DNA of 64,000 nt from contig CABJBA010000002.1 in assembly GCA_902363735.1 (NCBI GenBank), forward strand, positions 248,001-312,000, in the 5' to 3' direction. The notes under the pieces are model-generated. The model saw only the letters and a list, made by a program, of their open reading frames with translations, had not been told where the DNA came from and did no database searches. Both the position numbers and the translations under genes were made by a program. The stretch is from Clostridiaceae bacterium (GTDB taxonomy: Bacteria > Bacillota > Clostridia > Lachnospirales > Lachnospiraceae). This document shows, piece after piece, positions 1 to 64,000 of this stretch (position 1 is its first letter; every line of letters begins with the position of its first letter).

Positions 1-2
1 TG

Positions 3-2225
3 TTTCGTTATTTAAGGACCGGACTGGTGGCTTCAAAGGAAGATGGGCCTAAAACAGACAGGCTGGAAAATTACGTCATTGCTATGGGAATCCGTGGATT
101 TAAACGGTGGAATAGTTTGTGGGAGGGCTGGTACCGGGGAGGGAAGGATTTAAACCTGGAGGAGTTAAACTCCTTCCGGGAGGAGATTATGACCCCCTTG
201 AGACCTCTTTTGGAAGCCTTTCGTTACAAGGAATCCACGGTAAAGTCCATGACGTCGGGATTGACCACCCTTTTGATGGAACTGGGTATAGAGGAAAAGA
301 TTCTCTCTTATGAAGCAGAGTTTCAGGAATTGGGAGAATTTGGCCTTTCCCGTGAATACAGTCAGGTATATGGACTGGTTATGGACTTATTTGACCGTTT
401 GGCCGGGCTTTTGGGAGAGGAGCATGTAAGCCCCAGGGAATATGGGGAAATCCTGGATGCAGGTTTTTCTGAAGTCAAGGTCGGCCTGATTCCCGCTTCT
501 GTCGACCGGGTAGTGGTGGGAGATATTACCAGAACCAGGTTAGACCACATCAAGGTCCTGTTTTTTGTGGGGGTAAATGATGGAATTGTTCCCGTAAAAA
601 AGGATAACAAGAGTCTGCTCACAGACAGGGAAAGAGACTTTTTAGGAAGCCAGGCCATTGAGCTTGCCCCTACTGCCAGTGAGGAGGGGTTAAGACAGCG
701 GTTTTACCTGTATCTGGCGCTGACAAAGCCGGAGCAGGAGTTAATATTATCCTATGCGGCTATGGATGGCAGCGGAAAAAGCCTGCGCCCCTCCACTTTG
801 ATCGGAGAATTGAAAAAGCTTTTCCCCCGCCTGGTGGAAAAGGTCCCGGAGGACAGGGCTGTTCCCCTTTCCATGAGGGAGGCAAAGGACTGTCTGGTAA
901 AAGGACTGCGGGAATATGGGCAAACAGGGGGAGATGAAAGATTTTTAGAGTTGTTCAGGGCCTTTCTTCGTTCAGAAGATCATAAGGATGAAGGAAGGAA
1001 ACTGGCGGAAGCTGCTTTTTATTCCTATGAAAAAAGAGGAATCGGAAAGATTGCAGCAAGAGCCCTTTATGGCCGTGTCATCAGCGGAAGCGTGACCAGA
1101 ATGGAACAGTTTGCTTCCTGTGCCTACGCCCATTTCTTGAATTACGGGCTGGAATTAATGGAAAGACAGGAGTTTCAGCTTGCAGCAATGGATATTGGAA
1201 ATTTATTCCATGATTCAATCGATCTGTGGTTTAACCGGATGAAGGAGGAAGAACGTGATTTCAAGACCCTTTCGGAAGAAGATAGGAAGGCTCTGGTCCA
1301 TGAATGCGTGACTGAGGTGACGGCAGAATACGGCAATACTATTTTAAAAAGTTCTGCCAGAAATGCCTATCTGGCGGGAAAGGTAGAACGGATCACCGAC
1401 AGGACGGTATGGGCGCTTTTGGAGCAGCTGAAAAAAGGAGACTTTACTCCTGTAGGGTTTGAGGTGTCCTTTTCTGCAGACGATCATCTAAAAGCCATGA
1501 GGATTCCCTTATCCGTGGATGAAGCTGTTCATCTTCGTGGAAGAATTGACCGTATGGACTTATACGAAGATGAGGATGCGGTCTATGTAAAGATTATCGA
1601 TTATAAATCAGGAAGCACTGCTTTTGACTTAACCTCCCTTTACTATGGCCTTCAGATGCAGCTTGTGGTCTATATGGACGCTGCCCTGGAAATGGAAGGA
1701 AGGCACCGCCCGGATAAGTCAGTGGTTCCGGCAGGAATCTTCTATTACAATATTAATGATCCGGTGGTTGAGCGGGAAGGGGACATGACGGAGGAGGATA
1801 TCAGCAGGCAGATGTTAAAGCAGCTTCGCATGAATGGCCTGGTTAACAGCGATTTAAATGCCATTTCTCATTTGGACCATGAGATTGAAACAGAATCAGA
1901 TGTTATTCCTGTTGCAATGAAAAACGGAATCATCCAGGAGGCCAGGTCCTCAGTGGCAGGAGGAAAGCGCTTTGATGCACTGCGTCAGTTTGTACGGGAG
2001 AAACTAAAGTCAGAAGGCCAGGACATCCTGGACGGCTGCATTGATATCAGTCCCTATAAGCAGGGTATCAAAAGCGCCTGTGATTACTGTCCCTACCACA
2101 GTGTCTGCGGCTTTGATTTAAAGACCAGAGGATTTGGCTTCAGAAAATTCAAAGCCCTTAAATCTGAGGAAATATGGCCCGTTATTGAGGGAGAGGAGGA
2201 AGATCATGGCGATTCGCTGGACTGA
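3..2225 (+). CDS. addB: ATP-dependent helicase/nuclease subunit B (AddB), 5' end missing
   Basis: C-terminal ~740 residues of AddB; the frame is open to the window edge, and the GTG at 27 is not the true start because coding sequence continues upstream (FRYLRTGL before it). With AddA it forms the AddAB helicase-nuclease that resects double-strand breaks to Chi sites in Gram-positives. Visible here are the lone upstream cluster cysteine in FASCAYAHF (about residue 373 of the fragment), the RecB-family nuclease motif with IDRMDL and IIDYKS (about 515-535), and the C-terminal CDYCPYHSVC (about 693-703). The four cysteines are those that hold the 4Fe-4S staple in this family. The family is usually ~1150 aa, so roughly 400 residues lie upstream. 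The gene overlaps addA by 20 nt, indicating translational coupling. Confidence 0.96.
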   Translation, partial: FRYLRTGLVASKEDGPKTDRLENYVIAMGIRGFKRWNSLWEGWYRGGKDLNLEELNSFREEIMTPLRPLLEAFRYKESTVKSMTSGLTTLLMELGIEEKILSYEAEFQELGEFGLSREYSQVYGLVMDLFDRLAGLLGEEHVSPREYGEILDAGFSEVKVGLIPASVDRVVVGDITRTRLDHIKVLFFVGVNDGIVPVKKDNKSLLTDRERDFLGSQAIELAPTASEEGLRQRFYLYLALTKPEQELILSYAAMDGSGKSLRPSTLIGELKKLFPRLVEKVPEDRAVPLSMREAKDCLVKGLREYGQTGGDERFLELFRAFLRSEDHKDEGRKLAEAAFYSYEKRGIGKIAARALYGRVISGSVTRMEQFASCAYAHFLNYGLELMERQEFQLAAMDIGNLFHDSIDLWFNRMKEEERDFKTLSEEDRKALVHECVTEVTAEYGNTILKSSARNAYLAGKVERITDRTVWALLEQLKKGDFTPVGFEVSFSADDHLKAMRIPLSVDEAVHLRGRIDRMDLYEDEDAVYVKIIDYKSGSTAFDLTSLYYGLQMQLVVYMDAALEMEGRHRPDKSVVPAGIFYYNINDPVVEREGDMTEEDISRQMLKQLRMNGLVNSDLNAISHLDHEIETESDVIPVAMKNGIIQEARSSVAGGKRFDALRQFVREKLKSEGQDILDGCIDISPYKQGIKSACDYCPYHSVCGFDLKTRGFGFRKFKALKSEEIWPVIEGEEEDHGDSLD

Positions 2226-5200
2226 GGAACAAAAGGCAGTAATTGAAAGCAGAAACAGAAACCTGCTGGTATCGGCAGCAGCGGGAAGCGGAAAGACTGC
2301 GGTTTTGGTAGAGAGAATCATACGTATGGTCACAGAGGGTGAAAATCCTCTCCGTGTGGACCAGCTTCTGGTCATGACCTTTACAAAGGCCGCTGCCGAT
2401 GAGATGAGGGAAAGAGTGTTAAAAGCAATTGATGAAAAGCTGATGGAGGATCCGGACAACTCTCATCTTCAGATGCAATCAGCCATGATTCCCTATGCTC
2501 AGATCACCACCATTGACAGTTTCTGTCTGGGCCTGATCCGGGAGCACTACAATAAGCTGGATATTGATCCGGCCTTCCGTGTGGGAGATGAAGGAGAAAT
2601 GCTTCTTCTCCGGGGAGATGTCATGGAAGAAATGCTGGAGGAGTTTTACGGAAAGCAGGACCCCTTATTTGAGCAGTTTGTGGAAACCTATGCAACGGGA
2701 AAAACAGACCGGGGAATCGGGGATTACATCATGCAGGTCTATACCTTTTCCCAAAGTAATCCCTGGCCTGAAGAGTGGCTGGAAGGCTGCAGACAGGAGC
2801 TGAAAGCCAGCGACCTGGATCAGCTTATGGATACGGTCTGGATGAAATTTCTTATGGGGGATACAGCCATACAATTGGGAGAATTAAAAGACCAGATAAA
2901 AAGCGCCATGACGGTCTGCCAGGAGGAGAATGGCCCCCAGGCCTATCTTCCTATGGTAACAGGCGATTATCATATGCTGGATGCCCTTTCCAGGGCAGAG
3001 GATTATGAAGTTTTAAATGAAGGATTGAAAAAAGTCGTCTTTGACCGTCTGGCGTCCATCCGCAGCAAGGACATTGACCCGGATAAAAAAGCTTATGTGA
3101 CAGGGATCAGAGACCGGGTAAAAAAGGCGGTTGGAAAGCTTCAGGACTTATACTGCTTTGAATCTCCTCAGGAGGTTCTTTCCGACATCAGGGGGACGAA
3201 AGAGGCGGTGAATATGCTTCTCGACCTGGCCCAGGAGTATGCCAACCGGTATCAGGAGAAGAAAAAGGAACGGAATGTAGTGGATTTTAATGATTTGGAG
3301 CATTATGCCCTGAAGATCCTTCTGACCAGAGAGGCTGGAAAAACCATTCCATCAGAGGCGGCTGACGAATTGAGCCGTCAGTTTGAGGAAATACTGGTTG
3401 ATGAATATCAGGATAGCAACGATGTGCAGGAGGCTCTGATTACCAGTATATCCAGAGAACGGTTTGGAAATCCAAATGTGTTCATGGTGGGCGACGTAAA
3501 ACAGAGTATTTATCAGTTCCGCCTTGCAAGGCCCCAGCTTTTTCTGGATAAGTATGAAGCTTATTCCCACGGGGAAGGAAAGTATCAGAAGATCGAACTG
3601 CACCAAAATTTTCGAAGCAGGGCTGAGGTTTTAGAAAGCATCAATCAGGTTTTTTACCAGATCATGACCAGGAATCTGGGAAACATCCGTTACACAAAGG
3701 AAACGGCCCTTCATCCGGGAGCAAATTTCCCGGACTGCGGAGAGAGAAGGAAAGAAAAAACAGAGCTTCTCATGATTCACGGAGAAGGAAACCTGCTAAA
3801 GCAGTTAGAAGGGGAGGATGCCGATTACACCAGCAGGGAACTGGAGGCAAAGGCCATTGCAGCCAGAATCCGGGAACTTACGGACCCTGCAAGGGGCCTG
3901 ATGGTATGGGATGGAAAGCTGGGAGGAACAGGAGGCTACAGGAGAACTGGCTATGGAGATATTGTCATTCTGTTAAGAAGTACAAGCGGCTGGGCCGAAG
4001 ACTTTGTGAATATTCTGATGAATGAGGGGATTCCAGCTTATGCAGAGAGGAAGACGGGATATTTTACCGCAACAGAGGTTGAGACTGTTTTATCAATGTT
4101 AAGCGTCATCGACAATCCCATGCAGGATATTCCTCTGGCTTCTGTATTGAGATCTCCGGTAGCAGGCGTGACGGATGAAGAAATGGCTCATCTTATGGCA
4201 CTTTGGAAAAAGAATGCCAAAAAAGGTCAGGACCGGGGCTTATATGGAGCCTGGCAGAATTACCTGGAGAAATATAAGAACATGGAAGATGCCGGGTATC
4301 CAGGACTTTTCAAAAAGCTGGAGGGTTTTTCCCTGATGCTGGCAGTCTGCAGAAAGAAGTCGGCCTATCTTTCCATTCATGAACTGCTTTATGATCTGTA
4401 TGAAATGACAGGATATTATGACTATGTTTCTGCTATGCCGGCAGGGGAGGCCAGAAGGGCTAATCTGCGGATGCTGGTGGAAAAGGCCTCTGCTTATGAA
4501 AAAACCAGCTATACAGGCTTGTTTCATTTTATCCGCTACATTGAAAATCTGAAAAAATATGAAACTGATTTCGGTGAAGCTTCCCTGGCAGGAGAAGGAG
4601 ATACCGTCAGGGTAATGACTATTCATAAGAGCAAGGGTCTGGAATTTCCGGTGGTATTTCTGGCCGGAATGGGGAAAAAGTTCAACAAGCAGGATGCCTA
4701 CGGAAAAATACTCATTGCCCCTGATCTTGGAATAGGAACCGATTACCTGGACTTGGAGCGCAGAGTAAAGGCTCCCACCTTAAAAAAGCATGTTTTAAAG
4801 CGGAGCATGGAATTAAACGCCATGGGAGAAGAACTGCGGGTTCTCTATGTAGCCATGACCAGGGCAAAAGAAAAGCTGATCATGACAGGCATTGACCGCT
4901 ACCTGGATAAAAAGCTGGAGCGGTTTGACGGGATTTTACGCACAGAAGGACAAATTCCCTTTACCATACTTTCTTCTGCTGACTCCTATCTGGACTGGAT
5001 GCTTATGAGTCTTTCGGGAATGTATTCCCAGGACGGTATTTTATCGGAAGAAGGGTTTGATACTGGAACCCTGATAGTAAGACAGCTGCCGCTTATCAAT
5101 CTGGTGGGGCATGAGATGGAGCGGCAGGCAGAGAAACGGCTGACAAAGGAAAGCCTGCTTTCCTTGGACCCGGATGTGGTTTATGATTCAGCCTTTGAGA

Positions 5201-5892
5201 CAGAATTAAAGTCAGCCTTTGGGTATGAGTATCCTTATGAGTCTGACATCGGCTTATATACCAAGATATCGGTGTCTGAACTGAAAAAGAGAGGACAGTT
5301 TACTGATGAGGAGGAAAGTGCCTTTCTTCCAACCATCCCCGCTTTTTTAATGGAAGAAGGACAGGAGAAAAAAAACAGGGGTGCGTTCCGGGGAACTGCA
5401 TATCACCGTGCTCTGGAGCTTTTAGATTTCGGAAGAGTCCGCACCGGGGAGGAAGTAAGGGCGGCTTTAGAAGGCTTTTTCAAGGCAGGAAAGATGGATG
5501 AAGAAAGTCTTTCCCTTTTGTCAGAGAAAACGCTTACTGGGTTTTTAAATTCTCCTCTGGGGCAGCGTATGGGGGCAGCCCAGGCAGAAAGACGGCTTAA
5601 AAAGGAGCAGCAGTTTGTAGTGGGCATTCCTGCAAGGGAAATGGAAGTAGGAGATTCGGACGAGCTGATTCTGGTCCAGGGAATTATGGATGCCTGGCTG
5701 GAGGAAGAGGGAGAGCTGGTCCTTGTGGACTATAAGACCGACCGCATCAGAGATGGAGACGAGCAGATTTTAAAAGACCGTTATCAGGTGCAGATGGAAT
5801 ATTATCAGCGGGCTTTGGAACAGATGACAGGGAAAAAAGTGAAGGAAAAAATTATTTATTCCCTGGAGCTGGGAAGGGAAATAATGCTTTAG
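2206..5892 (+). CDS. addA: ATP-dependent helicase/nuclease subunit A (AddA)
   Basis: 1228-residue UvrD/Rep-type superfamily 1 helicase with a C-terminal nuclease, the usual AddA length. The ATG at 2206 is preceded by GAGAGGAGG and opens the typical MAIRWTEEQ N-terminus; the longer upstream frame overlaps addB more and lacks that fit. Walker A is AAAGSGKT (about 24-31), Walker B VDEYQDSN (about 398), the helicase motif IHKSKGLEFP about 806, and LRVLYVAMTRAKE about 875. The nuclease domain shows GTAYHRALELLDF and LVDYKTD (about 1174-1179), followed by YQVQMEYYQRAL. AddA supplies the 3'-5' translocase and cuts the 3' strand; AddB recognises Chi and cuts the other strand. No strong terminator follows; the next gene, selD, has its own promoter. 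Confidence 0.97.
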   Translation: MAIRWTEEQKAVIESRNRNLLVSAAAGSGKTAVLVERIIRMVTEGENPLRVDQLLVMTFTKAAADEMRERVLKAIDEKLMEDPDNSHLQMQSAMIPYAQITTIDSFCLGLIREHYNKLDIDPAFRVGDEGEMLLLRGDVMEEMLEEFYGKQDPLFEQFVETYATGKTDRGIGDYIMQVYTFSQSNPWPEEWLEGCRQELKASDLDQLMDTVWMKFLMGDTAIQLGELKDQIKSAMTVCQEENGPQAYLPMVTGDYHMLDALSRAEDYEVLNEGLKKVVFDRLASIRSKDIDPDKKAYVTGIRDRVKKAVGKLQDLYCFESPQEVLSDIRGTKEAVNMLLDLAQEYANRYQEKKKERNVVDFNDLEHYALKILLTREAGKTIPSEAADELSRQFEEILVDEYQDSNDVQEALITSISRERFGNPNVFMVGDVKQSIYQFRLARPQLFLDKYEAYSHGEGKYQKIELHQNFRSRAEVLESINQVFYQIMTRNLGNIRYTKETALHPGANFPDCGERRKEKTELLMIHGEGNLLKQLEGEDADYTSRELEAKAIAARIRELTDPARGLMVWDGKLGGTGGYRRTGYGDIVILLRSTSGWAEDFVNILMNEGIPAYAERKTGYFTATEVETVLSMLSVIDNPMQDIPLASVLRSPVAGVTDEEMAHLMALWKKNAKKGQDRGLYGAWQNYLEKYKNMEDAGYPGLFKKLEGFSLMLAVCRKKSAYLSIHELLYDLYEMTGYYDYVSAMPAGEARRANLRMLVEKASAYEKTSYTGLFHFIRYIENLKKYETDFGEASLAGEGDTVRVMTIHKSKGLEFPVVFLAGMGKKFNKQDAYGKILIAPDLGIGTDYLDLERRVKAPTLKKHVLKRSMELNAMGEELRVLYVAMTRAKEKLIMTGIDRYLDKKLERFDGILRTEGQIPFTILSSADSYLDWMLMSLSGMYSQDGILSEEGFDTGTLIVRQLPLINLVGHEMERQAEKRLTKESLLSLDPDVVYDSAFETELKSAFGYEYPYESDIGLYTKISVSELKKRGQFTDEEESAFLPTIPAFLMEEGQEKKNRGAFRGTAYHRALELLDFGRVRTGEEVRAALEGFFKAGKMDEESLSLLSEKTLTGFLNSPLGQRMGAAQAERRLKKEQQFVVGIPAREMEVGDSDELILVQGIMDAWLEEEGELVLVDYKTDRIRDGDEQILKDRYQVQMEYYQRALEQMTGKKVKEKIIYSLELGREIML

Positions 5893-5928
5893 AAAAAAGT
5901 GTCTAAATCCATACCACAAAAACCAGCC

Positions 5929-5956
5929 TTGTTAAAAGGCAGGAATATGTTAAAAT
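5929..5956 (+). promoter_or_regulatory. Probable selD promoter
   Basis: TTGTTA at 5929-5934 and TAAAAT at 5951-5956, with a 16-nt spacer. It lies 40-70 nt upstream of the selD start in the 105-nt gap after addA. A GCCTT/AAGGC dyad (5926-5940) overlaps the -35 element. A second dyad follows the -10 element directly (separate entry). Confidence 0.5.
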
Positions 5957-5960
5957 AATG

Positions 5961-5978
5961 ATAGAAATTATCTATAAA
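5961..5978 (+). promoter_or_regulatory. Dyad ATAGA-N5-TCTAT at the selD transcription start
   Basis: ATAGAAATTATCTATAAA starts 4 nt after the -10 element, where a repressor would block transcription. It is nearly the same as the dyad upstream of the guanine deaminase gene (9463-9485), and half-sites AGAATAT recur near ygfK and the molybdopterin operon. The sequence shows the similarity; the operator function is inferred. Confidence 0.35.
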
Positions 5979-5997
5979 TAGAAAAAGAGGGACAGAT

Positions 5998-7044
5998 ATG
6001 ATACCAGATAGCGAAGTAAGACTGACTCAAATGACAAAAACAGCAGGCTGTGCAGCCAAGATCGGTCCTGGAACTCTTGCCGGTGTTTTGGAAAAGCTGC
6101 CCAAGTTTCAGGATCCTGCTCTCATGGTGGGAATTGAAACCTCAGACGACGGAGCTATTTACCGTGTAAATGATGAGGTGGCTCTGATTCAGACTCTGGA
6201 TTTTTTCACCCCTGTAGTAGATGATCCTTATGTGTTCGGCCAGGTGGCTGCGGCAAATGCCTTAAGTGACATTTATGCTATGGGAGGAGAGCCTAAGGTT
6301 GCGTTAAATATTGTGGCATGGCCCAATTGTGTGAATCCGGAAATACTGGGGAGGATTTTGCAGGGAGGTGCTTCCAAGGTCTTAGAGGCGGGGGCCGTGC
6401 TGGCAGGAGGCCATTCCATTCAGGATGACGAGCCAAAGTACGGGCTCAGTGTTACCGGATTTGTTCATCCGGACAGGGTTTTTAAAAACAGCGGAGCCAG
6501 ACCTGGAGACGTGCTGATTCTGACCAAGCCTCTCGGAACAGGAATTATCAATACGGCGGTTAAGGCGGATATGGCTTCGGAAAAGGCAAAGGAAGAGGTC
6601 ATCCGGGTCATGACATCTTTAAATAAGAAGGCAAAACAGATCATTGAGCGTTATGATGTTCATGGCTGTACTGATGTGACTGGTTTTGGGCTGGCAGGCC
6701 ATGGAGCAGAGATGGCAGAGGGCAGTGGAGTCACTCTGGAAATATCTGCAAAGGATTTACCGGTTCAAAAGGAAGCTTTTGATCTCGCTCAAATGGGGCT
6801 TATTCCGGAAGGTGCCTATAAAAACAGATATTATACGGAGAATAAGGTGGACTTTGGAGAAACAGAGGAGTACCTTCGGGATATATTCTGCGATCCCCAG
6901 ACATCAGGCGGGCTTTTAGTCAGCGTATCTCCGGAGGATGCAAAGCGTATTGCAGAAGATTTTAAGGCAGAGTCAATGGAAACAGAGTGGGCTGTCATAG
7001 GACGGGTTGTGGTACGGGAAGAAAAACTTGTAAAGCTGAGGTAA
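5998..7044 (+). CDS. selD: Selenide, water dikinase (SelD)
   Basis: 348 residues. Makes selenophosphate from selenide and ATP, the selenium donor for selenocysteine, selenouridine and the labile selenium of molybdenum hydroxylases. The catalytic position is cysteine, Cys18 in the N-terminal motif TAGCAAKIG, not selenocysteine. Other AIRS-family signs are the metal/ATP-binding LDFFTP segment, ANALSDIYAMGG, GGHSIQDDEPKYG, and the C-terminal DPQTSGGLL. The ribosome site is AGAGGGA before ATG 5998. The desulfurase-like gene starts 6 nt after the stop. With YqeB, YqeC and DUF3343 in the same window, the likely role is selenium for the Xdh-type hydroxylase; selA, selB and selC are not in view, so a second role in selenoprotein synthesis is untested. 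Confidence 0.96.
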   Translation: MIPDSEVRLTQMTKTAGCAAKIGPGTLAGVLEKLPKFQDPALMVGIETSDDGAIYRVNDEVALIQTLDFFTPVVDDPYVFGQVAAANALSDIYAMGGEPKVALNIVAWPNCVNPEILGRILQGGASKVLEAGAVLAGGHSIQDDEPKYGLSVTGFVHPDRVFKNSGARPGDVLILTKPLGTGIINTAVKADMASEKAKEEVIRVMTSLNKKAKQIIERYDVHGCTDVTGFGLAGHGAEMAEGSGVTLEISAKDLPVQKEAFDLAQMGLIPEGAYKNRYYTENKVDFGETEEYLRDIFCDPQTSGGLLVSVSPEDAKRIAEDFKAESMETEWAVIGRVVVREEKLVKLR

Positions 7045-7049
7045 TCATC

Positions 7050-8192
7050 ATGATTTATCTGGACAATGCAGCCACCTCCTACCGCAAGCCAGAGGAGGTG
7101 GGCAAAGCTGTGGCCGATGCCATAGTTCATATGGGAAACTCCGGAAGGGGAGCTCATGGAGCAGCCCTGGATGCGTCCCGCATGATCTTTCATACCCGTA
7201 AAATGCTGGCAGAGCTCTTTAAGGCCGGAGATCCGTCCAGGATAGCTTTTACAGCCAATTCTACGGAAAGCTTAAACATAGCCATTCAGGGCCTGTTTAA
7301 TCCGGGAGATCATGTGATCACTACTGTTATGGAGCATAATTCAGTGCTGCGCCCTTTATATCTTATGGAAACAAGAGGGGTGGAGCTGACAATCCTCCCT
7401 GCTGATATGAACGGAACCTTTGGGTATGAAGCTGTGTCAAAGGCTGTCAGGAAGAACACCAGAGGCCTGATCTGTACCCATGCTTCCAATTTAACCGGAA
7501 ATATGAACGACCTGGAGGTTTTGGGGAGAATCTGCCGTCAGAATGGAATTATATTTGTAGTCGATGCTTCACAAACCGCAGGAGTATTTGATATTGATAT
7601 GGAAAACATGGGAATTGATGTATTATGCTTTACAGGACATAAAAGCCTTTTAGGCCCTCAGGGGACAGGAGGAATCTGTGTCAGGAAAGGACTTTCCATC
7701 CGCCCTCTTTTAGTGGGAGGAACAGGAGTCCACAGCTATTCCGCCGCTCAGCCCCAGGAAATGCCGGAGGCGTTAGAGGCCGGGACCTTAAACAGTCATG
7801 GAATTGCGGGGCTTCATGCTGCTTTGGAGTATTTGAAAAAAACCGGAATTAAACATATACGCAGCCGGGAACTGATTCTGATGAAGCAGTTTTATGAAGG
7901 AGTAAAGGCAATTCCAGGAGTCCGGGTGTACGGAGATTTTTCAGAAGAAAAACTGTTTTTCCGTGCGCCGGTAGTGGCTCTTAACATCAGGGATTACGAT
8001 TCAGGAGAAGTGGCAGATGAGTTGGCTGCCAAATATGGGATATACACCAGAGCAGGAGCCCACTGCGCTCCTCTCATGCATCAGGCTCTGGGAACCGCAG
8101 GGCAGGGGGCAGTCCGCTTTTCTATGTCTCATTATAACACGGAAGAAGAAATCGATCAGGCCATATGTGCAGTAAGGGAGTTAAGTCTATGA
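7050..8192 (+). CDS. Cysteine desulfurase-like class V aminotransferase (selenium-cluster type)
   Basis: 380-residue PLP enzyme of the class V aminotransferase family that sits beside selD in many clostridia. The start is the ATG at 7050 (MIYLDNAATSYRKP), since the longer frame overlaps selD. The PLP lysine is Lys198 in FTGHKSLLG. The likely catalytic cysteine is Cys339 in GAHCAPLMH, the short-loop HCAP version seen in the cysteine desulfurase/selenocysteine lyase branch rather than in NifS/IscS. It probably delivers sulfur or selenium from cysteine or selenocysteine to SelD or to the molybdenum hydroxylase. It ends in an ATGA overlap with the LysR gene. Substrate (Cys or Sec) cannot be decided from sequence. 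Confidence 0.85.
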   Translation: MIYLDNAATSYRKPEEVGKAVADAIVHMGNSGRGAHGAALDASRMIFHTRKMLAELFKAGDPSRIAFTANSTESLNIAIQGLFNPGDHVITTVMEHNSVLRPLYLMETRGVELTILPADMNGTFGYEAVSKAVRKNTRGLICTHASNLTGNMNDLEVLGRICRQNGIIFVVDASQTAGVFDIDMENMGIDVLCFTGHKSLLGPQGTGGICVRKGLSIRPLLVGGTGVHSYSAAQPQEMPEALEAGTLNSHGIAGLHAALEYLKKTGIKHIRSRELILMKQFYEGVKAIPGVRVYGDFSEEKLFFRAPVVALNIRDYDSGEVADELAAKYGIYTRAGAHCAPLMHQALGTAGQGAVRFSMSHYNTEEEIDQAICAVRELSL

Positions 8193-9094
8193 ATTTGAAA
8201 CAACTGGAAGCGTTCATATGTGTGGCAGAGACAAAAAGTTTTTCTGCAGCCGCCAGGAAGCTTTATCTGACCCAGCCTACGATCAGCGCCCATATCAGCG
8301 CCCTGGAAAAGGAACTGGGGGCAAGATTGTTTGCCCGTACCACAAAGGAAGTGGAGCTGTCCATGGAGGGAGAGCGGCTTTACGGCAATGCCAAAAAAAT
8401 GCTTCAACTGGAAAAAAACATTCTCCGGGATTTTACCCAGAAGGAGGCAGGAGGAATACAAAAGATCGTGGTAGGCGCCTCCACCGTACCGGGACAGTAT
8501 ATTCTGCCCCAGATTCTTTCACTTTTTGCCAGAACCTATCCGGGAAACCAGCTGGAGCTTAAGGAAGCGGACAGCATGGAAGTGGTCAGGATGGTTCAGG
8601 AAGGCGAAGTGGAAATCGGCTTTACAGGAACAACCGGAACGGACCCCACCTGCGTATATGAGCCTTTTTATTCGGATCGGCTGGTGGTGGTCACCCCTAA
8701 TATTGAACGGTACATAAAGTACGAACAGACGGGGTTTCCTTTAGAACAGTTTTATCAGGAACGGTGGATTGTCCGGGAGGAAGGATCCGGTACCAGAAAG
8801 GAAGTGGAACGCCGCTTAATGGAAATGGGGTTGGATTCCAACCGTCTGGAAACAGTGGCAACCATCAGCAACCAGGAGGCCATTAAAAAGTCAGTGGAAG
8901 CGGATATGGGGATATCCATTCTCTCCGGCGCAGCAGCAGAGGATTTTGTCAGACAGGGGCTTTTGCTGAGTTTTTCTCTGGGTTCAGAAGAAACCTACCG
9001 GAACTTATACATGGTGTGGAGCAAAAATCACAAGCCAGGACAGGCTGCCAGACTCTTTATCAGGTTTGTCCGGGAGCTGTATACCGGTTCTTAA
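8189..9094 (+). CDS. LysR-family transcriptional regulator
   Basis: 301 residues with the LysR winged helix-turn-helix at 1-60 (MNLKQLEAFICVAETKSFSA, then RKLYLTQPTISAHISALE) and a periplasmic-binding-like effector domain from about 90 to the end. The start ATG 8189 overlaps the stop of the desulfurase-like gene (ATGA), so it belongs to the selD operon. It may sense sulfur/selenium status and could act at the dyads at 5961 or 9463, but its target is not shown by the sequence. Effector-domain sequence resembles CysB/CysL-type LysRs only in a general way. Confidence 0.88.
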   Translation: MNLKQLEAFICVAETKSFSAAARKLYLTQPTISAHISALEKELGARLFARTTKEVELSMEGERLYGNAKKMLQLEKNILRDFTQKEAGGIQKIVVGASTVPGQYILPQILSLFARTYPGNQLELKEADSMEVVRMVQEGEVEIGFTGTTGTDPTCVYEPFYSDRLVVVTPNIERYIKYEQTGFPLEQFYQERWIVREEGSGTRKEVERRLMEMGLDSNRLETVATISNQEAIKKSVEADMGISILSGAAAEDFVRQGLLLSFSLGSEETYRNLYMVWSKNHKPGQAARLFIRFVRELYTGS

Positions 9095-9126
9095 AAATCA
9101 ACCAAGATTTTCAGTAAGAAGAATCT

Positions 9127-9159
9127 GCCCTGTGGGCAAAGAGAGAGGCCCCCGTGGGG
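9127..9159 (+). other. Two small GC hairpins before the DUF3343 gene
   Basis: GCCC-TGT-GGGC (9127-9137) and GGCCCC-CGT-GGGG(TT) (9147-9161) lie between lysR and the DUF3343 start. They are too short and lack T-runs to be terminators; they may shield mRNA or tune translation of the small gene. Confidence 0.35.
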
Positions 9160-9172
9160 TTGAGGAAATGCC

Positions 9173-9454
9173 ATGAGAAAAAGAGAAAAAAAAATAGTTA
9201 TCTCCTTTCATACAACAGCAGAAGCCATTGCCATGGAGGCAGAGTGCCTGATAGCAAAAATTCCAGGTCGCCTGATTCCGGTTCCAAGACAGATTTCTGC
9301 GGGCTGCGGACTTGCCTGGTCAATGCCTGCGGACTGGGAAGGGGATAAGGTGAATTTGCCGTGGGGGCAAAACGAGAATTCTCTGGATTGGATGGGGCGG
9401 TGGATGAAAGACAACGGACTTCAGTGGGACAGCCTTGGAGTATATGAGATTTAA
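9173..9454 (+). CDS. DUF3343 protein (putative Se/S carrier-like)
   Basis: 93 residues. Recognised by the DUF3343 pattern: N-terminal KKIVISFHTTAEAIAMEAE, then GRLIPVPRQISAGCGLAW with a conserved cysteine (Cys45). The family is repeatedly found with selD and molybdenum-hydroxylase accessory genes and has been proposed as a small Se/S-carrier; biochemical function is not established. GAGG at 9162-9165 positions the ATG at 9173. An overlapping frame starting at 9154 is a shadow. Confidence 0.85.
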   Translation: MRKREKKIVISFHTTAEAIAMEAECLIAKIPGRLIPVPRQISAGCGLAWSMPADWEGDKVNLPWGQNENSLDWMGRWMKDNGLQWDSLGVYEI

Positions 9455-9462
9455 GAAAAAGG

Positions 9463-9485
9463 GTTTATAGAAATATTCTATAAAC
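9463..9485 (+). promoter_or_regulatory. Perfect 10-3-10 palindrome upstream of the guanine deaminase operon
   Basis: GTTTATAGAA-ATA-TTCTATAAAC. It begins 9 nt after the DUF3343 stop and is not followed by a T-run, so it is a poor terminator and a better operator candidate. The core ATAGAAATNNTCTATAAA matches the dyad at the selD transcription start. Confidence 0.45.
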
Positions 9486-9530
9486 GTTAAGGGAAGGGCC
9501 CTATTCATTTTATGAAAAAATATGATAAAA

Positions 9531-9591
9531 TTGTGCAATACACACAAATATTAAAATGGTATTGACACATAGTTGTGCAATGTGATATGGT
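9531..9591 (+). promoter_or_regulatory. Promoter with paired TTGTGCAAT boxes upstream of guaD
   Basis: Consensus -35 TTGACA (9562-9567) and -10 TATGGT (9586-9591, 18-nt spacer) or ATATGG one base earlier. The 9-mer TTGTGCAAT occurs at 9531-9539 and again at 9573-9581 inside the spacer, exactly 42 nt apart (four helical turns). That arrangement suits a dimeric or looping repressor. The rest of the 390-nt gap between DUF3343 and guaD holds the palindrome at 9463, this promoter and the riboswitch; no gene is visible in it. Confidence 0.55.
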
Positions 9592-9643
9592 TGATTTGTA
9601 ATAGATCACAAGGCCTGTGAAACATTTAAAATTAAAATTTAAG

Positions 9644-9710
9644 AAACTTATATATGCTCATAATTGGTTGAGCGTCTCTACAAACTACCGTAATAGTTGT
9701 CTATAAGTTT
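9644..9710 (+). ncRNA. Purine riboswitch aptamer, guanine type
   Basis: P1 pairs AAACTTATA (9644-9652) with TATAAGTTT (9702-9710). P2 is GCTCA (9656-9660) with TGAGC (9669-9673). The core GTCTCTAC (9674-9681) matches the family's GTTTCTAC. P3 is AACTA (9683-9687) with TAGTT (9694-9698), closing the diagnostic loop CCGTAA. L2 carries GG and L3 carries CC for the kissing-loop pairs. The specificity base in GTCTAT is C (9701), which selects guanine-type purines over adenine. P2 is shorter than usual and the base before the specificity C is T rather than A, so affinity may differ from the classic guanine class. The next gene is guanine deaminase. Confidence 0.88.
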
Positions 9711-9760
9711 CCGCGTATCCACAATAAGCAATGTTTATGGAATACGTTGGAAAAAATAGA

Positions 9761-9779
9761 GATACCGGTGGTTTTTTTA
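9761..9779 (+). terminator. Riboswitch expression platform with T-run
   Basis: CGGTGGTTT (9766-9774), running into seven Ts, can pair with AAACTACCG (9682-9690) in aptamer arm P3. This gives nine base pairs including one G-U. Terminator pairing would therefore compete with P3, so purine binding should prevent termination: an ON switch, fitting a catabolic operon. A local hairpin, TTTCC..GCGTAT with ATACG..GGAAA (9708-9753), lies between and could be the enclosed loop. The direction of control is inferred from base pairing. Confidence 0.5.
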
Positions 9780-9844
9780 TTGCTTAAAACACTGCAATCA
9801 GGCCGCCGTACTTCATTTCATTAATTTAAATAAGGAGGAGTTCT

Positions 9845-11125
9845 ATGACTGATGGCAGAAGATTTATTTTAATGGGCAACATTTGCTACAGCAAGGATAT
9901 GAAAACCTTAAGGACGGTGAAACAGGGCTTCCTGGTCTGCCGGGATGGAAAGTCAGCGGGAGTGTTTGAAGAGATTCCGGAGAAGTATAAGGAATATCCA
10001 GTTGAAAACTGCGGGGATAGAATCATTATTCCCGGACTGGTAGACTTACATATCCATGCGCCCCAATTTGCTTTCAGGGGAATGGGTATGGATTTGGAGC
10101 TTTTGGAGTGGCTGAATACCAATACATTTCCGGAGGAAGCCAAGTACAGCGACTTAGCATATGCAAAAAAAGCTTATGAAATTTTTGCGGAATCCATGAA
10201 AAAAAGCGGTACAACAAGAGCCTGTATCTTTGGTACAATCCACAATCAGGCCACAGTACTTCTGATGGATCTGATGGAAGAAACGGGAATAAAATCCATG
10301 ATCGGAAAGGTCAATATGGATAGGAACACCCCGGACTATCTGCGGGAACAGGATGCAGAGCAGTCGGAACGGGATACGCTTTGGTGGCTTGAGGAAACGG
10401 GCACAAAATATAAAAATGTTAAGCCCATTCTTACTCCCAGGTTTATTCCTTCCTGTACGGATGATTTAATGGAGCGCTTAGGAACTCTTAAAAAGGAACG
10501 TGGACTTCCGGTTCAGTCCCATTTGTCAGAAAATCAGGGGGAAGTTCAGTGGGTAAAGGAACTTTGTCCGGATTCACGGTCCTACAGTGATGCTTATGAC
10601 AGATTCGGCCTGCTTGGGGAAGCAGGAGAAACGGTTATGGCCCACTGTGTATATTTAACAGAAGAAGAAATGGAACTGATCAAAGCCAGAGGAACTTATA
10701 TCGCCCACTGTCCCAGTTCAAATACCAATTTATCTTCCGGTGTGGCTCCGGTCAGAACGTTTCTGGACCGGGGACTGAATGTAGGACTGGGAAGCGATGT
10801 GGCAGGTGGAAGCGGAGAATCCATATTCCGTGCCATGGCAGATTCCATTCAGACCTCCAAACTGAGATGGAGGCTTAAAGACGACAGTTTAAAGCCACTC
10901 ACAGTAGAAGAGGTGTTTTATATGGGAACAGCCGGAGGCGGTTCTTTCTTTGGGAAAGTAGGAAGCTTTGAAGAGGGTTATGAATTTGATGCTTTGATTC
11001 TGGATGACAGCAGTCTTCGTCATCCCCAGCCGCTGACTCTGCGGGAACGGCTGGAGCGTTTTATATACCTGTCCGATGACAGGCATATTACGGGGAAATA
11101 TGCAGAGGGAGAAAAGGTATTTTAA
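9845..11125 (+). CDS. guaD: Guanine deaminase
   Basis: 426-residue amidohydrolase that converts guanine to xanthine and ammonia, feeding the xanthine dehydrogenase genes downstream. Metal ligands are visible: His69 and His71 in VDLHIHAPQ, a later histidine in SHLSEN, AHC, and the aspartate of GSDVAGG. TPRFIPSC and HCPSSNTNL are typical of guanine deaminases rather than cytosine or adenosine deaminases. The ribosome site is AAGGAGG before ATG 9845. It is the first gene after the guanine-type riboswitch, which links substrate sensing to its own expression. Confidence 0.93.
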   Translation: MTDGRRFILMGNICYSKDMKTLRTVKQGFLVCRDGKSAGVFEEIPEKYKEYPVENCGDRIIIPGLVDLHIHAPQFAFRGMGMDLELLEWLNTNTFPEEAKYSDLAYAKKAYEIFAESMKKSGTTRACIFGTIHNQATVLLMDLMEETGIKSMIGKVNMDRNTPDYLREQDAEQSERDTLWWLEETGTKYKNVKPILTPRFIPSCTDDLMERLGTLKKERGLPVQSHLSENQGEVQWVKELCPDSRSYSDAYDRFGLLGEAGETVMAHCVYLTEEEMELIKARGTYIAHCPSSNTNLSSGVAPVRTFLDRGLNVGLGSDVAGGSGESIFRAMADSIQTSKLRWRLKDDSLKPLTVEEVFYMGTAGGGSFFGKVGSFEEGYEFDALILDDSSLRHPQPLTLRERLERFIYLSDDRHITGKYAEGEKVF

Positions 11126-11153
11126 AATAAAAAATCTGATTTAAGAATCAGAG

Positions 11154-11230
11154 AAACCGGATGTGGGGAAATTAAGGGGCATCACTTTGATAAGCAATTG
11201 CGCTTAAAGAGGTTTTGTCCCTGCCGGTTT
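11154..11230 (+). ncRNA. Unassigned structured RNA between guaD and xdhA
   Basis: Three nested stems: AAACCGG (11154-11160) with CCGGTTT (11224-11230); AGGGGCA (11175-11181) with TGTCCCT (11216-11222), one G-U; and TAAGC (11191-11195) with GCTTA (11202-11206). A purine-rich internal loop, ATGTGGGGAAATTA, sits between stems one and two. It lies 59 nt upstream of xdhA. It does not match the purine, xanthine-I (NMT1) or Moco motifs as I know them. It may be a regulatory leader or a processing/stability element. Confidence 0.45.
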
Positions 11231-11289
11231 TAAGGAGAAGGTTATAAATATCTGTTTATACATCAGAATTAAAAATAGGAGGCGTGTAT

Positions 11290-13572
11290 ATGATAATCGG
11301 AAAAAGTGTTGCCCGTGTTGACGCATTTGACAAGGTCACGGGAAGAACTAAATATACCGATGACCTTTGCGAGAAAAATGCTCTGATATCAAAGATTTAT
11401 CATTCTACGATAGCCAATGGTGTAGTCAAATCTATTGATACTTCAGAGGCTGAGAAGATACCGGGAGTGGTTAAGGTGGTGACCTGCTTTGATGTGCCTA
11501 AATATTATTTCCCGACGGCAGGCCATCCATGGTCTACAGACCCTTCCCACCAGGACGTGCAGGACCGTCTTCTTTTAACGGACCGGGTGCGTTTTTATGG
11601 TGATGATGTGGCCGCAGTTGTGGCAGAAAATGAAGTGGCTGCCAAGCAGGGTATTAGTGCGTTAAAGGTGGAATATGAGGAGTACCCCTTTGTTCTTGAT
11701 CCTCAGGAAGCCATGAAAGAGGGCGCTCCTCAGATTCATGAAAAATATAAGAATAATATTCTGGGTCATTCCAGCATTAGAAAAGGAAACTTGGAAGAAG
11801 CCATTAAAGAACCGGGTCTGGTTAAGGTGGAACAGTGGTATGATACTCCGATTGTCCAACACTGCCATATTGAAAACCATATTTGTTATGCCAGTGTGGA
11901 AAATGGAAAATTAACCGTAGTATCTTCCACACAGCTTCCCCATATTGTCAGACGTGTGGTAGGTCAGGCTCTTGGGATTCCGTGGGGAAGTGTCCGCGTT
12001 ATCAAGCCCTATATTGGAGGGGGATTTGGAAATAAGCAGGATGTCCTGTATGAACCTCTATGTGCCTACCTTTCTCAGGTGGTGGGAGGACGTCTGGTCA
12101 AGCTTGATGTGACCCGTGAAGAAACTTTTGTAAGCAATCGTACAAGACACGCCATTCGCAGCCACATCATCAGCTGGGTGCGTTCTGACGGCACATTTGC
12201 AGCACGTAAGCTGGAGTGTTTTTCCAACCAGGGAGCCTATGCTTCCCATGGACACGGAATTGCAGCAAAGGGAATGAATGCTTTCCCGCAGCTCTATCCC
12301 TGTGAAAACGTGGAATGCGATGCTTATACCATATTTACCAATATGCCTGTTGCAGGTGCCATGCGCGGCTATGGAATCCCTCAGGCCATGTTTCCCGTGG
12401 AAAGTCAGACCGATGACGTTGCCTTTGCAATCGGCATGGATCCGGTGGAATTTCGACGCAAAAATTTAATGCCTGTAGGATATGTAGATGGATTCTCTAA
12501 AAATGAAAATTATTTTGACACCTTTAACCAGTGTATTGATAAAGGAAAAGCCTATATAAATTTTGACCGTAAGGTAAAGGAATACGCAAACCAGACCGGT
12601 CCGATCCGCAAGGGCGTGGGATGTGCAGTGTTCTGGTACAATACAGCGGTATGGCCTATTAGTTTGGAATCCTCATCCTGTCGCATTGTAATGAACCAGG
12701 ACGGTTCCATACAGGTCCAGTTAGGTGAGACAGAAATCGGCCAGGGAGCTGATACGGCTTTTGGCCAAATGGCGGCAGAAGTCCTGGGTATTCCCTTTGA
12801 AATGGTTCATGTGGTTTCCTGTCAGGATACGGATGTCACTCCTTTCGGAACGGGTTCCTATGCCTCAAGACAGACCTACGTAGGAGGCTTTGCTATCAAG
12901 CAGACAGCCCTTTTGTTAAGGGAAAGAATTTTGAATTATGCCCATGAACTGACCCGCATGCCTGCCTTTAACCTGGATATCAGGGACGGAAAGATTGTTC
13001 GGACCACAGACGGCAGAGAGCTAATGACCTTAGGTGATTTAGCCACAGAGGCTATTTACAGCTTGACGAACAGCCAGCATTTGACCTCTGAAAGCACCTA
13101 TCAGATAAAGTCTAATGCCTATTCCTTTGGCTGCTGCTTTGCCGAAGTAGAGGTGGATATCCCCATGTGCAAGGTTAAGCTGGTGGACATTATCAATGTC
13201 CATGACTGTGGCCAGCTGATTAATCCGGCCCTTGCAAAGGCCCAGGTTCATGGAGGCATGAGCATGGGAATCGGCTACGCCCTTTCCGAACAGCTTTTGA
13301 TTGACGGAAAAACAGGCAGGACGTTAAATGACAACTTGTTGGATTATAAATTGTCTACCACCATGGACCATCCTCATCTGGAAGCCCAGTTTGTGGAAAA
13401 CTATGAGCCTACCAGTGCATTTGGAACAAAGTCTCTGGGAGAACCTCCGGCTTGTCCCGTGGCACCGGCCATCCGCAATGCCATATTAAATGCAACAGGC
13501 GTCCAGATGTTTAAGATACCCATGACATCCCAGGAATTATTCAAACGATTCAAAGAAGAAGGACTGATCTGA
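11290..13572 (+). CDS. xdhA: Xanthine dehydrogenase-type hydroxylase, molybdopterin-binding subunit
   Basis: 760-residue large subunit of the xanthine oxidase family, close in length to E. coli XdhA. AGGAGG at 11277-11282 selects ATG 11290 over the GTG six bases upstream. Family signs are GGGFGNKQD (Mo-pterin contact), AMRGYGIPQ, the Q-loop-like ETEIGQGADTA, and the catalytic glutamate Glu718 in KSLGEPPACPVAPAI. It oxidises a purine, probably xanthine or hypoxanthine and possibly in the reductive direction with urate; the exact substrate cannot be fixed from motifs. It is the catalytic partner of XdhB (FAD) and XdhC (2Fe-2S) immediately downstream. SelD, YqeB and YqeC nearby suggest that it is a selenium-dependent molybdenum hydroxylase. 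Confidence 0.93.
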   Translation: MIIGKSVARVDAFDKVTGRTKYTDDLCEKNALISKIYHSTIANGVVKSIDTSEAEKIPGVVKVVTCFDVPKYYFPTAGHPWSTDPSHQDVQDRLLLTDRVRFYGDDVAAVVAENEVAAKQGISALKVEYEEYPFVLDPQEAMKEGAPQIHEKYKNNILGHSSIRKGNLEEAIKEPGLVKVEQWYDTPIVQHCHIENHICYASVENGKLTVVSSTQLPHIVRRVVGQALGIPWGSVRVIKPYIGGGFGNKQDVLYEPLCAYLSQVVGGRLVKLDVTREETFVSNRTRHAIRSHIISWVRSDGTFAARKLECFSNQGAYASHGHGIAAKGMNAFPQLYPCENVECDAYTIFTNMPVAGAMRGYGIPQAMFPVESQTDDVAFAIGMDPVEFRRKNLMPVGYVDGFSKNENYFDTFNQCIDKGKAYINFDRKVKEYANQTGPIRKGVGCAVFWYNTAVWPISLESSSCRIVMNQDGSIQVQLGETEIGQGADTAFGQMAAEVLGIPFEMVHVVSCQDTDVTPFGTGSYASRQTYVGGFAIKQTALLLRERILNYAHELTRMPAFNLDIRDGKIVRTTDGRELMTLGDLATEAIYSLTNSQHLTSESTYQIKSNAYSFGCCFAEVEVDIPMCKVKLVDIINVHDCGQLINPALAKAQVHGGMSMGIGYALSEQLLIDGKTGRTLNDNLLDYKLSTTMDHPHLEAQFVENYEPTSAFGTKSLGEPPACPVAPAIRNAILNATGVQMFKIPMTSQELFKRFKEEGLI

Positions 13573-13590
13573 TAGAAGGAGGAAGGCTTT

Positions 13591-14472
13591 ATGTATGACA
13601 TGAAAGCATTATATGAAGCACATACCGTAGAAGAGGCGGTAAAGCTTCGTTTGGAACATCCCGAAGCCCAGATCATAGCTGGCGGCAGCGATGTTTTAAT
13701 ACAGATGAGAGAAGGAAAACGGGCTGGAAAGGAATTGATCAGCATTTATATGATCGATGAAATGAGGGGCGTGAGCCTGGATGAAGAAGAATCTATCCGC
13801 ATTGGTTCCCTTACCAGCTTTTCACACATCACAAAGGACCCTATCATCCAGAAATATATTAATGTTCTCGGAGAAGCCGTGGATATGGTTGGCGGACCAC
13901 AGATAAGAAATATTGCCACAATCGGAGGAAACACCTGTAACGGTGTTACTTCAGCGGATTCAGCTTCCACGTTGTTTGCGTGGGATGCAGTGATCGAGCT
14001 GACGGGACCGGAAGGAATCCGCCGTATTCCCATCAGTGAGTTCTATATAAAGGCAGGAACTGTGGATATAAGGGAAGGAGAGCTGCAGACAGCTGTAATT
14101 ATCCCTAAGAAGAGCTACGAGGGCTATAAAGGCCATTATATTAAGTACGCCAATAGAAATGCCATGGATATCGCCACAACCGGCTGTTCTGTCAATGTGA
14201 AGCTGTCAGAGGATAAAAAGATAGTAGAAGATGTAAGAATTGCTTACGGCGTGGCAGGACCTATTCCAGTTCGCACCAAAAGCGCAGAAATTCTGGCAAA
14301 GGGACAGCAGATTTCAGAGAAGCTGGCAGAAGACTTTGGAAAAGAGGTTCTTGCAGACATCAACCCAAGAGACAGCTGGCGCGCCTCCAAGGATTTCCGT
14401 AAGCATGTTGCCGTGGAAATGGCAGCCCGTGGCTTTAAAGAGTCAGTGAAACTTTCAGGAGGTGAGATCTGA
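13591..14472 (+). CDS. xdhB: Xanthine dehydrogenase-type FAD-binding subunit
   Basis: 293 residues of the CO-dehydrogenase/xanthine-dehydrogenase flavoprotein family. The FAD-pyrophosphate motif is IIAGGSDVLIQMREGK (about 29-44), and the second is ATIGGNTCNGVTSADSAS (about 111-128). A C-terminal domain carries the usual RxSWRASKDFRK-like segment. It passes electrons from the 2Fe-2S clusters of XdhC to NAD or another acceptor. The start is ATG 13591 behind GAAGGAGGAAGG, 18 nt after xdhA. It overlaps xdhC by one base (TGATG). Confidence 0.94.
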   Translation: MYDMKALYEAHTVEEAVKLRLEHPEAQIIAGGSDVLIQMREGKRAGKELISIYMIDEMRGVSLDEEESIRIGSLTSFSHITKDPIIQKYINVLGEAVDMVGGPQIRNIATIGGNTCNGVTSADSASTLFAWDAVIELTGPEGIRRIPISEFYIKAGTVDIREGELQTAVIIPKKSYEGYKGHYIKYANRNAMDIATTGCSVNVKLSEDKKIVEDVRIAYGVAGPIPVRTKSAEILAKGQQISEKLAEDFGKEVLADINPRDSWRASKDFRKHVAVEMAARGFKESVKLSGGEI

Positions 14473-14963
14473 TGTCAGTACAATATAAATTAGTCAAATG
14501 TACTATCAATGGAAAATATACAGAGACAATGGTAGATGTCCGGGCCTCCCTGACTGATATGCTCCGGGATGATTACCGCCTGACTTCCGTCAAAAAGGGA
14601 TGTGAGGTAGGAGAGTGCGGAGCCTGTAACGTGATCATCGATCATGAGTGCTTCAACTCCTGCATCTATTTAGCCGTATGGGCCGATGGAAAAGAGATCA
14701 AGACCCTGGAAAACCTTATGGGGCCCAATGGAGAGCTTTCTGACATTCAGCAGGCATTTATTGACGAGGCGGCAGTCCAGTGCGGATTCTGCACACCAGG
14801 TTTTATTATGTCGGCAGTGGAGATTTTAGAAAGCGGAAAAGAGTATACCAGAGATCAGTTGAAAAAGCTGATGTCCGGCCACTTATGCCGGTGTACAGGC
14901 TATGAGAATATCATCAATGCGGTAGAGAAAACCATGCTCCGCAGATTGGGAAAATTAGTATAA
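14472..14963 (+). CDS. xdhC: Xanthine dehydrogenase-type 2Fe-2S subunit
   Basis: 163 residues with the two 2Fe-2S domains of molybdenum hydroxylases. The plant-type N-terminal cluster uses Cys44, Cys49, Cys52 and Cys64 (CEVGECGAC and the later FNSC). The C-terminal four-helix cluster uses QCGFC and LCRC. The ATG at 14472 shares its A with the xdhB stop. A strong bidirectional terminator follows, so xdhABC ends the guaD operon. Here the symbol follows the E. coli structural-subunit naming, not the unrelated XdhC sulfuration chaperone. Confidence 0.95.
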   Translation: MSVQYKLVKCTINGKYTETMVDVRASLTDMLRDDYRLTSVKKGCEVGECGACNVIIDHECFNSCIYLAVWADGKEIKTLENLMGPNGELSDIQQAFIDEAAVQCGFCTPGFIMSAVEILESGKEYTRDQLKKLMSGHLCRCTGYENIINAVEKTMLRRLGKLV

Positions 14964-14977
14964 ATAGATATGAAAGA

Positions 14978-15018
14978 AAAAAGCTGAGTCACCTTTTTGG
15001 GGAGCTCAGCTTTTTCTT
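14978..15018. terminator. Bidirectional terminator between xdhC and the purine permease
   Basis: AAAAAGCTGAG (14978-14988) pairs with CTCAGCTTTTT (15005-15015), with T-rich tails on both strands. It ends the plus-strand xdh operon and the minus-strand permease transcript. Confidence 0.88.
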
Positions 15019-16351
15019 ATTTTTTCTCTTTTCCCTCATAAGGGAGTATGATATTTAGGAAAATAGCCACAATCGTAGCCACAACCACGGGGGAACGGCC
15101 GAAAATGGTAATGACCCAGTCCGGAAAGGTGTGGAGAGCAGATGCAGCTTCAGAAATACCCATGCCTAAGGCCGCTGCCAGTCCTACAATTGAGGAGTTT
15201 CGGTAAGTCATCTCTTCTGACATTACAAGTTTCATACCGGTCATTGCAATAGAGGCGAATACGGATACTGTAGCACCTCCTAATACGCACTGTGGAATTG
15301 TTGTAAGCAGGGCTGAGAATTTTGGGATTAATCCTGCTGCCAGCAACGTTACTGCTGTCAGGCCCATAACCCATCGGTTTATTACCTTTGTAGTGGTTAC
15401 GATACCTACATTCTGACTATAAGTTGCTGTTGGAAGTCCGCCTAAAAAAGCGCCTAGAACATTAGAGATACCGTAGCCCACAATGCCGCCGCGAAGTTCT
15501 GAATCAGTTGGTTCCCGATCGATAGAGCCGGTTGTTGTTGCTGTAAAGTCTCCGATTGCCTGGACTGAATTGATTGCAAAGAGAAGTCCAATGGCAATGC
15601 AGGAAGATGGTTCAAATACCACTCCGAAATGAAGAGGCCGGGGAACTTGAAAAAGAGTCGCAGTTCCTATGTTTGTAAAGTCTACCATGTTGAAGAACAG
15701 AGCAACAATATAGCCCACAATAATTCCGATCAGAATGGAGGCCAGCTTATAAAAGCCTTTCCCAAAATGATTTAATGTAGTCACAACGGTTAACGTGATA
15801 AGGGCTACAACCCAGTTCTGCCAGGACCCGTATGTGGGGCTGGAAACACCTCCAGCCATATAATTGATAGCGGTGGGATAAAGAGAGAGTCCAATGGTAA
15901 AAACAACTGTTCCGGTAATGAGCGGGGGGAAAAACTTACGGATCTGGGTAACAGAAAGTCCCACGATCACTGCAACAATACCGCCCACTATCTGGGCTCC
16001 TAAAATTGCCGCCACTCCATAGCTTTCTGCAATAGCCTGCATACTTGGGACATAAGCAAAGCTGATGCCCATAATTACAGGAAGAGACGCCCCCAGGCGG
16101 AAACCATTTTTTGCTCCTATGGGAAAAAGCTGAAGCAAAGTGGATAACGCAGATACCACCAGGGCAGCCTGGATCAAAATGACCCTGTCCGCCGGATTGA
16201 GTCCAACAATATTTGCTACAATAATGGGCGGTGTAACACATCCCACGATCATTGCAACCAGATGCTGGAGAGCCAGAGGAAGTGCATGTGAAAACCTTGG
16301 AATGCCGTTTAATTCAAATACAGAAGCCTGTTGTGTGTTTTTTTGTTTCAT
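15017..16351 (-). CDS. NCS2-family uracil/xanthine-type purine permease
   Basis: 444-residue polytopic membrane protein of the nucleobase:cation symporter-2 family, with about 12-14 hydrophobic segments. Visible motifs are the family's glutamine-rich start of the transport core, LQHLVAMIVGCVTPPII, and NVLGAFLGGLPTATYSQNVG with the signature aspartate/glutamate region before it (FTATTTGS, REPTDSELRGG). It is the last gene of the minus-strand ygeX-ygeY-ygeW-arcC series. Position next to the xdh genes suggests xanthine or urate uptake; specificity within NCS2 cannot be read by eye. AAGGAGGAAC precedes its start. Confidence 0.9.
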   Translation of the reverse strand: MKQKNTQQASVFELNGIPRFSHALPLALQHLVAMIVGCVTPPIIVANIVGLNPADRVILIQAALVVSALSTLLQLFPIGAKNGFRLGASLPVIMGISFAYVPSMQAIAESYGVAAILGAQIVGGIVAVIVGLSVTQIRKFFPPLITGTVVFTIGLSLYPTAINYMAGGVSSPTYGSWQNWVVALITLTVVTTLNHFGKGFYKLASILIGIIVGYIVALFFNMVDFTNIGTATLFQVPRPLHFGVVFEPSSCIAIGLLFAINSVQAIGDFTATTTGSIDREPTDSELRGGIVGYGISNVLGAFLGGLPTATYSQNVGIVTTTKVINRWVMGLTAVTLLAAGLIPKFSALLTTIPQCVLGGATVSVFASIAMTGMKLVMSEEMTYRNSSIVGLAAALGMGISEAASALHTFPDWVITIFGRSPVVVATIVAIFLNIILPYEGKEKK

Positions 16352-16385
16352 TACAAATGTTCCTCCTTAAGGAGCGGTTAACGGT

Positions 16386-17330
16386 TTACTTATAAATATG
16401 AGTTCCGGTTTTCCCTAAGATTCCTTCTTTTGCTTTTTCAAGCAGAGTAATAAGCGCATTGCGCCCTTCTTTTGAGTCTGCAAATTTTACAGCAGCCTGA
16501 ACCTTTGGCAACATGGAGCCTGGGGCAAAATGTCCTTCACCAATGTACTGACGCGCCTCCTCTGTAGATATATCGTCAAGCCATTTCTCTTCTGGTTTAC
16601 CGTAGTTAATTGCAACTTTTTCAACTGCTGTAAGGATAATTAAGAAATCTGCATCCAGTTCTTCAGCCAGCAGTTCACTAGCGAAATCCTTGTCAATAAC
16701 TGCACTTGCACCCTTTAAGTGATTTCCCTGAAGAGTAACAGGAATACCGCCGCCGCCGCAGGCAATGACAAGCTGACCTGAATCCACGAGAGAACGGATT
16801 GCGCCGATTTCAATAATTTCAGAAGGATTTGGAGAAGCTACCACACGGCGGTATCCCCGTCCGGCATCTTCTTTTGTAATGTAACCGTATTTTTCTTCAG
16901 CCAGCTTTGCTTCATCGGCTGTCATAAAGTGGCCGATTGGCTTAGAAGGAGAATTAAATGCAGGATCATTTTCATCTACGCGAACCTGTGTGATCATAGT
17001 GGTTACAGGAATGTTGGTAATGTTTCTGTTTACAAGCTCTTCTCTCAATGCGTTCTGTAAGTCATAACCGATGTAAGCCTGGCTCATGGCTACGCATACG
17101 GAAAGAGGAGTGTTTGGCTGCTTGGGATCTTCTCTGGTTAAAGCACTCATTGCATTGTTGATCATGCCGACCTGAGGTCCGTTTCCGTGGACAACCACAA
17201 CTTCGCAGCCTTCTTCAATAAGATCAACAATTGCCTTTGATGTGATTTTCACTGCTGTCATCTGCTCAGGGAGCGTATTGCCCAGAGCGTTTCCGCCTAA
17301 AGCGATAACAATTCTTTTTTTCTTTTCCAT
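16386..17330 (-). CDS. arcC: Carbamate kinase
   Basis: 314 residues of the amino-acid-kinase fold. It converts carbamoyl phosphate plus ADP to ATP, CO2 and ammonia. Motifs are VIALGGNAL near the N-terminus, VVVHGNGPQVGMI, and ACGGGGIPV plus a conserved DKDFASELLA. The chosen start is the ATG at 17330 with GAGAGG upstream; a TTG at 17345 is less likely. It follows the carbamoyltransferase ygeW in the same direction, though a terminator lies between them. The probable role is ATP recovery from the ureido groups of purine rings, because no arginine deiminase is nearby. Confidence 0.95.
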   Translation of the reverse strand: MEKKKRIVIALGGNALGNTLPEQMTAVKITSKAIVDLIEEGCEVVVVHGNGPQVGMINNAMSALTREDPKQPNTPLSVCVAMSQAYIGYDLQNALREELVNRNITNIPVTTMITQVRVDENDPAFNSPSKPIGHFMTADEAKLAEEKYGYITKEDAGRGYRRVVASPNPSEIIEIGAIRSLVDSGQLVIACGGGGIPVTLQGNHLKGASAVIDKDFASELLAEELDADFLIILTAVEKVAINYGKPEEKWLDDISTEEARQYIGEGHFAPGSMLPKVQAAVKFADSKEGRNALITLLEKAKEGILGKTGTHIYK

Positions 17331-17385
17331 GATTTTTCCTCTCAATACATTTGATGGTTTTTAGGATTTATAGGAATTTTTAGAG

Positions 17386-17427
17386 AATAAAAGCGCACCT
17401 GTATCCATTGGCCGGTTGCAGGTGCGC
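17386..17427 (-). terminator. Intrinsic terminator after ygeW
   Basis: On the minus strand GCGCACCTG and CAGGTGCGC (17393-17401 and 17419-17427) form a 9-bp stem followed by TTTTATT. A second small GGGG/CCCC hairpin (17445-17458) lies just after the ygeW stop. arcC and the permease are thus partly insulated from ygeXYW transcription. Confidence 0.75.
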
Positions 17428-17466
17428 ACGGAGTTCATAAATATGGGGCATTACCCCAATATGAAA

Positions 17467-18660
17467 TTACTCAAAGATTCTTGGTGTTTTTTCATTTTCC
17501 AGTTTCTTTAAGGTCTCCTGAGGATTAGCAAACTTGCTTAAGAAGATCATAGCAGCAATTACATATGGCTTGTAGCTTGCTTCTTTGTATAAAGGATCAC
17601 GGTAACGATCGAATACAGAAGCTACAACTTCGCCGTCTTTACAGCTTACATCGTTGATATCAGCAGGTAAGCAGTGCATATAAAGAGCCTTGCCGTCTTT
17701 TGTTGTTGCCATTAAATCTTCTGTACAGCACCAGTCTTTGTGGTTTGCGTTCTGAGCCAGTAATTCTTTCTCAAGAGCCTTGATGCCGTCTGAATCGCCT
17801 TCGCCATACAGATTGGTTCTCTTCTCCATAGCTGCAAATGGAGCCCAGCTCTTTGGATATACAATGTCAGCATCCTTGAATGCGTCAGCCATATCGTTGG
17901 AGATACGGAAGGAACCGCCGGATTTCTCAGCGTTAGCCTTAGCAATTTCAGCAACCTCAGGCATAACTTCATAGCCTTCCGGATGAGCCAGAACTACTTC
18001 CATACCCATACGTGTCATTAAGCCGATAATTCCCTGAGGAACGGATAATGGCTTTCCGTAGGAAGGAGAGTAAGCCCATGTCATAGCCAGCTTTTTGCCC
18101 TTTAAGTTCTCAAGGCCGCCGAACTCGTTGATGATATGAAGAGCATCAGACATACTCTGAGTTGGATGGTCAATGTCGCACTGTAAGTTAACTAAAGATG
18201 GTCTCTGCTCTAAGATTCCGTCCTTATTTCCCTGAGTAACAGCGTCCATGAATTCATGCATGTAAGCATTTCCCTTGCCGATATACATATCGTCACGGAT
18301 ACCGATCACATCTGCCATGAAAGAAACCATGTTAGCAGTTTCACGAACAGTCTCGCCGTGAGCTACCTGAGATTTGCCTTCGTCTAAATCCTGAACTTCC
18401 AGACCAAGTAAGTTACATGCGGAAGCAAAAGAGAAACGGGTACGTGTGGAGTTATCACGGAATAAAGAGATTCCAAGACCGCTCTCAAATACTTTTGTAG
18501 AGATGTTGTTCTCTCTCATGAAGCGGAGAGCGTCAGCAACGGTCCAGATAGCTTCCAGCTCATTGTCTGTCTTTTCCCATGTTAAGAAGAAGTCATTGTT
18601 ATACATTTCCTTGAAATTTAAGGAATTCAGTTTGTCGATGTAATCCTGTAAGGTTTTCAT
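17467..18660 (-). CDS. ygeW: Knotted carbamoyltransferase YgeW
   Basis: 397 residues of the aspartate/ornithine carbamoyltransferase family, the YgeW branch (about 396 aa in E. coli). The carbamoyl-phosphate motif is STRTR (71-75); HPTQ is at 165-168; HCLPAD lies near the C-terminus. The frame extends upstream to 18831, but the conserved start MKTLQDYIDKL is at 18660, with AGGAGG about 12 nt before it. The true amino substrate of YgeW is not firmly known; in this cluster it is thought to work with arcC on a carbamoylated intermediate of purine-ring opening. Confidence 0.93.
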   Translation of the reverse strand: MKTLQDYIDKLNSLNFKEMYNNDFFLTWEKTDNELEAIWTVADALRFMRENNISTKVFESGLGISLFRDNSTRTRFSFASACNLLGLEVQDLDEGKSQVAHGETVRETANMVSFMADVIGIRDDMYIGKGNAYMHEFMDAVTQGNKDGILEQRPSLVNLQCDIDHPTQSMSDALHIINEFGGLENLKGKKLAMTWAYSPSYGKPLSVPQGIIGLMTRMGMEVVLAHPEGYEVMPEVAEIAKANAEKSGGSFRISNDMADAFKDADIVYPKSWAPFAAMEKRTNLYGEGDSDGIKALEKELLAQNANHKDWCCTEDLMATTKDGKALYMHCLPADINDVSCKDGEVVASVFDRYRDPLYKEASYKPYVIAAMIFLSKFANPQETLKKLENEKTPRIFE

Positions 18661-18724
18661 TTTTTTTGTTAGCCTCCTGATTTTCGTTTGGTTTAATTGA
18701 TATCTATCCTTTATGCAGGAGTCC

Positions 18725-18749
18725 GTCATTGATTTGGGGAAGCAATGAC
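18725..18749 (-). other. Hairpin in the ygeY-ygeW gap
   Basis: GTCATTG (18725-18731) and CAATGAC (18743-18749) make a 7-bp stem, extendable to GTC/GAC on the outside, in the 125-nt gap. No T-run follows on the minus strand, so it may be a processing or stability element rather than a terminator. Confidence 0.35.
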
Positions 18750-18785
18750 AGACCCCCGACAAAAATGATTGTAGGGAAAAAATAA

Positions 18786-20096
18786 TTATTTGCAGTAAGC
18801 GCTTGGAAGTGCTGCATATACAGCTGCACATGTAACCAGATCCTGCTTCCAGGTAATCTCATTAGGAGCATGAGCCTGATCCTCTGCACCAGGTCCGAAG
18901 CCGATACATGGGATTCCGTTACGGCCCATGATGGAAACGCCGTTGGTGGAGAAGGTCCACTTATCTGTCAGAGGACGAGCTGTTCTCTTTGCAAGAGTAT
19001 ATTCTGCGCCGATTCTTGCATCGCCGTAAAGGTTCTTGTAAGCCTCTTCCAGTGCCTTGGTAACGTCGTGATCCTCCGGAATAACCCATGTTGGGAAGTA
19101 GCACTCGATTGGGTAGGTAAGTCCTGTATAGGAAGGACGGGAGTATTCGTACATGGAAACAGTAACGTCATCGCCGTATTTCTTTACATTAGGCAGGTTG
19201 CGGATTTCTTCTAAGCAGCTTTCCCATGTCTCACCTGCTGTCATACGGCGGTCTAAGGATACTGCACAGGAGTCAGCAACTGCACAGCGGCTTGGGGAGG
19301 TGAAGAAGATCTCGGAAGCAGTAACAGTACCGCGTCCTAAGAAGTTAGCTTCTTTCCACTCTTTGTTGTACTTCTCGTCAAGCATCTTTACAAGGCCTTT
19401 GATTTCCTTGTCATCAGCAGCGTCGTTCTCATTAAGAGAGCGAACGTCCTGAAGAATGTCAGCCATCTTATAGATTGCATTGTCACCACGCTCTGGTGCG
19501 GAACCGTGGCAGGAGATACCCTTAACGTCAATACGGATTTCCATACGTCCTCTCTGTCCGCGGTAGATTCCGCCGTCAGTAGGCTCTGTGGATACAACGA
19601 ATTCCGGACGAACCTTATCTTCGTTGATGATGTACTGCCAGCAAAGGCCGTCACAGTCTTCTTCCTGAACAGTACCGGTAACTAAAACGGTGTATTGGTC
19701 ATTTAAAAGGCCTAAATCTTTCATGATCTTTGCGCCGTAAACAGCAGATACGATACCGCCGCACTGGTCAGATACGCCACGGCCGCCGATCTCTGTATCA
19801 TTCTCAAAGCCTTCGTATGGATCGAAAGTCCAGTTGCTCTTGTTGCCGATACCAACTGTATCAATATGAGCATCAAATCCGATTAAAGTTTTTCCGGTTC
19901 CCATGTAGCCTAACACGTTGCCCATGCCGTCGATTTCAACTTTGTCGAACTCCAGCTTTCTCATTTCTTCTGCGATACGGTCCACATGAGCCTTTTCATC
20001 GCAGCTTTCGCCTGGGAACTTAACGATTTCCCTCAGGAACTTGGTCATGTCTGTCTGATAATTCTGTGCTGCTTCTTTGATTTTGTTGTAATCCAT
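18786..20096 (-). CDS. ygeY: YgeY-type M20-family amidohydrolase
   Basis: 436 residues of the M20 metallopeptidase/deacylase family. Metal-site features are His77 and Asp79 in FDAHIDTV, Asp110 in [10 protein letters not shown], and Glu145/Glu146 in TVQEEDCDG, with the dimer-domain histidine in [15 protein letters not shown] eight bases upstream selects ATG 20096. E. coli YgeY is a predicted deacetylase/hydrolase; here it sits between ygeX and ygeW and probably cleaves an amide or ureido bond of a purine-derived intermediate. The precise substrate is unknown. Confidence 0.92.
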
Positions 20097-20166
20097 TTTT
20101 GTGACCTCCATATTTTATAATTTATTTAGGAAATTCGATTTGCTTTCCGCTTATCGAACGTCTGAC

Positions 20167-21372
20167 CTAGCGCTCTTTTCCTTCCCAGACAATTGCTTTG
20201 TAACGGTCAGGATCGGTGTCTCCCTCAGTAGAAAAGAGAAGAATTTTGGAATCTTTGTTAAGTCCTAAGTGCTCTCTTAATTCTTTGTATTCATCAAAAA
20301 GCATGATGCTGGCTAAAGCTCCGAAAGGAGCGGCACCTGATTCGCCGGAAGTTACGGAAACATCGCCTTTTACGGGAGCTGCCAGCATTCTCATACCCAG
20401 TGCGGCTACCCAGTCAGGAGCGGAAATAAACGTGTCTACATGGTTCTTTAAGATATCCCAGGAAATAGTATTTGGCTCACCGCAGGCCAGGCCGGCCATA
20501 ATGGTCTGCATATCACCGTCTACAATGCGGATTGCACCGTCTCCAGCTTTTGCACCCTTATAGAGGCAGTCAGCCACATCAGCTTCAACAACAACAACTT
20601 TAGGAGGATTTTCAGGATAGCGGTTTGCAAAGTATCCCTGAACAGCGCCTGCAAGAGAACCTACACCGGCCTGTACGAATACGTGAGTCGGTCTGTCGCA
20701 GCCGTATTCTTCAAGCTGCTCGTTGGCTTCTAAAGCCATGGTTCCGTAGCCCTGCATAATCCAGGCAGGAATTTCTTCGTAGCCATCCCATGCGGTATCC
20801 TGTACAACTACACCGTTGTTTGTTTTGGAAGCGGCATCAGCGGCCATACGAACGCACTCATCATAGTTAACTTCTTCGATGGTAACTTCAGCACCTTCAG
20901 CTTTAATATTGTTGAAACGGGTGATTGTAGAACCCTTTGGCATGTAAACAACAGATTTCTGGCCTAATTTATTGGCTGCCCATGCAACGCCGCGGCCGTG
21001 GTTTCCGTCAGTAGCAGTAAAGAAGGTTGCCTGACCGAATTCTTCCCTTAAAGCATCAGAAGTAAGAACGCTGTAAGGAAGATCAGCTACATCTTTGCCG
21101 GTCTGCTGTGCAATGTATTTGGCAATGGCGAAAGAACCTCCCAGTACCTTAAAGGCATTTAAGCCAAAACGGTAAGATTCGTCCTTTAAGTAAATCTGTC
21201 CCAAGCCAAGATAATCAGCCATCTGGTCCAGTTTTGCAAGAGGAGTCTTACTGTACTGAGGAAAACTTTCATGGAAGGTTCTGGCTTTTTTGATTTCCTC
21301 CAGAGCCATAACAGCAAGATTCTTATCCTCAGTTTTTGGCATGGTGTTTACAGCCCATTCAAATGGTTTCAT
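20167..21372 (-). CDS. ygeX: 2,3-diaminopropionate ammonia-lyase
   Basis: 401-residue fold-type II PLP enzyme (DpaL/YgeX). It splits 2,3-diaminopropionate into pyruvate and two ammonia. The PLP lysine is Lys75 in RFGLNAFKVLGGS; the glycine-rich phosphate loop is represented by TSGESGAAPFGAL. ATDGNHGRGVAWAA is the usual asparagine-containing cofactor motif. The ribosome site is AAGGAG upstream of ATG 21372. It is the first enzyme gene of the minus-strand operon, right after the regulator. In the purine cluster it yields pyruvate, the route by which ring carbon enters fermentation. Confidence 0.95.
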   Translation of the reverse strand: MKPFEWAVNTMPKTEDKNLAVMALEEIKKARTFHESFPQYSKTPLAKLDQMADYLGLGQIYLKDESYRFGLNAFKVLGGSFAIAKYIAQQTGKDVADLPYSVLTSDALREEFGQATFFTATDGNHGRGVAWAANKLGQKSVVYMPKGSTITRFNNIKAEGAEVTIEEVNYDECVRMAADAASKTNNGVVVQDTAWDGYEEIPAWIMQGYGTMALEANEQLEEYGCDRPTHVFVQAGVGSLAGAVQGYFANRYPENPPKVVVVEADVADCLYKGAKAGDGAIRIVDGDMQTIMAGLACGEPNTISWDILKNHVDTFISAPDWVAALGMRMLAAPVKGDVSVTSGESGAAPFGALASIMLFDEYKELREHLGLNKDSKILLFSTEGDTDPDRYKAIVWEGKER

Positions 21373-21420
21373 GATACGATTCTCCTTTTTCTTTTATTTC
21401 CTATTAAATATAGGAAGTGA

Positions 21421-22065
21421 TCACTTTTCTTTGTTTGCATCCATATAGCTGTACAAGGTGAACTTGGATATGCCGAAATAATTGGATACTTTGTCGCCGG
21501 ATTTTGTGATCAGGAATGCTCCTGCATCGTTTAAATACTGGATAGCAGTGATCTTGTCCTCCTTGCTCATAAGAGCTACCGGCTTTCCAACCAATGCCAC
21601 AGATTCTTCGATCAGGGTATCCAGCAGGTCATTGACACTGTGGGTGATCTTTGTTGGCTTCCTGGCCTCGCCGTTTGTTCCTGAAGTGGAAAGAAGCGGC
21701 TTTAAGGCATTGTCTACGGTAAGCAGGCCCGTGATATCATAGTTAATGGCCAGAATGTAATCAACGGTGTTATTCTTCCCTCTTATATACATGGTACTGG
21801 ATTTTAAAATCCTTCCATCATCGGTTCTGGTCAGATAAGAAAGCCGGTCTTTTAAGACATCCGGTTTTTTCTTCAATGTTTCCAAAACGATTTCAGAGGG
21901 GCCGTCTCCTAACTGGCGGTTGCTCACATGACCGTTTTCAATATAGACCACGGAACGGTCTAAATCATTCTTTTTTAAGTCATGAATAACCACCTCGCAG
22001 GTGTAGCCAAAATGGACTGCAATTCCGTGGGCGATCTGTGTCAGTAATTCAAGATTTGAATCCAT
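21421..22065 (-). CDS. YheO-type PAS/HTH transcriptional regulator
   Basis: 214 residues. The N-terminal half is a YheO-like PAS domain (HFGYTCEVVIHDL, then DGRILKSSTMYIRG). The C-terminal part is the HTH_22-like helix-turn-helix (AIQYLNDAGAFLITKSGD, NYFGISKFTLYSYMD). The family includes DauR, a repressor of D-amino-acid catabolism that senses a small ligand through the PAS domain. It heads the ygeX-ygeY-ygeW series and is divergent from ssnA, so it likely controls both directions from the 22066-22391 gap. The ligand is not known. Confidence 0.88.
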   Translation of the reverse strand: MDSNLELLTQIAHGIAVHFGYTCEVVIHDLKKNDLDRSVVYIENGHVSNRQLGDGPSEIVLETLKKKPDVLKDRLSYLTRTDDGRILKSSTMYIRGKNNTVDYILAINYDITGLLTVDNALKPLLSTSGTNGEARKPTKITHSVNDLLDTLIEESVALVGKPVALMSKEDKITAIQYLNDAGAFLITKSGDKVSNYFGISKFTLYSYMDANKEK

Positions 22066-22391
22066 ATCCGTATCCCCCTATCTCAATTTCTTATACTCCC
22101 ATCATAACATAAAAAAATTATATTTCAAGTGGTTTCTAAAAATTTTTTAGGTATGCTAATTTATTTTGTATTTTTAGCTTGCATTTCTTTATATGAAATG
22201 ATACACTGTAGCTATAAAATAAATTATGGTGTAATGTGTATAGAAAAGCATAGAATCAGTAAACAAGTATAAGCAGATTGTCAGAATAAAGTACAGGCAT
22301 ATCAGAAAAACTTATGTGCGGTTTGTATACTGAGTAAAAAATCAAATTTTACCTCATAATCTTAAAAAAACAAAAAAAAGGAGATGGAAAC
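22066..22391. promoter_or_regulatory. Divergent promoter/operator region (regulator-ygeXYW versus ssnA)
   Basis: No gene is visible in these 326 nt. On the minus strand, TTGAAA and TATGAT (complements at 22123-22128 and 22101-22106, 16-nt spacer) fit a promoter for the regulator. On the plus strand, TTGCAT (22180-22185) and TACACT (22202-22207, 16-nt spacer) fit one for ssnA. Two inverted repeats cover that plus promoter: CATTTC/GAAATG (22182-22187, 22195-22200) and ATACAC/GTGTAT (22201-22206, 22236-22241). They are candidate sites for the YheO-type regulator. The ssnA leader would be about 175 nt long. Confidence 0.5.
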
Positions 22392-23726
22392 ATGCTGATT
22401 ATCGGTAATGGAAGAATGATCACAAGAGACCCTCAGAATCCATTTTTTGAAAATGGTGCAGTGGCAATGGAAGGAACAACGATCTGCAAGGTAGGAACCC
22501 TGGAGGAAGTGAAAAAAGCGTATCCTGATGCAGAGTATATCGATGCGAAAGGCGGAGTTATTATGCCGGCCTTTATCAATGCCCATGAGCACATTTACAG
22601 TTCCTTTGCCAGAGGTTTGAGCATTAACGGATACGACCCTCATGGCTTTCTGGAGATTTTAGACGGACTATGGTGGACCATTGACAGAAACCTTACATTG
22701 GAAGATACCAGATTAAGTGCTATGGCGACTTATATAGATTCTATTAAAAACGGTGTAACAACCACATTTGACCACCATGCCAGCTTCGGCCACATTACAG
22801 ATTCCTTATTTAAGATTGAAGAGGCTGCCAAAGAGACAGGTGTCCGCTCATGTCTTTGTTATGAAGTTTCTGACCGTGACGGAATGGACAAGGCGAGGGA
22901 AGGCGTTCTGGAAAATGAAGCATTTATCAAACATGCCCTTGCAGATGACAGCGATATGATTGCCGGTATGATGGGTATGCATGCCCAGTTCACCATTTCT
23001 GATGAGACGATGGAATTTGCGGCTGCCCACAAACCGGAAGGTGTGGGATACCACATTCACGTGGCAGAAGGAATTGAAGATCTTCACCACTGCTTAAAGC
23101 ATTATGGAAAACCTATTGTGAACCGTTTGATGGACTGCGGTATTTTGGGAGAGAAGACTCTTCTTGGACACTGCATCTATGTTAATCCTCACGAGATGGC
23201 ATTAATTAAAGAAACAAACACCATGGTAGTTCATAATCCGGAATCCAATATGGGCAATGCATGCGGCTGCCCGCCAACCATGGAACTGGTTCACAGAGGA
23301 ATCTTAACCGGTCTTGGAACCGACGGGTATACCCACGACATGCTGGAATCCTATAAAGTGGCAAACGTTCTTCACAAGCATCACTTATGCGATCCTAACG
23401 CTGCCTGGGGTGAAGTTCCAAAGATGCTGTTTGAAGGAAATGCTCAGATTGCAGGCCGTTACTTTAAAAAGCCTCTGGGCGTTTTAAAAGAGGGAGCAGC
23501 AGCAGACGTAATCGTTACAGATTATATTCCTCTTACACCGATGAGTGCTGACAACTGCAATGGACATATTGTATTCGGTATGAACGGGCGCAGCGTGGTA
23601 ACCACTGTAGGAAACGGAAAGGTTCTGATGAAAGACCGCGTCTTCACCGGCATTGATGAAGAGAAGGTAATGGCAGACTGCAGACAGGCGGCTGGAGAGC
23701 TGGCAAATAGAATCAATTCCAGATAA
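22392..23726 (+). CDS. ssnA: Putative aminohydrolase SsnA
   Basis: 444-residue amidohydrolase-superfamily protein. Metal ligands are His65 and His67 in NAHEHIYSS, His in YHIHVAE, GHCIYV, and the aspartate in LGTDGYTHDM. Length and sequence match the SsnA family found with ygfK and xdh genes. The substrate is not established; the neighbourhood suggests a deaminase or ring-opening step on purine-derived compounds. AAAGGAG lies before ATG 22392. It is transcribed away from the regulator and precedes ygfK. Confidence 0.93.
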   Translation: MLIIGNGRMITRDPQNPFFENGAVAMEGTTICKVGTLEEVKKAYPDAEYIDAKGGVIMPAFINAHEHIYSSFARGLSINGYDPHGFLEILDGLWWTIDRNLTLEDTRLSAMATYIDSIKNGVTTTFDHHASFGHITDSLFKIEEAAKETGVRSCLCYEVSDRDGMDKAREGVLENEAFIKHALADDSDMIAGMMGMHAQFTISDETMEFAAAHKPEGVGYHIHVAEGIEDLHHCLKHYGKPIVNRLMDCGILGEKTLLGHCIYVNPHEMALIKETNTMVVHNPESNMGNACGCPPTMELVHRGILTGLGTDGYTHDMLESYKVANVLHKHHLCDPNAAWGEVPKMLFEGNAQIAGRYFKKPLGVLKEGAAADVIVTDYIPLTPMSADNCNGHIVFGMNGRSVVTTVGNGKVLMKDRVFTGIDEEKVMADCRQAAGELANRINSR

Positions 23727-23730
23727 AGGC

Positions 23731-23761
23731 TTGACAAAAGTTCCATAGAATATGGTAAAAT
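23731..23761 (+). promoter_or_regulatory. Possible ygfK promoter
   Basis: TTGACA (23731-23736) lies five nt after the ssnA stop, with TAAAAT (23756-23761) at a long 19-nt spacing. Half-sites AGAATAT occur at 23747-23753 and 23776-23782, as near the selD and guaD dyads. Spacing is not ideal, so activation may be needed. Confidence 0.4.
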
Positions 23762-23787
23762 AAAAAATATATTATAGAATATTCACT

Positions 23788-23849
23788 GAGGCTGTCAGGC
23801 TGAAAAATCACTGGCAGCCTCAATACCGGAGGTACCCTTTGGGGATACC
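23788..23849 (+). other. Two strong hairpins in the ygfK leader
   Basis: GAGGCTGTCAG (23788-23798) pairs with CTGGCAGCCTC (23811-23821) over 11 positions with one G-U. GGTACCC (23831-23837) pairs with GGGGATACC (23841-23849), with a two-base bulge, around a TTT loop. Neither has a T-run. They form a structured 5' leader ending about 38 nt before the start codon. Confidence 0.5.
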
Positions 23850-23887
23850 TATATGCCCCCCAAATGCGGGCAAGAAGGAGGAAAACA

Positions 23888-26878
23888 ATGGGAGACAGAA
23901 TGACACCAATGCCCTTTGAACAGTTAGTGAACTGGACTTTAAAGGAGCATGAAACCAGCGGAAAGGTTTTTGGAGTTTACAGACCTTATAAAGCAGATGC
24001 AAAAAATAACAGAAGCATATTCGGACGCAAATTGGAGACACCAATTGGACCGGCAGCCGGACCTCATACCCAGCTGGCCCAGAACATACTGGCTTCTTAT
24101 TTTGCAGGAAGCCGTTTCTTTGAACTTAAGACCGTTCAGATCTTAGATGGAGAGGATTTACCTGTAAGCAAGCCCTGTATCAAGGCTGATGACGAATGTT
24201 ATAACTGCGAGTGGTCTACTGAACTTTATGTTCCGGAGGCTCTTGATGAGTATATTAAGGCATGGTTCCTGCTTTCTGTATTTGCAAAAGAATACGGACT
24301 TGGAGATGCTGACGGCTTCCAGTTTAACATGAGTGTAGGCTATGACTTAGAGGGAATCAAATCTCCAAAGATTGACAACTTTATTGAATCCATGAAGGAT
24401 GCAAAGAGCACAGAGATCTTTAAGTCATGTAAGCAGTATCTTCTGAATAACATGGATCTCTTTGAGAATGTGACAAAAGAAGATATTGAAAACATTCCTT
24501 CTGAAATCTGCAATTCCGTTACTCTTTCCACTCTCCACGGCTGCCCGCCTCAGGAGATTCAGAGAATTGCTACTTATTTGATCGAAGAAAAGGGACTGAA
24601 TACCTTTATCAAATGTAATCCAACCCTTTTAGGATATGAATTTGCAAGAAAGACTATGGATGAGATGGGATATGACTATGTGGCATTCGGTGATTTCCAT
24701 TTCCTCGATGACTTACAGTATGCTGATGCAATCCCAATGTTCAAGACTCTGATCGCTCTTTGTGAGAAAAAGAATCTGGCGTTCGGCGTAAAGATTACCA
24801 ACACCTTCCCGGTAGATGTGAAGGCAGGAGAGCTTCCAAGCGAAGAGATGTACATGTCCGGAAAGTCCCTATATCCCCTTTCCATTTCTCTGGCAGCAAT
24901 ACTTGCCAAGGAATTTGACGGAAAACTGAGAATTTCTTTCTCAGGCGGTGCTGACTATCACAACATCAAGGCTATTATAGATGCGGGAATCTGGCCTGTT
25001 ACCGTAGCAACCACCCTGTTAAAACCGGGCGGATATCAGAGACTGCTACAGATGACAAAGAAGCTGGAAGAAGGCCAGGTGGAATTTACCATCGTTGATC
25101 CGGAAAAAACAGCAAAACTGGCATCAGATGCGATTACAGATCCTCATCATATAAAATCAATTAAGCCTACTCCTAACAGAAAGATGGCAAAGTCTGTTCC
25201 TCTTGTGGACTGCTATGTGGCACCCTGTAAAGTCGGATGTCCAATTAATCAGGACATTACCACTTACTTACAGCTTTCCGGAGCAGGAAAATATGAGGAA
25301 GCCATTAAGGTGATTGCAGAGAAGAATCCACTTCCATTTATCACCGGAACCATCTGTGCCCATAACTGTATGAGCGTGTGCAACCGGAATTTCTACGAAG
25401 ATCCGGTTAATATCCGCGGAGTCAAGCTGGTATGCGCAGAGGGCGGATATGACAGCCTGATGAAGGAAATTGAGGCAGGAGAGTTAAAGGGCAAAAAGAC
25501 CGCTATTGTAGGCGGTGGTCCGGCTGGACTTGCAGCAGCTTATTTCCTGACAAAGAACGGTATGCCTGCAACTATTTTTGAAAAGACCGGCGTTCTTGGC
25601 GGTGTGGTAAAACATGTAATTCCTGGCTTCCGTATTCCTGATCATGCCATTTCAAAAGACGCAGATCTTTGTCTGGCTTATGGTGCAGAGGTAAGGTACA
25701 ATACCGAGGTAACCAGCTTAGAAGATCTTAAGAAGGAAGGCTTTGATTATGTCATCCTTGCAGCAGGTGCTTCCAAACCGGGCGTATTAAACCTCAAAGC
25801 AGGAGAGACCATTAATGCTCTGGATTTCCTGGCTCAGTTTAAGGCAACAGACGGAAAGCTGAACATTGGAAAGAACGTTGTGGTGATCGGCGGCGGTAAT
25901 ACAGCCATGGATACAGCAAGAGCAGTAAAGAGAACAGAAGGTGTGGAGCATTCCTACCTGGTATACCGCAGAACAAAGCGCTATATGCCTGCTGATGAGG
26001 AAGAATTAGAGTTGGCATTAGAGGACGGCGTAGAGTTTAAGGAACTGCTTTCCCCAGTGGAACTGAAGGATGGAAAACTGATCTGCAAGGTTATGAAGCT
26101 TGGAGATACTGATTCTACCGGAAGAAGAGGCATTGTGGAAACAGAGGAAATCGTGGAAGTTCCCGCAGATACCGTGATTGCAGCAGTAGGCGAACAGGTT
26201 CCGGCAGAATTTTATGAAGCGAACGGCATTGAGCTTACAAGCCGCGGAAGAGTTATGGCAAATGACGATACTCTGGAAACAAGCGTAGAAGGCGTTTATG
26301 CAATCGGTGACGGACTTTACGGCCCCAGCACTGTTGTAGAAGCTATGAGAGATGCCCGTATGGCGGCAGAAGCTATCTTAGGCAAGAAGGCAGCCATTGA
26401 CTTTGACGATACCATCAAAGATTTAAATAAAATCTATGATAAGAGAGGCATCTTAGAGGAAACTAGAGAGTATAAGGTAGAAGGCGCAAGATGTCTTGGC
26501 TGCTCCAATGTATGTGAAAACTGTGCAGAGGTATGCCCCAACCGTGCAAACCTGGCTCTGGATATTCCTGGACTTGATATGCACCAGATCGTCCATGTGG
26601 ACTATATGTGTAATGAGTGCGGAAACTGTACAAGTTTCTGTCCTTATGACAGTTCTCCATACCTGGATAAGTTCACTTTGTTTTCTAATGAGGCTGATAT
26701 GGAAAACAGCAAGAATCAGGGCTTTACCGTACTGGATAAAGATTCTGTTTCCTGTAAGGTCCGTTATCTTGGAAACATCCATGACTGGAAAGCAGGAGAA
26801 ACAGACAGTGTAATTCCGAAAGCACTTGGAATGGTAATGGAAACTGTCTGCAGAAAGTATGATTATCTTTTAGGTTAA
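23888..26878 (+). CDS. ygfK: YgfK, putative selenate reductase-type iron-sulfur flavoprotein subunit
   Basis: 996 residues. The N-terminal ~420 resemble a dihydroorotate-dehydrogenase-like barrel (ETPIGPAAGPHTQLAQN; STLHGCPPQEIQRI). Then comes a GltD-like part with CYVAPCKVGCPINQD (about 442-456), the FAD dinucleotide motif GGGPAGLAAAYFL (about 544) and an NAD motif GGGNTAMDTARA. The C-terminus has two ferredoxin-like 4Fe-4S motifs, CLGCSNVCENCAEVCP (about 868) and CNECGNCTSFCP (about 908). It is likely an electron-transfer reductase for the purine pathway. The name comes from E. coli and does not prove selenate as substrate. AAGGAGG before ATG 23888 fixes the start. Confidence 0.95.
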   Translation: MGDRMTPMPFEQLVNWTLKEHETSGKVFGVYRPYKADAKNNRSIFGRKLETPIGPAAGPHTQLAQNILASYFAGSRFFELKTVQILDGEDLPVSKPCIKADDECYNCEWSTELYVPEALDEYIKAWFLLSVFAKEYGLGDADGFQFNMSVGYDLEGIKSPKIDNFIESMKDAKSTEIFKSCKQYLLNNMDLFENVTKEDIENIPSEICNSVTLSTLHGCPPQEIQRIATYLIEEKGLNTFIKCNPTLLGYEFARKTMDEMGYDYVAFGDFHFLDDLQYADAIPMFKTLIALCEKKNLAFGVKITNTFPVDVKAGELPSEEMYMSGKSLYPLSISLAAILAKEFDGKLRISFSGGADYHNIKAIIDAGIWPVTVATTLLKPGGYQRLLQMTKKLEEGQVEFTIVDPEKTAKLASDAITDPHHIKSIKPTPNRKMAKSVPLVDCYVAPCKVGCPINQDITTYLQLSGAGKYEEAIKVIAEKNPLPFITGTICAHNCMSVCNRNFYEDPVNIRGVKLVCAEGGYDSLMKEIEAGELKGKKTAIVGGGPAGLAAAYFLTKNGMPATIFEKTGVLGGVVKHVIPGFRIPDHAISKDADLCLAYGAEVRYNTEVTSLEDLKKEGFDYVILAAGASKPGVLNLKAGETINALDFLAQFKATDGKLNIGKNVVVIGGGNTAMDTARAVKRTEGVEHSYLVYRRTKRYMPADEEELELALEDGVEFKELLSPVELKDGKLICKVMKLGDTDSTGRRGIVETEEIVEVPADTVIAAVGEQVPAEFYEANGIELTSRGRVMANDDTLETSVEGVYAIGDGLYGPSTVVEAMRDARMAAEAILGKKAAIDFDDTIKDLNKIYDKRGILEETREYKVEGARCLGCSNVCENCAEVCPNRANLALDIPGLDMHQIVHVDYMCNECGNCTSFCPYDSSPYLDKFTLFSNEADMENSKNQGFTVLDKDSVSCKVRYLGNIHDWKAGETDSVIPKALGMVMETVCRKYDYLLG

Positions 26879-26902
26879 ATATCAATTGTTTTAGCAGTGA
26901 TT

Positions 26903-26938
26903 GGCGCAGAAGGAGAAGAATTTTCTCCCTGCGCCTTT
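26903..26938 (+). terminator. Hairpin, likely partial terminator after ygfK
   Basis: GGCGCAG and GGAGAA pair with TTCTCC and CTGCGCC, a 13-bp interrupted stem followed by only TTT. It probably gives partial termination, with some read-through to hydA. Confidence 0.6.
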
Positions 26939-26973
26939 CGGGGCTGACAAAGAAAAAGAAAGCAGGTGTGTTT

Positions 26974-28350
26974 ATGAAGACATTGTTAAAGGGCGGAACC
27001 GTAGTATCGGGAAGCAGAGTCTTTGAGGCAGATGTATTGATGGAGGACGGAAAGATCAAGGCCGTGGAGCAGGGAATCCAGGACCAGGAGGCAGAAGTTA
27101 TCGATGTGTCGGGAAAGCTTTTGTTTCCTGGATTTATTGATGCACACACACATTTTGACTTGCATGTAGCGGGAACTGCGACTGCGGACAACTTTGAGAC
27201 AGGAACAAAGGCGGCTTTGGCAGGCGGAACCACCATGATTATTGATTTCGCTACCCAATACCAAGGAGAAAGTCTTCATGAAGCCCTGGAAAACTGGCAC
27301 AAGAAGTCCGATGGAAATGCTTCCTGTGACTACAGCTTCCATCTGGCAATATCAGACTGGACTCCTTCCATCAGTGAAGAACTGGAATCCATTGTAAAAG
27401 AAGGAGTCACCTCTTTTAAGGTTTATATGACCTATAAGGACATGGTTTTAGATGATAAGAGAATTTATCAGGTATTAAAACGGTTAAAGGAAGTGAACGG
27501 AATTGCAGGAGTCCACTGTGAAAATATGGGTATCATTGAGGCCCTGGTAGAAGAAGAAAAGGCAAAGGGCAACTTTGGAATCAGCGGACATAAGAATAGC
27601 AGGCCGGCAGAAGTGGAAGCTGAGGCTATCAGCAGATTGTTAAAGATTGCTGATCTGGTGAAAACGCCTGTTATTGTAGTTCATTTAAGCTCAGGTGCTG
27701 GATATCAGGAAGTCAAATACGCCAGAGAACGGGGCCAGGAGGTCTACCTGGAAACCTGCCCTCAGTATCTGCTGATGGATGAAAGCCTTTATGACCTTCC
27801 TGGTTTTGAAGGCAGCAAATATGTGATTTCTCCTACCATCAAAAAGACTACGGACAGTACCAGACTTTGGAATGCCTTAAGAAAGGATAATATCCAGACC
27901 ATAGCAACAGACCACTGCAGCTTTACCACCAGCCAGAAGGCGGCAGGAAAAGAGGACTTTACCAAGATTCCAAACGGAATGCCGGGAGTGGAATCACGCC
28001 CTGCCCTGATGTACAGCTTGGGAGTATTGGAGCATGATTTGAAGCTGGAGCAGTTTTGCCGTCTGCTTTCTGAAAATGCTGCAAAGCTTTACGGTGTTTA
28101 TCCTCAAAAGGGTGCAATTGCTCCCGGAAGTGACGGGGATATTGTAGTATGGAATCCTGAGACTCAGTGGACCATGTCTGTAGAAAACCAGGTGGCAAAT
28201 GTGGATTACTGCCCCTTTGAGGGAACTGAGGTGAAGGGCAAAGCAGAACTTGTATTTTTGAAAGGCTGTCTGGCTGCGGAAAACGGCAAGGTGGTTCTGG
28301 AAAAGACCGGAGAGTTTGTTCCCAGAAAACCTCATATGGAGTTGTATTGA
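26974..28350 (+). CDS. hydA: Dihydropyrimidinase/hydantoinase-type amidohydrolase
   Basis: 458 residues of the cyclic amidohydrolase family (E. coli hyuA homologue type). Metal ligands are His58 and His60 in DAHTHFD. The bridging carboxylated lysine is Lys149 in SFKVYMTYKD. HCEN, VHLSSG and ATDHCSF supply the other ligands. It hydrolyses a cyclic amide ring (dihydropyrimidine, hydantoin or a purine-derived ring). AGGTG upstream selects ATG 26974 over GTG 26968. It overlaps yqeC by one base (TGATG), so cofactor genes are translationally coupled to the catabolic set. Confidence 0.93.
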   Translation: MKTLLKGGTVVSGSRVFEADVLMEDGKIKAVEQGIQDQEAEVIDVSGKLLFPGFIDAHTHFDLHVAGTATADNFETGTKAALAGGTTMIIDFATQYQGESLHEALENWHKKSDGNASCDYSFHLAISDWTPSISEELESIVKEGVTSFKVYMTYKDMVLDDKRIYQVLKRLKEVNGIAGVHCENMGIIEALVEEEKAKGNFGISGHKNSRPAEVEAEAISRLLKIADLVKTPVIVVHLSSGAGYQEVKYARERGQEVYLETCPQYLLMDESLYDLPGFEGSKYVISPTIKKTTDSTRLWNALRKDNIQTIATDHCSFTTSQKAAGKEDFTKIPNGMPGVESRPALMYSLGVLEHDLKLEQFCRLLSENAAKLYGVYPQKGAIAPGSDGDIVVWNPETQWTMSVENQVANVDYCPFEGTEVKGKAELVFLKGCLAAENGKVVLEKTGEFVPRKPHMELY

Positions 28351-29501
28351 TGAAATTAAAGTGGGCCTATGGCTGCGAAGTCCGGAATGGAAATCCGGTG
28401 ATGATCAGGAAAAGTTCCTTGTGGGAAGCCTTAGGGCTTCCCTGGATGGGGGAGGCTCCTCTGGGGGGGATGATAATCGCTTTTGCAGGCGGGGGCGGGA
28501 AGACCACTACTATGTTTCGTCTGGCTGATGAACTGGCAGAACAGGGAAAAAGGGTGATCGTGACCACCAGCACCAGGATTCGGAGGCCGGAAAACCGTCT
28601 GGTTGCGGAAGCGGAGACAGCGTCAGCAGTCAGAGATTTTATAGAAGCCCATGAAGCGTTGTTTTCTGCGGGAAGAGGACAGGTTCTGGTCACAGGCATG
28701 TCGGGCCCGGATGGAAAATTCCGTGGTATGGACCATACAGAGATGGAAAAGCTTGCAAACCTTGGAGATGTGCTTCTGGTAGAGGCAGACGGAGCAAAAA
28801 TGCTGCCTTTAAAAATACCAAGAGAAGGAGAGCCGGTTCTTCTAAAAGGAACTCATGCAGTGATCGGCTGCTGCGGCCTGGACTGCCTTGGCCGCACCTG
28901 GGAGGAAACATGTTTTCGGCATGAACTTACGGACCGGGTGTTTGACCGGGAAAAAGGTTCTGTCATCACTCCTGAACATGCTGCCCGGATTCTTACCAGT
29001 GATCAGGGAACCAGAAAGGGAGCCGGAAATATAGAATACCGGATTCTTTTAAATAAAGCTGATAATGAAGAAAGGCTTTCTGCGGGAGCAGAGGTTTTAA
29101 AAGCTCTGGGAGAAGAGTGGGCCGGCCACTGTGTCATAACCGGTTATCTGGAGGAAGAAAAAGAGAAAAGACTTCAGTACCATCTGCGAATCCGTCTGTT
29201 TTATGAAGAGCGGAATTTTGGACCTGGTGTATCGGGCCTGATGGCACTTGTGAGGGAGAGAGGGTCTTTGTCTGCCGCCTGCCAGGAGATGCACATGGCT
29301 TATTCTAAAGCATGGAAGATTATTCATAAGGCGGAAGAGGATTTGGGATTCCAGCTGATGGAAGGAAGAAGAGGGGGAGAGTACGGAGGGGCTACTGTTC
29401 TGACTGAAAAGGGTGAAGTCTTTCTGGATCAATATCTGGCTTTTGTAGAAGAAGTGGACATTTTTGCTGAAAAAGTGTTTCACAAATACTTTACAATGTG
29501 A
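28350..29501 (+). CDS. yqeC: YqeC-type selenium-dependent hydroxylase accessory protein fused to a ModE-like HTH
   Basis: 383 residues. The N-terminal part is YqeC: P-loop FAGGGGKTTT (45-54), TSTRIRRPE, LLVEADGAKMLPLK, and HRxELTDRVF-like segment. YqeC is about 250 aa alone; here the last ~100 residues are a ModE N-terminal-type winged helix (LMALVRERGSLSAACQEM, YSKAWKIIHKAEEDLGF, TVLTEKGEVFLDQY). YqeC with YqeB is linked to selenium-dependent molybdenum hydroxylase maturation; its chemistry is unknown. The HTH suggests that it also binds DNA, making a maturation factor that reports to transcription. A promoter and a perfect dyad lie just downstream (29499-29558). No molybdate-binding (TOBE) domain is seen. 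Confidence 0.9.
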   Translation: MKLKWAYGCEVRNGNPVMIRKSSLWEALGLPWMGEAPLGGMIIAFAGGGGKTTTMFRLADELAEQGKRVIVTTSTRIRRPENRLVAEAETASAVRDFIEAHEALFSAGRGQVLVTGMSGPDGKFRGMDHTEMEKLANLGDVLLVEADGAKMLPLKIPREGEPVLLKGTHAVIGCCGLDCLGRTWEETCFRHELTDRVFDREKGSVITPEHAARILTSDQGTRKGAGNIEYRILLNKADNEERLSAGAEVLKALGEEWAGHCVITGYLEEEKEKRLQYHLRIRLFYEERNFGPGVSGLMALVRERGSLSAACQEMHMAYSKAWKIIHKAEEDLGFQLMEGRRGGEYGGATVLTEKGEVFLDQYLAFVEEVDIFAEKVFHKYFTM

Positions 29502-29507
29502 TATAAT
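29478..29507 (+). promoter_or_regulatory. Promoter of the molybdopterin/molybdate operon
   Basis: A perfect extended -10, TGATATAAT (29499-29507), with TTTCAC (29478-29483) 18 nt upstream overlapping the 3' end of yqeC. A CAACA-ATAA-TGTTG stem with seven Ts (29508-29528) overlaps the expected start site; it is AU-rich and only 5 bp, so weak as a terminator of yqeC. Confidence 0.6.
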
Positions 29508-29534
29508 CAACAATAATGTTGTTTTTTTGAAGAT

Positions 29535-29558
29535 GGATATTCTTACTTGAGAATATCC
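29535..29558 (+). promoter_or_regulatory. Perfect 9-6-9 dyad downstream of the molybdopterin-operon promoter
   Basis: GGATATTCT-TACTTG-AGAATATCC. It lies about 20-45 nt past the predicted start site, where it can be an operator or a leader hairpin. Its half-site AGAATAT recurs near ygfK. The ModE-like HTH encoded just upstream is a candidate binder; this is inference. Confidence 0.5.
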
Positions 29559-29630
29559 CTGAAAGAATCATAACCTCAACCTGGGTAATAATAGATACAA
29601 TTGATTTGAAATAACGAAAGGACAGGAATC

Positions 29631-30665
29631 ATGAAGAAAATAAAAACAGTGGATGCGGTGGGACAAGTTCTCTGCCATGACATGACACAGATTATTCCGG
29701 GTGTTACAAAAGATGCCAGGTTTCGGAAAGGCCATGTGGTAGCAGAAGAAGATGTCCCGGTGCTGCTGTCTATGGGGAAAGAACATATTTTTGTGTGGGA
29801 AAAGGATGAATCCCTGTACCACGAGGATGAAGCCGCTGAGATCCTTTGCAGCATGTGTATCAATGACCACATGGACCGCGGCGGTGTTAAGGAAGGAAAG
29901 ATAGAACTGAAATCAACGGTCCGGGGATTATTGAAAATAGATACCGGACTTCTGGATAAAATAAATAGTATGGAAAACATGATGATTGCTTCCAGACATC
30001 CCAACACTCCGGTAGAGCCTGGGGACAAGCTGTGCGGAACGAGAATCATACCTCTTGTCATAGAAAAACAAAAGATGGAAGAGGTCAAAGAGGTATGCGG
30101 CGGTAAAAAGATATTTACCATACTGCCCTATAAGGAAAAGAAGATCGGAATTGTGACCACAGGTAGTGAAGTGTTTCACGGAAGAATCAAGGATGCCTTT
30201 GGACCGGTGCTGGTGAAAAAAGTCAAGGAATACGGCGGAGAGGCCATGGGACAGATCATTACCGACGATAAGACGGAGGATACCACAAAGGCGATTCTGG
30301 ACTTTATTGAACAGGGAGCCGATATGGTGCTGGTCAGCGGAGGAATGAGCGTGGACCCGGATGACAAGACCCCTCTTGCCATTCGGAATACCGGGGCTGA
30401 GATCATTTCCTATGGCGCGCCTGTTCTTCCCGGAGCCATGTTTTTGCTCTCTTACTATGAAAAGGACGGAAAACGGATTCCGGTGGCTGGGCTTCCGGGA
30501 TGTGTCATGTATTCCAAAAAGACTATTTTTGACTTACTTCTTCCAAGGCTGATGTCTGATGATCCGGTGACAAAGGAAGATTTGGTTAAGCTGGGAAAAG
30601 GCGGTCTTTGTCTTTCCTGTGATATATGTACCTATCCCAACTGTGGATTTGGAAAGGGCTGGTAA
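29631..30665 (+). CDS. MoeA-like molybdopterin-binding protein with C-terminal cysteine motif
   Basis: 344 residues with the MoaB/MogA/MoeA-type MPT-binding domain: [10 protein letters not shown] (about 179-188), [12 protein letters not shown] (about 238), and [12 protein letters not shown] followed by GLPGCVMY. It is shorter than MoeA and lacks the full MoeA N-terminal domains. The last 18 residues carry [12 protein letters not shown], a compact four-cysteine motif unusual for MoeA. The protein probably acts in molybdate insertion or MPT handling for the selenium-dependent hydroxylase. RBS AAAGGAC precedes ATG 29631. It is the first gene of the operon running to 37084. Confidence 0.85.
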
Positions 30666-30666
30666 T

Positions 30667-31167
30667 ATGAGCGGATTAACACATTTTGATGAAAAGGGTA
30701 ATGCCCGCATGGTGGATGTGGGAGATAAGGCGGAGACAGACAGGATCGCCGTTGCCCATGGAATGATCTATGTAAATGAAGAGGTCTTTGAGGCCATTAA
30801 AAATAAGACGGCAAAAAAGGGAGATGTGCTGGGAGTGGCCAGAGTGGCTGGTATCATGGGGGCAAAAAGAACCTTTGAACTGATTCCTTTATGCCATTTG
30901 CTGATGCTGACAAAGTGCAACCTGGATTTTGTCCTTCATGAAGAAAAAAGGGCCGTGGAAGCCATATGTACGGTGAAGACTCAGGGAAAGACCGGAGTGG
31001 AGATGGAAGCATTAACAGGGGTTAATATGGGGCTTTTGACCATATATGACATGTGTAAGGCAATGGACCGGGGGATGGTCATTGACGGAGTCTGTCTTTT
31101 GAAAAAGGACGGGGGAAAGAGCGGCCTTTATGAAAGAGAGCCAGGGGATCAAAGGAGCGGCCTATGA
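30667..31167 (+). CDS. moaC: Cyclic pyranopterin monophosphate synthase (MoaC)
   Basis: 166 residues. Second step of precursor Z formation, using the MoaA product. Motifs: [17 protein letters not shown], then the active-site segment [12 protein letters not shown] and the C-terminal [19 protein letters not shown]. The ATG at 30667 is two bases after the previous stop; the upstream frame start at 30619 overlaps the preceding gene. It ends in an ATGA overlap with moaA. Confidence 0.96.
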
Positions 31168-32132
31168 TCGATTGTTTAAACAGAACCATTGATTATATCA
31201 GAATATCTGTTACAGACCGGTGTAATTTACGGTGCGTCTATTGTATGCCTGAAGAAGGGGTAATGCCCATGGATCATGAAGATATCCTGTCCTATCAGGA
31301 AATCGTAAGGATCTGTGAAGCAGGAGCCCGTCTTGGAATCCGCAAGGTAAAGATAACAGGCGGAGAGCCTTTGGTAAGAAAAGACATTGAAAAGTTAATC
31401 GGACAGCTTTCCCAGATTCCCGGAATTGATGATATTACCATGACAACAAATGGATGTCTCTTAAAGGAAAAGGGAGCTGCTCTTAAGGCAGCCGGAGTTT
31501 CTTCTATTAATGTGAGTCTGGATACCTTGGATCCGGAACGGTTTGCTAAAATCACCAGAAGAGATTGTTTTCAGACTGTGATAGAGGGCATTGAGGCCGC
31601 TAAAGCTCTTGGTATAAACGTTAAGGTAAATTGTGCGGTTATGGAAGAACTGACAAAAGAAGAAGTTCTGGACTTTTCCCGCTTTTCCATGGAACAGGAA
31701 ATTCCTGTACGGTTTATCGAGATAATGCCTATTGGACAGGGAGCCAATTACAAGGCTATGAACAATGACGATCTGGCTGGGATTTTATCAGCTTCTTACG
31801 GGGAGCTGACGGAAAGCAGCCGGATTATGGGAAATGGCCCGGCTATTTATTATACATGGGGAGACGGCAGGGGAAGCATTGGCTTTATCAGTGCTGTCAA
31901 TCACAAATTCTGCGGCACCTGCAATAGGGTGAGACTGACTTCAGACGGCTTTTTAAAACTCTGTCTGGACAGTCCGGCAGGAGTAGACTTAAAAGGTCCT
32001 ATGAGGGCAGGGATTTCTCAGGAGGAGCTGTTTCATCTGATGGAACACACCATCTGGAATAAACCGGAAAGCCATCATTTTGAGAAAGAACATAAAAAGA
32101 CAGATTTAAACATGAATCAGATAGGAGGATAA
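31164..32132 (+). CDS. moaA: GTP 3',8-cyclase (MoaA)
   Basis: 322-residue radical SAM enzyme that starts molybdenum cofactor synthesis from GTP. The SAM cluster is Cys20, Cys24 and Cys27 in [11 protein letters not shown]. The second, GTP-binding 4Fe-4S cluster uses [11 protein letters not shown] and a third cysteine in [18 protein letters not shown] is the usual SAM-binding segment. It ends in the conserved C-terminal double glycine (QIGG) needed for activity. Translationally coupled to moaC. Confidence 0.97.
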
Positions 32133-32136
32133 GCAG

Positions 32137-32580
32137 ATGGGAGAAGTAATGGCTGTCTGTATCAGCGAAAAAAAGGGAACCCAGAAGGTAAGAGTTGACC
32201 AGGGGGTTTTTATAGAAGAACACGGCATCGAAGGAGATGCCCATGCAGGTAAATGGCATCGGCAGGTAAGCCTTTTGTCTTTTGATACTATTGAGGCCTT
32301 CAAGGCCAAGGGAGCGGAAATAGGAGACGGAGCTTTTGGGGAAAATGTCATTGTAGCAGGTATTGATCTGATTCACCTTCCGGTGGGTACCAGATTAATC
32401 TGCAAGGATGTTCTTTTGGAAGTGACCCAGATTGGAAAGGAATGTCACAGCCATTGTGAAATCTATCATAAAATGGGAGAGTGTATTATGCCCACAAATG
32501 GTATTTTTGCAAGGGTGCTTCATGGAGGACATATGAAGAAAGGAGATGAGATCACCATATGTACAGGGCAGGAATCGTAA
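32137..32580 (+). CDS. MOSC-domain protein
   Basis: 147 residues of the MOSC family, the C-terminal domain of Moco sulfurases. GIEGDAHAGKWHRQVSLL, GAFGENVIV and LEVTQIGKECHSHC are characteristic; the cysteine in KECH is the conserved sulfur-carrying candidate. Stand-alone MOSC proteins are often beside moaA/mogA in clostridia. A role in putting sulfur or selenium on the molybdenum centre is plausible but unproven. It overlaps mogA by 22 nt. Confidence 0.9.
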   Translation: MGEVMAVCISEKKGTQKVRVDQGVFIEEHGIEGDAHAGKWHRQVSLLSFDTIEAFKAKGAEIGDGAFGENVIVAGIDLIHLPVGTRLICKDVLLEVTQIGKECHSHCEIYHKMGECIMPTNGIFARVLHGGHMKKGDEITICTGQES

Positions 32581-33050
32581 CCTTAAGTGATAAAGGAGCT
32601 GCCGGAGAGCGGGAAGATTTAAGCGGGGCAGTTATAAGAGAAATACTGGAACAGGCAGGCTTTGAAGTGGTTAGCTACAGACTTCTGGCCGATGAAGGAG
32701 AAGACTTAAAGGCAGAGCTTGTGCGCTTAAGTGATGAAGTAACATGTGATCTGGTGCTGACCACGGGAGGAACAGGCTTTTCCCCCAGGGATATAACCCC
32801 GGAAGCAACACTTTCCATAGCGGATCGGAATGCTCCTGGAATTGCAGAAGCCATACGGGCCTACAGCCTGACAGTGACCAAACGGGCCATGTTAAGCCGC
32901 GGGGCCAGTGTCATACGCAAATCCACTCTGATCATCAATCTGCCAGGAAGCCCTAAAGCGGTTAGGGAAAGCCTGGAGTACATTTTGGATACCCTCTCTC
33001 ATGGTCTGGAAATTCTGTCAGGCAAGGGCGGAGAATGTGCCAGAAAATAA
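32559..33050 (+). CDS. mogA: Molybdopterin adenylyltransferase-type protein (MogA/MoaB)
   Basis: 163 residues. Adenylates molybdopterin before metal insertion. Motifs: GIVTLSDKGAAGEREDLSG, LVLTTGGTGFSPRDITPEAT (MPT-binding), and LIINLPGSPKAVRESLE. The start overlaps the MOSC gene, and the nearest GGAG is ~15 nt upstream, so it likely relies on translational coupling. MogA versus MoaB cannot be told apart confidently by eye. Confidence 0.93.
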   Translation: MYRAGIVTLSDKGAAGEREDLSGAVIREILEQAGFEVVSYRLLADEGEDLKAELVRLSDEVTCDLVLTTGGTGFSPRDITPEATLSIADRNAPGIAEAIRAYSLTVTKRAMLSRGASVIRKSTLIINLPGSPKAVRESLEYILDTLSHGLEILSGKGGECARK

Positions 33051-33070
33051 AATTAAAGTAAGGAACTGGA

Positions 33071-33871
33071 ATGAAAGTATTGATAAAAGGAGCCGGTGAC
33101 TTGGCAAGCGGTATTGGCTGCCGCCTGCATCGTTGCGGTTTTGAACTGCTGATGACAGATATTGCCGTACCTACCACCGTGAGAAGAACGGTAGCCTTTT
33201 CCAGGGCAGTTTATGAGGGGCAGGCTGCGGTAGAGGAGATTACCGGAGTATTGTGCCGCAACACGGAGGAAATCCGGGAAGCGGCTGCAAGAGACCAGGT
33301 AGCAGTTATGGTGGATGAAGAGTGCAGAATCCGGGACATTTGGAAGCCGGAAGTGGTGGTGGATGCCATCATTGCCAAGACAAATATAGGAACCAGAATC
33401 ACCGATGGAGATATCGTTATAGGGGTTGGTCCCGGGTTTACTGCAGGTGCTGACTGTCATGTGGTGGTGGAAACAAAAAGAGGCCACAACCTTGGCCGAT
33501 GCATCTGGGAGGGAAGCGCTGTACCCAATACAGGAGTGCCCGGCATGATCGGAGGCTATGACAAGGAACGGATCATCCGCGCTGTCTCTGACGGGATGTT
33601 TAAAGGAACCGTATCCATTGGCGATGTGGTAGAAAAAGGGACCGTTGTCGGATATTCCGGTGGAGATCCCATATATGCCCAGATCGGAGGGGTGGTAAGA
33701 GGCCTGCTTCAGGATGGGGTGTATGTAGTGAATGGAATGAAATCGGGGGACATTGACCCAAGAGGAAATGTGGATCATTGTTTTTCGGTGTCAGATAAAG
33801 CTGCCTCCATAGGCGGCGGCGTATTAGAGGCAATATTAAGCCTGAAGAGAAAAAGGAGAGAAACGTTATGA
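33071..33871 (+). CDS. yqeB: YqeB/EF2563-family selenium-dependent molybdenum hydroxylase protein
   Basis: 266 residues. Starts with a Rossmann-like glycine motif, VLIKGAGDLASGIGCRL, followed by VVDAIIAKTNIGTRI, VIGVGPGFTAGADCHVVVET and RGHNLGRCIWEGSA. This pattern defines YqeB/EF2563, whose genes co-occur with selD and molybdenum hydroxylases in organisms that use selenium as a cofactor. Exact activity is unknown. AAGGAACTGG precedes ATG 33071; the end overlaps modA by four bases. Confidence 0.93.
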   Translation: MKVLIKGAGDLASGIGCRLHRCGFELLMTDIAVPTTVRRTVAFSRAVYEGQAAVEEITGVLCRNTEEIREAAARDQVAVMVDEECRIRDIWKPEVVVDAIIAKTNIGTRITDGDIVIGVGPGFTAGADCHVVVETKRGHNLGRCIWEGSAVPNTGVPGMIGGYDKERIIRAVSDGMFKGTVSIGDVVEKGTVVGYSGGDPIYAQIGGVVRGLLQDGVYVVNGMKSGDIDPRGNVDHCFSVSDKAASIGGGVLEAILSLKRKRRETL

Positions 33872-34731
33872 AGAAAACAGCAATTACCATGGCATTAATT
33901 GGATTTGCAGCTATGGCTCTGACAGCCTGCGGAGGAGGAAAAGCAGCAGAAACAACTGCAGCTCCTACTACAACTGCAGAAGTGACCACAGAAGCAGCTA
34001 CTGCTGCGGCAGAAACAACAGCAGAGGCAGCAGAGGCACAGACAGTGACCATTGCAGCGGCAGCCAGCCTGGAGAAATCCCTGACTGAAGAACTTATCCC
34101 CATGTTTGAGAAGAAGTTCCCCGGAATTACCATCGAAGGAACCTATGACAGCTCAGGAAAGCTTCAGACCCAGATCGAAGAGGGCGCTCCTGTTGACTTA
34201 TTCTTTTCAGCAGCTACAAAGCAGATGGATGCGCTTAATGAAAAGGGTATGATAGCAGACGGAACCGTAAAGAATCTTCTGGAAAACAAAATTGTATTCA
34301 TCGTTCCTAAGGGCGAGGAAGGCAATTACACAGCTTTTGAAGATATCAAGAATGCAGAAACCATCGCTCTGGGTGATCCCGAAAGCGTTCCTGTAGGACA
34401 GTATTCCAAAGAAGCTCTGACCAACTTAAACCTTTGGGATGAAGTATCTGCAAAGACCAGCTTTGGAACCAATGTAACCGAAGTATTGAACTGGGTGGCA
34501 GAAGGCAGTGCAAAAGCAGGTATTGTTTATGCTACAGATGCAGCACAGAAACCTGATCAGGTAGTTGTTGTGGCAGAAGCACCGGAAGGAAGCGTTAAAA
34601 AGGCTATCTATCCGATCGGAATTATCAAGGACAGCCAGAATCCTGAGGGAGCACAGAAGTTTGCAGAGTTTCTTCAGTCTGATGAAGCCATGGAAGTATT
34701 TGTAAAGAGCGGATTTGCAGCAGCAGAATAA
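33868..34731 (+). CDS. modA: Molybdate ABC transporter substrate-binding lipoprotein (ModA)
   Basis: 287 residues. Lipoprotein signal peptide with lipobox LTAC (Cys21), then an Ala/Thr/Glu-rich low-complexity linker (about 22-55) before the binding domain. VTIAAAASLEKSLTEELIP, GTYDSSGKLQTQIEEGAPVD, and GDPESVPVGQYSKEAL are standard ModA ligand segments. Binds molybdate or tungstate outside the membrane. Start overlaps yqeB (ATGA), so importer and maturation genes form one transcript. Confidence 0.95.
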   Translation: MKKTAITMALIGFAAMALTACGGGKAAETTAAPTTTAEVTTEAATAAAETTAEAAEAQTVTIAAAASLEKSLTEELIPMFEKKFPGITIEGTYDSSGKLQTQIEEGAPVDLFFSAATKQMDALNEKGMIADGTVKNLLENKIVFIVPKGEEGNYTAFEDIKNAETIALGDPESVPVGQYSKEALTNLNLWDEVSAKTSFGTNVTEVLNWVAEGSAKAGIVYATDAAQKPDQVVVVAEAPEGSVKKAIYPIGIIKDSQNPEGAQKFAEFLQSDEAMEVFVKSGFAAAE

Positions 34732-34762
34732 ACTTGATTAAAATTAACAGGAGGCGGAGCCA

Positions 34763-35431
34763 GTGGACATATCTCCAGTTTTGATATCGCTGAAAACATC
34801 AGTGGTATCCATCTTTTTTACATTTTTCCTAGGTATCTGGGCGGCCAAAGGAGTCATCGGACTGAAGTCAGAGCGACTGAAAAACCTGTTGGACGGAATC
34901 CTGACTCTTCCCCTGGTCCTGCCGCCTACGGTGGCAGGATTTTTCCTGCTCTATCTCTTTGGCGTGAAAAGGCCTCTGGGGAAACTGCTGGTCACCCTAT
35001 TTGATTATAAGATTGTATTTACCTGGCAGGCGACGGTTTTAGCGGCAGTATTGATTTCATTTCCTCTTATGTACCGATCTGCCAGAGGAGCTTTTGAGCA
35101 GGTGGATAAAAACGTGCTCCATGCAGCCAGAACATTAGGTGTGTCCGAATGGAACATATTCTGGAGGATTCTCCTTCCCATGGCTCGGCCCGGAATACTA
35201 TCCGGAGGAGTTCTGGCTTTTGCCAGAGGATTGGGAGAGTTTGGAGCCACGGCTATGATTGCCGGAAACATTGCAGGAAAAACCAGGACACTTCCCCTTG
35301 CTATCTATTCTGAGGTGGCTGCCGGCGATATGGGGGAAGCAGGCCGGTATGTGCTGATCATTGTTTCAGTTTCCCTTCTCATTGTAGCAGGCATGAACGC
35401 GGCTGCCGGAAAAGGGGGAAGACAGCTATGA
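34763..35431 (+). CDS. modB: Molybdate ABC transporter permease (ModB)
   Basis: 222 residues with five or so membrane helices. LPLVLPPTVAGFFLLYLFG and the EAA loop AARTLGVSEWNIFWRILLP followed by FARGLGEFGATAMIAGN are diagnostic for ModB. Start is GTG 34763 behind AGGAGGCGG. Overlaps modC by four bases. Confidence 0.95.
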   Translation: MDISPVLISLKTSVVSIFFTFFLGIWAAKGVIGLKSERLKNLLDGILTLPLVLPPTVAGFFLLYLFGVKRPLGKLLVTLFDYKIVFTWQATVLAAVLISFPLMYRSARGAFEQVDKNVLHAARTLGVSEWNIFWRILLPMARPGILSGGVLAFARGLGEFGATAMIAGNIAGKTRTLPLAIYSEVAAGDMGEAGRYVLIIVSVSLLIVAGMNAAAGKGGRQL

Positions 35432-36474
35432 GTTTAAGTGTAAAAATTGTAAAAAAGTTAAAGGACATCACCTTAGATATTGAATTTGAAACAGGAGTAA
35501 GCGGGGGGATCACAGGGATTTTAGGTTCTTCCGGATGCGGAAAGAGCATGACCTTAAAATCTATTGCAGGCATTGTCACCCCTGATGAAGGAAGAATTGT
35601 TTTAAATGACAGAGTACTGTTTGATTCGGAACAGGGAATCAACGTAAAGATCCAGGACAGGGAAATCGGATACCTGTTTCAGAATTATGCTCTTTTTCCC
35701 CATATGACGGTTATGGAAAATATTAAAATGGCAGTAAAGGGAACAAGGGCTGAAAAAAAGGAACTGGCAGAATTTTATCTTCATATGTTTCACATTGAAG
35801 AACTGGCTGCCCATTATCCGGGACGGCTTTCCGGAGGACAGCAGCAAAGGGCTGCCCTGGCAAGAGTCATGGCTTCCAGGCCCTCTGTTCTCATGCTTGA
35901 TGAACCCTTTTCGGCTCTGGATTACAGCTTAAAGGAAATACTTCAGCTGGAGCTTTTGGAGGAGTTAAAGACCTTTGAAGGAGATGTGCTTTTAGTTACC
36001 CACAGCCGGGATGAGATATATCGGTTCTGCAAGTCCATTCATGTGATTAATCAGGGAAATATTACGGCCTCAGGAAGTGTAAAGGGAGTGTTTCAAAATC
36101 CCGGAACAGTATCTGCCGCAAGGCTTACGGGCTGTAAAAATATTGTTACCATAAGATACATAGATTCTCATAAATTTTTTGTACCTGACTGGGATACTGA
36201 GATTTCAGTAAAGAATCAGGAAGTTCCCAAAGATGCTGATCACATTGGAATCAGGGCTCATTATTTGAGAAAAGCTCTGGAAAAAGATGTGGAAAATGTG
36301 GTAGAATGTAAAATAAGACGTTTCTTAGAAGATCCCTTTGAGGTGGCTCTTGTTCTGGAAAATGGAATCTGGTGGAAGATCCCAAATGATGTCTGGGCCT
36401 TAGAGCTAAAGAAGCAGATACCGGACCGGGTAGTGGTTCCGGAAGAGGGAATCTTTTTTTTGAAAGACTTATAA
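35428..36474 (+). CDS. modC: Molybdate ABC transporter ATP-binding protein (ModC)
   Basis: 348 residues. Walker A GSSGCGKSMT (about 34), signature LSGGQQQRAALARV, Walker B VLMLDEPFSALD, and switch histidine in LLVTHSRDEIYRF. The C-terminal ~110 residues (after GCKNIVTI) occupy the regulatory position but look degenerate relative to a standard TOBE/MOP domain. Energises ModAB. Confidence 0.95.
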   Translation: MSLSVKIVKKLKDITLDIEFETGVSGGITGILGSSGCGKSMTLKSIAGIVTPDEGRIVLNDRVLFDSEQGINVKIQDREIGYLFQNYALFPHMTVMENIKMAVKGTRAEKKELAEFYLHMFHIEELAAHYPGRLSGGQQQRAALARVMASRPSVLMLDEPFSALDYSLKEILQLELLEELKTFEGDVLLVTHSRDEIYRFCKSIHVINQGNITASGSVKGVFQNPGTVSAARLTGCKNIVTIRYIDSHKFFVPDWDTEISVKNQEVPKDADHIGIRAHYLRKALEKDVENVVECKIRRFLEDPFEVALVLENGIWWKIPNDVWALELKKQIPDRVVVPEEGIFFLKDL

Positions 36475-36496
36475 GCTGAAAAGGGAGGCTTAAACC

Positions 36497-37084
36497 ATGA
36501 AGCTGGCACTGATTCTTTTGGCGGCAGGAGACAGCCGCAGATTTGACGGCAATAAGCTGCTTTATGAATTTTATGGGAAGCCCATGTACCGCTACATTGT
36601 AGAAGAGGTAGAAAAGCTTCCCGAAGATTTTTTCTTCAGGAAGCTGGTAGTTACCCAGTATGAGGAAATTATGGACTATATGGGAAGCCACGGATATGAG
36701 GTGGTAGAAAATAAAGAAAGCAGTCTGGGTATTTCCCACTCCATTCATTTGGCTTTAAAGGCTTTGGAACAGGAAGATACAGCGCTTTGCTTTGCAGTCT
36801 GTGACCAGCCCTATTTAAAGGCCTCTACCATAAAAGCCCTTGCAGAGGGCTGGCAGGCAAGCGGGAAGGGAACTGGCTGCTTATGCAACATGGGTGAGTT
36901 TGGAAACCCGGCTATATTCTCGGAAGCCTATCGTGAGGAGCTTTTAAAGCTAAAGGGAGATGTGGGGGGAAAACGTGTGATCAAAAGCCATATCGGAGAC
37001 TTATATCTTCATGAGGTGTCAGACAGCCTGGAGCTGGTTGATATTGATGTGAGGAATGTTCCCGGAATGGGAAGAAAGCCATAA
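36497..37084 (+). CDS. MocA/MobA-like molybdenum cofactor nucleotidyltransferase
   Basis: 195-residue NTP-transferase. The N-terminal nucleotide-binding motif is ALILLAAGDSRRFDGNKLL, then FAVCDQPYLKASTIKAL, with the metal-binding DQP segment typical of MocA. It probably makes the cytosine dinucleotide form of Moco (MCD), the form used by many bacterial xanthine-dehydrogenase-type hydroxylases; the E. coli purine cluster has the relative YgfJ. Ends the operon: a strong terminator follows at once. Confidence 0.87.
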   Translation: MKLALILLAAGDSRRFDGNKLLYEFYGKPMYRYIVEEVEKLPEDFFFRKLVVTQYEEIMDYMGSHGYEVVENKESSLGISHSIHLALKALEQEDTALCFAVCDQPYLKASTIKALAEGWQASGKGTGCLCNMGEFGNPAIFSEAYREELLKLKGDVGGKRVIKSHIGDLYLHEVSDSLELVDIDVRNVPGMGRKP

Positions 37085-37126
37085 AAATACCGCTGTTCCG
37101 GTTATTTGCCGGACAGCGGTATTTTT
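37085..37126 (+). terminator. Strong intrinsic terminator of the molybdenum operon
   Basis: AAATACCGCTGTTCCGG (37085-37101) pairs with CCGGACAGCGGTATTT (37109-37124) with one mismatch/bulge, loop TTATTTG, then Ts. It separates the cofactor genes from the LytTR regulator. Confidence 0.93.
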
Positions 37127-37264
37127 AAATTTCAAAACAGGAAAATTGGAGAAAAATGCAAATTATGGCACCTGAAGTGCATAATTTTGGCATGTGGATT
37201 GAAAAAACAGCGAGTTAAGTATATAGTGTTTGGGAAAATGATTCAAAGGAAAAGGGGAAAAAGT

Positions 37265-38005
37265 ATGTTAGAGGCAGGAATATGTGATGATGACCGTTTT
37301 CTGTTAAGGGAGATGGAAAAGAGGCTGAAAAGGCTGGCAGTCAAACATGAAGCAGACATCTGCATCGAGACTTATACCGATGGAGAAGACATTGCAGAGG
37401 CTGTAACTAAAGGGAAACGTTTCGATTTTATTTATATGGATATCGAGATGAAGAGGATGAATGGTCTGGAGGCCGCCCAGAAGATCCGGGAAGTGGACCA
37501 GAGAGTGCGGATTGTTTTTGTAAGTTCCTTTAAGAGATATATGAAGGAAACCTTTCAGGTAACACCCATTGACTTTATTGTCAAGCCCTTCAAAGAGTGC
37601 GAGTTTGCTAAAGTATTTGAACATGTATTAATGAATATCAGGAAAGAGGACAAGTACTACCGGTTCCAGTTTGCCAAAGTAGATTATAAAGTGCCTCTGA
37701 AAGATGTCATGTATTTTGAACGGAAATACCGGATCACAGAGATTATGTGGACCGGAGAACGGGAATATTATAAGCTTTATAAGGATCTGGAAACAATAGA
37801 AAAAGAACTGAAGAGCAGCAACGCCTATTTTATAAGGATTCATAAATCCTATCTGGTCAACTACTGGCATATTGCAAAATTCTCCGCTGATTTTGTGGAG
37901 TTGATGGACGGAACCCGCCTTCCGGTCAGCAGGAGCCGGAAACAGAACCTGGACGTTATTTACCAGATGCAAAGTACTGGAATTGTTATAGGGGATAAAC
38001 TGTAA
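37265..38005 (+). CDS. LytTR-family response regulator
   Basis: 246 residues. Receiver domain 1-125 with acidic pocket CDDD (7-10), phospho-acceptor Asp59 in FIYMDIEM and Lys107 in FIVKPF. LytTR DNA-binding domain about 140-240 (VPLKDVMYFERKYR; FIRIHKSYLVN; LPVSRSRKQNLD). ATG 37265 is preceded by AAAAGGGGAAAA; a longer frame from 37106 overlaps the terminator and is not coding. No sensor kinase is adjacent. Being the gene immediately before the injection-system island, it is a candidate regulator of it, but it has its own terminator and the link is only positional. Confidence 0.92.
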   Translation: MLEAGICDDDRFLLREMEKRLKRLAVKHEADICIETYTDGEDIAEAVTKGKRFDFIYMDIEMKRMNGLEAAQKIREVDQRVRIVFVSSFKRYMKETFQVTPIDFIVKPFKECEFAKVFEHVLMNIRKEDKYYRFQFAKVDYKVPLKDVMYFERKYRITEIMWTGEREYYKLYKDLETIEKELKSSNAYFIRIHKSYLVNYWHIAKFSADFVELMDGTRLPVSRSRKQNLDVIYQMQSTGIVIGDKL

Positions 38006-38019
38006 ATGACAGGGAAGAA

Positions 38020-38061
38020 AGCAGCAAATTCAGCCGAAAGGCTGGGGTTGCTGCTTTTTTT
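38020..38061 (+). terminator. Intrinsic terminator after the LytTR regulator
   Basis: AGCAGCAA..CAGCC (38020-38035), GAAA tetraloop, GGCTGGGGTTGCTGCT (38040-38055), then seven Ts. A textbook hairpin that isolates the next operon. Confidence 0.93.
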
Positions 38062-38098
38062 GCAAAAAAGTACATCTAAGGTGCTATTAATTACATGC

Positions 38099-38129
38099 TT
38101 GTTTTTTGTGTCGATTTATGGTGTATACT
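38099..38129 (+). promoter_or_regulatory. Probable promoter of the injection-system operon
   Basis: TATACT (38124-38129) with TTGTTT (38099-38104) at a 19-nt spacing. It is the only good -10 between the terminator at 38061 and the vWA start at 38170, and no clear promoter is seen in the short gaps downstream until about 52854. Confidence 0.5.
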
Positions 38130-38169
38130 GTAGAAGATAAAAAATAGATGTTTATGGGGGAAGAAATCA

Positions 38170-40191
38170 GTGAAAATAATAAGGAGCACCTTATTTATAT
38201 TAATTTGTTTTCTCTTTCTTTCTGTTTCCTTTTGTTCCTTTGGCGAGGGGATAGCGAGTGAAAAGAGCGGTCTGGATGTTACCTTTGTCATGGACTACAG
38301 CGGTTCCATGAAAAACAATGATCCGGACCGCACTGCCATCGGGATGGTAAAGGCATTTATTGATACGGTTTACAGCGCTGATATCAGAATCGGATTTGTA
38401 GCGTACAATGACCAGATTCTCTCTTCGTCAGCACCTGTTTCTGTCAGGACCGAGGAGGAGAGAGAGTCGCTGAAAGGGCTGATGGACTCTGCCGGTTATC
38501 TGGGAAACACGGACATTGGACTGGGATTGAACTATGCATACGGAATGACCGGACAGGAAACAGGGCGCAAACGTGTGATGGTTTTGATTTCAGATGGAGA
38601 AACAGATTTAAAAGGCTCCTTAACGGGAAGGACCCGGGAAATCTCTGACCAGGATTTGAAAAATGTGGTGGAAACGTTCCGGTCGGAAGAGGTACCGGTT
38701 TATACAGTAGCTTTTGGCAGATATGAGGGAAACAGTGAGGCTTTAAAGGAAATTTCCAGTGGGACCGGGGGAGAAAATTATACGGTTGAAAGACCGGAAG
38801 CCCTGATTGAGGTGTTGTATGGAATATTTCATGATAATATGGCTTACCAGATCCAGGAAATATCCAATGGAATATATGGGGAAGGTAATCAGAGCCTGCG
38901 TCTTAAGCTGGATGAATCCTACATAGATGAAATGGCAGTTCTCATGATTTCTCCTCAGCAGGTGGGAGATACCACAGTCTTTTACGGAGAGCAGCAAATA
39001 AAACCGGTTAATCTGACTCATTATTCTGTGGCAAAAGTGTGGGAGGTGGAAACAGATGTTAAGGAAATGACCATACAGACCCATACGGCAAAAAACCAGG
39101 AATTGAAAACATATCTGATCAGCTACAGGAACCTGATTCCGGTTCTGGAGATAGAAGAATCCGTAGCAAGAAACCAACCCCTTTCTTACCAGATCTATTT
39201 TAAAGATAAAAGCGGTACCGTAATTGCTGATGAGTCATTTTATAAAAATTTCATCCCCAAATTAGAAATATATGGAGAGGGACAACGGGAAAAAGGCAAA
39301 AAAGAGCTGGAAATATCCATCCAAAATGGAATCCTTGCAGGAGAAATGGTTCTGCCCCGGTCAGGAACTTATTACATAGAATCACGCCTTGACGATGTTA
39401 TGGAATCCTGTGTCTTTGATACGGTACGAATCCAGGTCATCAACACTCCTCCGGCCGGAGGACTTCCGGAGAATATCCGTTACAATTCCCTTACAAAAGA
39501 AAAACGGTTTGCTCTCGATGAGTATTTTACTGATTCCGATGGAGACAGCCTTTCTTACGAATTAGACCAGTCCCCCACAGATCTGGCAGAGGTCAGTCTG
39601 GATCAGGGAATTCTTTCCGTAAAGCCTTTAAAGCCCGGAAACGGAGTCCTGATCCTGAAGATTTCCGATGGAGAGGCGGCGGCTTCCTACACATACTTCA
39701 TCAGTGTGGTGCCTTTGTGGAAAGCCTATTGGTGGGTTCTTGTTCTGGCAGCGGCAGTCTTAGGGGCAATCCTTTGGAAGATTCTTTACAAGCCTAAGCC
39801 TGAACTGGAAGTAATCACAGAAGAAAAGGCAAATAACCGTTTTCAGGGAAAGATGGATGGATATTTTATGTGCCAGCCGGAGAATGAAGATGAAATTCCA
39901 CCTCTCACATTCCCCTTATACAAGATCAGGGATAACCGGGTCAGCATTGGAGATCTGATGAAGAATTATCCAGGGGCATCTGACCGCATGGGACTGGACC
40001 GGATCTATTTGATTGCAGATGAGAACCGGAAGATGATTCTGTACCATTCCTCAGATTCGGTCATTATGCTGGGAAGTTCTATTTTGTGCAAAAACCTCAG
40101 GTACAGTGTATGTTTTGGGGATATTATCTCCATTACGTCTCCTAACGGAGCTTATGATTTGGAAATTCACTATATTTCCATGATACAGTAA
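38170..40191 (+). CDS. Membrane-anchored von Willebrand factor A protein
   Basis: 673 residues. Signal peptide 1-29 (hydrophobic LFILICFLFLSVSFCSFG). vWA domain about 34-210 with an intact MIDAS motif DYSGS (42-46) and VLISDGETDLKG. Then beta-rich segments, including a cadherin-like module (DEYFTDSDGDSLSYELDQSP), one transmembrane helix at about 517-537, and a ~135-residue C-terminal part on the other side. Start is GTG 38170 behind GGGGGA. As first gene of the CIS operon with an outside vWA and inside tail, it could anchor or dock the machine at the envelope; that role is inferred. vWA proteins alone are not diagnostic of secretion. Confidence 0.8.
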   Translation: MKIIRSTLFILICFLFLSVSFCSFGEGIASEKSGLDVTFVMDYSGSMKNNDPDRTAIGMVKAFIDTVYSADIRIGFVAYNDQILSSSAPVSVRTEEERESLKGLMDSAGYLGNTDIGLGLNYAYGMTGQETGRKRVMVLISDGETDLKGSLTGRTREISDQDLKNVVETFRSEEVPVYTVAFGRYEGNSEALKEISSGTGGENYTVERPEALIEVLYGIFHDNMAYQIQEISNGIYGEGNQSLRLKLDESYIDEMAVLMISPQQVGDTTVFYGEQQIKPVNLTHYSVAKVWEVETDVKEMTIQTHTAKNQELKTYLISYRNLIPVLEIEESVARNQPLSYQIYFKDKSGTVIADESFYKNFIPKLEIYGEGQREKGKKELEISIQNGILAGEMVLPRSGTYYIESRLDDVMESCVFDTVRIQVINTPPAGGLPENIRYNSLTKEKRFALDEYFTDSDGDSLSYELDQSPTDLAEVSLDQGILSVKPLKPGNGVLILKISDGEAAASYTYFISVVPLWKAYWWVLVLAAAVLGAILWKILYKPKPELEVITEEKANNRFQGKMDGYFMCQPENEDEIPPLTFPLYKIRDNRVSIGDLMKNYPGASDRMGLDRIYLIADENRKMILYHSSDSVIMLGSSILCKNLRYSVCFGDIISITSPNGAYDLEIHYISMIQ

Positions 40192-40271
40192 AAGTATGAT
40201 GTTCACGCTTTTGTCTGTACACAAAGGACAGAGGCGAATGAATAAAAGTTAAGAAAGAGGGAGTATTGCAT

Positions 40272-42440
40272 ATGGAAACAATTACACAGACCAACCGAAC
40301 GATCTTATTTTCTGAAATGAATCCTGAAAAGCTTAATCTTCTGACTTTAATCGGAGATGTTAGAGGAAAGACAAGCCTTGATGATGACAAGATCAAGGAA
40401 ATCAACGAAACACTTCTGGTGGAAAGCTTTGAAGAATTTTTAGAGAAATTTGCCCCAGTTGTCTATTCCTGGTGTGATGCCAACACAGGGAGCATTCAGT
40501 ACAGCCTGGTCAACCCGGAAAATATACCGGATAACTGCATTACAGAAATACCGCTTAATGAAATGAATGATCTGCTTAACATGCTGATTACGCTACAGGA
40601 TGCAAAAGGCTCCCTGGGAGTGGCAAATGTGGATTTTAAATTCAGCAATGTTCTGGACATGATATCTCCCAAAAAGATTATGGAAGACATCCGTCAGGTG
40701 CGGAGAGAGGTTCAATACACCTACGGCCAGTACATGGAGCTGGATGAAGAAGATCCCAAACGTCTTGATCTGGGCGATAAGCTGAATTACCAGTTCGAAC
40801 AGGCCAGCCATAATTATAACAATGTGCTTGCCATGCTCCCTCTTGCCATTGAGGACATAAAAACCCGTCTGCTTTTGGGAGACGGGGAAACAGCCCAAAG
40901 CGGTCAGGAATTTAAAGCAGGACTTTTAAGCATGGGAGATGACGGAGAATTAAAGATTCTGGAGATGAAGCAGGAGGAAGGAACTCAGCTGGCCATCGTC
41001 GATGACCAGATCAACACCAGTCTGATCCAGACCTTCCGGGATGATTACGATGCCCTTAATGAGAACCAGTCCGATTATGTGAGAGAACTGGTAGTCAGGA
41101 CCTTCTGTCCTCTGGGTTCCACAGTCGAAAGCTCTGTGGACAGGGAAGCGGAGGTAAATAACTACAATACCTACCTGGAATTTTATAAAAAGAGCAAGGA
41201 TGACTTTGTAAAAGCAGTCAAGCCCCTTATTGAAAAAATTTTAGGGGTGAAGGCATTCTTTGACCAGTACCGGGTAAAGGAAAAAGGAATGCAGCCTAAG
41301 CTCCTGATTACCAACACTCCTTTGGAAATGATGGTAAAGTCAAGCAACCTGCCAAGACTTCTGACTTATTTAAATACCACCAATGATAAAAATGAATTTG
41401 AAAACACCATTTGGTTTGGAATCGTTCCTGATGTGGAACTGAACCAGTCCGGAGACGGAAAGCTGCAGAGAATGAGGTTTGCCGGAAACCAGAAAGTAAA
41501 AAAACCTGGAACCAATTCCATGGAAAGCCTTGCAACCCTGATGAATGCCATCAACCCATATAAGATAACCACATTTTTCAGCTTTTCCACCGGAGAAGAG
41601 AGCACATTTAATTATGTGGCAACAGAAGGAATCGGTATGTTTAAGGACAAGTGTACTCCTCTGATGAAGAAGGAGTACAGCGAGTTCGTAGTTCCCTGCA
41701 TTCCCAACATCACCATTATACCGAAAGATAAGTCCGGGCTGATTCTGGACAAGCGTATGGTCATTGATGACAACGGAAACGTGGCTCTTTCCCGGGAGAA
41801 AGAGGATGTGATGAAGATGTGGATTGAAGGCGTATATGTGGGAGCTGCTTACGGAGCCGCCGGAATAGCTGCCTCATGGCAGTGCCCGGAATACTTAAAG
41901 CAGAGATTCCCCAACACCAGTATGGAGTATCCGGGGGTGCGTTATGACATAGAGACGGGGGATAATGCCCTTCTGGTCACCACCAGCATGACAAAGGAAA
42001 TATCAGGATTTACCAATGCCATTAAAAATTCCATTAACAACACCGGTTTTGGATTTGTTTTCACCTCAGACAACGCCCAGCACAAGGGCAAGGAAATTAA
42101 AAATGTTATGGTCTATAAGGCCAGGAACTTGCTGAGCAACGGAACAGAATTTGAACCGATCTACAAGACCCTTCTGGTCACCTATATTGAGAGAATACTC
42201 CGGTTTTACAGCGGAGACTTTAAGAAAGACAAGATACTGCAGTTCTTCAGCAACAATCCCAACAGCCAGAAGAGCAAATGGGATGCAAGCCGTGAGTATG
42301 TCAACTCCCTGCTTCAGGACGGGGATGAACTGGATTACAGCATTGATGATAAAAACGGTATCTGCAATATTCAGCTGACCTTCAGCAATACCACAAGAAA
42401 CTTAAAGGTGGAGCTGACCAGAAAGGGTCAGACCGCATAG
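40272..42440 (+). CDS. Contractile-sheath protein, apparent TssB-TssC fusion
   Basis: 722 residues. Residues 1-205 carry a TssB-like pattern: a short strand region, LVESFEEFLEKFAPVV, and VDFKFSNVLDMISPKKIMED, which parallels TssB's F-K-S-D-D-F-P segment and its following helix. The rest is TssC-like: NEFENTIWFGIVPDVEL, YVGAAYGAAGIAASWQCP, a handshake-like strand near NALLVTTSMTKEISGF, and C-terminal ETLLVTYIERILRFY-type and NSLLQDGDELDYSI segments. TssB plus TssC would be ~660 aa, near this length. AGAGGGAG precedes ATG 40272. The adjacent tube genes support a sheath role. Family assignment is by motif and context only. Confidence 0.68.
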   Translation: METITQTNRTILFSEMNPEKLNLLTLIGDVRGKTSLDDDKIKEINETLLVESFEEFLEKFAPVVYSWCDANTGSIQYSLVNPENIPDNCITEIPLNEMNDLLNMLITLQDAKGSLGVANVDFKFSNVLDMISPKKIMEDIRQVRREVQYTYGQYMELDEEDPKRLDLGDKLNYQFEQASHNYNNVLAMLPLAIEDIKTRLLLGDGETAQSGQEFKAGLLSMGDDGELKILEMKQEEGTQLAIVDDQINTSLIQTFRDDYDALNENQSDYVRELVVRTFCPLGSTVESSVDREAEVNNYNTYLEFYKKSKDDFVKAVKPLIEKILGVKAFFDQYRVKEKGMQPKLLITNTPLEMMVKSSNLPRLLTYLNTTNDKNEFENTIWFGIVPDVELNQSGDGKLQRMRFAGNQKVKKPGTNSMESLATLMNAINPYKITTFFSFSTGEESTFNYVATEGIGMFKDKCTPLMKKEYSEFVVPCIPNITIIPKDKSGLILDKRMVIDDNGNVALSREKEDVMKMWIEGVYVGAAYGAAGIAASWQCPEYLKQRFPNTSMEYPGVRYDIETGDNALLVTTSMTKEISGFTNAIKNSINNTGFGFVFTSDNAQHKGKEIKNVMVYKARNLLSNGTEFEPIYKTLLVTYIERILRFYSGDFKKDKILQFFSNNPNSQKSKWDASREYVNSLLQDGDELDYSIDDKNGICNIQLTFSNTTRNLKVELTRKGQTA

Positions 42441-42469
42441 ACATGCCCCAATAAGGCATTGAATAACTA

Positions 42470-42494
42470 CTGTATCCCAAAGCCGGCAATACAG
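42470..42494 (+). other. Small hairpin between sheath and tube genes
   Basis: CTGTAT (42470-42475) and ATACAG (42489-42494) in the 100-nt gap before the first tube gene. No T-run; may stabilise the tube mRNA end after processing. Confidence 0.3.
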
Positions 42495-42540
42495 GCTTAT
42501 GGATTATAAAAAATTATTTATTGAGAATGGAGGACGTAAT

Positions 42541-42969
42541 ATGGGACTCAGAATGAAAATCACAGGCAGCGAATCAATAGAGCTGCGTGAGACAAGTATC
42601 ACCAACGTAGTGTTTGGAGCGGACATTCCCCATGATTCCAATGCCAGGTCCACAGACCTTGGCTCAACGGTACTGGTGGAAGGAAAGATCCTGGCTGCAG
42701 TAAACGGAGAGGCTGCTGACGATACCAGCAAGCTGGCCAGGTGGTCTCTGGTTCCGGCAGAAAATGCAGACTGCTACCGGAATGTGCAGATCGACGTGGT
42801 CAGTGCCTCCCAGGTAGTGCGCCAGATCACAGTTCCCAATGCATTTGTGGTTGACTACACAGAAGACTTTACAGATGAAACAGGAACCGGTGTATTCAAA
42901 CTTCTTGTTAAACAGAAAAAAGACAAGATGGTTTCCCTGAAATTCGAAGGCGGATTCAGCGGAGAATAA
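42541..42969 (+). CDS. Hcp-like tube protein 1
   Basis: 142 residues, all beta-strand-like, the size of a phage tail-tube or Hcp ring subunit. It is a paralogue of the next gene: both share [37 protein letters not shown] and KQKKDKM. Homologues in clostridia are sometimes labelled membrane-associated protease, for which no catalytic residues can be seen. Position directly after the sheath gene is the standard order for contractile systems. ATG 42541 follows ATGGAGGACG. Confidence 0.72.
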   Translation: MGLRMKITGSESIELRETSITNVVFGADIPHDSNARSTDLGSTVLVEGKILAAVNGEAADDTSKLARWSLVPAENADCYRNVQIDVVSASQVVRQITVPNAFVVDYTEDFTDETGTGVFKLLVKQKKDKMVSLKFEGGFSGE

Positions 42970-43002
42970 TCAGGAGGAATAAGAGAAAGGAAGGAACAAA
43001 TT

Positions 43003-43428
43003 ATGGGATTTACATTAAAAGTGGAAGGAACGTCTACCATTGATTTAGGAAACATCAGCATTACAGGAGTTAAATTCAGAACAGATATTCCCCATGATTC
43101 CAATGCACGTTCCACTGACCTGGGGAGTACAGTAGAGATTTCAGGAAAGATATTAACAGCAGTTGACGGAGATCCTTTTGACTCCACAAGACAGCTGGGC
43201 CTTTGGTCTTTGGTTCCCGCAGAAAAGTCAGACTGCTACCGGAAGGTGACCATTGAAGTCATTGCAGCTTCCCAGGTAGTGAGGAAATATACATATCCCA
43301 ATGCATTTGTAGTGGATTACAAAGAAGACTACGGTGACACAGAAGGTGTTGGAACATTCAGGCTTATTGTCAAGCAGAAAAAAGACAAGATGGCGCAGAT
43401 CGCTGTGGAAGGCGGATACAGCGTGTAA
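43003..43428 (+). CDS. Hcp-like tube protein 2 (paralogue)
   Basis: 141 residues, more than half identical by eye to tube protein 1 across the whole length, with the same [17 protein letters not shown] core. Divergence is greatest at the N-terminal strands and around residues 50-65 ([10 protein letters not shown] versus NGEAADDTSK), parts that could face the sheath or the spike. Two tubes may build a mixed tube or separate tube and initiator/cap rings. AGAAAGGAAGG precedes ATG 43003. An attenuator hairpin follows. Confidence 0.72.
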
Positions 43429-43434
43429 ACATGC

Positions 43435-43463
43435 GGAGGCTGCCGAATCGGTGGCCTCCTTTT
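43435..43463 (+). terminator. Attenuator hairpin after the tube genes
   Basis: GGAGGCTGCC (43435-43444) pairs with GGTGGCCTCC (43450-43459), ten pairs with two G-U, loop GAATC, then TTTT. The short T-tract suggests partial termination. It would leave sheath and tubes, needed in many copies, more abundant than downstream regulatory and spike genes. Confidence 0.7.
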
Positions 43464-43481
43464 GATAAGGGAAGAAAACAC

Positions 43482-43898
43482 ATGCTTGATTATTATAAGA
43501 TTCTTGAAGTAAGCCCTCAGGCAGCAGATAAGGACATTAAGGCAGCCTACCGGAAGCTGGCTAAAAAATACCACCCGGATGTGATCAAAGATGATCCGGA
43601 AGGAAATAAAAAGATCTATGAAATCCAGGAAGCCTACGGGGTCCTGGGAGATGAAGAGAAGAGAAAGAAATATGACGCCGCCTTAAAGGGGACGGGAAAC
43701 AAAGAAAAGCCAAAGTCCTGGGAAGGAGAACGGGAGGCGGCTCCTGATATGAGCCAGTTTGAACGTTTTTTTGGTTTTCAGCCGGGGAAAGGGATGGAGA
43801 CCTACCGGGATAAAAGACAGGCGGCAGGCAGAGCGGAAGGGCCTATTAAGCCGGAGGAAATGTTTGCTGCATTCTTTGGGACCGGAAAAGGAAAGTGA
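43482..43898 (+). CDS. J-domain (DnaJ-like) protein
   Basis: 138 residues. J-domain 1-65 with intact HPD (31-33) in [11 protein letters not shown], followed by a polar tail without zinc fingers or the DnaJ C-terminal substrate domain. J-domains stimulate Hsp70 ATPases, and an Hsp70-like gene lies 3.7 kb downstream in the same operon. ATG 43482 follows AAGGGAAG; the upstream frame runs through the attenuator. Likely a dedicated co-chaperone of the injection system. Confidence 0.88.
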
Positions 43899-43915
43899 CA
43901 GGAGCAGATAATAAA

Positions 43916-44482
43916 ATGAAGAATAACAGAGAAACGAAGATCAGGCTGGATATCACGATTTTGATTATTTCCTGTATCTTTGCTGCTGCGGCCTACGTGC
44001 TTCAGATTCCCCAAACTCTCTTTTACATGGTGGTGATTCTGTCATTATTTCTGTGTATGGCTGTAATTGCTGACTTATACAGATTAAACGGCCGGAAGGA
44101 TTATGAAAGAGAGTCAGCAGCCGGAGGCAGAGGCAGCCAGTATGGGGCATGTGAACTGATTTTGCTTAATGAGCAGGAAAAACCGGTAAAATCATGGGAT
44201 TTAACTGGTGAAATATCAGTGATTATCGGGCGGAAAAGTAAAGATGAGGATGTGGATGTGGATCTTGGAGAATGCGAATACAGTGCCATGATTGATGTTC
44301 AGCATGCCACCCTGAATTTTTGCCTCAATTCATGGTATTTGGAGGATCTGGATTCCCACAATGGAGTGAAGGTGAGAAAAATAGAGGATGGGGTATGCTA
44401 CCGCCTGGTTCAAAGCCGTCCATGCAGGATCAGTCCGGGAGATGTGATCTATATTGCCAATACCAAACTTTTGTTTACATAG
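43916..44482 (+). CDS. Membrane FHA-domain protein
   Basis: 188 residues from ATG 43916 (AGGAG 11 nt upstream); a GTG at 43895 overlapping the dnaJ stop is an alternative. Two hydrophobic helices (about 10-30 and 33-54), then a cytosolic FHA domain (about 95-188): VIIGRKSKDEDV, VQHATLNF, and DSHNGVKV supply the GR, histidine and asparagine positions of phosphothreonine-binding FHA. FHA proteins control type VI secretion assembly by binding phosphorylated threonine. Confidence 0.82.
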   Translation: MKNNRETKIRLDITILIISCIFAAAAYVLQIPQTLFYMVVILSLFLCMAVIADLYRLNGRKDYERESAAGGRGSQYGACELILLNEQEKPVKSWDLTGEISVIIGRKSKDEDVDVDLGECEYSAMIDVQHATLNFCLNSWYLEDLDSHNGVKVRKIEDGVCYRLVQSRPCRISPGDVIYIANTKLLFT

Positions 44483-44531
44483 TGTTATCCGTACCGGAAG
44501 AATAAGAAAGAAGAGATAGGAGACAAAAGCC

Positions 44532-45029
44532 ATGAGTTTGACAAGGTGCCCGTCAGGACATGTTTATAATTCCATACGTTATGGAAATACATGCCCTTAC
44601 TGTAAGATGAAAAGCCAGGAAAATGAGGAAAGCGGGAAACCCATTGGATTTGAACCGCCTGTTGAGCTTTTACAGGAGGAAGTGAAACCGGTATGCGGCT
44701 GGCTGGTCTGCATTGCCGGAGCCAGAGTGGGAATGGATTACAAAATCCACAGTGGGAAAAATTTTGTGGGCCGGGGAGATGATATGGATATTCAGATCAT
44801 TGGTGACAATGAGATTAACCGCCGCAATCACGCTGTTGTGGTATACGATCCCAAAAAACGCAGCACAGTGCTTTTGCCGGGGGATTCTGAAGGTCTGGTT
44901 TATCTGAATGAAGAAGCTGTCTATATTCCTTCTGATATCAAGCCTTACGATACCATAGAACTGGGAAAGAGCCGGTTTTTGTTTATTCCTCTTTGCGGAG
45001 ATAACTTTGAATGGAATGATAAAACATGA
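44532..45029 (+). CDS. Zinc-ribbon and FHA-domain protein
   Basis: 165 residues. N-terminal one-zinc ribbon-like motif with Cys6, His10, Cys21 and Cys24 (CPSGH and CPYC). FHA domain about 70-160: NFVGRGDDMDIQI, EINRRNHAVVVYD, then GLVYLNEEAVY. The typical serine of FHA is replaced in the RRNH segment, as in many divergent FHA domains. No membrane helix. AGGAG precedes ATG 44532. Ends overlapping the PP2C gene. Confidence 0.82.
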   Translation: MSLTRCPSGHVYNSIRYGNTCPYCKMKSQENEESGKPIGFEPPVELLQEEVKPVCGWLVCIAGARVGMDYKIHSGKNFVGRGDDMDIQIIGDNEINRRNHAVVVYDPKKRSTVLLPGDSEGLVYLNEEAVYIPSDIKPYDTIELGKSRFLFIPLCGDNFEWNDKT

Positions 45030-45901
45030 TGATGTCTGATATAAGAGCAGCATGGATTTTGGGAATATTGTTTATGGCTATGATTTTCCTTGTTCTGAAA
45101 CGGATACAGTGCGGTTCTTCTCTTTACAGGGAAAGTGCCGGAGACAGATCAGGGGAATGGGCCGTCAGCCAGACAACCGGAAATCAGGTAATCCAGGCTG
45201 ATTTTGTGGATGTATATAAAAACCATGCAGGTGTTATGGGTGTTCTGGCAGATGGAATCGGAAAAGAGAATACGGGAAAACTCTGTGCCCAGATGGCTGC
45301 TGATGCCCTTTTAGACGGTTTTGAGCCATATCATACCGTAAGCAATCCCCGGTATCTGTTCCGGACCGCTTTTTTTGAGGCCAACAGCCGCATACAGAAG
45401 ACCATAGGAAATCGGCGGGGAGGCGCCTGTCTGGGAGCTGTTTACACCGATGGTGCTATGCTTCATTATGGATTGGCGGGAAATATCCGGATTGCCTTGT
45501 TCCGGGGGGAAGAATTAATTCCATTAAGCAAAGGGCAGACCATGGATGTGCTGGCAGTCAATGCCTATGAAGAGGGGCGTCTGACCAAAAAAGAGACCAT
45601 ATGGAGCCTGGAAGAAACCAGAATCTGGAACTACCTGGGAAAAGACGGTTTCCGGGAAATAGAGCTGTGCGAGCAGCCGGTCCGGTTAAAGGCAGGGGAT
45701 GTGATCTTTCTGGCCAGCTGCGGAATTTTTGAAGAGCTGTCCTGGGCAGAAATTGAAGATGTTCTTACAGGAGAAATGACATTACAGGAAAAAGCAGACT
45801 GCCTGGTAATGGCGGCTGACCAAAAGCCGGGCCAGGATAAAGACAATGGAAGCGTGCTGCTTTTGAAAGCGGAGGTTTTAAATGAGAAGGATCAATTCTG
45901 A
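45026..45901 (+). CDS. Membrane PP2C-like phosphatase 1
   Basis: 291 residues. One membrane helix (about 8-26), then a PP2C-like domain: GVLADGIGKENTGKLCAQMA (the DGxG metal motif), GGACLGAVYTDGAMLHYGLAG, LKAGDVIFLASCGIFEEL. First residues MMM give three possible starts at 45026, 45029 and 45032; the first overlaps the FHA stop. Some metal-site aspartates look altered (for example ASCGIFEE instead of a TDG), so catalytic activity is uncertain. Proposed to reverse threonine phosphorylation read by the FHA proteins. Confidence 0.8.
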   Translation: MMMSDIRAAWILGILFMAMIFLVLKRIQCGSSLYRESAGDRSGEWAVSQTTGNQVIQADFVDVYKNHAGVMGVLADGIGKENTGKLCAQMAADALLDGFEPYHTVSNPRYLFRTAFFEANSRIQKTIGNRRGGACLGAVYTDGAMLHYGLAGNIRIALFRGEELIPLSKGQTMDVLAVNAYEEGRLTKKETIWSLEETRIWNYLGKDGFREIELCEQPVRLKAGDVIFLASCGIFEELSWAEIEDVLTGEMTLQEKADCLVMAADQKPGQDKDNGSVLLLKAEVLNEKDQF

Positions 45902-47591
45902 GTTCCAGACACGTTATATGTCGGAAGAAGGGCAGAAGTTATCGAACCGTGATTATTTCGGATATGTGGAGATGGATGATTTCGCCTGTTATGTGCTGGC
46001 GGACAGTCTGGATGGGGACCTGGAGGCAAACAGCGCTAAATGTGCTGTGGAAAGCCTGATTCGAAGCTTTACGGAACATCCCTCCATGGGGAAAAGAAAT
46101 ATCCTCCGTTTCATGCAGACGGCTCATAAAGAGCTTTTAAAAGAACACAAGGGGATGCGTCTGAAGGCCTCCGTCAACATGATTGTGACGGACTATAAAA
46201 AGATCCGGTACTGCTATGCGGGAAACAGCCGGTTTTATCTCATTCGCAACAACCGGTATCTGGTTCAGACTGCAGACCAGTCTTTGACTCAGAACATGCT
46301 GAGAGAAGAAAAGATTCCCCTTGATCAGGCAGCCGTTCACGAAGAGCGGAACAATCTGTACTCTTATCTGGGAGAACGGGGACAGCCGGATATTCAGATA
46401 TCCCCTAAAATCAAGGTGGAGGACGGTGATATTTTAGCCCAGCTCACCCGGGGGCTTTGGGAGCGGTGCAGCGATGAAGAACTGATGAACGCTGTCAAGG
46501 ATGTAAAGGAGCCTGGAGATATTCTGGACAGAGTGGAGGATGTCATTCTGGGCCAGCAGGAGGAGAAAGCCTGGGGAAGTATTGATAATTACTCCCTGGC
46601 AGTGACCTTTATTCAAAAGGTTTATCAGAATCCAAAGAAACGGCTTTCATTAAAACAGGTTCTGATGATTGTCATACCTGTCCTTCTGGTGGTGGGCGGT
46701 ATCAGCCTGGGATTTTATTTAAGGCACCGGAGTGTGAAGAACAAAGAGCAGAATCTTTTCCAGCATATGGACAGCGGAGAGACCTATCTTAGGTATGATA
46801 ATTACAAAAAGGCAGCTGAAGATTATGCAGAGGCAAAAAAACTGGCTAACAGCCTGAAGAAAAAGAAGGAGCTTTCAGAGGCAGACCAGTATTTAAAGCT
46901 GTCAGATCAGATATTACTGGCAGATGAAGCAATGATGGCAGGAGAATATAAGAAAGCACAGGAGCTTTATTTAGGAGCCAGGGAACTGTCAGTGCAGGCA
47001 GGAAATGTGGGAAAAAAGTACATTGACCAGCAGCTGGAACAGACCAGGGCATATATAGATGTGTATGATTTAATCAGGCTGGGAGAAGAAAAGGAAGCCT
47101 ACGGCGATATGGAGGGAGCAATTGCTTCTTACCGTCAGGCCAGAGATAAGGCGGCAGCCCTTTATTATGCAGCAGGAAAAGATGAAGCCTTAAACAAACA
47201 GGCATCTGCCGAACAGAAGGCAGAAACAGCGGATCAAAAGGAGAAGGCAGCCGAGGCGGCGGCCAAGAAAGAGGCACAGGAGGCTCAGGATAAAGAAGCA
47301 GCAGCGAAAAAGGAGTCCGAGGAGGCCCAGCTGGAGCTTGAAAACCAGCAGAAACTGAACGATCAGAAAAATGCCATTGATTTGGAAAACAAGGGAAATG
47401 AACTGCTGGCAGACGGGAAGTATGAAAGCGCCATTACTTATTACAGGACGGCCCAGTCCATTTATACCCGACTGGAGCTTTACCAACTGGCAGATGGAAT
47501 AAACGACAAGATTCGAGCGGCTAATGCCGGCATTACCGCAGAAGAAGCCTCTTTAAACCAACGCCAGGCAGAACCAGGAGATCACTTATGA
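45882..47591 (+). CDS. PP2C-like domain, membrane helix and TPR/coiled-coil protein
   Basis: 569 residues. Divergent PP2C-like domain 1-240 (YVLADSLDGDLEANSAKCAV; IRYCYAGNSRFYLIRNNRY; EDGDILAQLTRGLWE). One membrane helix about 262-283. Then TPR-like repeats (ETYLRYDNYKKAAEDYAEAK; GDMEGAIASYRQARDKAAA; LLADGKYESAITYYRTAQ) separated by a charged Ala/Glu/Lys-rich coiled coil (about 440-510). TPR side is outside if the PP2C side is cytosolic. Overlaps its neighbours at both ends (20 nt and ATGA). A paired phosphatase/scaffold unusual for known systems. Confidence 0.75.
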   Translation: MRRINSEFQTRYMSEEGQKLSNRDYFGYVEMDDFACYVLADSLDGDLEANSAKCAVESLIRSFTEHPSMGKRNILRFMQTAHKELLKEHKGMRLKASVNMIVTDYKKIRYCYAGNSRFYLIRNNRYLVQTADQSLTQNMLREEKIPLDQAAVHEERNNLYSYLGERGQPDIQISPKIKVEDGDILAQLTRGLWERCSDEELMNAVKDVKEPGDILDRVEDVILGQQEEKAWGSIDNYSLAVTFIQKVYQNPKKRLSLKQVLMIVIPVLLVVGGISLGFYLRHRSVKNKEQNLFQHMDSGETYLRYDNYKKAAEDYAEAKKLANSLKKKKELSEADQYLKLSDQILLADEAMMAGEYKKAQELYLGARELSVQAGNVGKKYIDQQLEQTRAYIDVYDLIRLGEEKEAYGDMEGAIASYRQARDKAAALYYAAGKDEALNKQASAEQKAETADQKEKAAEAAAKKEAQEAQDKEAAAKKESEEAQLELENQQKLNDQKNAIDLENKGNELLADGKYESAITYYRTAQSIYTRLELYQLADGINDKIRAANAGITAEEASLNQRQAEPGDHL

Positions 47592-50077
47592 GCCAATATA
47601 CTTATACCTTAAACCCGGGAGCAAAAGATCCGGCAGAGAAAAATACATACAGAAGAAGCCAGCTGGAGAAGATGACTACATTTCAGCTTCGTGAAATATG
47701 CAGAAAGGAACGGCTGGTATCATCAGATATTTCTCCCCTTGATAAAGAGGGCTTTATCCGTCTGATTATGCGTTTCAGAGGGCAGAAGGATTACCGCCAC
47801 ATTACAGAATTCTGTGAAGGGGGCCTGGAACGGCTCCAGATCCTGCTGGACTCCACTCCCATGGATGGGAAGACCGGAGAGGAAATACAGATACCGGCAA
47901 GCCTGGTTCTGTACATGGATATGGCTGTAGATGAGGTAGATGGTTACCAGGCCCAGGGAATGGGAACCTCTCTCTACGAGGGCAACTTACTTCTGGTGGA
48001 TGAGAATTATCAGATTCACACCTGCCTTTACTTAAAGGAGGACCAGGGAAACTATTGGATCTGCAAAGGAAAAGATGTTCCCATTGCAGAGCCCCGGAAG
48101 CATCAGTATTCCATCCTCTATTTTCCCGTAGAGCGGATTTCTGAACTGCTTTATGACCGGTATTACGGAAAAGACAGCGGACTGCCGGGCAGCCTGTTCT
48201 GTATTCAGATTCCTCTTCTGGATCTGGAACTTCGTCAGGCGGAGAAGAGCCAGCTCCCTCTGGTAATTGACTTTGGAAGCTGCAATACCACCATGGGAAT
48301 CTGCCTGCCTGACGGAAGTATAAACGTGGCCAGGTGCGGAAACGGCCATGTGATTCCAAGTATGATAGGGGTATCGGGAATTCACGGGGAAACAGTGGAA
48401 TATGTGTTTGGATATGATGCCACGGCTCTTAGCAGCAATTATCTGGATCAGGATATTCCTGTATTTTACGATATCAAACGGTGGATCAGTGATCCGGAGC
48501 GGAAGGAAAGCGTCATACTGGAAAATGGAGCCAAGGTCTTAGTATGCAGAAAAGATATGCTGAAGGCTTTCTTTTTGTATTTGATTGACATGGCGAGAAA
48601 GCAGTTTAAATGCTCCTTCCAGAATATCCAGATTCTGGCTCCTGTACGCCAGAAAGAGCGGTTTAGGGAGCTGTTTCAGGAACTGCTGCCGGAGGCAGAG
48701 GTGGACTGTACCCTGGATGAAGGAGTGGCTGTATTATTTTCCAGTATTGATCATCTGATCTCCAGCGGAAATTATGAGCAGGATCACTGGTATCATGCCC
48801 TGATCATTGACTGCGGAGGCGGAACAACGGATTTGACATCAGGAAGGTTCCGGATTCACAGCAGCCGGATTTCCTACAATGTGGATTTGGAAACCAGCTA
48901 TGAAAATGGGGATACCAACTTTGGCGGAAACAACCTGACCTATCGGATTATGCAGCTTTTGAAAATATGCATCAGCAGGCAGATTCAGTTCCATGGGCAG
49001 ACAGAGGCAGAGCTGTCCGGGCCGGGAAAAAACCCCTATGAACGGCTGGAGGAGCAGTACCGGCTTGCAGAAAAGGTTTTTCCTACCAGATTCAAAGAGT
49101 ATGCGGACCGTGGAAGAGAAATTTATTTTTATGTGAAAAATAACTATTATTATTTGTTTCAGCTTGCAGAGCAGATTAAGAAATCATTTTTCCAGTCAAG
49201 TTTTCAGTATGAGCTTTGTATCAGCACGGAAAAAATGGCTGAAGAGGAACGAAAGCAGCATTTGTTTTTAGATAAATGGAAACTGTCGGTAATGGAAGGC
49301 GGGCATTTGAAACGGCTGGAGAAAAAGATATCCTTTCCCCTTTATCTCCACCAGATAGAGGAAATTCTAAGGCCTGATATATACCAGGTCATGGAGCGGT
49401 TTTTAAAGCATAAGTTTCAGACCGGAGAGCTTTCCAATTATGAGATGATCAAGCTGACCGGACAATCCTGTAAGTCCAGGCTGTTTGAAGAGGCCTTAAA
49501 AGAATATGTGCCTGGAGTGCTGATTCAGAGAAGCAGCAGCGAAGCCAGGGAAACAGAGCTTAAGATGTGCTGTCTGGAAGGGGCTCTTTCCTACTTCTTT
49601 AACCGGAAACTGGGGTATATGAATGTGAGCCAGAGTTATCAGGTGGGAGCATTGCCTTATGAAATCATGTCTTATACCCATGAAGGAAAAGCTAAGACCC
49701 TGGTACGCAGTCTGGACAGAGAGGGGCATATCGGTTATATTTCCCGGTTTATGATTGGAAAGCAGCTGGATATCCATTTGCTTGATGTATCAGGAAAAGA
49801 ATTAAAAACCTCTTATTTTACCTGTGATAGGAAGGACTTTGAACGGACCACTCAGCAGGAAATCAATACCCAGTACGCAGGAACGGTGATTCAGGAGGAG
49901 ATAGATATCATTCAGGAAGGAGAAATGAAGTTTTTTGTATGGGTTTCCAGAAAGCACTGGGGATTTGTCGTACTTCCTGTTATGAGAGAAAAAGAACTGC
50001 TTTACAAAGGAAAAGAAACATTCTTTGCCTTTGAAGATGATACCTGGGAAGAAAACTTTTTTAATGGGAGGAAGTAG
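47588..50077 (+). CDS. Hsp70/actin-like ATPase
   Basis: 829 residues. About 220 N-terminal residues of unknown fold precede an actin-like ATPase domain with phosphate-1 motif VIDFGSCNTTMGICLP (about 225) and phosphate-2 motif IIDCGGGTTDLTSGRF (about 404), plus an adenosine-like LTGQSCKSRLFEEALKEYVP (about 625). No canonical Hsp70 substrate domain is evident; the C-terminus is beta-rich. Resembles diverged Hsp70-family proteins such as those beside SrfB-type genes. Together with the J-domain protein it may fold, assemble or recycle the sheath. ATGA overlap with the preceding gene. Confidence 0.75.
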   Translation: MSQYTYTLNPGAKDPAEKNTYRRSQLEKMTTFQLREICRKERLVSSDISPLDKEGFIRLIMRFRGQKDYRHITEFCEGGLERLQILLDSTPMDGKTGEEIQIPASLVLYMDMAVDEVDGYQAQGMGTSLYEGNLLLVDENYQIHTCLYLKEDQGNYWICKGKDVPIAEPRKHQYSILYFPVERISELLYDRYYGKDSGLPGSLFCIQIPLLDLELRQAEKSQLPLVIDFGSCNTTMGICLPDGSINVARCGNGHVIPSMIGVSGIHGETVEYVFGYDATALSSNYLDQDIPVFYDIKRWISDPERKESVILENGAKVLVCRKDMLKAFFLYLIDMARKQFKCSFQNIQILAPVRQKERFRELFQELLPEAEVDCTLDEGVAVLFSSIDHLISSGNYEQDHWYHALIIDCGGGTTDLTSGRFRIHSSRISYNVDLETSYENGDTNFGGNNLTYRIMQLLKICISRQIQFHGQTEAELSGPGKNPYERLEEQYRLAEKVFPTRFKEYADRGREIYFYVKNNYYYLFQLAEQIKKSFFQSSFQYELCISTEKMAEEERKQHLFLDKWKLSVMEGGHLKRLEKKISFPLYLHQIEEILRPDIYQVMERFLKHKFQTGELSNYEMIKLTGQSCKSRLFEEALKEYVPGVLIQRSSSEARETELKMCCLEGALSYFFNRKLGYMNVSQSYQVGALPYEIMSYTHEGKAKTLVRSLDREGHIGYISRFMIGKQLDIHLLDVSGKELKTSYFTCDRKDFERTTQQEINTQYAGTVIQEEIDIIQEGEMKFFVWVSRKHWGFVVLPVMREKELLYKGKETFFAFEDDTWEENFFNGRK

Positions 50078-50082
50078 GCAGG

Positions 50083-51372
50083 ATGGCTGGCAGTGAAGAG
50101 ATGAAAGACATGATACGGGAAGAAATCCGTTCCATCACCAGCCTGGAAGAGCGGGTCGCTTTTAAGGATTTGATGGAGGGGGTATTCTTATCCCTTTATG
50201 AAGCCAATGAAAAGATGTACCAGGAACTGGAGCAGCGGGTTATGGATGATCTGGCTTATGATATAAATCTGTATCTGATCCGGACCGGACTGGTGGAAAA
50301 GGCCTATTTAGACCAGTCAGACCGGCTGATGAGCGCCATGTGTCCGGAGGATTTACAGGAGCATTCCTATAAAATATCAGAAATAAAGGAGTCAATCGCA
50401 ACAAAGGGGGAATTTCGGATTGCCACAGTATTTCTGCAGTGTGATGCAATGGAAATTCAAAAGATATTTGACCGGCAGAAGACGTTTTCAGGCATTTTAA
50501 AGGCAGAGGGGGAGTATCCGGTATCTGTAAGCCTGAAAAAATGCACCCGGTATTTAGATAAAATAGAGCATTTGTATCATTTGTTCATGAAAAACGGGAT
50601 TCCTTGGAAAACGGTAAATGCTCCGTATTTATTTAAAATGGCAGATGTTTGTATTACCGGACTGCCTCAGGAGGCGGTGGAAGGGACCACGGTCACTGAT
50701 TTGAGAACGGATTTCGGAGAATATAATGAGCTGGTGCATTATGATATGATTCCGATCTGGAATGTTGGGCATTTAAAGCTGGACAGCATTGGTTTTCCCA
50801 TACCCTGCGAAGATCATAAAAATTATGAACATATCATGTCCATTAAAAATTATGGAACAGAACACGTTTATCTGGTGGATGAGCAGGCCGGTATCCGTCA
50901 CGTCCGGCAGAGCGGGGAAAAGCTGCTGGTAACGGGAGAGGTTTCCAGTGTAAAGAAATGGGATGTCTTTGTCATAAGAGGGGGAAACGGCAGTAAGCTG
51001 GACCGGCATACCTATCCGATTATGGAAAACTTGAGAAAAGACAGTTTTTCAGAACGGTTCCGTCAGCGGACAAATCAGGGAGTGAAGACCAAGGCAGAGC
51101 TGGAGCGCTTTATCCGGGGATTTGGGCTGGATCACATGATTGAATACCAGGACTGCCATTTGACGGAGATTGGTGAGAGCCGGATTGAGACTTACTCCAT
51201 GAACTTTTTCATGAAAGATGAAATTCGGGATGGCAGCAAAGGAAAGGCGCTGGTTCTGCTCTTTCAGGCAAAAGGAAGTGAAAGCTGGATTCTCCGGGAC
51301 CTTGCCAGTTTTATTGCCTCGGAAGTGCAGGAGCTTTATCCGGAATATTGGTGCGGAGGGAAACTGGTATGA
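50083..51372 (+). CDS. Unrecognised protein, candidate baseplate component
   Basis: 429 residues, no recognised family. Helical N-terminus (about 1-180: ITSLEERVAFKDLMEGVF, a four-cysteine-poor helical block), then a mixed region with FGEYNELVHYDMIPIWNV and LDSIGFPIPCEDHKNYEHIM, a pattern seen once more in DEQAGIRHV. No signal peptide or membrane helix. Placed between the Hsp70-like gene and two likely baseplate genes, all with tight spacing (5 nt and ATGA overlap), so it probably is a structural or assembly part. The direct sequence evidence for baseplate function is nil. Confidence 0.6.
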   Translation: MAGSEEMKDMIREEIRSITSLEERVAFKDLMEGVFLSLYEANEKMYQELEQRVMDDLAYDINLYLIRTGLVEKAYLDQSDRLMSAMCPEDLQEHSYKISEIKESIATKGEFRIATVFLQCDAMEIQKIFDRQKTFSGILKAEGEYPVSVSLKKCTRYLDKIEHLYHLFMKNGIPWKTVNAPYLFKMADVCITGLPQEAVEGTTVTDLRTDFGEYNELVHYDMIPIWNVGHLKLDSIGFPIPCEDHKNYEHIMSIKNYGTEHVYLVDEQAGIRHVRQSGEKLLVTGEVSSVKKWDVFVIRGGNGSKLDRHTYPIMENLRKDSFSERFRQRTNQGVKTKAELERFIRGFGLDHMIEYQDCHLTEIGESRIETYSMNFFMKDEIRDGSKGKALVLLFQAKGSESWILRDLASFIASEVQELYPEYWCGGKLV

Positions 51373-52064
51373 ATTATCTGTGGGAAACTCTGCTTCAGGC
51401 AAAGAACCAGGGATTAAAGGGCAGCGAGATCCGCTATGAACCGGCTGAACGCTACAGCGCCTATATAGAGGTGTCCGGGGCCTGTTTAAATCAGGAGTAT
51501 TTGGAGCCGGGAGGTGCCGTTGAGATAAATCTCTATTATCGTTTCTTTGATATATTTAAAGATCTGTTTCCACCGGACCCCGGAGAGTTTCCAAAGCTGC
51601 GGGAAAATCTCACAAATCTGATTTTGCATCAGCTGGCGGAAAATGATCTTCGGTCCGGTATGACCAAAGAGGAATACTATAAAAAGATGCTGTATCAGGA
51701 TATTCAGAATGGCTCATTTGGGGCAACGGTAAAAGAAAATTTTAAGCTGTTTTGCCGGGGGGAGAGGGAAATCATCTTAAGCTGCCTTTTGCGTCAGTAT
51801 GAGACAGGCAGTTCTTTGGATATTTTTCTGGATATGATGCAGTCATTAATAAAAAACAATATTGTCTATCAGAATAACTACAATTCTCTTGAGCTGCTGG
51901 TTTTTATCGGGCAGAAAAAGAGAGAAACACTGGAATTAAAGATGGATTTTCTCATCCGGATGTTTGTGGATATTCCCTATCATGTGGAGCTGTTTTATGA
52001 GCATCATTTTGGAATCATTGGAATGGAAGAGGCCATGGTAATTGGCGAGACTATTTTATGTTAA
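51369..52064 (+). CDS. Unrecognised protein, candidate baseplate component
   Basis: 231 residues from ATG 51369 (ATGA overlap with the previous gene; the frame start at 51348 is not needed). An N-terminal beta-like region (YSAYIEVSGACLNQEYLEPGG, EINLYYRFFDIFKDLF) leads into an all-helical remainder (NLTNLILHQLAENDLRSGM; DIFLDMMQSLIKNNIVYQN; FLIRMFVDIPYHVELFYEHH). Soluble. Co-translated with flanking genes. I do not recognise the family. Confidence 0.6.
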   Translation: MNYLWETLLQAKNQGLKGSEIRYEPAERYSAYIEVSGACLNQEYLEPGGAVEINLYYRFFDIFKDLFPPDPGEFPKLRENLTNLILHQLAENDLRSGMTKEEYYKKMLYQDIQNGSFGATVKENFKLFCRGEREIILSCLLRQYETGSSLDIFLDMMQSLIKNNIVYQNNYNSLELLVFIGQKKRETLELKMDFLIRMFVDIPYHVELFYEHHFGIIGMEEAMVIGETILC

Positions 52065-52076
52065 GAGGTGAACCTT

Positions 52077-52853
52077 ATGTTTCAGTATGTGTATCCCCAG
52101 TTTCAGTTTAAATCACTGCTTCGGGGGGAGATGTTAGAACAGCTGAGAGACTACTCCAAGTATTATCTCCAGCTTTCTTTTTCAGGGTTTGCTGAAGGGG
52201 TTGTCAGCGGCTGCGAACTGTCCTGGGATAACGGGAAACTAACTGTTGGGCCTGGGATGGTATACCGCGGGGGACATCTGTATTTTATGAAGGATCCGTA
52301 TTCCCTGGAGTGTGAGCCGGACAACCGGAGACGGTATTTGAAGCTTCAGTTCCTGACGGAGATGAAGGAACCGAGACAGGTAAGCGGAAATACACGGATT
52401 GTTCTGGCTCATGAAGAGCCGGACCCGGCCTGTGAAATGGAACTGTGCCGCTTCTGCCTTCAGGAAGGGGCAAGACTTCGGGATAAGCATGAAAATTTTG
52501 AAGACTTTTCTACGGAATTTGATACCATTAATCTCATTTATGCCCCCTATGCAGGTGGGGGAAAGAGTACGCTGAACTCTATGATATTAAAGCAGTTTGC
52601 AAGGGAGACCTTTCAGAATAAAACGAAGGACCCTTATGATGTGAGCTTTTCCATGAATGTTCTTGCCAATAAAGGGGTGATAGAGGCGGAGTGTATATTG
52701 GAGTATTTGAAGGTGAAGCTGGACGGGGAAGTGCGGGATCAGAGCGGATATGGAATGTACCGGGGGCTTTTGAAGGTGCTTCGGGAGCAGGAACAGGGCG
52801 GCGGAAGGCAGGATAAGGAGTATCAGGGGAGAAGGGGTGTTATGCTGCTTTAA
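52077..52853 (+). CDS. Phage-fibre/TssK-like adaptor candidate
   Basis: 258 residues; GAGGTG at 52065-52070 selects ATG 52077 over GTG 52068. The N-terminus GEMLEQLRDYSKYYLQLSFSG, then GVVSGCELSWDNGKLTVGPG and MVYRGGHLYFM, follows the phage tail-fibre/baseplate pattern in which a strand-rich domain starts with a G-S-G-x-E and ends with G-x-V-x-x-G-x-L. TssK shell domains look similar. The C-terminal half is helical. It is the last gene before the AT-rich interruption. A role linking baseplate to membrane or receptor is inferred. Confidence 0.55.
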   Translation: MFQYVYPQFQFKSLLRGEMLEQLRDYSKYYLQLSFSGFAEGVVSGCELSWDNGKLTVGPGMVYRGGHLYFMKDPYSLECEPDNRRRYLKLQFLTEMKEPRQVSGNTRIVLAHEEPDPACEMELCRFCLQEGARLRDKHENFEDFSTEFDTINLIYAPYAGGGKSTLNSMILKQFARETFQNKTKDPYDVSFSMNVLANKGVIEAECILEYLKVKLDGEVRDQSGYGMYRGLLKVLREQEQGGGRQDKEYQGRRGVMLL

Positions 52854-52868
52854 ATATATTTAAAGCAG
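52845..52868. repeat. Perfect 24-bp palindrome over the stop codon of the adaptor gene
   Basis: CTGCTTTAAATA followed by TATTTAAAGCAG. The TAA stop (52851-52853) lies inside it. No T-run follows. It marks the entry to an AT-rich segment with a codon use unlike that of the neighbours. Confidence 0.7.
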
Positions 52869-53008
52869 TGGGATTATTAAAGAGGAAGAACATTCATCTG
52901 GACACGCTATAATCCCAGGAAAAAGGAGAGAAAACTGATCCTGGATGTGCCATGTTTTGAATTCAATTATTTTATATGGTGTAGAACTACTGAGGAGGAA
53001 AGACAAAT

Positions 53009-53512
53009 TTGCATACTTTTAGAGGAATCATCAAGTTTCTGATTATTACTGGTTTAGGAATTATTTTATTAGGATATTTAATATCTACACAATTTTGGAA
53101 GGATTTTAAAGAGCCTGTGCAATTATCTCATGTTTCAGAAATGAAAACAGGAACAATTGTTGAGTTTACAACAGAGCTAGAAAATACAGGATTTCAATTA
53201 TATTACTCAGACGGAACACCATCTTATTATTTTTATCAAGGTTTTCTTAATGAAGATATGGTTATGGTATTGATACATAAAAATTATTTGCATCAAATTA
53301 CCAAGAAAGATACTGACCAGTATTCTGTGATAGGAAAGGTTCTCGAACCGGATAAAGAAGCTGTTGAATATTTTGGAAAAGATATGTTATATGTGGAGCT
53401 ATTGCGTGAAGGTTACAAAGGAGATACCATAAAATTACTTTTATTCTCTCTGTTTTTAATTGGAATTGGGTCTATTATACCGATCTTTTTAATACAACAA
53501 AAGAAAAAATAG
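53009..53512 (+). CDS. Small AT-rich two-helix membrane protein (unknown)
   Basis: 167 residues from TTG 53009 with AGGAGG ten bases upstream. Membrane helices at about 9-27 and 142-162 enclose a ~110-residue soluble domain (VSEMKTGTIVEFTTELENTG; SYYFYQGFLNEDMVMVLIH; YSVIGKVLEPDKEAVEYFG). Base composition is clearly lower in G+C than in the flanking genes, with ATA and AAT codons, a sign of transfer. Topology (two helices, outside or inside loop) fits a small immunity or accessory protein, but no family is recognised. Its gap of ~155 nt upstream and ~108 nt downstream breaks an otherwise tight operon. Confidence 0.72.
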   Translation: MHTFRGIIKFLIITGLGIILLGYLISTQFWKDFKEPVQLSHVSEMKTGTIVEFTTELENTGFQLYYSDGTPSYYFYQGFLNEDMVMVLIHKNYLHQITKKDTDQYSVIGKVLEPDKEAVEYFGKDMLYVELLREGYKGDTIKLLLFSLFLIGIGSIIPIFLIQQKKK

Positions 53513-53620
53513 TGAGTTCTTGTACATCTCTATAATAATTAGCTGTTTCTGGAATATTTGAGGGTGATGTTGGACGAAGAGTATAGGGCAGGGCAGCCAT
53601 AAATAAGGAGGACCGATCGT

Positions 53621-54232
53621 ATGTATTCAGATGAAAAAATAGCAATGCTTGAGCGGTATAGAAGACAGACTTTGCGTGCAGAGGAAGCGGAACGTGAAGA
53701 GGCGGCTTTGGCCCGGGAAGAGCTTTTGACCCTGGAAGAAGCAATTGCAGGGATTAAAAAGAGAGTATTAAAGCTTCATACAGGTGAAACCTTGGAATTT
53801 GAGAATAGAGTTTATTTTGAAGAAAACATCCCAGTGCCTATTTTTAAAAACTTTTATCAGGCATCAGAAGAAGGGGAGGAATCAGCAGTATTTGTCAACC
53901 ATGACCATGAGCTGAGCCAGACTGTTTTATGGCTGAGAGAAAATATCCGCACAATTACCATGGACCAGTGGGCCAATCTGCTGGTAAATGGGATGGCAAG
54001 AAATAATTTATTTGCCAGAGTTTTAAAAAAGAAGCAGCTGGAAAATATGGAATACCTCTGTTATGAAGTCCCCAGCGGAAAAGGCTGGATTTATAATGTG
54101 ATGTTTCGCATGAAAGGAAAAGATAAACGCTTTACAGGTACTTTTAACTGTATGAAGAAAGAAAAGGACACTTATGGCATTGTTCTGGAAGCCTTGGTCT
54201 GGCACATGGATCAGTGGTTTGGAACACAGTAA
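53621..54232 (+). CDS. Unrecognised soluble protein with N-terminal coiled coil
   Basis: 203 residues behind AAGGAGG. N-terminus 1-60 is a highly charged helix rich in Glu/Arg (LRAEEAEREEAALAREELLT). The C-terminal domain (about 65-203) ends in a beta-rich stretch, WIYNVMFRMKGKDKRFTGTF, and DTYGIVLEALVWHMDQWF. Its length and layout recall small DUF1795/Eag-type spike or effector chaperones, but only loosely. It lies directly before the first VgrG, the usual position for a chaperone or adaptor of the spike. Confidence 0.6.
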   Translation: MYSDEKIAMLERYRRQTLRAEEAEREEAALAREELLTLEEAIAGIKKRVLKLHTGETLEFENRVYFEENIPVPIFKNFYQASEEGEESAVFVNHDHELSQTVLWLRENIRTITMDQWANLLVNGMARNNLFARVLKKKQLENMEYLCYEVPSGKGWIYNVMFRMKGKDKRFTGTFNCMKKEKDTYGIVLEALVWHMDQWFGTQ

Positions 54233-54246
54233 AGGGGGCGGAGTCA

Positions 54247-55707
54247 TTGGAGAACTATAGAGGAGAGAGTCAGTGGGCTATTACCTATAAAGACATGTTC
54301 CTGTCTGTTGCAGGAGCTGTATATGTGAAGCTTATCCAAATCAGCCAGATTCCAGGTGAACATGCCAGATTATATGCAGAGGCTGTTTTAGACAGCGAAA
54401 TAGATGAAAATGAATTCCACGCAATATCAGACGAGGTATTTTTAACTTATCAAAGAGGAAGTGAAAAAGGAATCTTATTTAAAGGGATTATCGATTCCAT
54501 TTCCATGAGAAAAGATGGAGATGAACGCATCCTTTGCCTGGAGGCCTGGGATTCCACCAGGTATATGGATATCGAACGCAGAAGCCGGGCGTTTCAAAAT
54601 CCTCAGATGACCATTAAGCAGCTGGTGGCTGAGGTCATGAATTCCTATGAGAATGCGGACTACATGATTAATGTGCCTGATGTTCCCATTGCCCAGGTTT
54701 TGATTCAATACGAAGAGACTGACTGGGAATTTTTAAAACGTTTCTTTTCAAAGTATCATGCGGCCATTTACCCGGACACATCATTTTCTGCTATTTGTTT
54801 TCAGGTGGGTGTAAATCCAAGTCCTGAAAACTGGGACTGGGATAACCTGCCTTATACTGTGAGACAGGATTTTAACTGGCTGAAATCTATGCAGGAAAAT
54901 GGGTTTGAGGGTTTGACAAAGGTACAGGGAGTTACTTATCAGGTGGATACTTATGACATTGCCATCATGGGCAGCCAGATTACATATAAAGGAGCTTCCT
55001 GGTATATCGCTTCCGTTGAGAGGATGTTAGATCATGGAATTTTGATAAACAGGTGTTTGTTAAAGCAAAAGGATGGACTGCTGGTCATGCCTTATTTCAA
55101 CCAGCGCCTTACTGGAATTTCCGTTGACGGCATCATATCGGGAGTTAACCGGGATAAGGTTCAGGTAAATATGGAAATTGACGCAGGCAGCGGAGGGGCC
55201 AATAACTACTGGTTTCCATTTTCGACAGTAGCTTCATCTCCTGACGGCAGCGGCTGGTACTGCATGCCGGAACAGGGGGAGAGCATCCGTGTGTATTTTC
55301 CGGTGGATGATGAAAAGGAAGGATATGTCATTACCAATATTAAGCCTCATGACCCTCAATCCCAGGCAGGGAGCAGCATGGGCGGGGCAGCACCGGATCC
55401 AATGGGCAATCCAAATGTCAGGAGCATTTCCACATCCCAGGGCAATCAGGTTCAGTTTACAGAGACAGGGGTTGTAATATCAGCAGGAGATCAGGGCAGT
55501 GTGTGTCTTAAGAAAGACGGAAGTGTGGTGCTGAACGCCATGAATGATATTTGTATTTCTGCAGCGGAAACATTACAGTTTATAGCCCAGAATGAGCTCA
55601 CTATTACGGCTCAGACATCAATTAAGATGATCAATGATGCAGGTGCAGACTTTGAAATGACAGCCGGAAAGATTGAACTGCACGGTAAATTGATTCAGGA
55701 GAATTAG
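54247..55707 (+). CDS. VgrG-like spike protein 1
   Basis: 486 residues from TTG 54247 (AAAGGGGGCGG upstream; the GTG at 54214 lies in the previous gene). gp27-like N-terminal part with the VgrG-type FKGIIDSISMRKDGDERILCL and LIQYEETDWEFLKRFFSKYH; gp5-like OB-fold from about 285 (ISGVNRDKVQVNMEID; GSGWYCMPEQGESIRVYFP). The tail is a short beta-helix spike (QGNQVQFTETGVVISAGDQG; ELTITAQTSIKMINDAGADF). No added effector domain. Forms the trimeric puncturing tip. Confidence 0.88.
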   Translation: MENYRGESQWAITYKDMFLSVAGAVYVKLIQISQIPGEHARLYAEAVLDSEIDENEFHAISDEVFLTYQRGSEKGILFKGIIDSISMRKDGDERILCLEAWDSTRYMDIERRSRAFQNPQMTIKQLVAEVMNSYENADYMINVPDVPIAQVLIQYEETDWEFLKRFFSKYHAAIYPDTSFSAICFQVGVNPSPENWDWDNLPYTVRQDFNWLKSMQENGFEGLTKVQGVTYQVDTYDIAIMGSQITYKGASWYIASVERMLDHGILINRCLLKQKDGLLVMPYFNQRLTGISVDGIISGVNRDKVQVNMEIDAGSGGANNYWFPFSTVASSPDGSGWYCMPEQGESIRVYFPVDDEKEGYVITNIKPHDPQSQAGSSMGGAAPDPMGNPNVRSISTSQGNQVQFTETGVVISAGDQGSVCLKKDGSVVLNAMNDICISAAETLQFIAQNELTITAQTSIKMINDAGADFEMTAGKIELHGKLIQEN

Positions 55708-55718
55708 GAGGCGGTCTT

Positions 55719-57143
55719 ATGGCATATGCATTGGATCAGATTTGCATAGAAGGATTGACATTTGAAAAACTGGAAGAACTGAAGATTGAATGCCGCCCCG
55801 GAGAGCATGGGAGTCTGTATATCAGCGGTTTCCTGTCGGAAGACAAAGGAAAGAATACATTGTTTGAAATGAATGAATACGCTCCCATATCGGTTTCTGT
55901 GCAGGTGAAAGGTAAAAAGCAGACAATCTTTGCAGGAGTAGTGACAGAGGCAGTGGTCCAGGGCTCTGGAGCGTTTCACCACATAGAAGTAAAGGCAAGA
56001 ACTTACAGCTTATTCATGGATTTAAAAAAGAAATCCAGATCATTTCAGAATACAGCCATGACCTATGGACAATTAATTCATGCTGTTTTAGCAGATTATC
56101 CGGGCAGTGACATCAATCTTACAATTGAGGACAAACCCTTAGGGGAAATATCCGTTCAATACAGAGAAACGGACTGGGTATTTTTAAAGAGGATGTTATC
56201 ACAGCTCAATGTGCCTCTGGCCTGTTACCCTGGCATGGAGCAAATTAAACTTTATGGCGGAATTCCCTCTATGGCTCAAGGGGCCTGGGGATATAGACGG
56301 GTCAGGGCGGAAAAAGAGATGGGGGTCTGCAATTACTGGCAGCAGCAGGGAGCGGCTGTAGGGGATGTGGATTTTCTGATTTATACAGTAGAGACTGATC
56401 ATACCCCAGAGCTCTTTGAACAGATTAATTACCAGGGAGAGTCACTCCGGATTCGAGGATTTGCCTATACGCTGGAACAGGGCTTGCTGCACTGCCAATG
56501 TGAGCTTCAGAAACAGACAGGTATTTTGGAGGCGAAGCAGTATCCTATGCATTTAATCGGAGCAGCTCTTGAAGGAAAGATTCTGGATGTGGCGGGAGAA
56601 AAGGTAAAAGCCCAGTTGATGATTGACGGGGAAAACAGTCAGGGTTCTGTATATTGGTTTCCATATTCTACCTTATCCGCTTCTCTCGATGGAAGCGGCT
56701 GGTATTATATGCCAGAACGGGGAGACCATGTCAGAATTTATTTTCCGTCAAAGCATACGAAAGACGTAATTGCCGTCAGTTCTGTCAGTGACTATGACGG
56801 AACCGGTGGCGGCGGATCGGGGGGAGACCGGATGGGATCTCCGTCCACCAAATATTTAAGCAACGTCCACGGGCAGGAAATGAGTCTGGGGGAAGACGGA
56901 GTTAACTTAACATGTGCCGGAGGTGCCGCCAGTCTGAAAATTGGAAAGGATGGCAAGGTATCACTTTCTGCGCAAAGTGAAATCATGGTCGGAGCCCAGA
57001 ATAATATAGACATTACGGCGGAAACGGCTGTGGTGCTTCATGGCAGTAAATGTGTATCCATCATGTGTTCGCAGGGAGGTCAGATTCAGGCAGCAGAAGA
57101 TGGAAACCTGTATATCAAGGGTACTGAGGTAAAGATAGATTAG
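55719..57143 (+). CDS. VgrG-like spike protein 2
   Basis: 474 residues behind AGGAGGCGG. Same architecture as spike 1: VQYRETDWVFLKRMLSQLN in the gp27-like part, GSGWYYMPERGDHVRIYFPS in the OB-fold, and beta-helix tail (GEDGVNLTCAGGAASLKIGK; NNIDITAETAVVLHGSKC). Differs in the N-terminal ~60 residues and in the Gly-rich linker GTGGGGSGGDRMG, so it probably makes a mixed trimer or an alternative tip for another cargo. Confidence 0.88.
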   Translation: MAYALDQICIEGLTFEKLEELKIECRPGEHGSLYISGFLSEDKGKNTLFEMNEYAPISVSVQVKGKKQTIFAGVVTEAVVQGSGAFHHIEVKARTYSLFMDLKKKSRSFQNTAMTYGQLIHAVLADYPGSDINLTIEDKPLGEISVQYRETDWVFLKRMLSQLNVPLACYPGMEQIKLYGGIPSMAQGAWGYRRVRAEKEMGVCNYWQQQGAAVGDVDFLIYTVETDHTPELFEQINYQGESLRIRGFAYTLEQGLLHCQCELQKQTGILEAKQYPMHLIGAALEGKILDVAGEKVKAQLMIDGENSQGSVYWFPYSTLSASLDGSGWYYMPERGDHVRIYFPSKHTKDVIAVSSVSDYDGTGGGGSGGDRMGSPSTKYLSNVHGQEMSLGEDGVNLTCAGGAASLKIGKDGKVSLSAQSEIMVGAQNNIDITAETAVVLHGSKCVSIMCSQGGQIQAAEDGNLYIKGTEVKID

Positions 57144-57153
57144 GAGGATGCAG

Positions 57154-58128
57154 ATGACCAGAAATGAGGCATTGGAGCAGTTCAGAGAAAACGAAAAAAA
57201 GGCAATGGATCAAATAAAAGCAGAATTCTGGAATCATGCCCAGGAACAGGCAGAGACTCTATCCGCCGTTTTAAAGCAGGTATTTCGCAGAGTCAGGAAA
57301 GCGGCAGAGGAATCAGAAAAGGAAAAGATCATGTTTATGTACTTTTCTTTGCTGAGGTCAGATGTACTGAATCAAAGTTATCAGGTTCTGGTTCAGGCTT
57401 TTGATGCCAGATGGTATATGGATACAGAGCCGGTCTGCCTTACTTTTTCCCTTGATTTTCTTTTCCGGGTTCTTCAGCCTTTTAGGGATCAGTGCAGGGA
57501 AAATATCAGGAAATACATGGGAAAGGTGAATCAGTATGATGTAGAAAACTTATATCAGAATCTGGTTATGGAGTGCAATTCCATGCTGGCGGCCCAGCTT
57601 CGCTTTATGTTCCGGGATGTGGAACAAAATAAGGATTTTTCGGAAATACCCAAGGAAGAATCCTGGAGCATCCGCTGGGGAGAATACCGGGATAACAGTG
57701 AGGTGATTGCCAGTGTTGACCGGATACCTAAGGATCAGAAGGAGTGGGAACGCTCTGTTCAGAAAGCAGCCGGCCAGGAAGATGAGATGGTTTCCGGCTA
57801 TTGGTACAAAACCAATTTAAAGGATTCCATATGCCGGAACCAGTGTCTGTATTTTACGGTTTTTGAAGATTGCAGCCTGAAACATGTGGTTTTTGACGGC
57901 TCCAATTTAACCGGAGTCCGCTTTAAGAACTGTCTGCTAGAAGAATGCAGTTTTAATGGTGCGATTTTACGGCAGGCGGATTTCGAGGGCTGTATATTAA
58001 AAGATAACAATTTTGACGGTGCAGATATGTCCCATACATCCTTCACTGAAAAAGAGGTGTCGGAAATTGATATCAGCTCGGAACAGGCTGAAGTTATTAT
58101 AACCTGGCAGGAGGTGGCCATCCAATGA
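57154..58128 (+). CDS. Pentapeptide-repeat-containing protein
   Basis: 324 residues. AGGAGG at 57142-57147 places the start at ATG 57154, six nt downstream; ATG 57148 abuts the Shine-Dalgarno sequence and is less likely. Helical N-terminus 1-220, then about ten short repeats of the A/C-D/N-L/F-x-x type (DGSNLTGVRFKNCLLEECSF; NGAILRQADFEGCILKDNNF), forming a small right-handed beta-helix. Similar proteins are found next to VgrG/PAAR genes as adaptors or effectors. Overlaps the next gene by ATGA. Confidence 0.75.
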   Translation: MTRNEALEQFRENEKKAMDQIKAEFWNHAQEQAETLSAVLKQVFRRVRKAAEESEKEKIMFMYFSLLRSDVLNQSYQVLVQAFDARWYMDTEPVCLTFSLDFLFRVLQPFRDQCRENIRKYMGKVNQYDVENLYQNLVMECNSMLAAQLRFMFRDVEQNKDFSEIPKEESWSIRWGEYRDNSEVIASVDRIPKDQKEWERSVQKAAGQEDEMVSGYWYKTNLKDSICRNQCLYFTVFEDCSLKHVVFDGSNLTGVRFKNCLLEECSFNGAILRQADFEGCILKDNNFDGADMSHTSFTEKEVSEIDISSEQAEVIITWQEVAIQ

Positions 58129-58643
58129 GATTTTTTACGATGCAGCAGGATATCACATTGCCTGATGTGATTCAGTTTAGAGATTTTGATATCTGTGGTC
58201 CAAGACATATCTTTTATAAAGAGGATGAAGCTGATTTGAATGACTCCACCGTGATGTATTTAAAAGAGGGAGGGGAGATAATCCCGGACTTTATTCAAAG
58301 TCCTATTCCATTGGTATCAGATAAAGTTAAAAGGGTTTTAGATATGTATGAAGATGACATGGTGTTTAAGAGCGTGGTTTTTGCAAACAAAGAGGAAGAG
58401 ACTATGGTACTTTACCATCAGCTGCTTTTGGAACGCATGGATATGTTATCTGACCAGACAGAGTTTTATTCCAATGGGAGTGTAAAACGGCTGGCTCTGG
58501 ATGAAAAGAAAATAGGAGAGCACAAGGCATTCATGCTGAAGGATAAGAGATTTCCCCATCCGTTTATCAGCCTGGAGGTGGCAGAAAGTATGCTTCGCAG
58601 ACATGTGATTGGAATCATTTTGAAGGAAGTTGAGGTGATTTAA
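58125..58643 (+). CDS. Unrecognised protein, weak Imm11-like features
   Basis: 172 residues. PDVIQFRDFDICGPRHIFYK, IPDFIQSPIPLVSDKVKRVL and VVFANKEEETMVLYHQL follow the general layout of the Imm11/DUF1629 immunity family, where a strand-rich N-terminus precedes a conserved V-L-x-x-Y region. The resemblance is loose. It sits between an adaptor-like gene and the PAAR-like gene, starting in an ATGA overlap. Could be an immunity protein or another spike adaptor. Confidence 0.55.
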   Translation: MRFFTMQQDITLPDVIQFRDFDICGPRHIFYKEDEADLNDSTVMYLKEGGEIIPDFIQSPIPLVSDKVKRVLDMYEDDMVFKSVVFANKEEETMVLYHQLLLERMDMLSDQTEFYSNGSVKRLALDEKKIGEHKAFMLKDKRFPHPFISLEVAESMLRRHVIGIILKEVEVI

Positions 58644-59162
58644 ATGCCGGATTTAAAAGATACCTATGTGGTTCACTGCTGCAGTGCTGCCTGTACAATG
58701 GGGATGCGGCCTAGTTACGTTGTATTACGCCAGTCCCATGGTGTATTCATGAGGGGACAGGCATTGATGACTGTAAAAGACTGCCAGCCAGAGATTAACA
58801 TCATTTGTTTTGGAGGGTGTTTTAGCATGGAAAATCCCTCTACCATTGAAGCGGCAGAGGAAGTGAAGAGAAAGATTGAGGAAGAAGCCCCGGATACATT
58901 TATAGATAAAATTATGAATCTTTTTGGCGGAAAAAAGAGTAAACAAGCAAAGCAGAATGATCCTTCAGCAGCTTTTGAAGGTCTGCCTCAGGTAGTGGGA
59001 AAGTGCGAACCCAAGATTGTGGGAGGGCAGGAGTGGGATAACGGAAAAGAAGATGTGGAAACTGATTCAGCCCATTCACTTTTGGGAGAAGCCAAGATTT
59101 TCTGTATGTATGGAGGCGAAATCAAGCTGGATAATGCAGGACAGCCAGAAGCCGGAGGTTGA
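58644..59162 (+). CDS. PAAR-like DUF4280 protein
   Basis: 172 residues. Starts at once after the preceding stop. The DUF4280 pattern is visible: VVHCCSAACTMGMRPSYVVL, GQALMTVKDCQPEINIICFG, a Gly-rich C-terminal LLGEAKIFCMYGGEIKLDNA. Cysteines at both ends (HCCSAAC, CFGGC, FCMYGG) are typical. DUF4280 members are the tip caps that sharpen VgrG spikes in several contractile systems. It directly precedes the VgrG-RHS gene. Confidence 0.9.
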   Translation: MPDLKDTYVVHCCSAACTMGMRPSYVVLRQSHGVFMRGQALMTVKDCQPEINIICFGGCFSMENPSTIEAAEEVKRKIEEEAPDTFIDKIMNLFGGKKSKQAKQNDPSAAFEGLPQVVGKCEPKIVGGQEWDNGKEDVETDSAHSLLGEAKIFCMYGGEIKLDNAGQPEAGG

Positions 59163-59164
59163 GA

Positions 59165-62100
59165 ATGAGGCAGCAGTATGAAAAACAGGCTGTAACAAAG
59201 GAAAAGGGGGTAGCCATGAACCTAAGATATAAAGAGCTGAAAATAGAGCTGGCATTGGAAGGTATCATTGGGGTTGAGTCCTTTCGTTTGAAGGAAGGCT
59301 TAAACCGTCATGCATTTCTTTCCATGAAGCTCCTGGCTGTTGAAGAAGATACGGAACAGATTGTTGCAATGGCTTCTGCAGAACCTATTGTTATTACTGA
59401 AACAGAGCGAACAGGTGGAAAGATCATCTTCCAGGGAAAGACAGAGACCGTTCGGCTGGAGGTAGAACATGGACTGCCTTATTTATACCTGGAAGCGTAT
59501 TCCTTTACAAAGGACTGGGAGCGGGTGGAGAAAAGCCGAAGCTTTTTAGATGGCTCCAAGACCTATATGGAAGTGGCCAAAAAGGTACTTTTGGATTATG
59601 GAAATACTGATATCAAAGATGAAGTGACCAGTGGAGCGGTCATTCCTGAGATGCTTTTGCAGTATGAAGAAAGTGACTGGGTATTTCTGCGGCGTTTAGC
59701 CAGTCATTTTGGCACATATCTCATCCCCGATGTTTCTGCCGACTGCGGAAAGGTCTACTTTGGCGTACCCCAAATTAATCATGGAAAGACTTTGAACAGT
59801 GAGGATTATGTGATTTTGAAAGACATGGCTCATTATGCAAAAGTATTGCGCCCAAAAGAAATTCTCCCGCAGGAAGCGGCTCAGTGGGAGATCCGCGGTC
59901 GTGAGTTTTTGTGGATGGGAGAAGAGGTCCTGTTTAACCAGATTCCTGTAGTGGTAACGGATGTAGACATTGCAACGGAATATGGAGAACTGATTTACCG
60001 GTATAAGCTTTCCAGAAGAGACGGAATGAAACGGGATAAAGAAAAGAATCCCAGGATTTATGGAATGAGCATTCCGGCCACTGTTAAGGAGCGCAGCGGG
60101 AACCGCATCCGGGTTCATTTTGATATTGATCCGGTGTATGAAGGAGGGGCAAAGGAAAAATATTTCACATACGCCATAGAGAGCAGCAGTTTTTACTGTA
60201 TGCCGGAGGAAAACAGCAGAGTACATATATATTTTCCGGATCATGATGAACAGAGTGCCATTGCGGTTCATGCCATTGGCAGCAAAGGCGGCGTAGGCGG
60301 CGGGAAAAAACCGGATAATAAAAGGTTTTCCGACCCAAGCGGCAGCGCTATGGACATGACTCCTCAGGATTTCAGCTTTACCTCTGATTCAGGCGGTTCT
60401 TCTGTTCTGTTTATCAGCGGAAGCGGTTCCGTGACCATGAACGGTAAGGATATCAGTATAACCACTCAGAAAGGAATGATGGCAGGAGAGGGTGGTGAGA
60501 GTCCAACTGAAAACCTGATGATCTGCGGTGGAAACAAGGTTACGTTAAGTATTGGTGACGGCGGAGCTGACATGATAACTTTAAATACAGAAGCCAATAT
60601 TGTATCAGCTTTTATTAAACAATCCGCAGATTTAAAACCGGCTCCCCAGCCATCTGCAGAGTCTGTAGAGGCAGATATCACTGCTGATGATGAAAATAAC
60701 CGCAATGCTATGAATGAAGCGGTTAAAAATGATTTGGTTGCAAAAAAACAAGCCAGCAAACAGAAATTTATAAAAGGTTTAAAAAGTATTGCAACTGTGG
60801 TGGCGGTTACTGCATTAGTGGTATGTACTGGAGGAGCAGCGGCCGTTACTCTGCCATTTGTTCTGGCAGCAGGAGCGAAAACCGTGTTTGCAGTGGCAGA
60901 TATGGCAGAGGGGGTAAGCGGACACAACCAAGTGAGTGCCCTGGATACGTCCCAGCCTGCGAACTTTTTGCGGGACAGCGTGTTCGGGGGAAATCAGGCC
61001 CTTTATGATCTAGCTTCCATGGGTACGGATATTATCTTTGATGTGGTTTCTGCAAATGCATTAAAGGGAACCGGTGCATTAAAAAAGATGAATGATCTTT
61101 TCTGCAAATCCGGACAGGTTACCAATATGGTAGCCAAAACAGGTGTCCAGGTTGTGGGCGGAATGATTGAAGACTACATGGTAACGGGGAAGATCAATCC
61201 TGTAAACACATTGACCAATATGGCCATAGGTATGACAAAGGGAACGGTTGGTTCATGGCTGAAAGGAAATGTTGTTAATAATCTGGGCCTTAACTCCAAA
61301 GTAGCTCAAAAGATTGCAGGAACCTTTATAGGTGCCGGAATTGATACAGGACTTGATATCAGCGTTGACAGTTTTATGGGAAGAGAAACAAACCTGATGC
61401 AGTCATTTTCTCAAAACCTTCTGGCAAATGGATTGGCGGAATATTTTGGTGAACCAATTGATGCTGTGACTGGTGGTTTTCTGATTGCAGCTACAGATTT
61501 CATTATCAGTGATTACCGGGAGTCTATACGAATTGCCAGAAAATATAATTCCAGCAATCAGACGGAAGGAATACTGGGAAAAGGCTGGGCATTTCCTTAT
61601 GAAGGAAGATTCTGCAAAGATGGAAACTGTGTCCATGTGACATTGGAAACAGGTCATAGCCTGATTTTTGAGTGGAATGGAGAAACCTATCAGAATGTTA
61701 CAGATGGCTGCGGTTGGTTTATGCTGCGGTCAGAGGAGGAAGAACTACATCTGTATGACCGAAAGAACCATAAAGAGTATCATTATGATAAAAGGGGTTA
61801 CTTGTTATCCATTAAGGATCGGAATGGACAGGCCATTACGTTTGATTACTGCAATGAGAACCTGGAAGGAATCACCACAGCTCTTGGATATCATTTAAGT
61901 CTTTCTTACCGGGAAGGCCGTCTGATTCAGATTATGGATAATATTGGACGAACCATACAGTACCGTTATAAAGATGGACTTCTGGCTGATGTTGTTCATA
62001 CGTCCCAGGGAGTCACCCACTATGATTATGACGGGAATGGTTATCTGATAAAAGCCACAGATCAGTCGGGTATTACTTATTTGGAGAACCGGTATGATTA

Positions 62101-64000
62101 CAAAGGAAGGGTTATCTTGCAGACTCTTGCCAACGGTGACATATACAGGGCAGAGTATCTGGAAGATGAGCGGAAAAATAAGGTTTATACCAGTGTTGGT
62201 GACAAAACTGTAGTTTATAATTACGGGAAAAAGGGACAGGTTCTCCAGATGTCTTATGCTGATGGGACAGCAACTACCTATGAGTACAGTGAGGATGGAG
62301 GATACCGCACTGGGGAAATCAGCCGGTTGGGACATGAAACACGTTGGATTTATGACAAAGCAGGACGGAAGATTGAAGAGCATAAGGCGGGTGGTTTAAA
62401 GGCCAGCTATTCTTATGATGGGGAAAATAACTTAATTGCTGTCTATGATAATTCAGGCCGTGAATGGCGTTATGAATATGATGGAAATCATAACCGGACA
62501 GAGGAACGTGAAAAGACCGGAGACGGAAATGGCTGGGCAAAGAAGAGCTTCTGTTATGACCGGAAGGGGCGTTTAATTTCAGAAGTAGATGCTCTTGGAA
62601 ACGAAAAGCTGTACAGTTACAAGGAGGGACAGGGAAGTCCATATCTGATCCGTCAGGAAGATGGGGAAGAAATTTCCCGTGAATATGACTCCATAGGCCG
62701 TAAGATGGCGGAAGAAGACAGCTATGGGCGTACGGAGTTTGGCTACAATCCAGGTAATTACCGAACGATGGTTCGCAATCCCCTGGGACATGAAACCCAC
62801 TGGATGTATGATGGAGCCGGACGTATGCAAGCTATGTATGTTCCAAAGGCCTGGAGGGAGAAAAAGGGAGAATACAGTTACCGGTATGATTTCTTGAATC
62901 GTCTGATTGATACGGTACGGCCTGATGGAAGCCATGAACGGCAATACAGGGATGGGGAAGGAAATATCCTTAAGAAAGTGCATCCAAATGCCTATCAGGA
63001 GGAGACGGATGACGGGATTGGCATTTCCTTTGATTATGATGAAGACGGAAACCAGATCAGGATTCATTATCCGGATGGAGGCTGTGAGCGGTTCTTTTAT
63101 AATGCAGAAGGAAACAGGATTAAGCATGTTCTGCCGGAATATTATCAGAGTGAACTGGACGATGGGGAGGGCTGGCAGTATGAATATGACCCGGCAGGCC
63201 GCTTGCTGCAAGTGCAGAATCCGGAAGGATATGTAGAAGCGGCATATACCTACAGTCTGAGCGGTGATGTATTGACAGAGACCGATGCACTGGGGCGTAC
63301 TGCTTATTACCGTTATGATCTTCGTGGAAATGTAACAGAGATTTTAAAGCCTGCCAGGGAAGAGCAGGGAGAGGTATTCTACCAGAGGACTTCCTTTGCT
63401 TATGATGCCAATCAGAATAAGATCAGGGAGCAGCGTTTTGGCGGCTACTGGAACTTGAATGGAGAATTGACTAGAGAGGGAGGCAGTAGTCTTACTTTAA
63501 GTTTCTCCTATGATGAAAGAAACCGCCTGATTCGTGTGGAAGATGGGCTGGGAGCCGTAGTACGCTACCGATATGATGGACGGGGAAACAGGATTTATGA
63601 AGAGAGGAAGATCAGTGATGAGGTGAAGCAGGTCATCCGCTGTTCCTATTTCTCGACCGGATATTTAAAAGAGCGAAAGGAAGAGCTAAACAGTGGCCTT
63701 GAGCCGGTTCCGGGTGAATCAAAATTCGCTGTAACCAGATTTGCATATGATGAAAATGGAAACAGGACAAAGATTGTCACTCCTGAAGGATATGAGATAT
63801 TCCGTGAGTATGATTCTTGTAACCGTTTGATATCAGAACGAAGTGTGGATGGGGAAAATGGCATAGACCGTACAGTTTCCATTTCCTATGATGCTGCCGG
63901 AAATATAACAAAGGCAGTGAGACAGGGAAAAGATGGGGAGCCTTGGGAGATTCAGTATGATTATGACTTAAAGGATCGGATTATTCATGTAGGAGACTGC
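59165..64000 (+). CDS. Giant VgrG-RHS fusion protein, 3' end beyond the window
   Basis: An unbroken frame of 1612 codons to the window edge. ATG 59165 has GGAGG six nt upstream; ATG 59216 is an alternative start. VgrG gp27-like part about 18-290 (LLQYEESDWVFLRRLASHFG), OB-fold about 297-375 (SSFYCMPEENSRVHIYFPDH), short spike segment about 416-440. Hydrophobic stretch about 539-582 and a Gly/Ala-rich region follow. DUF6531-like signature at about 762-799 (EPIDAVTGGFLIAATDFIIS; the matching YNSSN). Then YD/RHS repeats from ~876 to the end (YDKAGRKIEEHKAGG; YRYDLRGNVTEIL). A polymorphic toxin of this type has a variable C-terminal toxin, here unseen. It is probably secreted as part of the spike. 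Confidence 0.93.
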   Translation, partial: MRQQYEKQAVTKEKGVAMNLRYKELKIELALEGIIGVESFRLKEGLNRHAFLSMKLLAVEEDTEQIVAMASAEPIVITETERTGGKIIFQGKTETVRLEVEHGLPYLYLEAYSFTKDWERVEKSRSFLDGSKTYMEVAKKVLLDYGNTDIKDEVTSGAVIPEMLLQYEESDWVFLRRLASHFGTYLIPDVSADCGKVYFGVPQINHGKTLNSEDYVILKDMAHYAKVLRPKEILPQEAAQWEIRGREFLWMGEEVLFNQIPVVVTDVDIATEYGELIYRYKLSRRDGMKRDKEKNPRIYGMSIPATVKERSGNRIRVHFDIDPVYEGGAKEKYFTYAIESSSFYCMPEENSRVHIYFPDHDEQSAIAVHAIGSKGGVGGGKKPDNKRFSDPSGSAMDMTPQDFSFTSDSGGSSVLFISGSGSVTMNGKDISITTQKGMMAGEGGESPTENLMICGGNKVTLSIGDGGADMITLNTEANIVSAFIKQSADLKPAPQPSAESVEADITADDENNRNAMNEAVKNDLVAKKQASKQKFIKGLKSIATVVAVTALVVCTGGAAAVTLPFVLAAGAKTVFAVADMAEGVSGHNQVSALDTSQPANFLRDSVFGGNQALYDLASMGTDIIFDVVSANALKGTGALKKMNDLFCKSGQVTNMVAKTGVQVVGGMIEDYMVTGKINPVNTLTNMAIGMTKGTVGSWLKGNVVNNLGLNSKVAQKIAGTFIGAGIDTGLDISVDSFMGRETNLMQSFSQNLLANGLAEYFGEPIDAVTGGFLIAATDFIISDYRESIRIARKYNSSNQTEGILGKGWAFPYEGRFCKDGNCVHVTLETGHSLIFEWNGETYQNVTDGCGWFMLRSEEEELHLYDRKNHKEYHYDKRGYLLSIKDRNGQAITFDYCNENLEGITTALGYHLSLSYREGRLIQIMDNIGRTIQYRYKDGLLADVVHTSQGVTHYDYDGNGYLIKATDQSGITYLENRYDYKGRVILQTLANGDIYRAEYLEDERKNKVYTSVGDKTVVYNYGKKGQVLQMSYADGTATTYEYSEDGGYRTGEISRLGHETRWIYDKAGRKIEEHKAGGLKASYSYDGENNLIAVYDNSGREWRYEYDGNHNRTEEREKTGDGNGWAKKSFCYDRKGRLISEVDALGNEKLYSYKEGQGSPYLIRQEDGEEISREYDSIGRKMAEEDSYGRTEFGYNPGNYRTMVRNPLGHETHWMYDGAGRMQAMYVPKAWREKKGEYSYRYDFLNRLIDTVRPDGSHERQYRDGEGNILKKVHPNAYQEETDDGIGISFDYDEDGNQIRIHYPDGGCERFFYNAEGNRIKHVLPEYYQSELDDGEGWQYEYDPAGRLLQVQNPEGYVEAAYTYSLSGDVLTETDALGRTAYYRYDLRGNVTEILKPAREEQGEVFYQRTSFAYDANQNKIREQRFGGYWNLNGELTREGGSSLTLSFSYDERNRLIRVEDGLGAVVRYRYDGRGNRIYEERKISDEVKQVIRCSYFSTGYLKERKEELNSGLEPVPGESKFAVTRFAYDENGNRTKIVTPEGYEIFREYDSCNRLISERSVDGENGIDRTVSISYDAAGNITKAVRQGKDGEPWEIQYDYDLKDRIIHVGDC

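Follow-up and report, generated by a model that had tools for sequence, protein, structure and literature searches.

Which kind of machine, if any, is encoded by a run of closely spaced genes in a Lachnospiraceae bacterium whose products recall both type VI secretion systems (T6SS) and other contractile injection systems (CIS)? In the window, by which we mean the whole 64,000-nucleotide stretch of DNA that was analysed, 21 genes occupy positions 38170-64000, all on the + strand, with intergenic gaps of -25 to 155 bp from the vWA gene onwards. A first-pass annotation had read these genes as a possibly undescribed Gram-positive injection system with its own chaperones and phospho-signalling. Every open reading frame that it listed is present, in the single direction and tight spacing it described, and its list is extended here by a pentapeptide protein, an Imm11-like protein, u203, a small membrane protein and, ahead of the cluster, a LytTR-type regulator. 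Local GC content ranges from 23 to 50%. Far upstream, at 9628-9723, lies a purine riboswitch aptamer.

Features of the locus
37106..38005, +, LytTR-type response regulator, possible regulator, non-core (labelled by sequence inspection rather than by profile)
38170..40191, +, vWA protein, proposed membrane anchor or sensor (PF00092, 5.5e-16; hydropathy)
40266..42440, +, single-chain contractile sheath, 724 aa (predicted fold)
42499..42969, +, Hcp/TssD-like tube protein 1 (family profile to 6bdc Hcp1; TssD in a distant member)
43003..43428, +, Hcp/TssD-like tube protein 2 (61% identity to tube protein 1)
43431..43898, +, J-domain co-chaperone with HPD motif (PF00226, 2e-23)
43895..44482, +, FHA protein 1 (FHA1), two TM helices (PF00498, 3e-9; hydropathy)
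44532..45029, +, FHA protein 2 (FHA2), Cys-rich N-terminus, without TM (PF00498, 7e-4, sub-threshold)
45026..45901, +, PP2C-like phosphatase 1 (PP2C1), one TM (NCBIfam Stp1, 5.7e-16; hydropathy)
45882..47591, +, PP2C-like protein 2 (PP2C2), TM 260-278, TPR-like tail (NCBIfam Stp1, 3.5e-17)
47588..50077, +, Hsp70/actin-fold ATPase-like protein (motifs in 13 members)
50083..51372, +, u429, core protein, candidate baseplate subunit (co-occurs with sheath in 25/392 genomes)
51348..52064, +, u238, core protein, candidate baseplate subunit (conserved as far as L094 and L095)
52068..52853, +, u261, core protein, candidate baseplate or adaptor subunit (15 members aligned)
53009..53512, +, small protein, two TM helices (relatives in 0/34 loci)
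53621..54232, +, u203, fast-evolving, precedes VgrG, candidate effector chaperone
54214..55707, +, VgrG 1, spike hub (Phage_GPD, 6.4e-9)
55719..57143, +, VgrG 2, spike hub (Phage_GPD, 1e-13; PDB VgrG 7q5p, 1.1e-4)
57148..58128, +, pentapeptide-repeat protein with an N-terminal domain, proposed adaptor (relatives in 7 loci)
58125..58643, +, Imm11-like protein, recurrent spike-module gene (Imm11, E 0.0077, sub-threshold)
58644..59162, +, DUF4280 PAAR-like tip (PF14107, 1.3e-20)
59159..64000, +, VgrG-RHS fusion effector, truncated at the window end (YD repeats, 4e-42; VgrG-like N-terminus)

Sheath, tube, spike and core proteins

The 724-aa protein has, in one predicted model, the contractile-sheath fold characteristic of the CIS superfamily, its top structural matches being the sheaths of the Streptomyces CIS, PVC and AFP. 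At the level of fold, the model points to a single-chain contractile sheath like those of extracellular CIS (eCIS) and phages. Foldseek alone returned no significant match for the model, and an earlier structure prediction, from 13 close sequences, was uninformative (pLDDT 34.8). Sequence searches recovered no known sheath: no sheath family matched in Pfam or NCBIfam, PHROGs offered two families of unknown function (E 0.08), a phmmer search of PDB chains matched designed repeat proteins (best E 3.4e-4) and further chains unrelated to sheaths, the sheath profile gave nothing in the PDB at E 10, and plasmids yielded no sequence link. Named homologues, among them some of 98-99% identity from Lacrimispora sp. 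that mark the host as Lacrimispora-like, are annotated as 'transcriptional regulator' or 'hypothetical protein'.

The protein was originally labelled TssB-TssC-like. The sheath half of that label is borne out by the predicted fold, while the relation to TssB and TssC is not: there is one gene in place of the two-gene TssB/TssC sheath of T6SS, and PF05943 (TssC) exceeded its cut-off in none of five genomes carrying the system. The profile-profile comparison envisaged at that time was run with hhalign against TssB, C, E, F, G and K profiles of 5-11 sequences each; nothing was significant for the sheath, in a test that is weak, as true T6SS families also scored nothing against each other. The lowest P among the TssB comparisons of that run, 0.031 for the sheath N-terminus, is likewise not significant. 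A BL21 region taken as a T6SS yardstick contained no T6SS. In one genome two sheath genes alternate with two Hcp-like genes (L093:9303-14928), an arrangement that suggests two sheath types.

The inner tube of the Hcp/gp19 kind is recognised through matches that are weak but specific, in agreement with the two Hcp-like tubes first annotated. The family profile matches the solved Hcp1 structure 6bdc (presumably from Flavobacterium) at E 0.0017, and a distant member (L094) matches TssD below threshold, at 6.5e-4 and 20 bits against a cut-off of 25.8. The spike is clearer: a VgrG/gp27-gp5 hub and a PAAR-like tip are identified by Phage_GPD and DUF4280 respectively, so that both VgrG assignments and the PAAR-like assignment stand, and the structures nearest to VgrG 2 are T6SS VgrG proteins. 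A PAAR-like nature of DUF4280 has already been proposed (PMC5014421, PMC5349215).

The proteins u429, u238 and u261, which we regard as candidate baseplate subunits, gave no informative match in Pfam, NCBIfam, PHROGs, PDB sequences or hhalign, and sequence profiles recognised no baseplate wedge component (gp25/TssE or gp6-like) among them. Likewise, u203 had no informative profile or structure-sequence match. Identities considered for these four proteins were rejected as scattered chance matches, each confined to one member.

Membrane, phospho-signalling and chaperone proteins

Hydropathy and the VWA domain together support the vWA membrane protein of the first-pass annotation, with an N-terminal hydrophobic segment (signal peptide), a TM segment at 513-531 and a tail; an FHA fold for this tail is unsupported, 14 or fewer columns being aligned. 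FHA1 has two membrane segments and PP2C1 and PP2C2 have one each, making four membrane-anchored proteins in the cluster by hydropathy. The pairs of FHA and PP2C-like proteins are upheld too. FHA2, whose N-terminal Cys residues are conserved among relatives, falls just short of the family cut-off (20.4 against 20.7 bits), and both Stp1 matches lie far below that model's equivalog cut-off. PP2C2 has a sub-threshold TPR match and reaches 99.2% in hhalign to the PP2C1 family. SDG is the usual PP2C motif; PP2C2 (45882-47591) appears to have RGLWE in its stead and, from its sequence, may be a pseudophosphatase, and PP2C1 reads SCG where the L098 copy has SDG. One relative of PP2C2, at L127:515-5707 in genome G637, is 1730 aa long, some three times the usual length.

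That no kinase is in view holds for the window, where no kinase motif was found, and does not hold for all relatives. Among 12 genomes searched, one (G668) has kinases inside the cluster stretches, with one Ser/Thr kinase gene in each of two clusters (L098:8155-9027 and L095:4565-6247). The genes of G668 are divided between these loci, one with the order J, vWA, kinase, sheath, Hcp, Hcp, FHA1, FHA2, PP2C1, PP2C2 and the other with kinase, a 223-aa gene, Hsp70-like, a sheath relative, u429, u238, u261. Of the optional FHA/kinase/PP2C threonine-phosphorylation module of T6SS, FHA and PP2C proteins are seen here, and a kinase within the cluster in one of the 12 genomes.

Of 34 related loci, 15 contain a homologue of the LytTR regulator. 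In some relatives a further gene of 422-439 aa, absent from the window, separates regulator and vWA; we guess it to be histidine-kinase-like. Inside another relative's cluster (L084:11535-14461) a ThiF (E1-like) gene lies beside an E2 (UQ_con)-FHA fusion, a putative ubiquitin-like conjugation cassette within a CIS cluster.

The J-domain assignment is upheld: across 40 sequences, H, P and D of the HPD motif are each conserved in 95% or more. For its Hsp70-like partner the original label is upheld by motifs and not by profiles. The actin-fold ATPase motifs of Hsp70/DnaK, namely DFGxxNTT, DCGGGTTD and LTGQ, show little or no variation across 13 aligned members; we take these to be two phosphate motifs and an adenosine-type motif, all kept. 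The window's copy has no Pfam match, and the one Pfam match obtained, of the L095 copy to HSP70, is sub-threshold (12.6 bits, E 0.039, cut-off 20.6). Homology to DnaK is thus proposed at the level of motifs. In two genomes (L094:935-3528 and L110:12935-15555) a pair of neighbouring ORFs encodes the protein. A stand-alone member in G518 (L124:12467-15040) has no CIS gene in the fetched stretch and lies two small genes from an apparent GTPase, which we presume to be of dynamin type.

As originally noted, neither a ClpV-type AAA+ ATPase nor TssJLM is recognised within the cluster. ClpV/TssH was not found, frames longer than 120 aa in 38170-64000 lack a Walker A pattern, and TssJLM had no Pfam or NCBIfam match among the cluster proteins (Pfam only for the 167-aa protein, NCBIfam only for VgrG-RHS). 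Since no Walker A pattern is present, the Hsp70-like/J pair is proposed for the job of ClpV; that the pair serves as sheath assembly or recycling factors is a tentative idea, which we consider possible and somewhat doubtful.

Recurrence of the gene set and its toxins

Comparison of neighbouring gene sets, suggested by the first-pass annotation as a check, was made over 34 loci from named genomes with a 10-kb flank, one of the loci being just 3.2 kb. The sheath, both Hcp, FHA1, FHA2, PP2C1, PP2C2 and vWA genes are each found in 33 of the 34, the Hsp70-like gene in 32 and J in 31. The later genes u429 (27/34), u238 (24/34) and u261 (8/34) are less frequent, part of these losses being due to contig ends and the 10-kb flank. 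In L003, L014, L020 and L033 the gene after the Hsp70-like one is a VgrG or u203 relative, and u429 and u238 are not seen within the flank, so that in these loci the two genes lie elsewhere or beyond reach. Relatives of the small two-TM protein were seen in none of the 34 loci, most of whose flanks stop short of that point. The recurrence of gene order across loci indicates that the cluster is not a chance assembly.

Longer stretches of further genomes contain the same set together with VgrG, DUF4280, Imm11-like and pentapeptide genes, relatives of the latter two each occurring in 7 loci among the first 20 such stretches. That the VgrG/RHS genes form an independent toxin locus is therefore not borne out, as VgrG, DUF4280, Imm11-like and pentapeptide genes accompany the sheath cluster in divergent genomes. 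Even in G637, with a sheath 25-27% identical, one contig holds sheath, Hcp, J, FHA-like, PP2C2-like, u429, u238, Hsp70-like, u261 and VgrG-like genes. The stretch from G334 (L093) and one of the two from G668 are without Hsp70-like, u429, u238 and u261 genes.

Among 392 genomes of the order of Enterocloster citroniae, which we take to be Lachnospirales, 25 have the sheath, and exactly these 25 have u429; one of them (G431) has a 78-residue, stop-containing fragment as its sheath match. The Hsp70-like gene occurs in 27, 24 of them shared with the sheath. The three genomes with it and without a sheath have the stand-alone gene (G518), a decayed remnant with a stop (G486) and a copy located at one end of a 3-kb contig (G623). 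In the class, 9 of 391 genomes have the sheath. Fisher tests of these co-occurrences take no account of relatedness among the genomes. Across six families, pairwise divergences are correlated with one another (r 0.55-0.93). Carrier record titles include Enterocloster, Eisenbergiella and Lacrimispora, names associated with gut life.

DUF4280 is more widespread, in 54 of the 392 genomes: by hand count, 23 of the 25 with a sheath (the exceptions being G402 and G470) and 31 without. Four of five DUF4280 loci from sheath-less genomes have Pvc16_N or phage-sheath genes by Pfam (Pvc16_N in L132, L133 and L135, AAA in L132, a phage-type sheath in L134); the neighbours in the fifth, L136, fell outside the Pfam scan. 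DUF4280 was therefore rejected as a marker specific to this system, being present also in loci of eCIS type within the order. Judged by their gene content, two kinds of CIS appear to live in this order. No Pvc16-type cap or AAA+ protein matched in the cluster, a negative that is informative because the same Pfam library detects Pvc16_N in three, and AAA in one, of the other DUF4280 loci.

The VgrG-RHS gene first annotated as a toxin is supported by its YD repeats; its product has two hydrophobic segments by hydropathy, and the toxin tip lies beyond the window end. VgrG-RHS proteins of three relatives (L076, L078 and L080) were compared in 150-column blocks. Between L078 and L080 identity is 25% in the last scored block and 46-78% in the others; comparisons with L076 show a weaker contrast, 9-21% in that block and 22-64% elsewhere. 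In one relative a MafB19-like deaminase forms the tip and Imm1 comes next; in a second a Tox-SHH nuclease is followed by SUKH; the tip of the third had no toxin match. Variable RHS tips with immunity-type genes in the relatives are the pattern of polymorphic antibacterial toxins.

Operating mode and relation to known systems

The cluster very probably encodes a contractile injection system, and probably one that represents a new class, found in Lachnospiraceae and their relatives: the original reading is sustained by the sheath fold, the Hcp, VgrG and PAAR-like relatives, synteny and co-occurrence. A cell-anchored, antibacterial, phospho-gated mode is the account we favour, with some reserve. 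Tube and sheath would assemble in the cytosol on a baseplate of u429, u238 and u261 and dock at the membrane by way of vWA, FHA1 and both PP2C proteins, each with its TM segment. A kinase, in trans here and in cis in one relative, would phosphorylate Ser/Thr residues; these marks would be read by FHA and erased by PP2C, and the phosphorylation state might license assembly or firing, by analogy with the T6SS threonine-phosphorylation pathway of PpkA, PppA and Fha. Contraction would push the VgrG/DUF4280 spike and RHS toxins into neighbouring bacteria, and the Hsp70-like/J pair would replace ClpV in sheath assembly or recycling. Whether this amounts to a third CIS operating class, with a single-membrane host, vWA-FHA-PP2C-kinase gating and sheath building or recycling by Hsp70/Hsp40 where other systems use a ClpV-type unfoldase, we put forward as a proposition slightly less likely than not. 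A conserved machine of this kind in Lachnospiraceae and their relatives would extend such weapons to an abundant gut group. It would also correct the naming of its main structural protein as a 'transcriptional regulator', and would open ClpV-free assembly or recycling of sheaths to testing.

A divergent true T6SS whose membrane complex and ClpV have been lost or replaced would account for the Hcp/TssD-like tube, the VgrG nearest to those of T6SS, the PAAR-like DUF4280, FHA, PP2C and RHS effectors, and the non-significant TssB score of the sheath N-terminus would point the same way. We consider it unlikely, given the one-gene sheath, TssC above cut-off in none of five genomes, the lack of significant profile matches to TssB, C, E, F, G and K (a weak test) and TssJLM and ClpV unrecognised in the cluster. 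Less probable again is a released extracellular CIS or tailocin-like particle, the membrane phospho-proteins just regulating production or lysis: the single-chain sheath is as in eCIS and phages and its best structural match is the Streptomyces CIS, yet no tail fibre, Pvc16 cap or AAA+ was recognised although the library finds Pvc16_N, AAA or phage sheath in four DUF4280 loci, four proteins are membrane-anchored, and the RHS effectors and immunity-type genes of relatives are in keeping with neighbour killing. A decayed or domesticated prophage tail in non-injection use is very improbable, for although phages and the modelled sheath have the fold in common (CIS being derived from phage tails), sheath relatives were absent from the phage collection and viral contigs, no capsid, terminase or tape-measure gene was recognised in the cluster, gene order recurs in many genomes and toxin tips vary among relatives.

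No description of the gene set was found in searches of open-access papers, subscription papers and most preprints falling outside that scope; an earlier description may exist, though this seems improbable. Passages of PMC8651086 speculate from PAAR neighbours about an 'unknown phage-like translocation system' of Gram-positives, with Firmicutes PAAR_H2 (DUF4280) beside Phage_GPD genes and conserved T6SS/eCIS genes absent alongside. The present cluster likewise has DUF4280 next to Phage_GPD genes; sheath, tube, signalling and chaperone genes do not feature in those passages.

With eCIS (Afp, PVC) and the Streptomyces cytoplasmic CIS, the cluster has in common the single-chain sheath, whose best structural matches in the predicted model are the Streptomyces CIS, PVC and AFP sheaths. 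It differs in lacking a recognised Pvc16 cap, AAA+ or tail fibre (profiles recognised no receptor-binding fibre protein in the cluster, where proteins without any match remain), in a tube closer to TssD/Hcp, and in its FHA, PP2C, Hsp70-like and J genes. The haloarchaeal T6SS-like CIS reportedly have an eCIS-type gene set, and we know of no Hsp70/J/FHA/PP2C module in them. They are described in PMC11566945 and count among the closest known systems.

With T6SS, especially the T6SSiii of Bacteroidota, the cluster has in common an Hcp/TssD-like tube, a VgrG hub, a DUF4280-type tip, RHS effectors, FHA/PP2C genes (plus a kinase in one relative) and the proposed cell-anchored mode. A TssD-type Hcp belongs to T6SSiii. 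Unlike T6SS, it has a one-gene sheath with no sequence match to TssB/TssC and, within the cluster, no TssJLM, ClpV or recognisable TssE/F/G/K; it also differs in its Hsp70-like/J pair, its vWA protein and its monoderm host.
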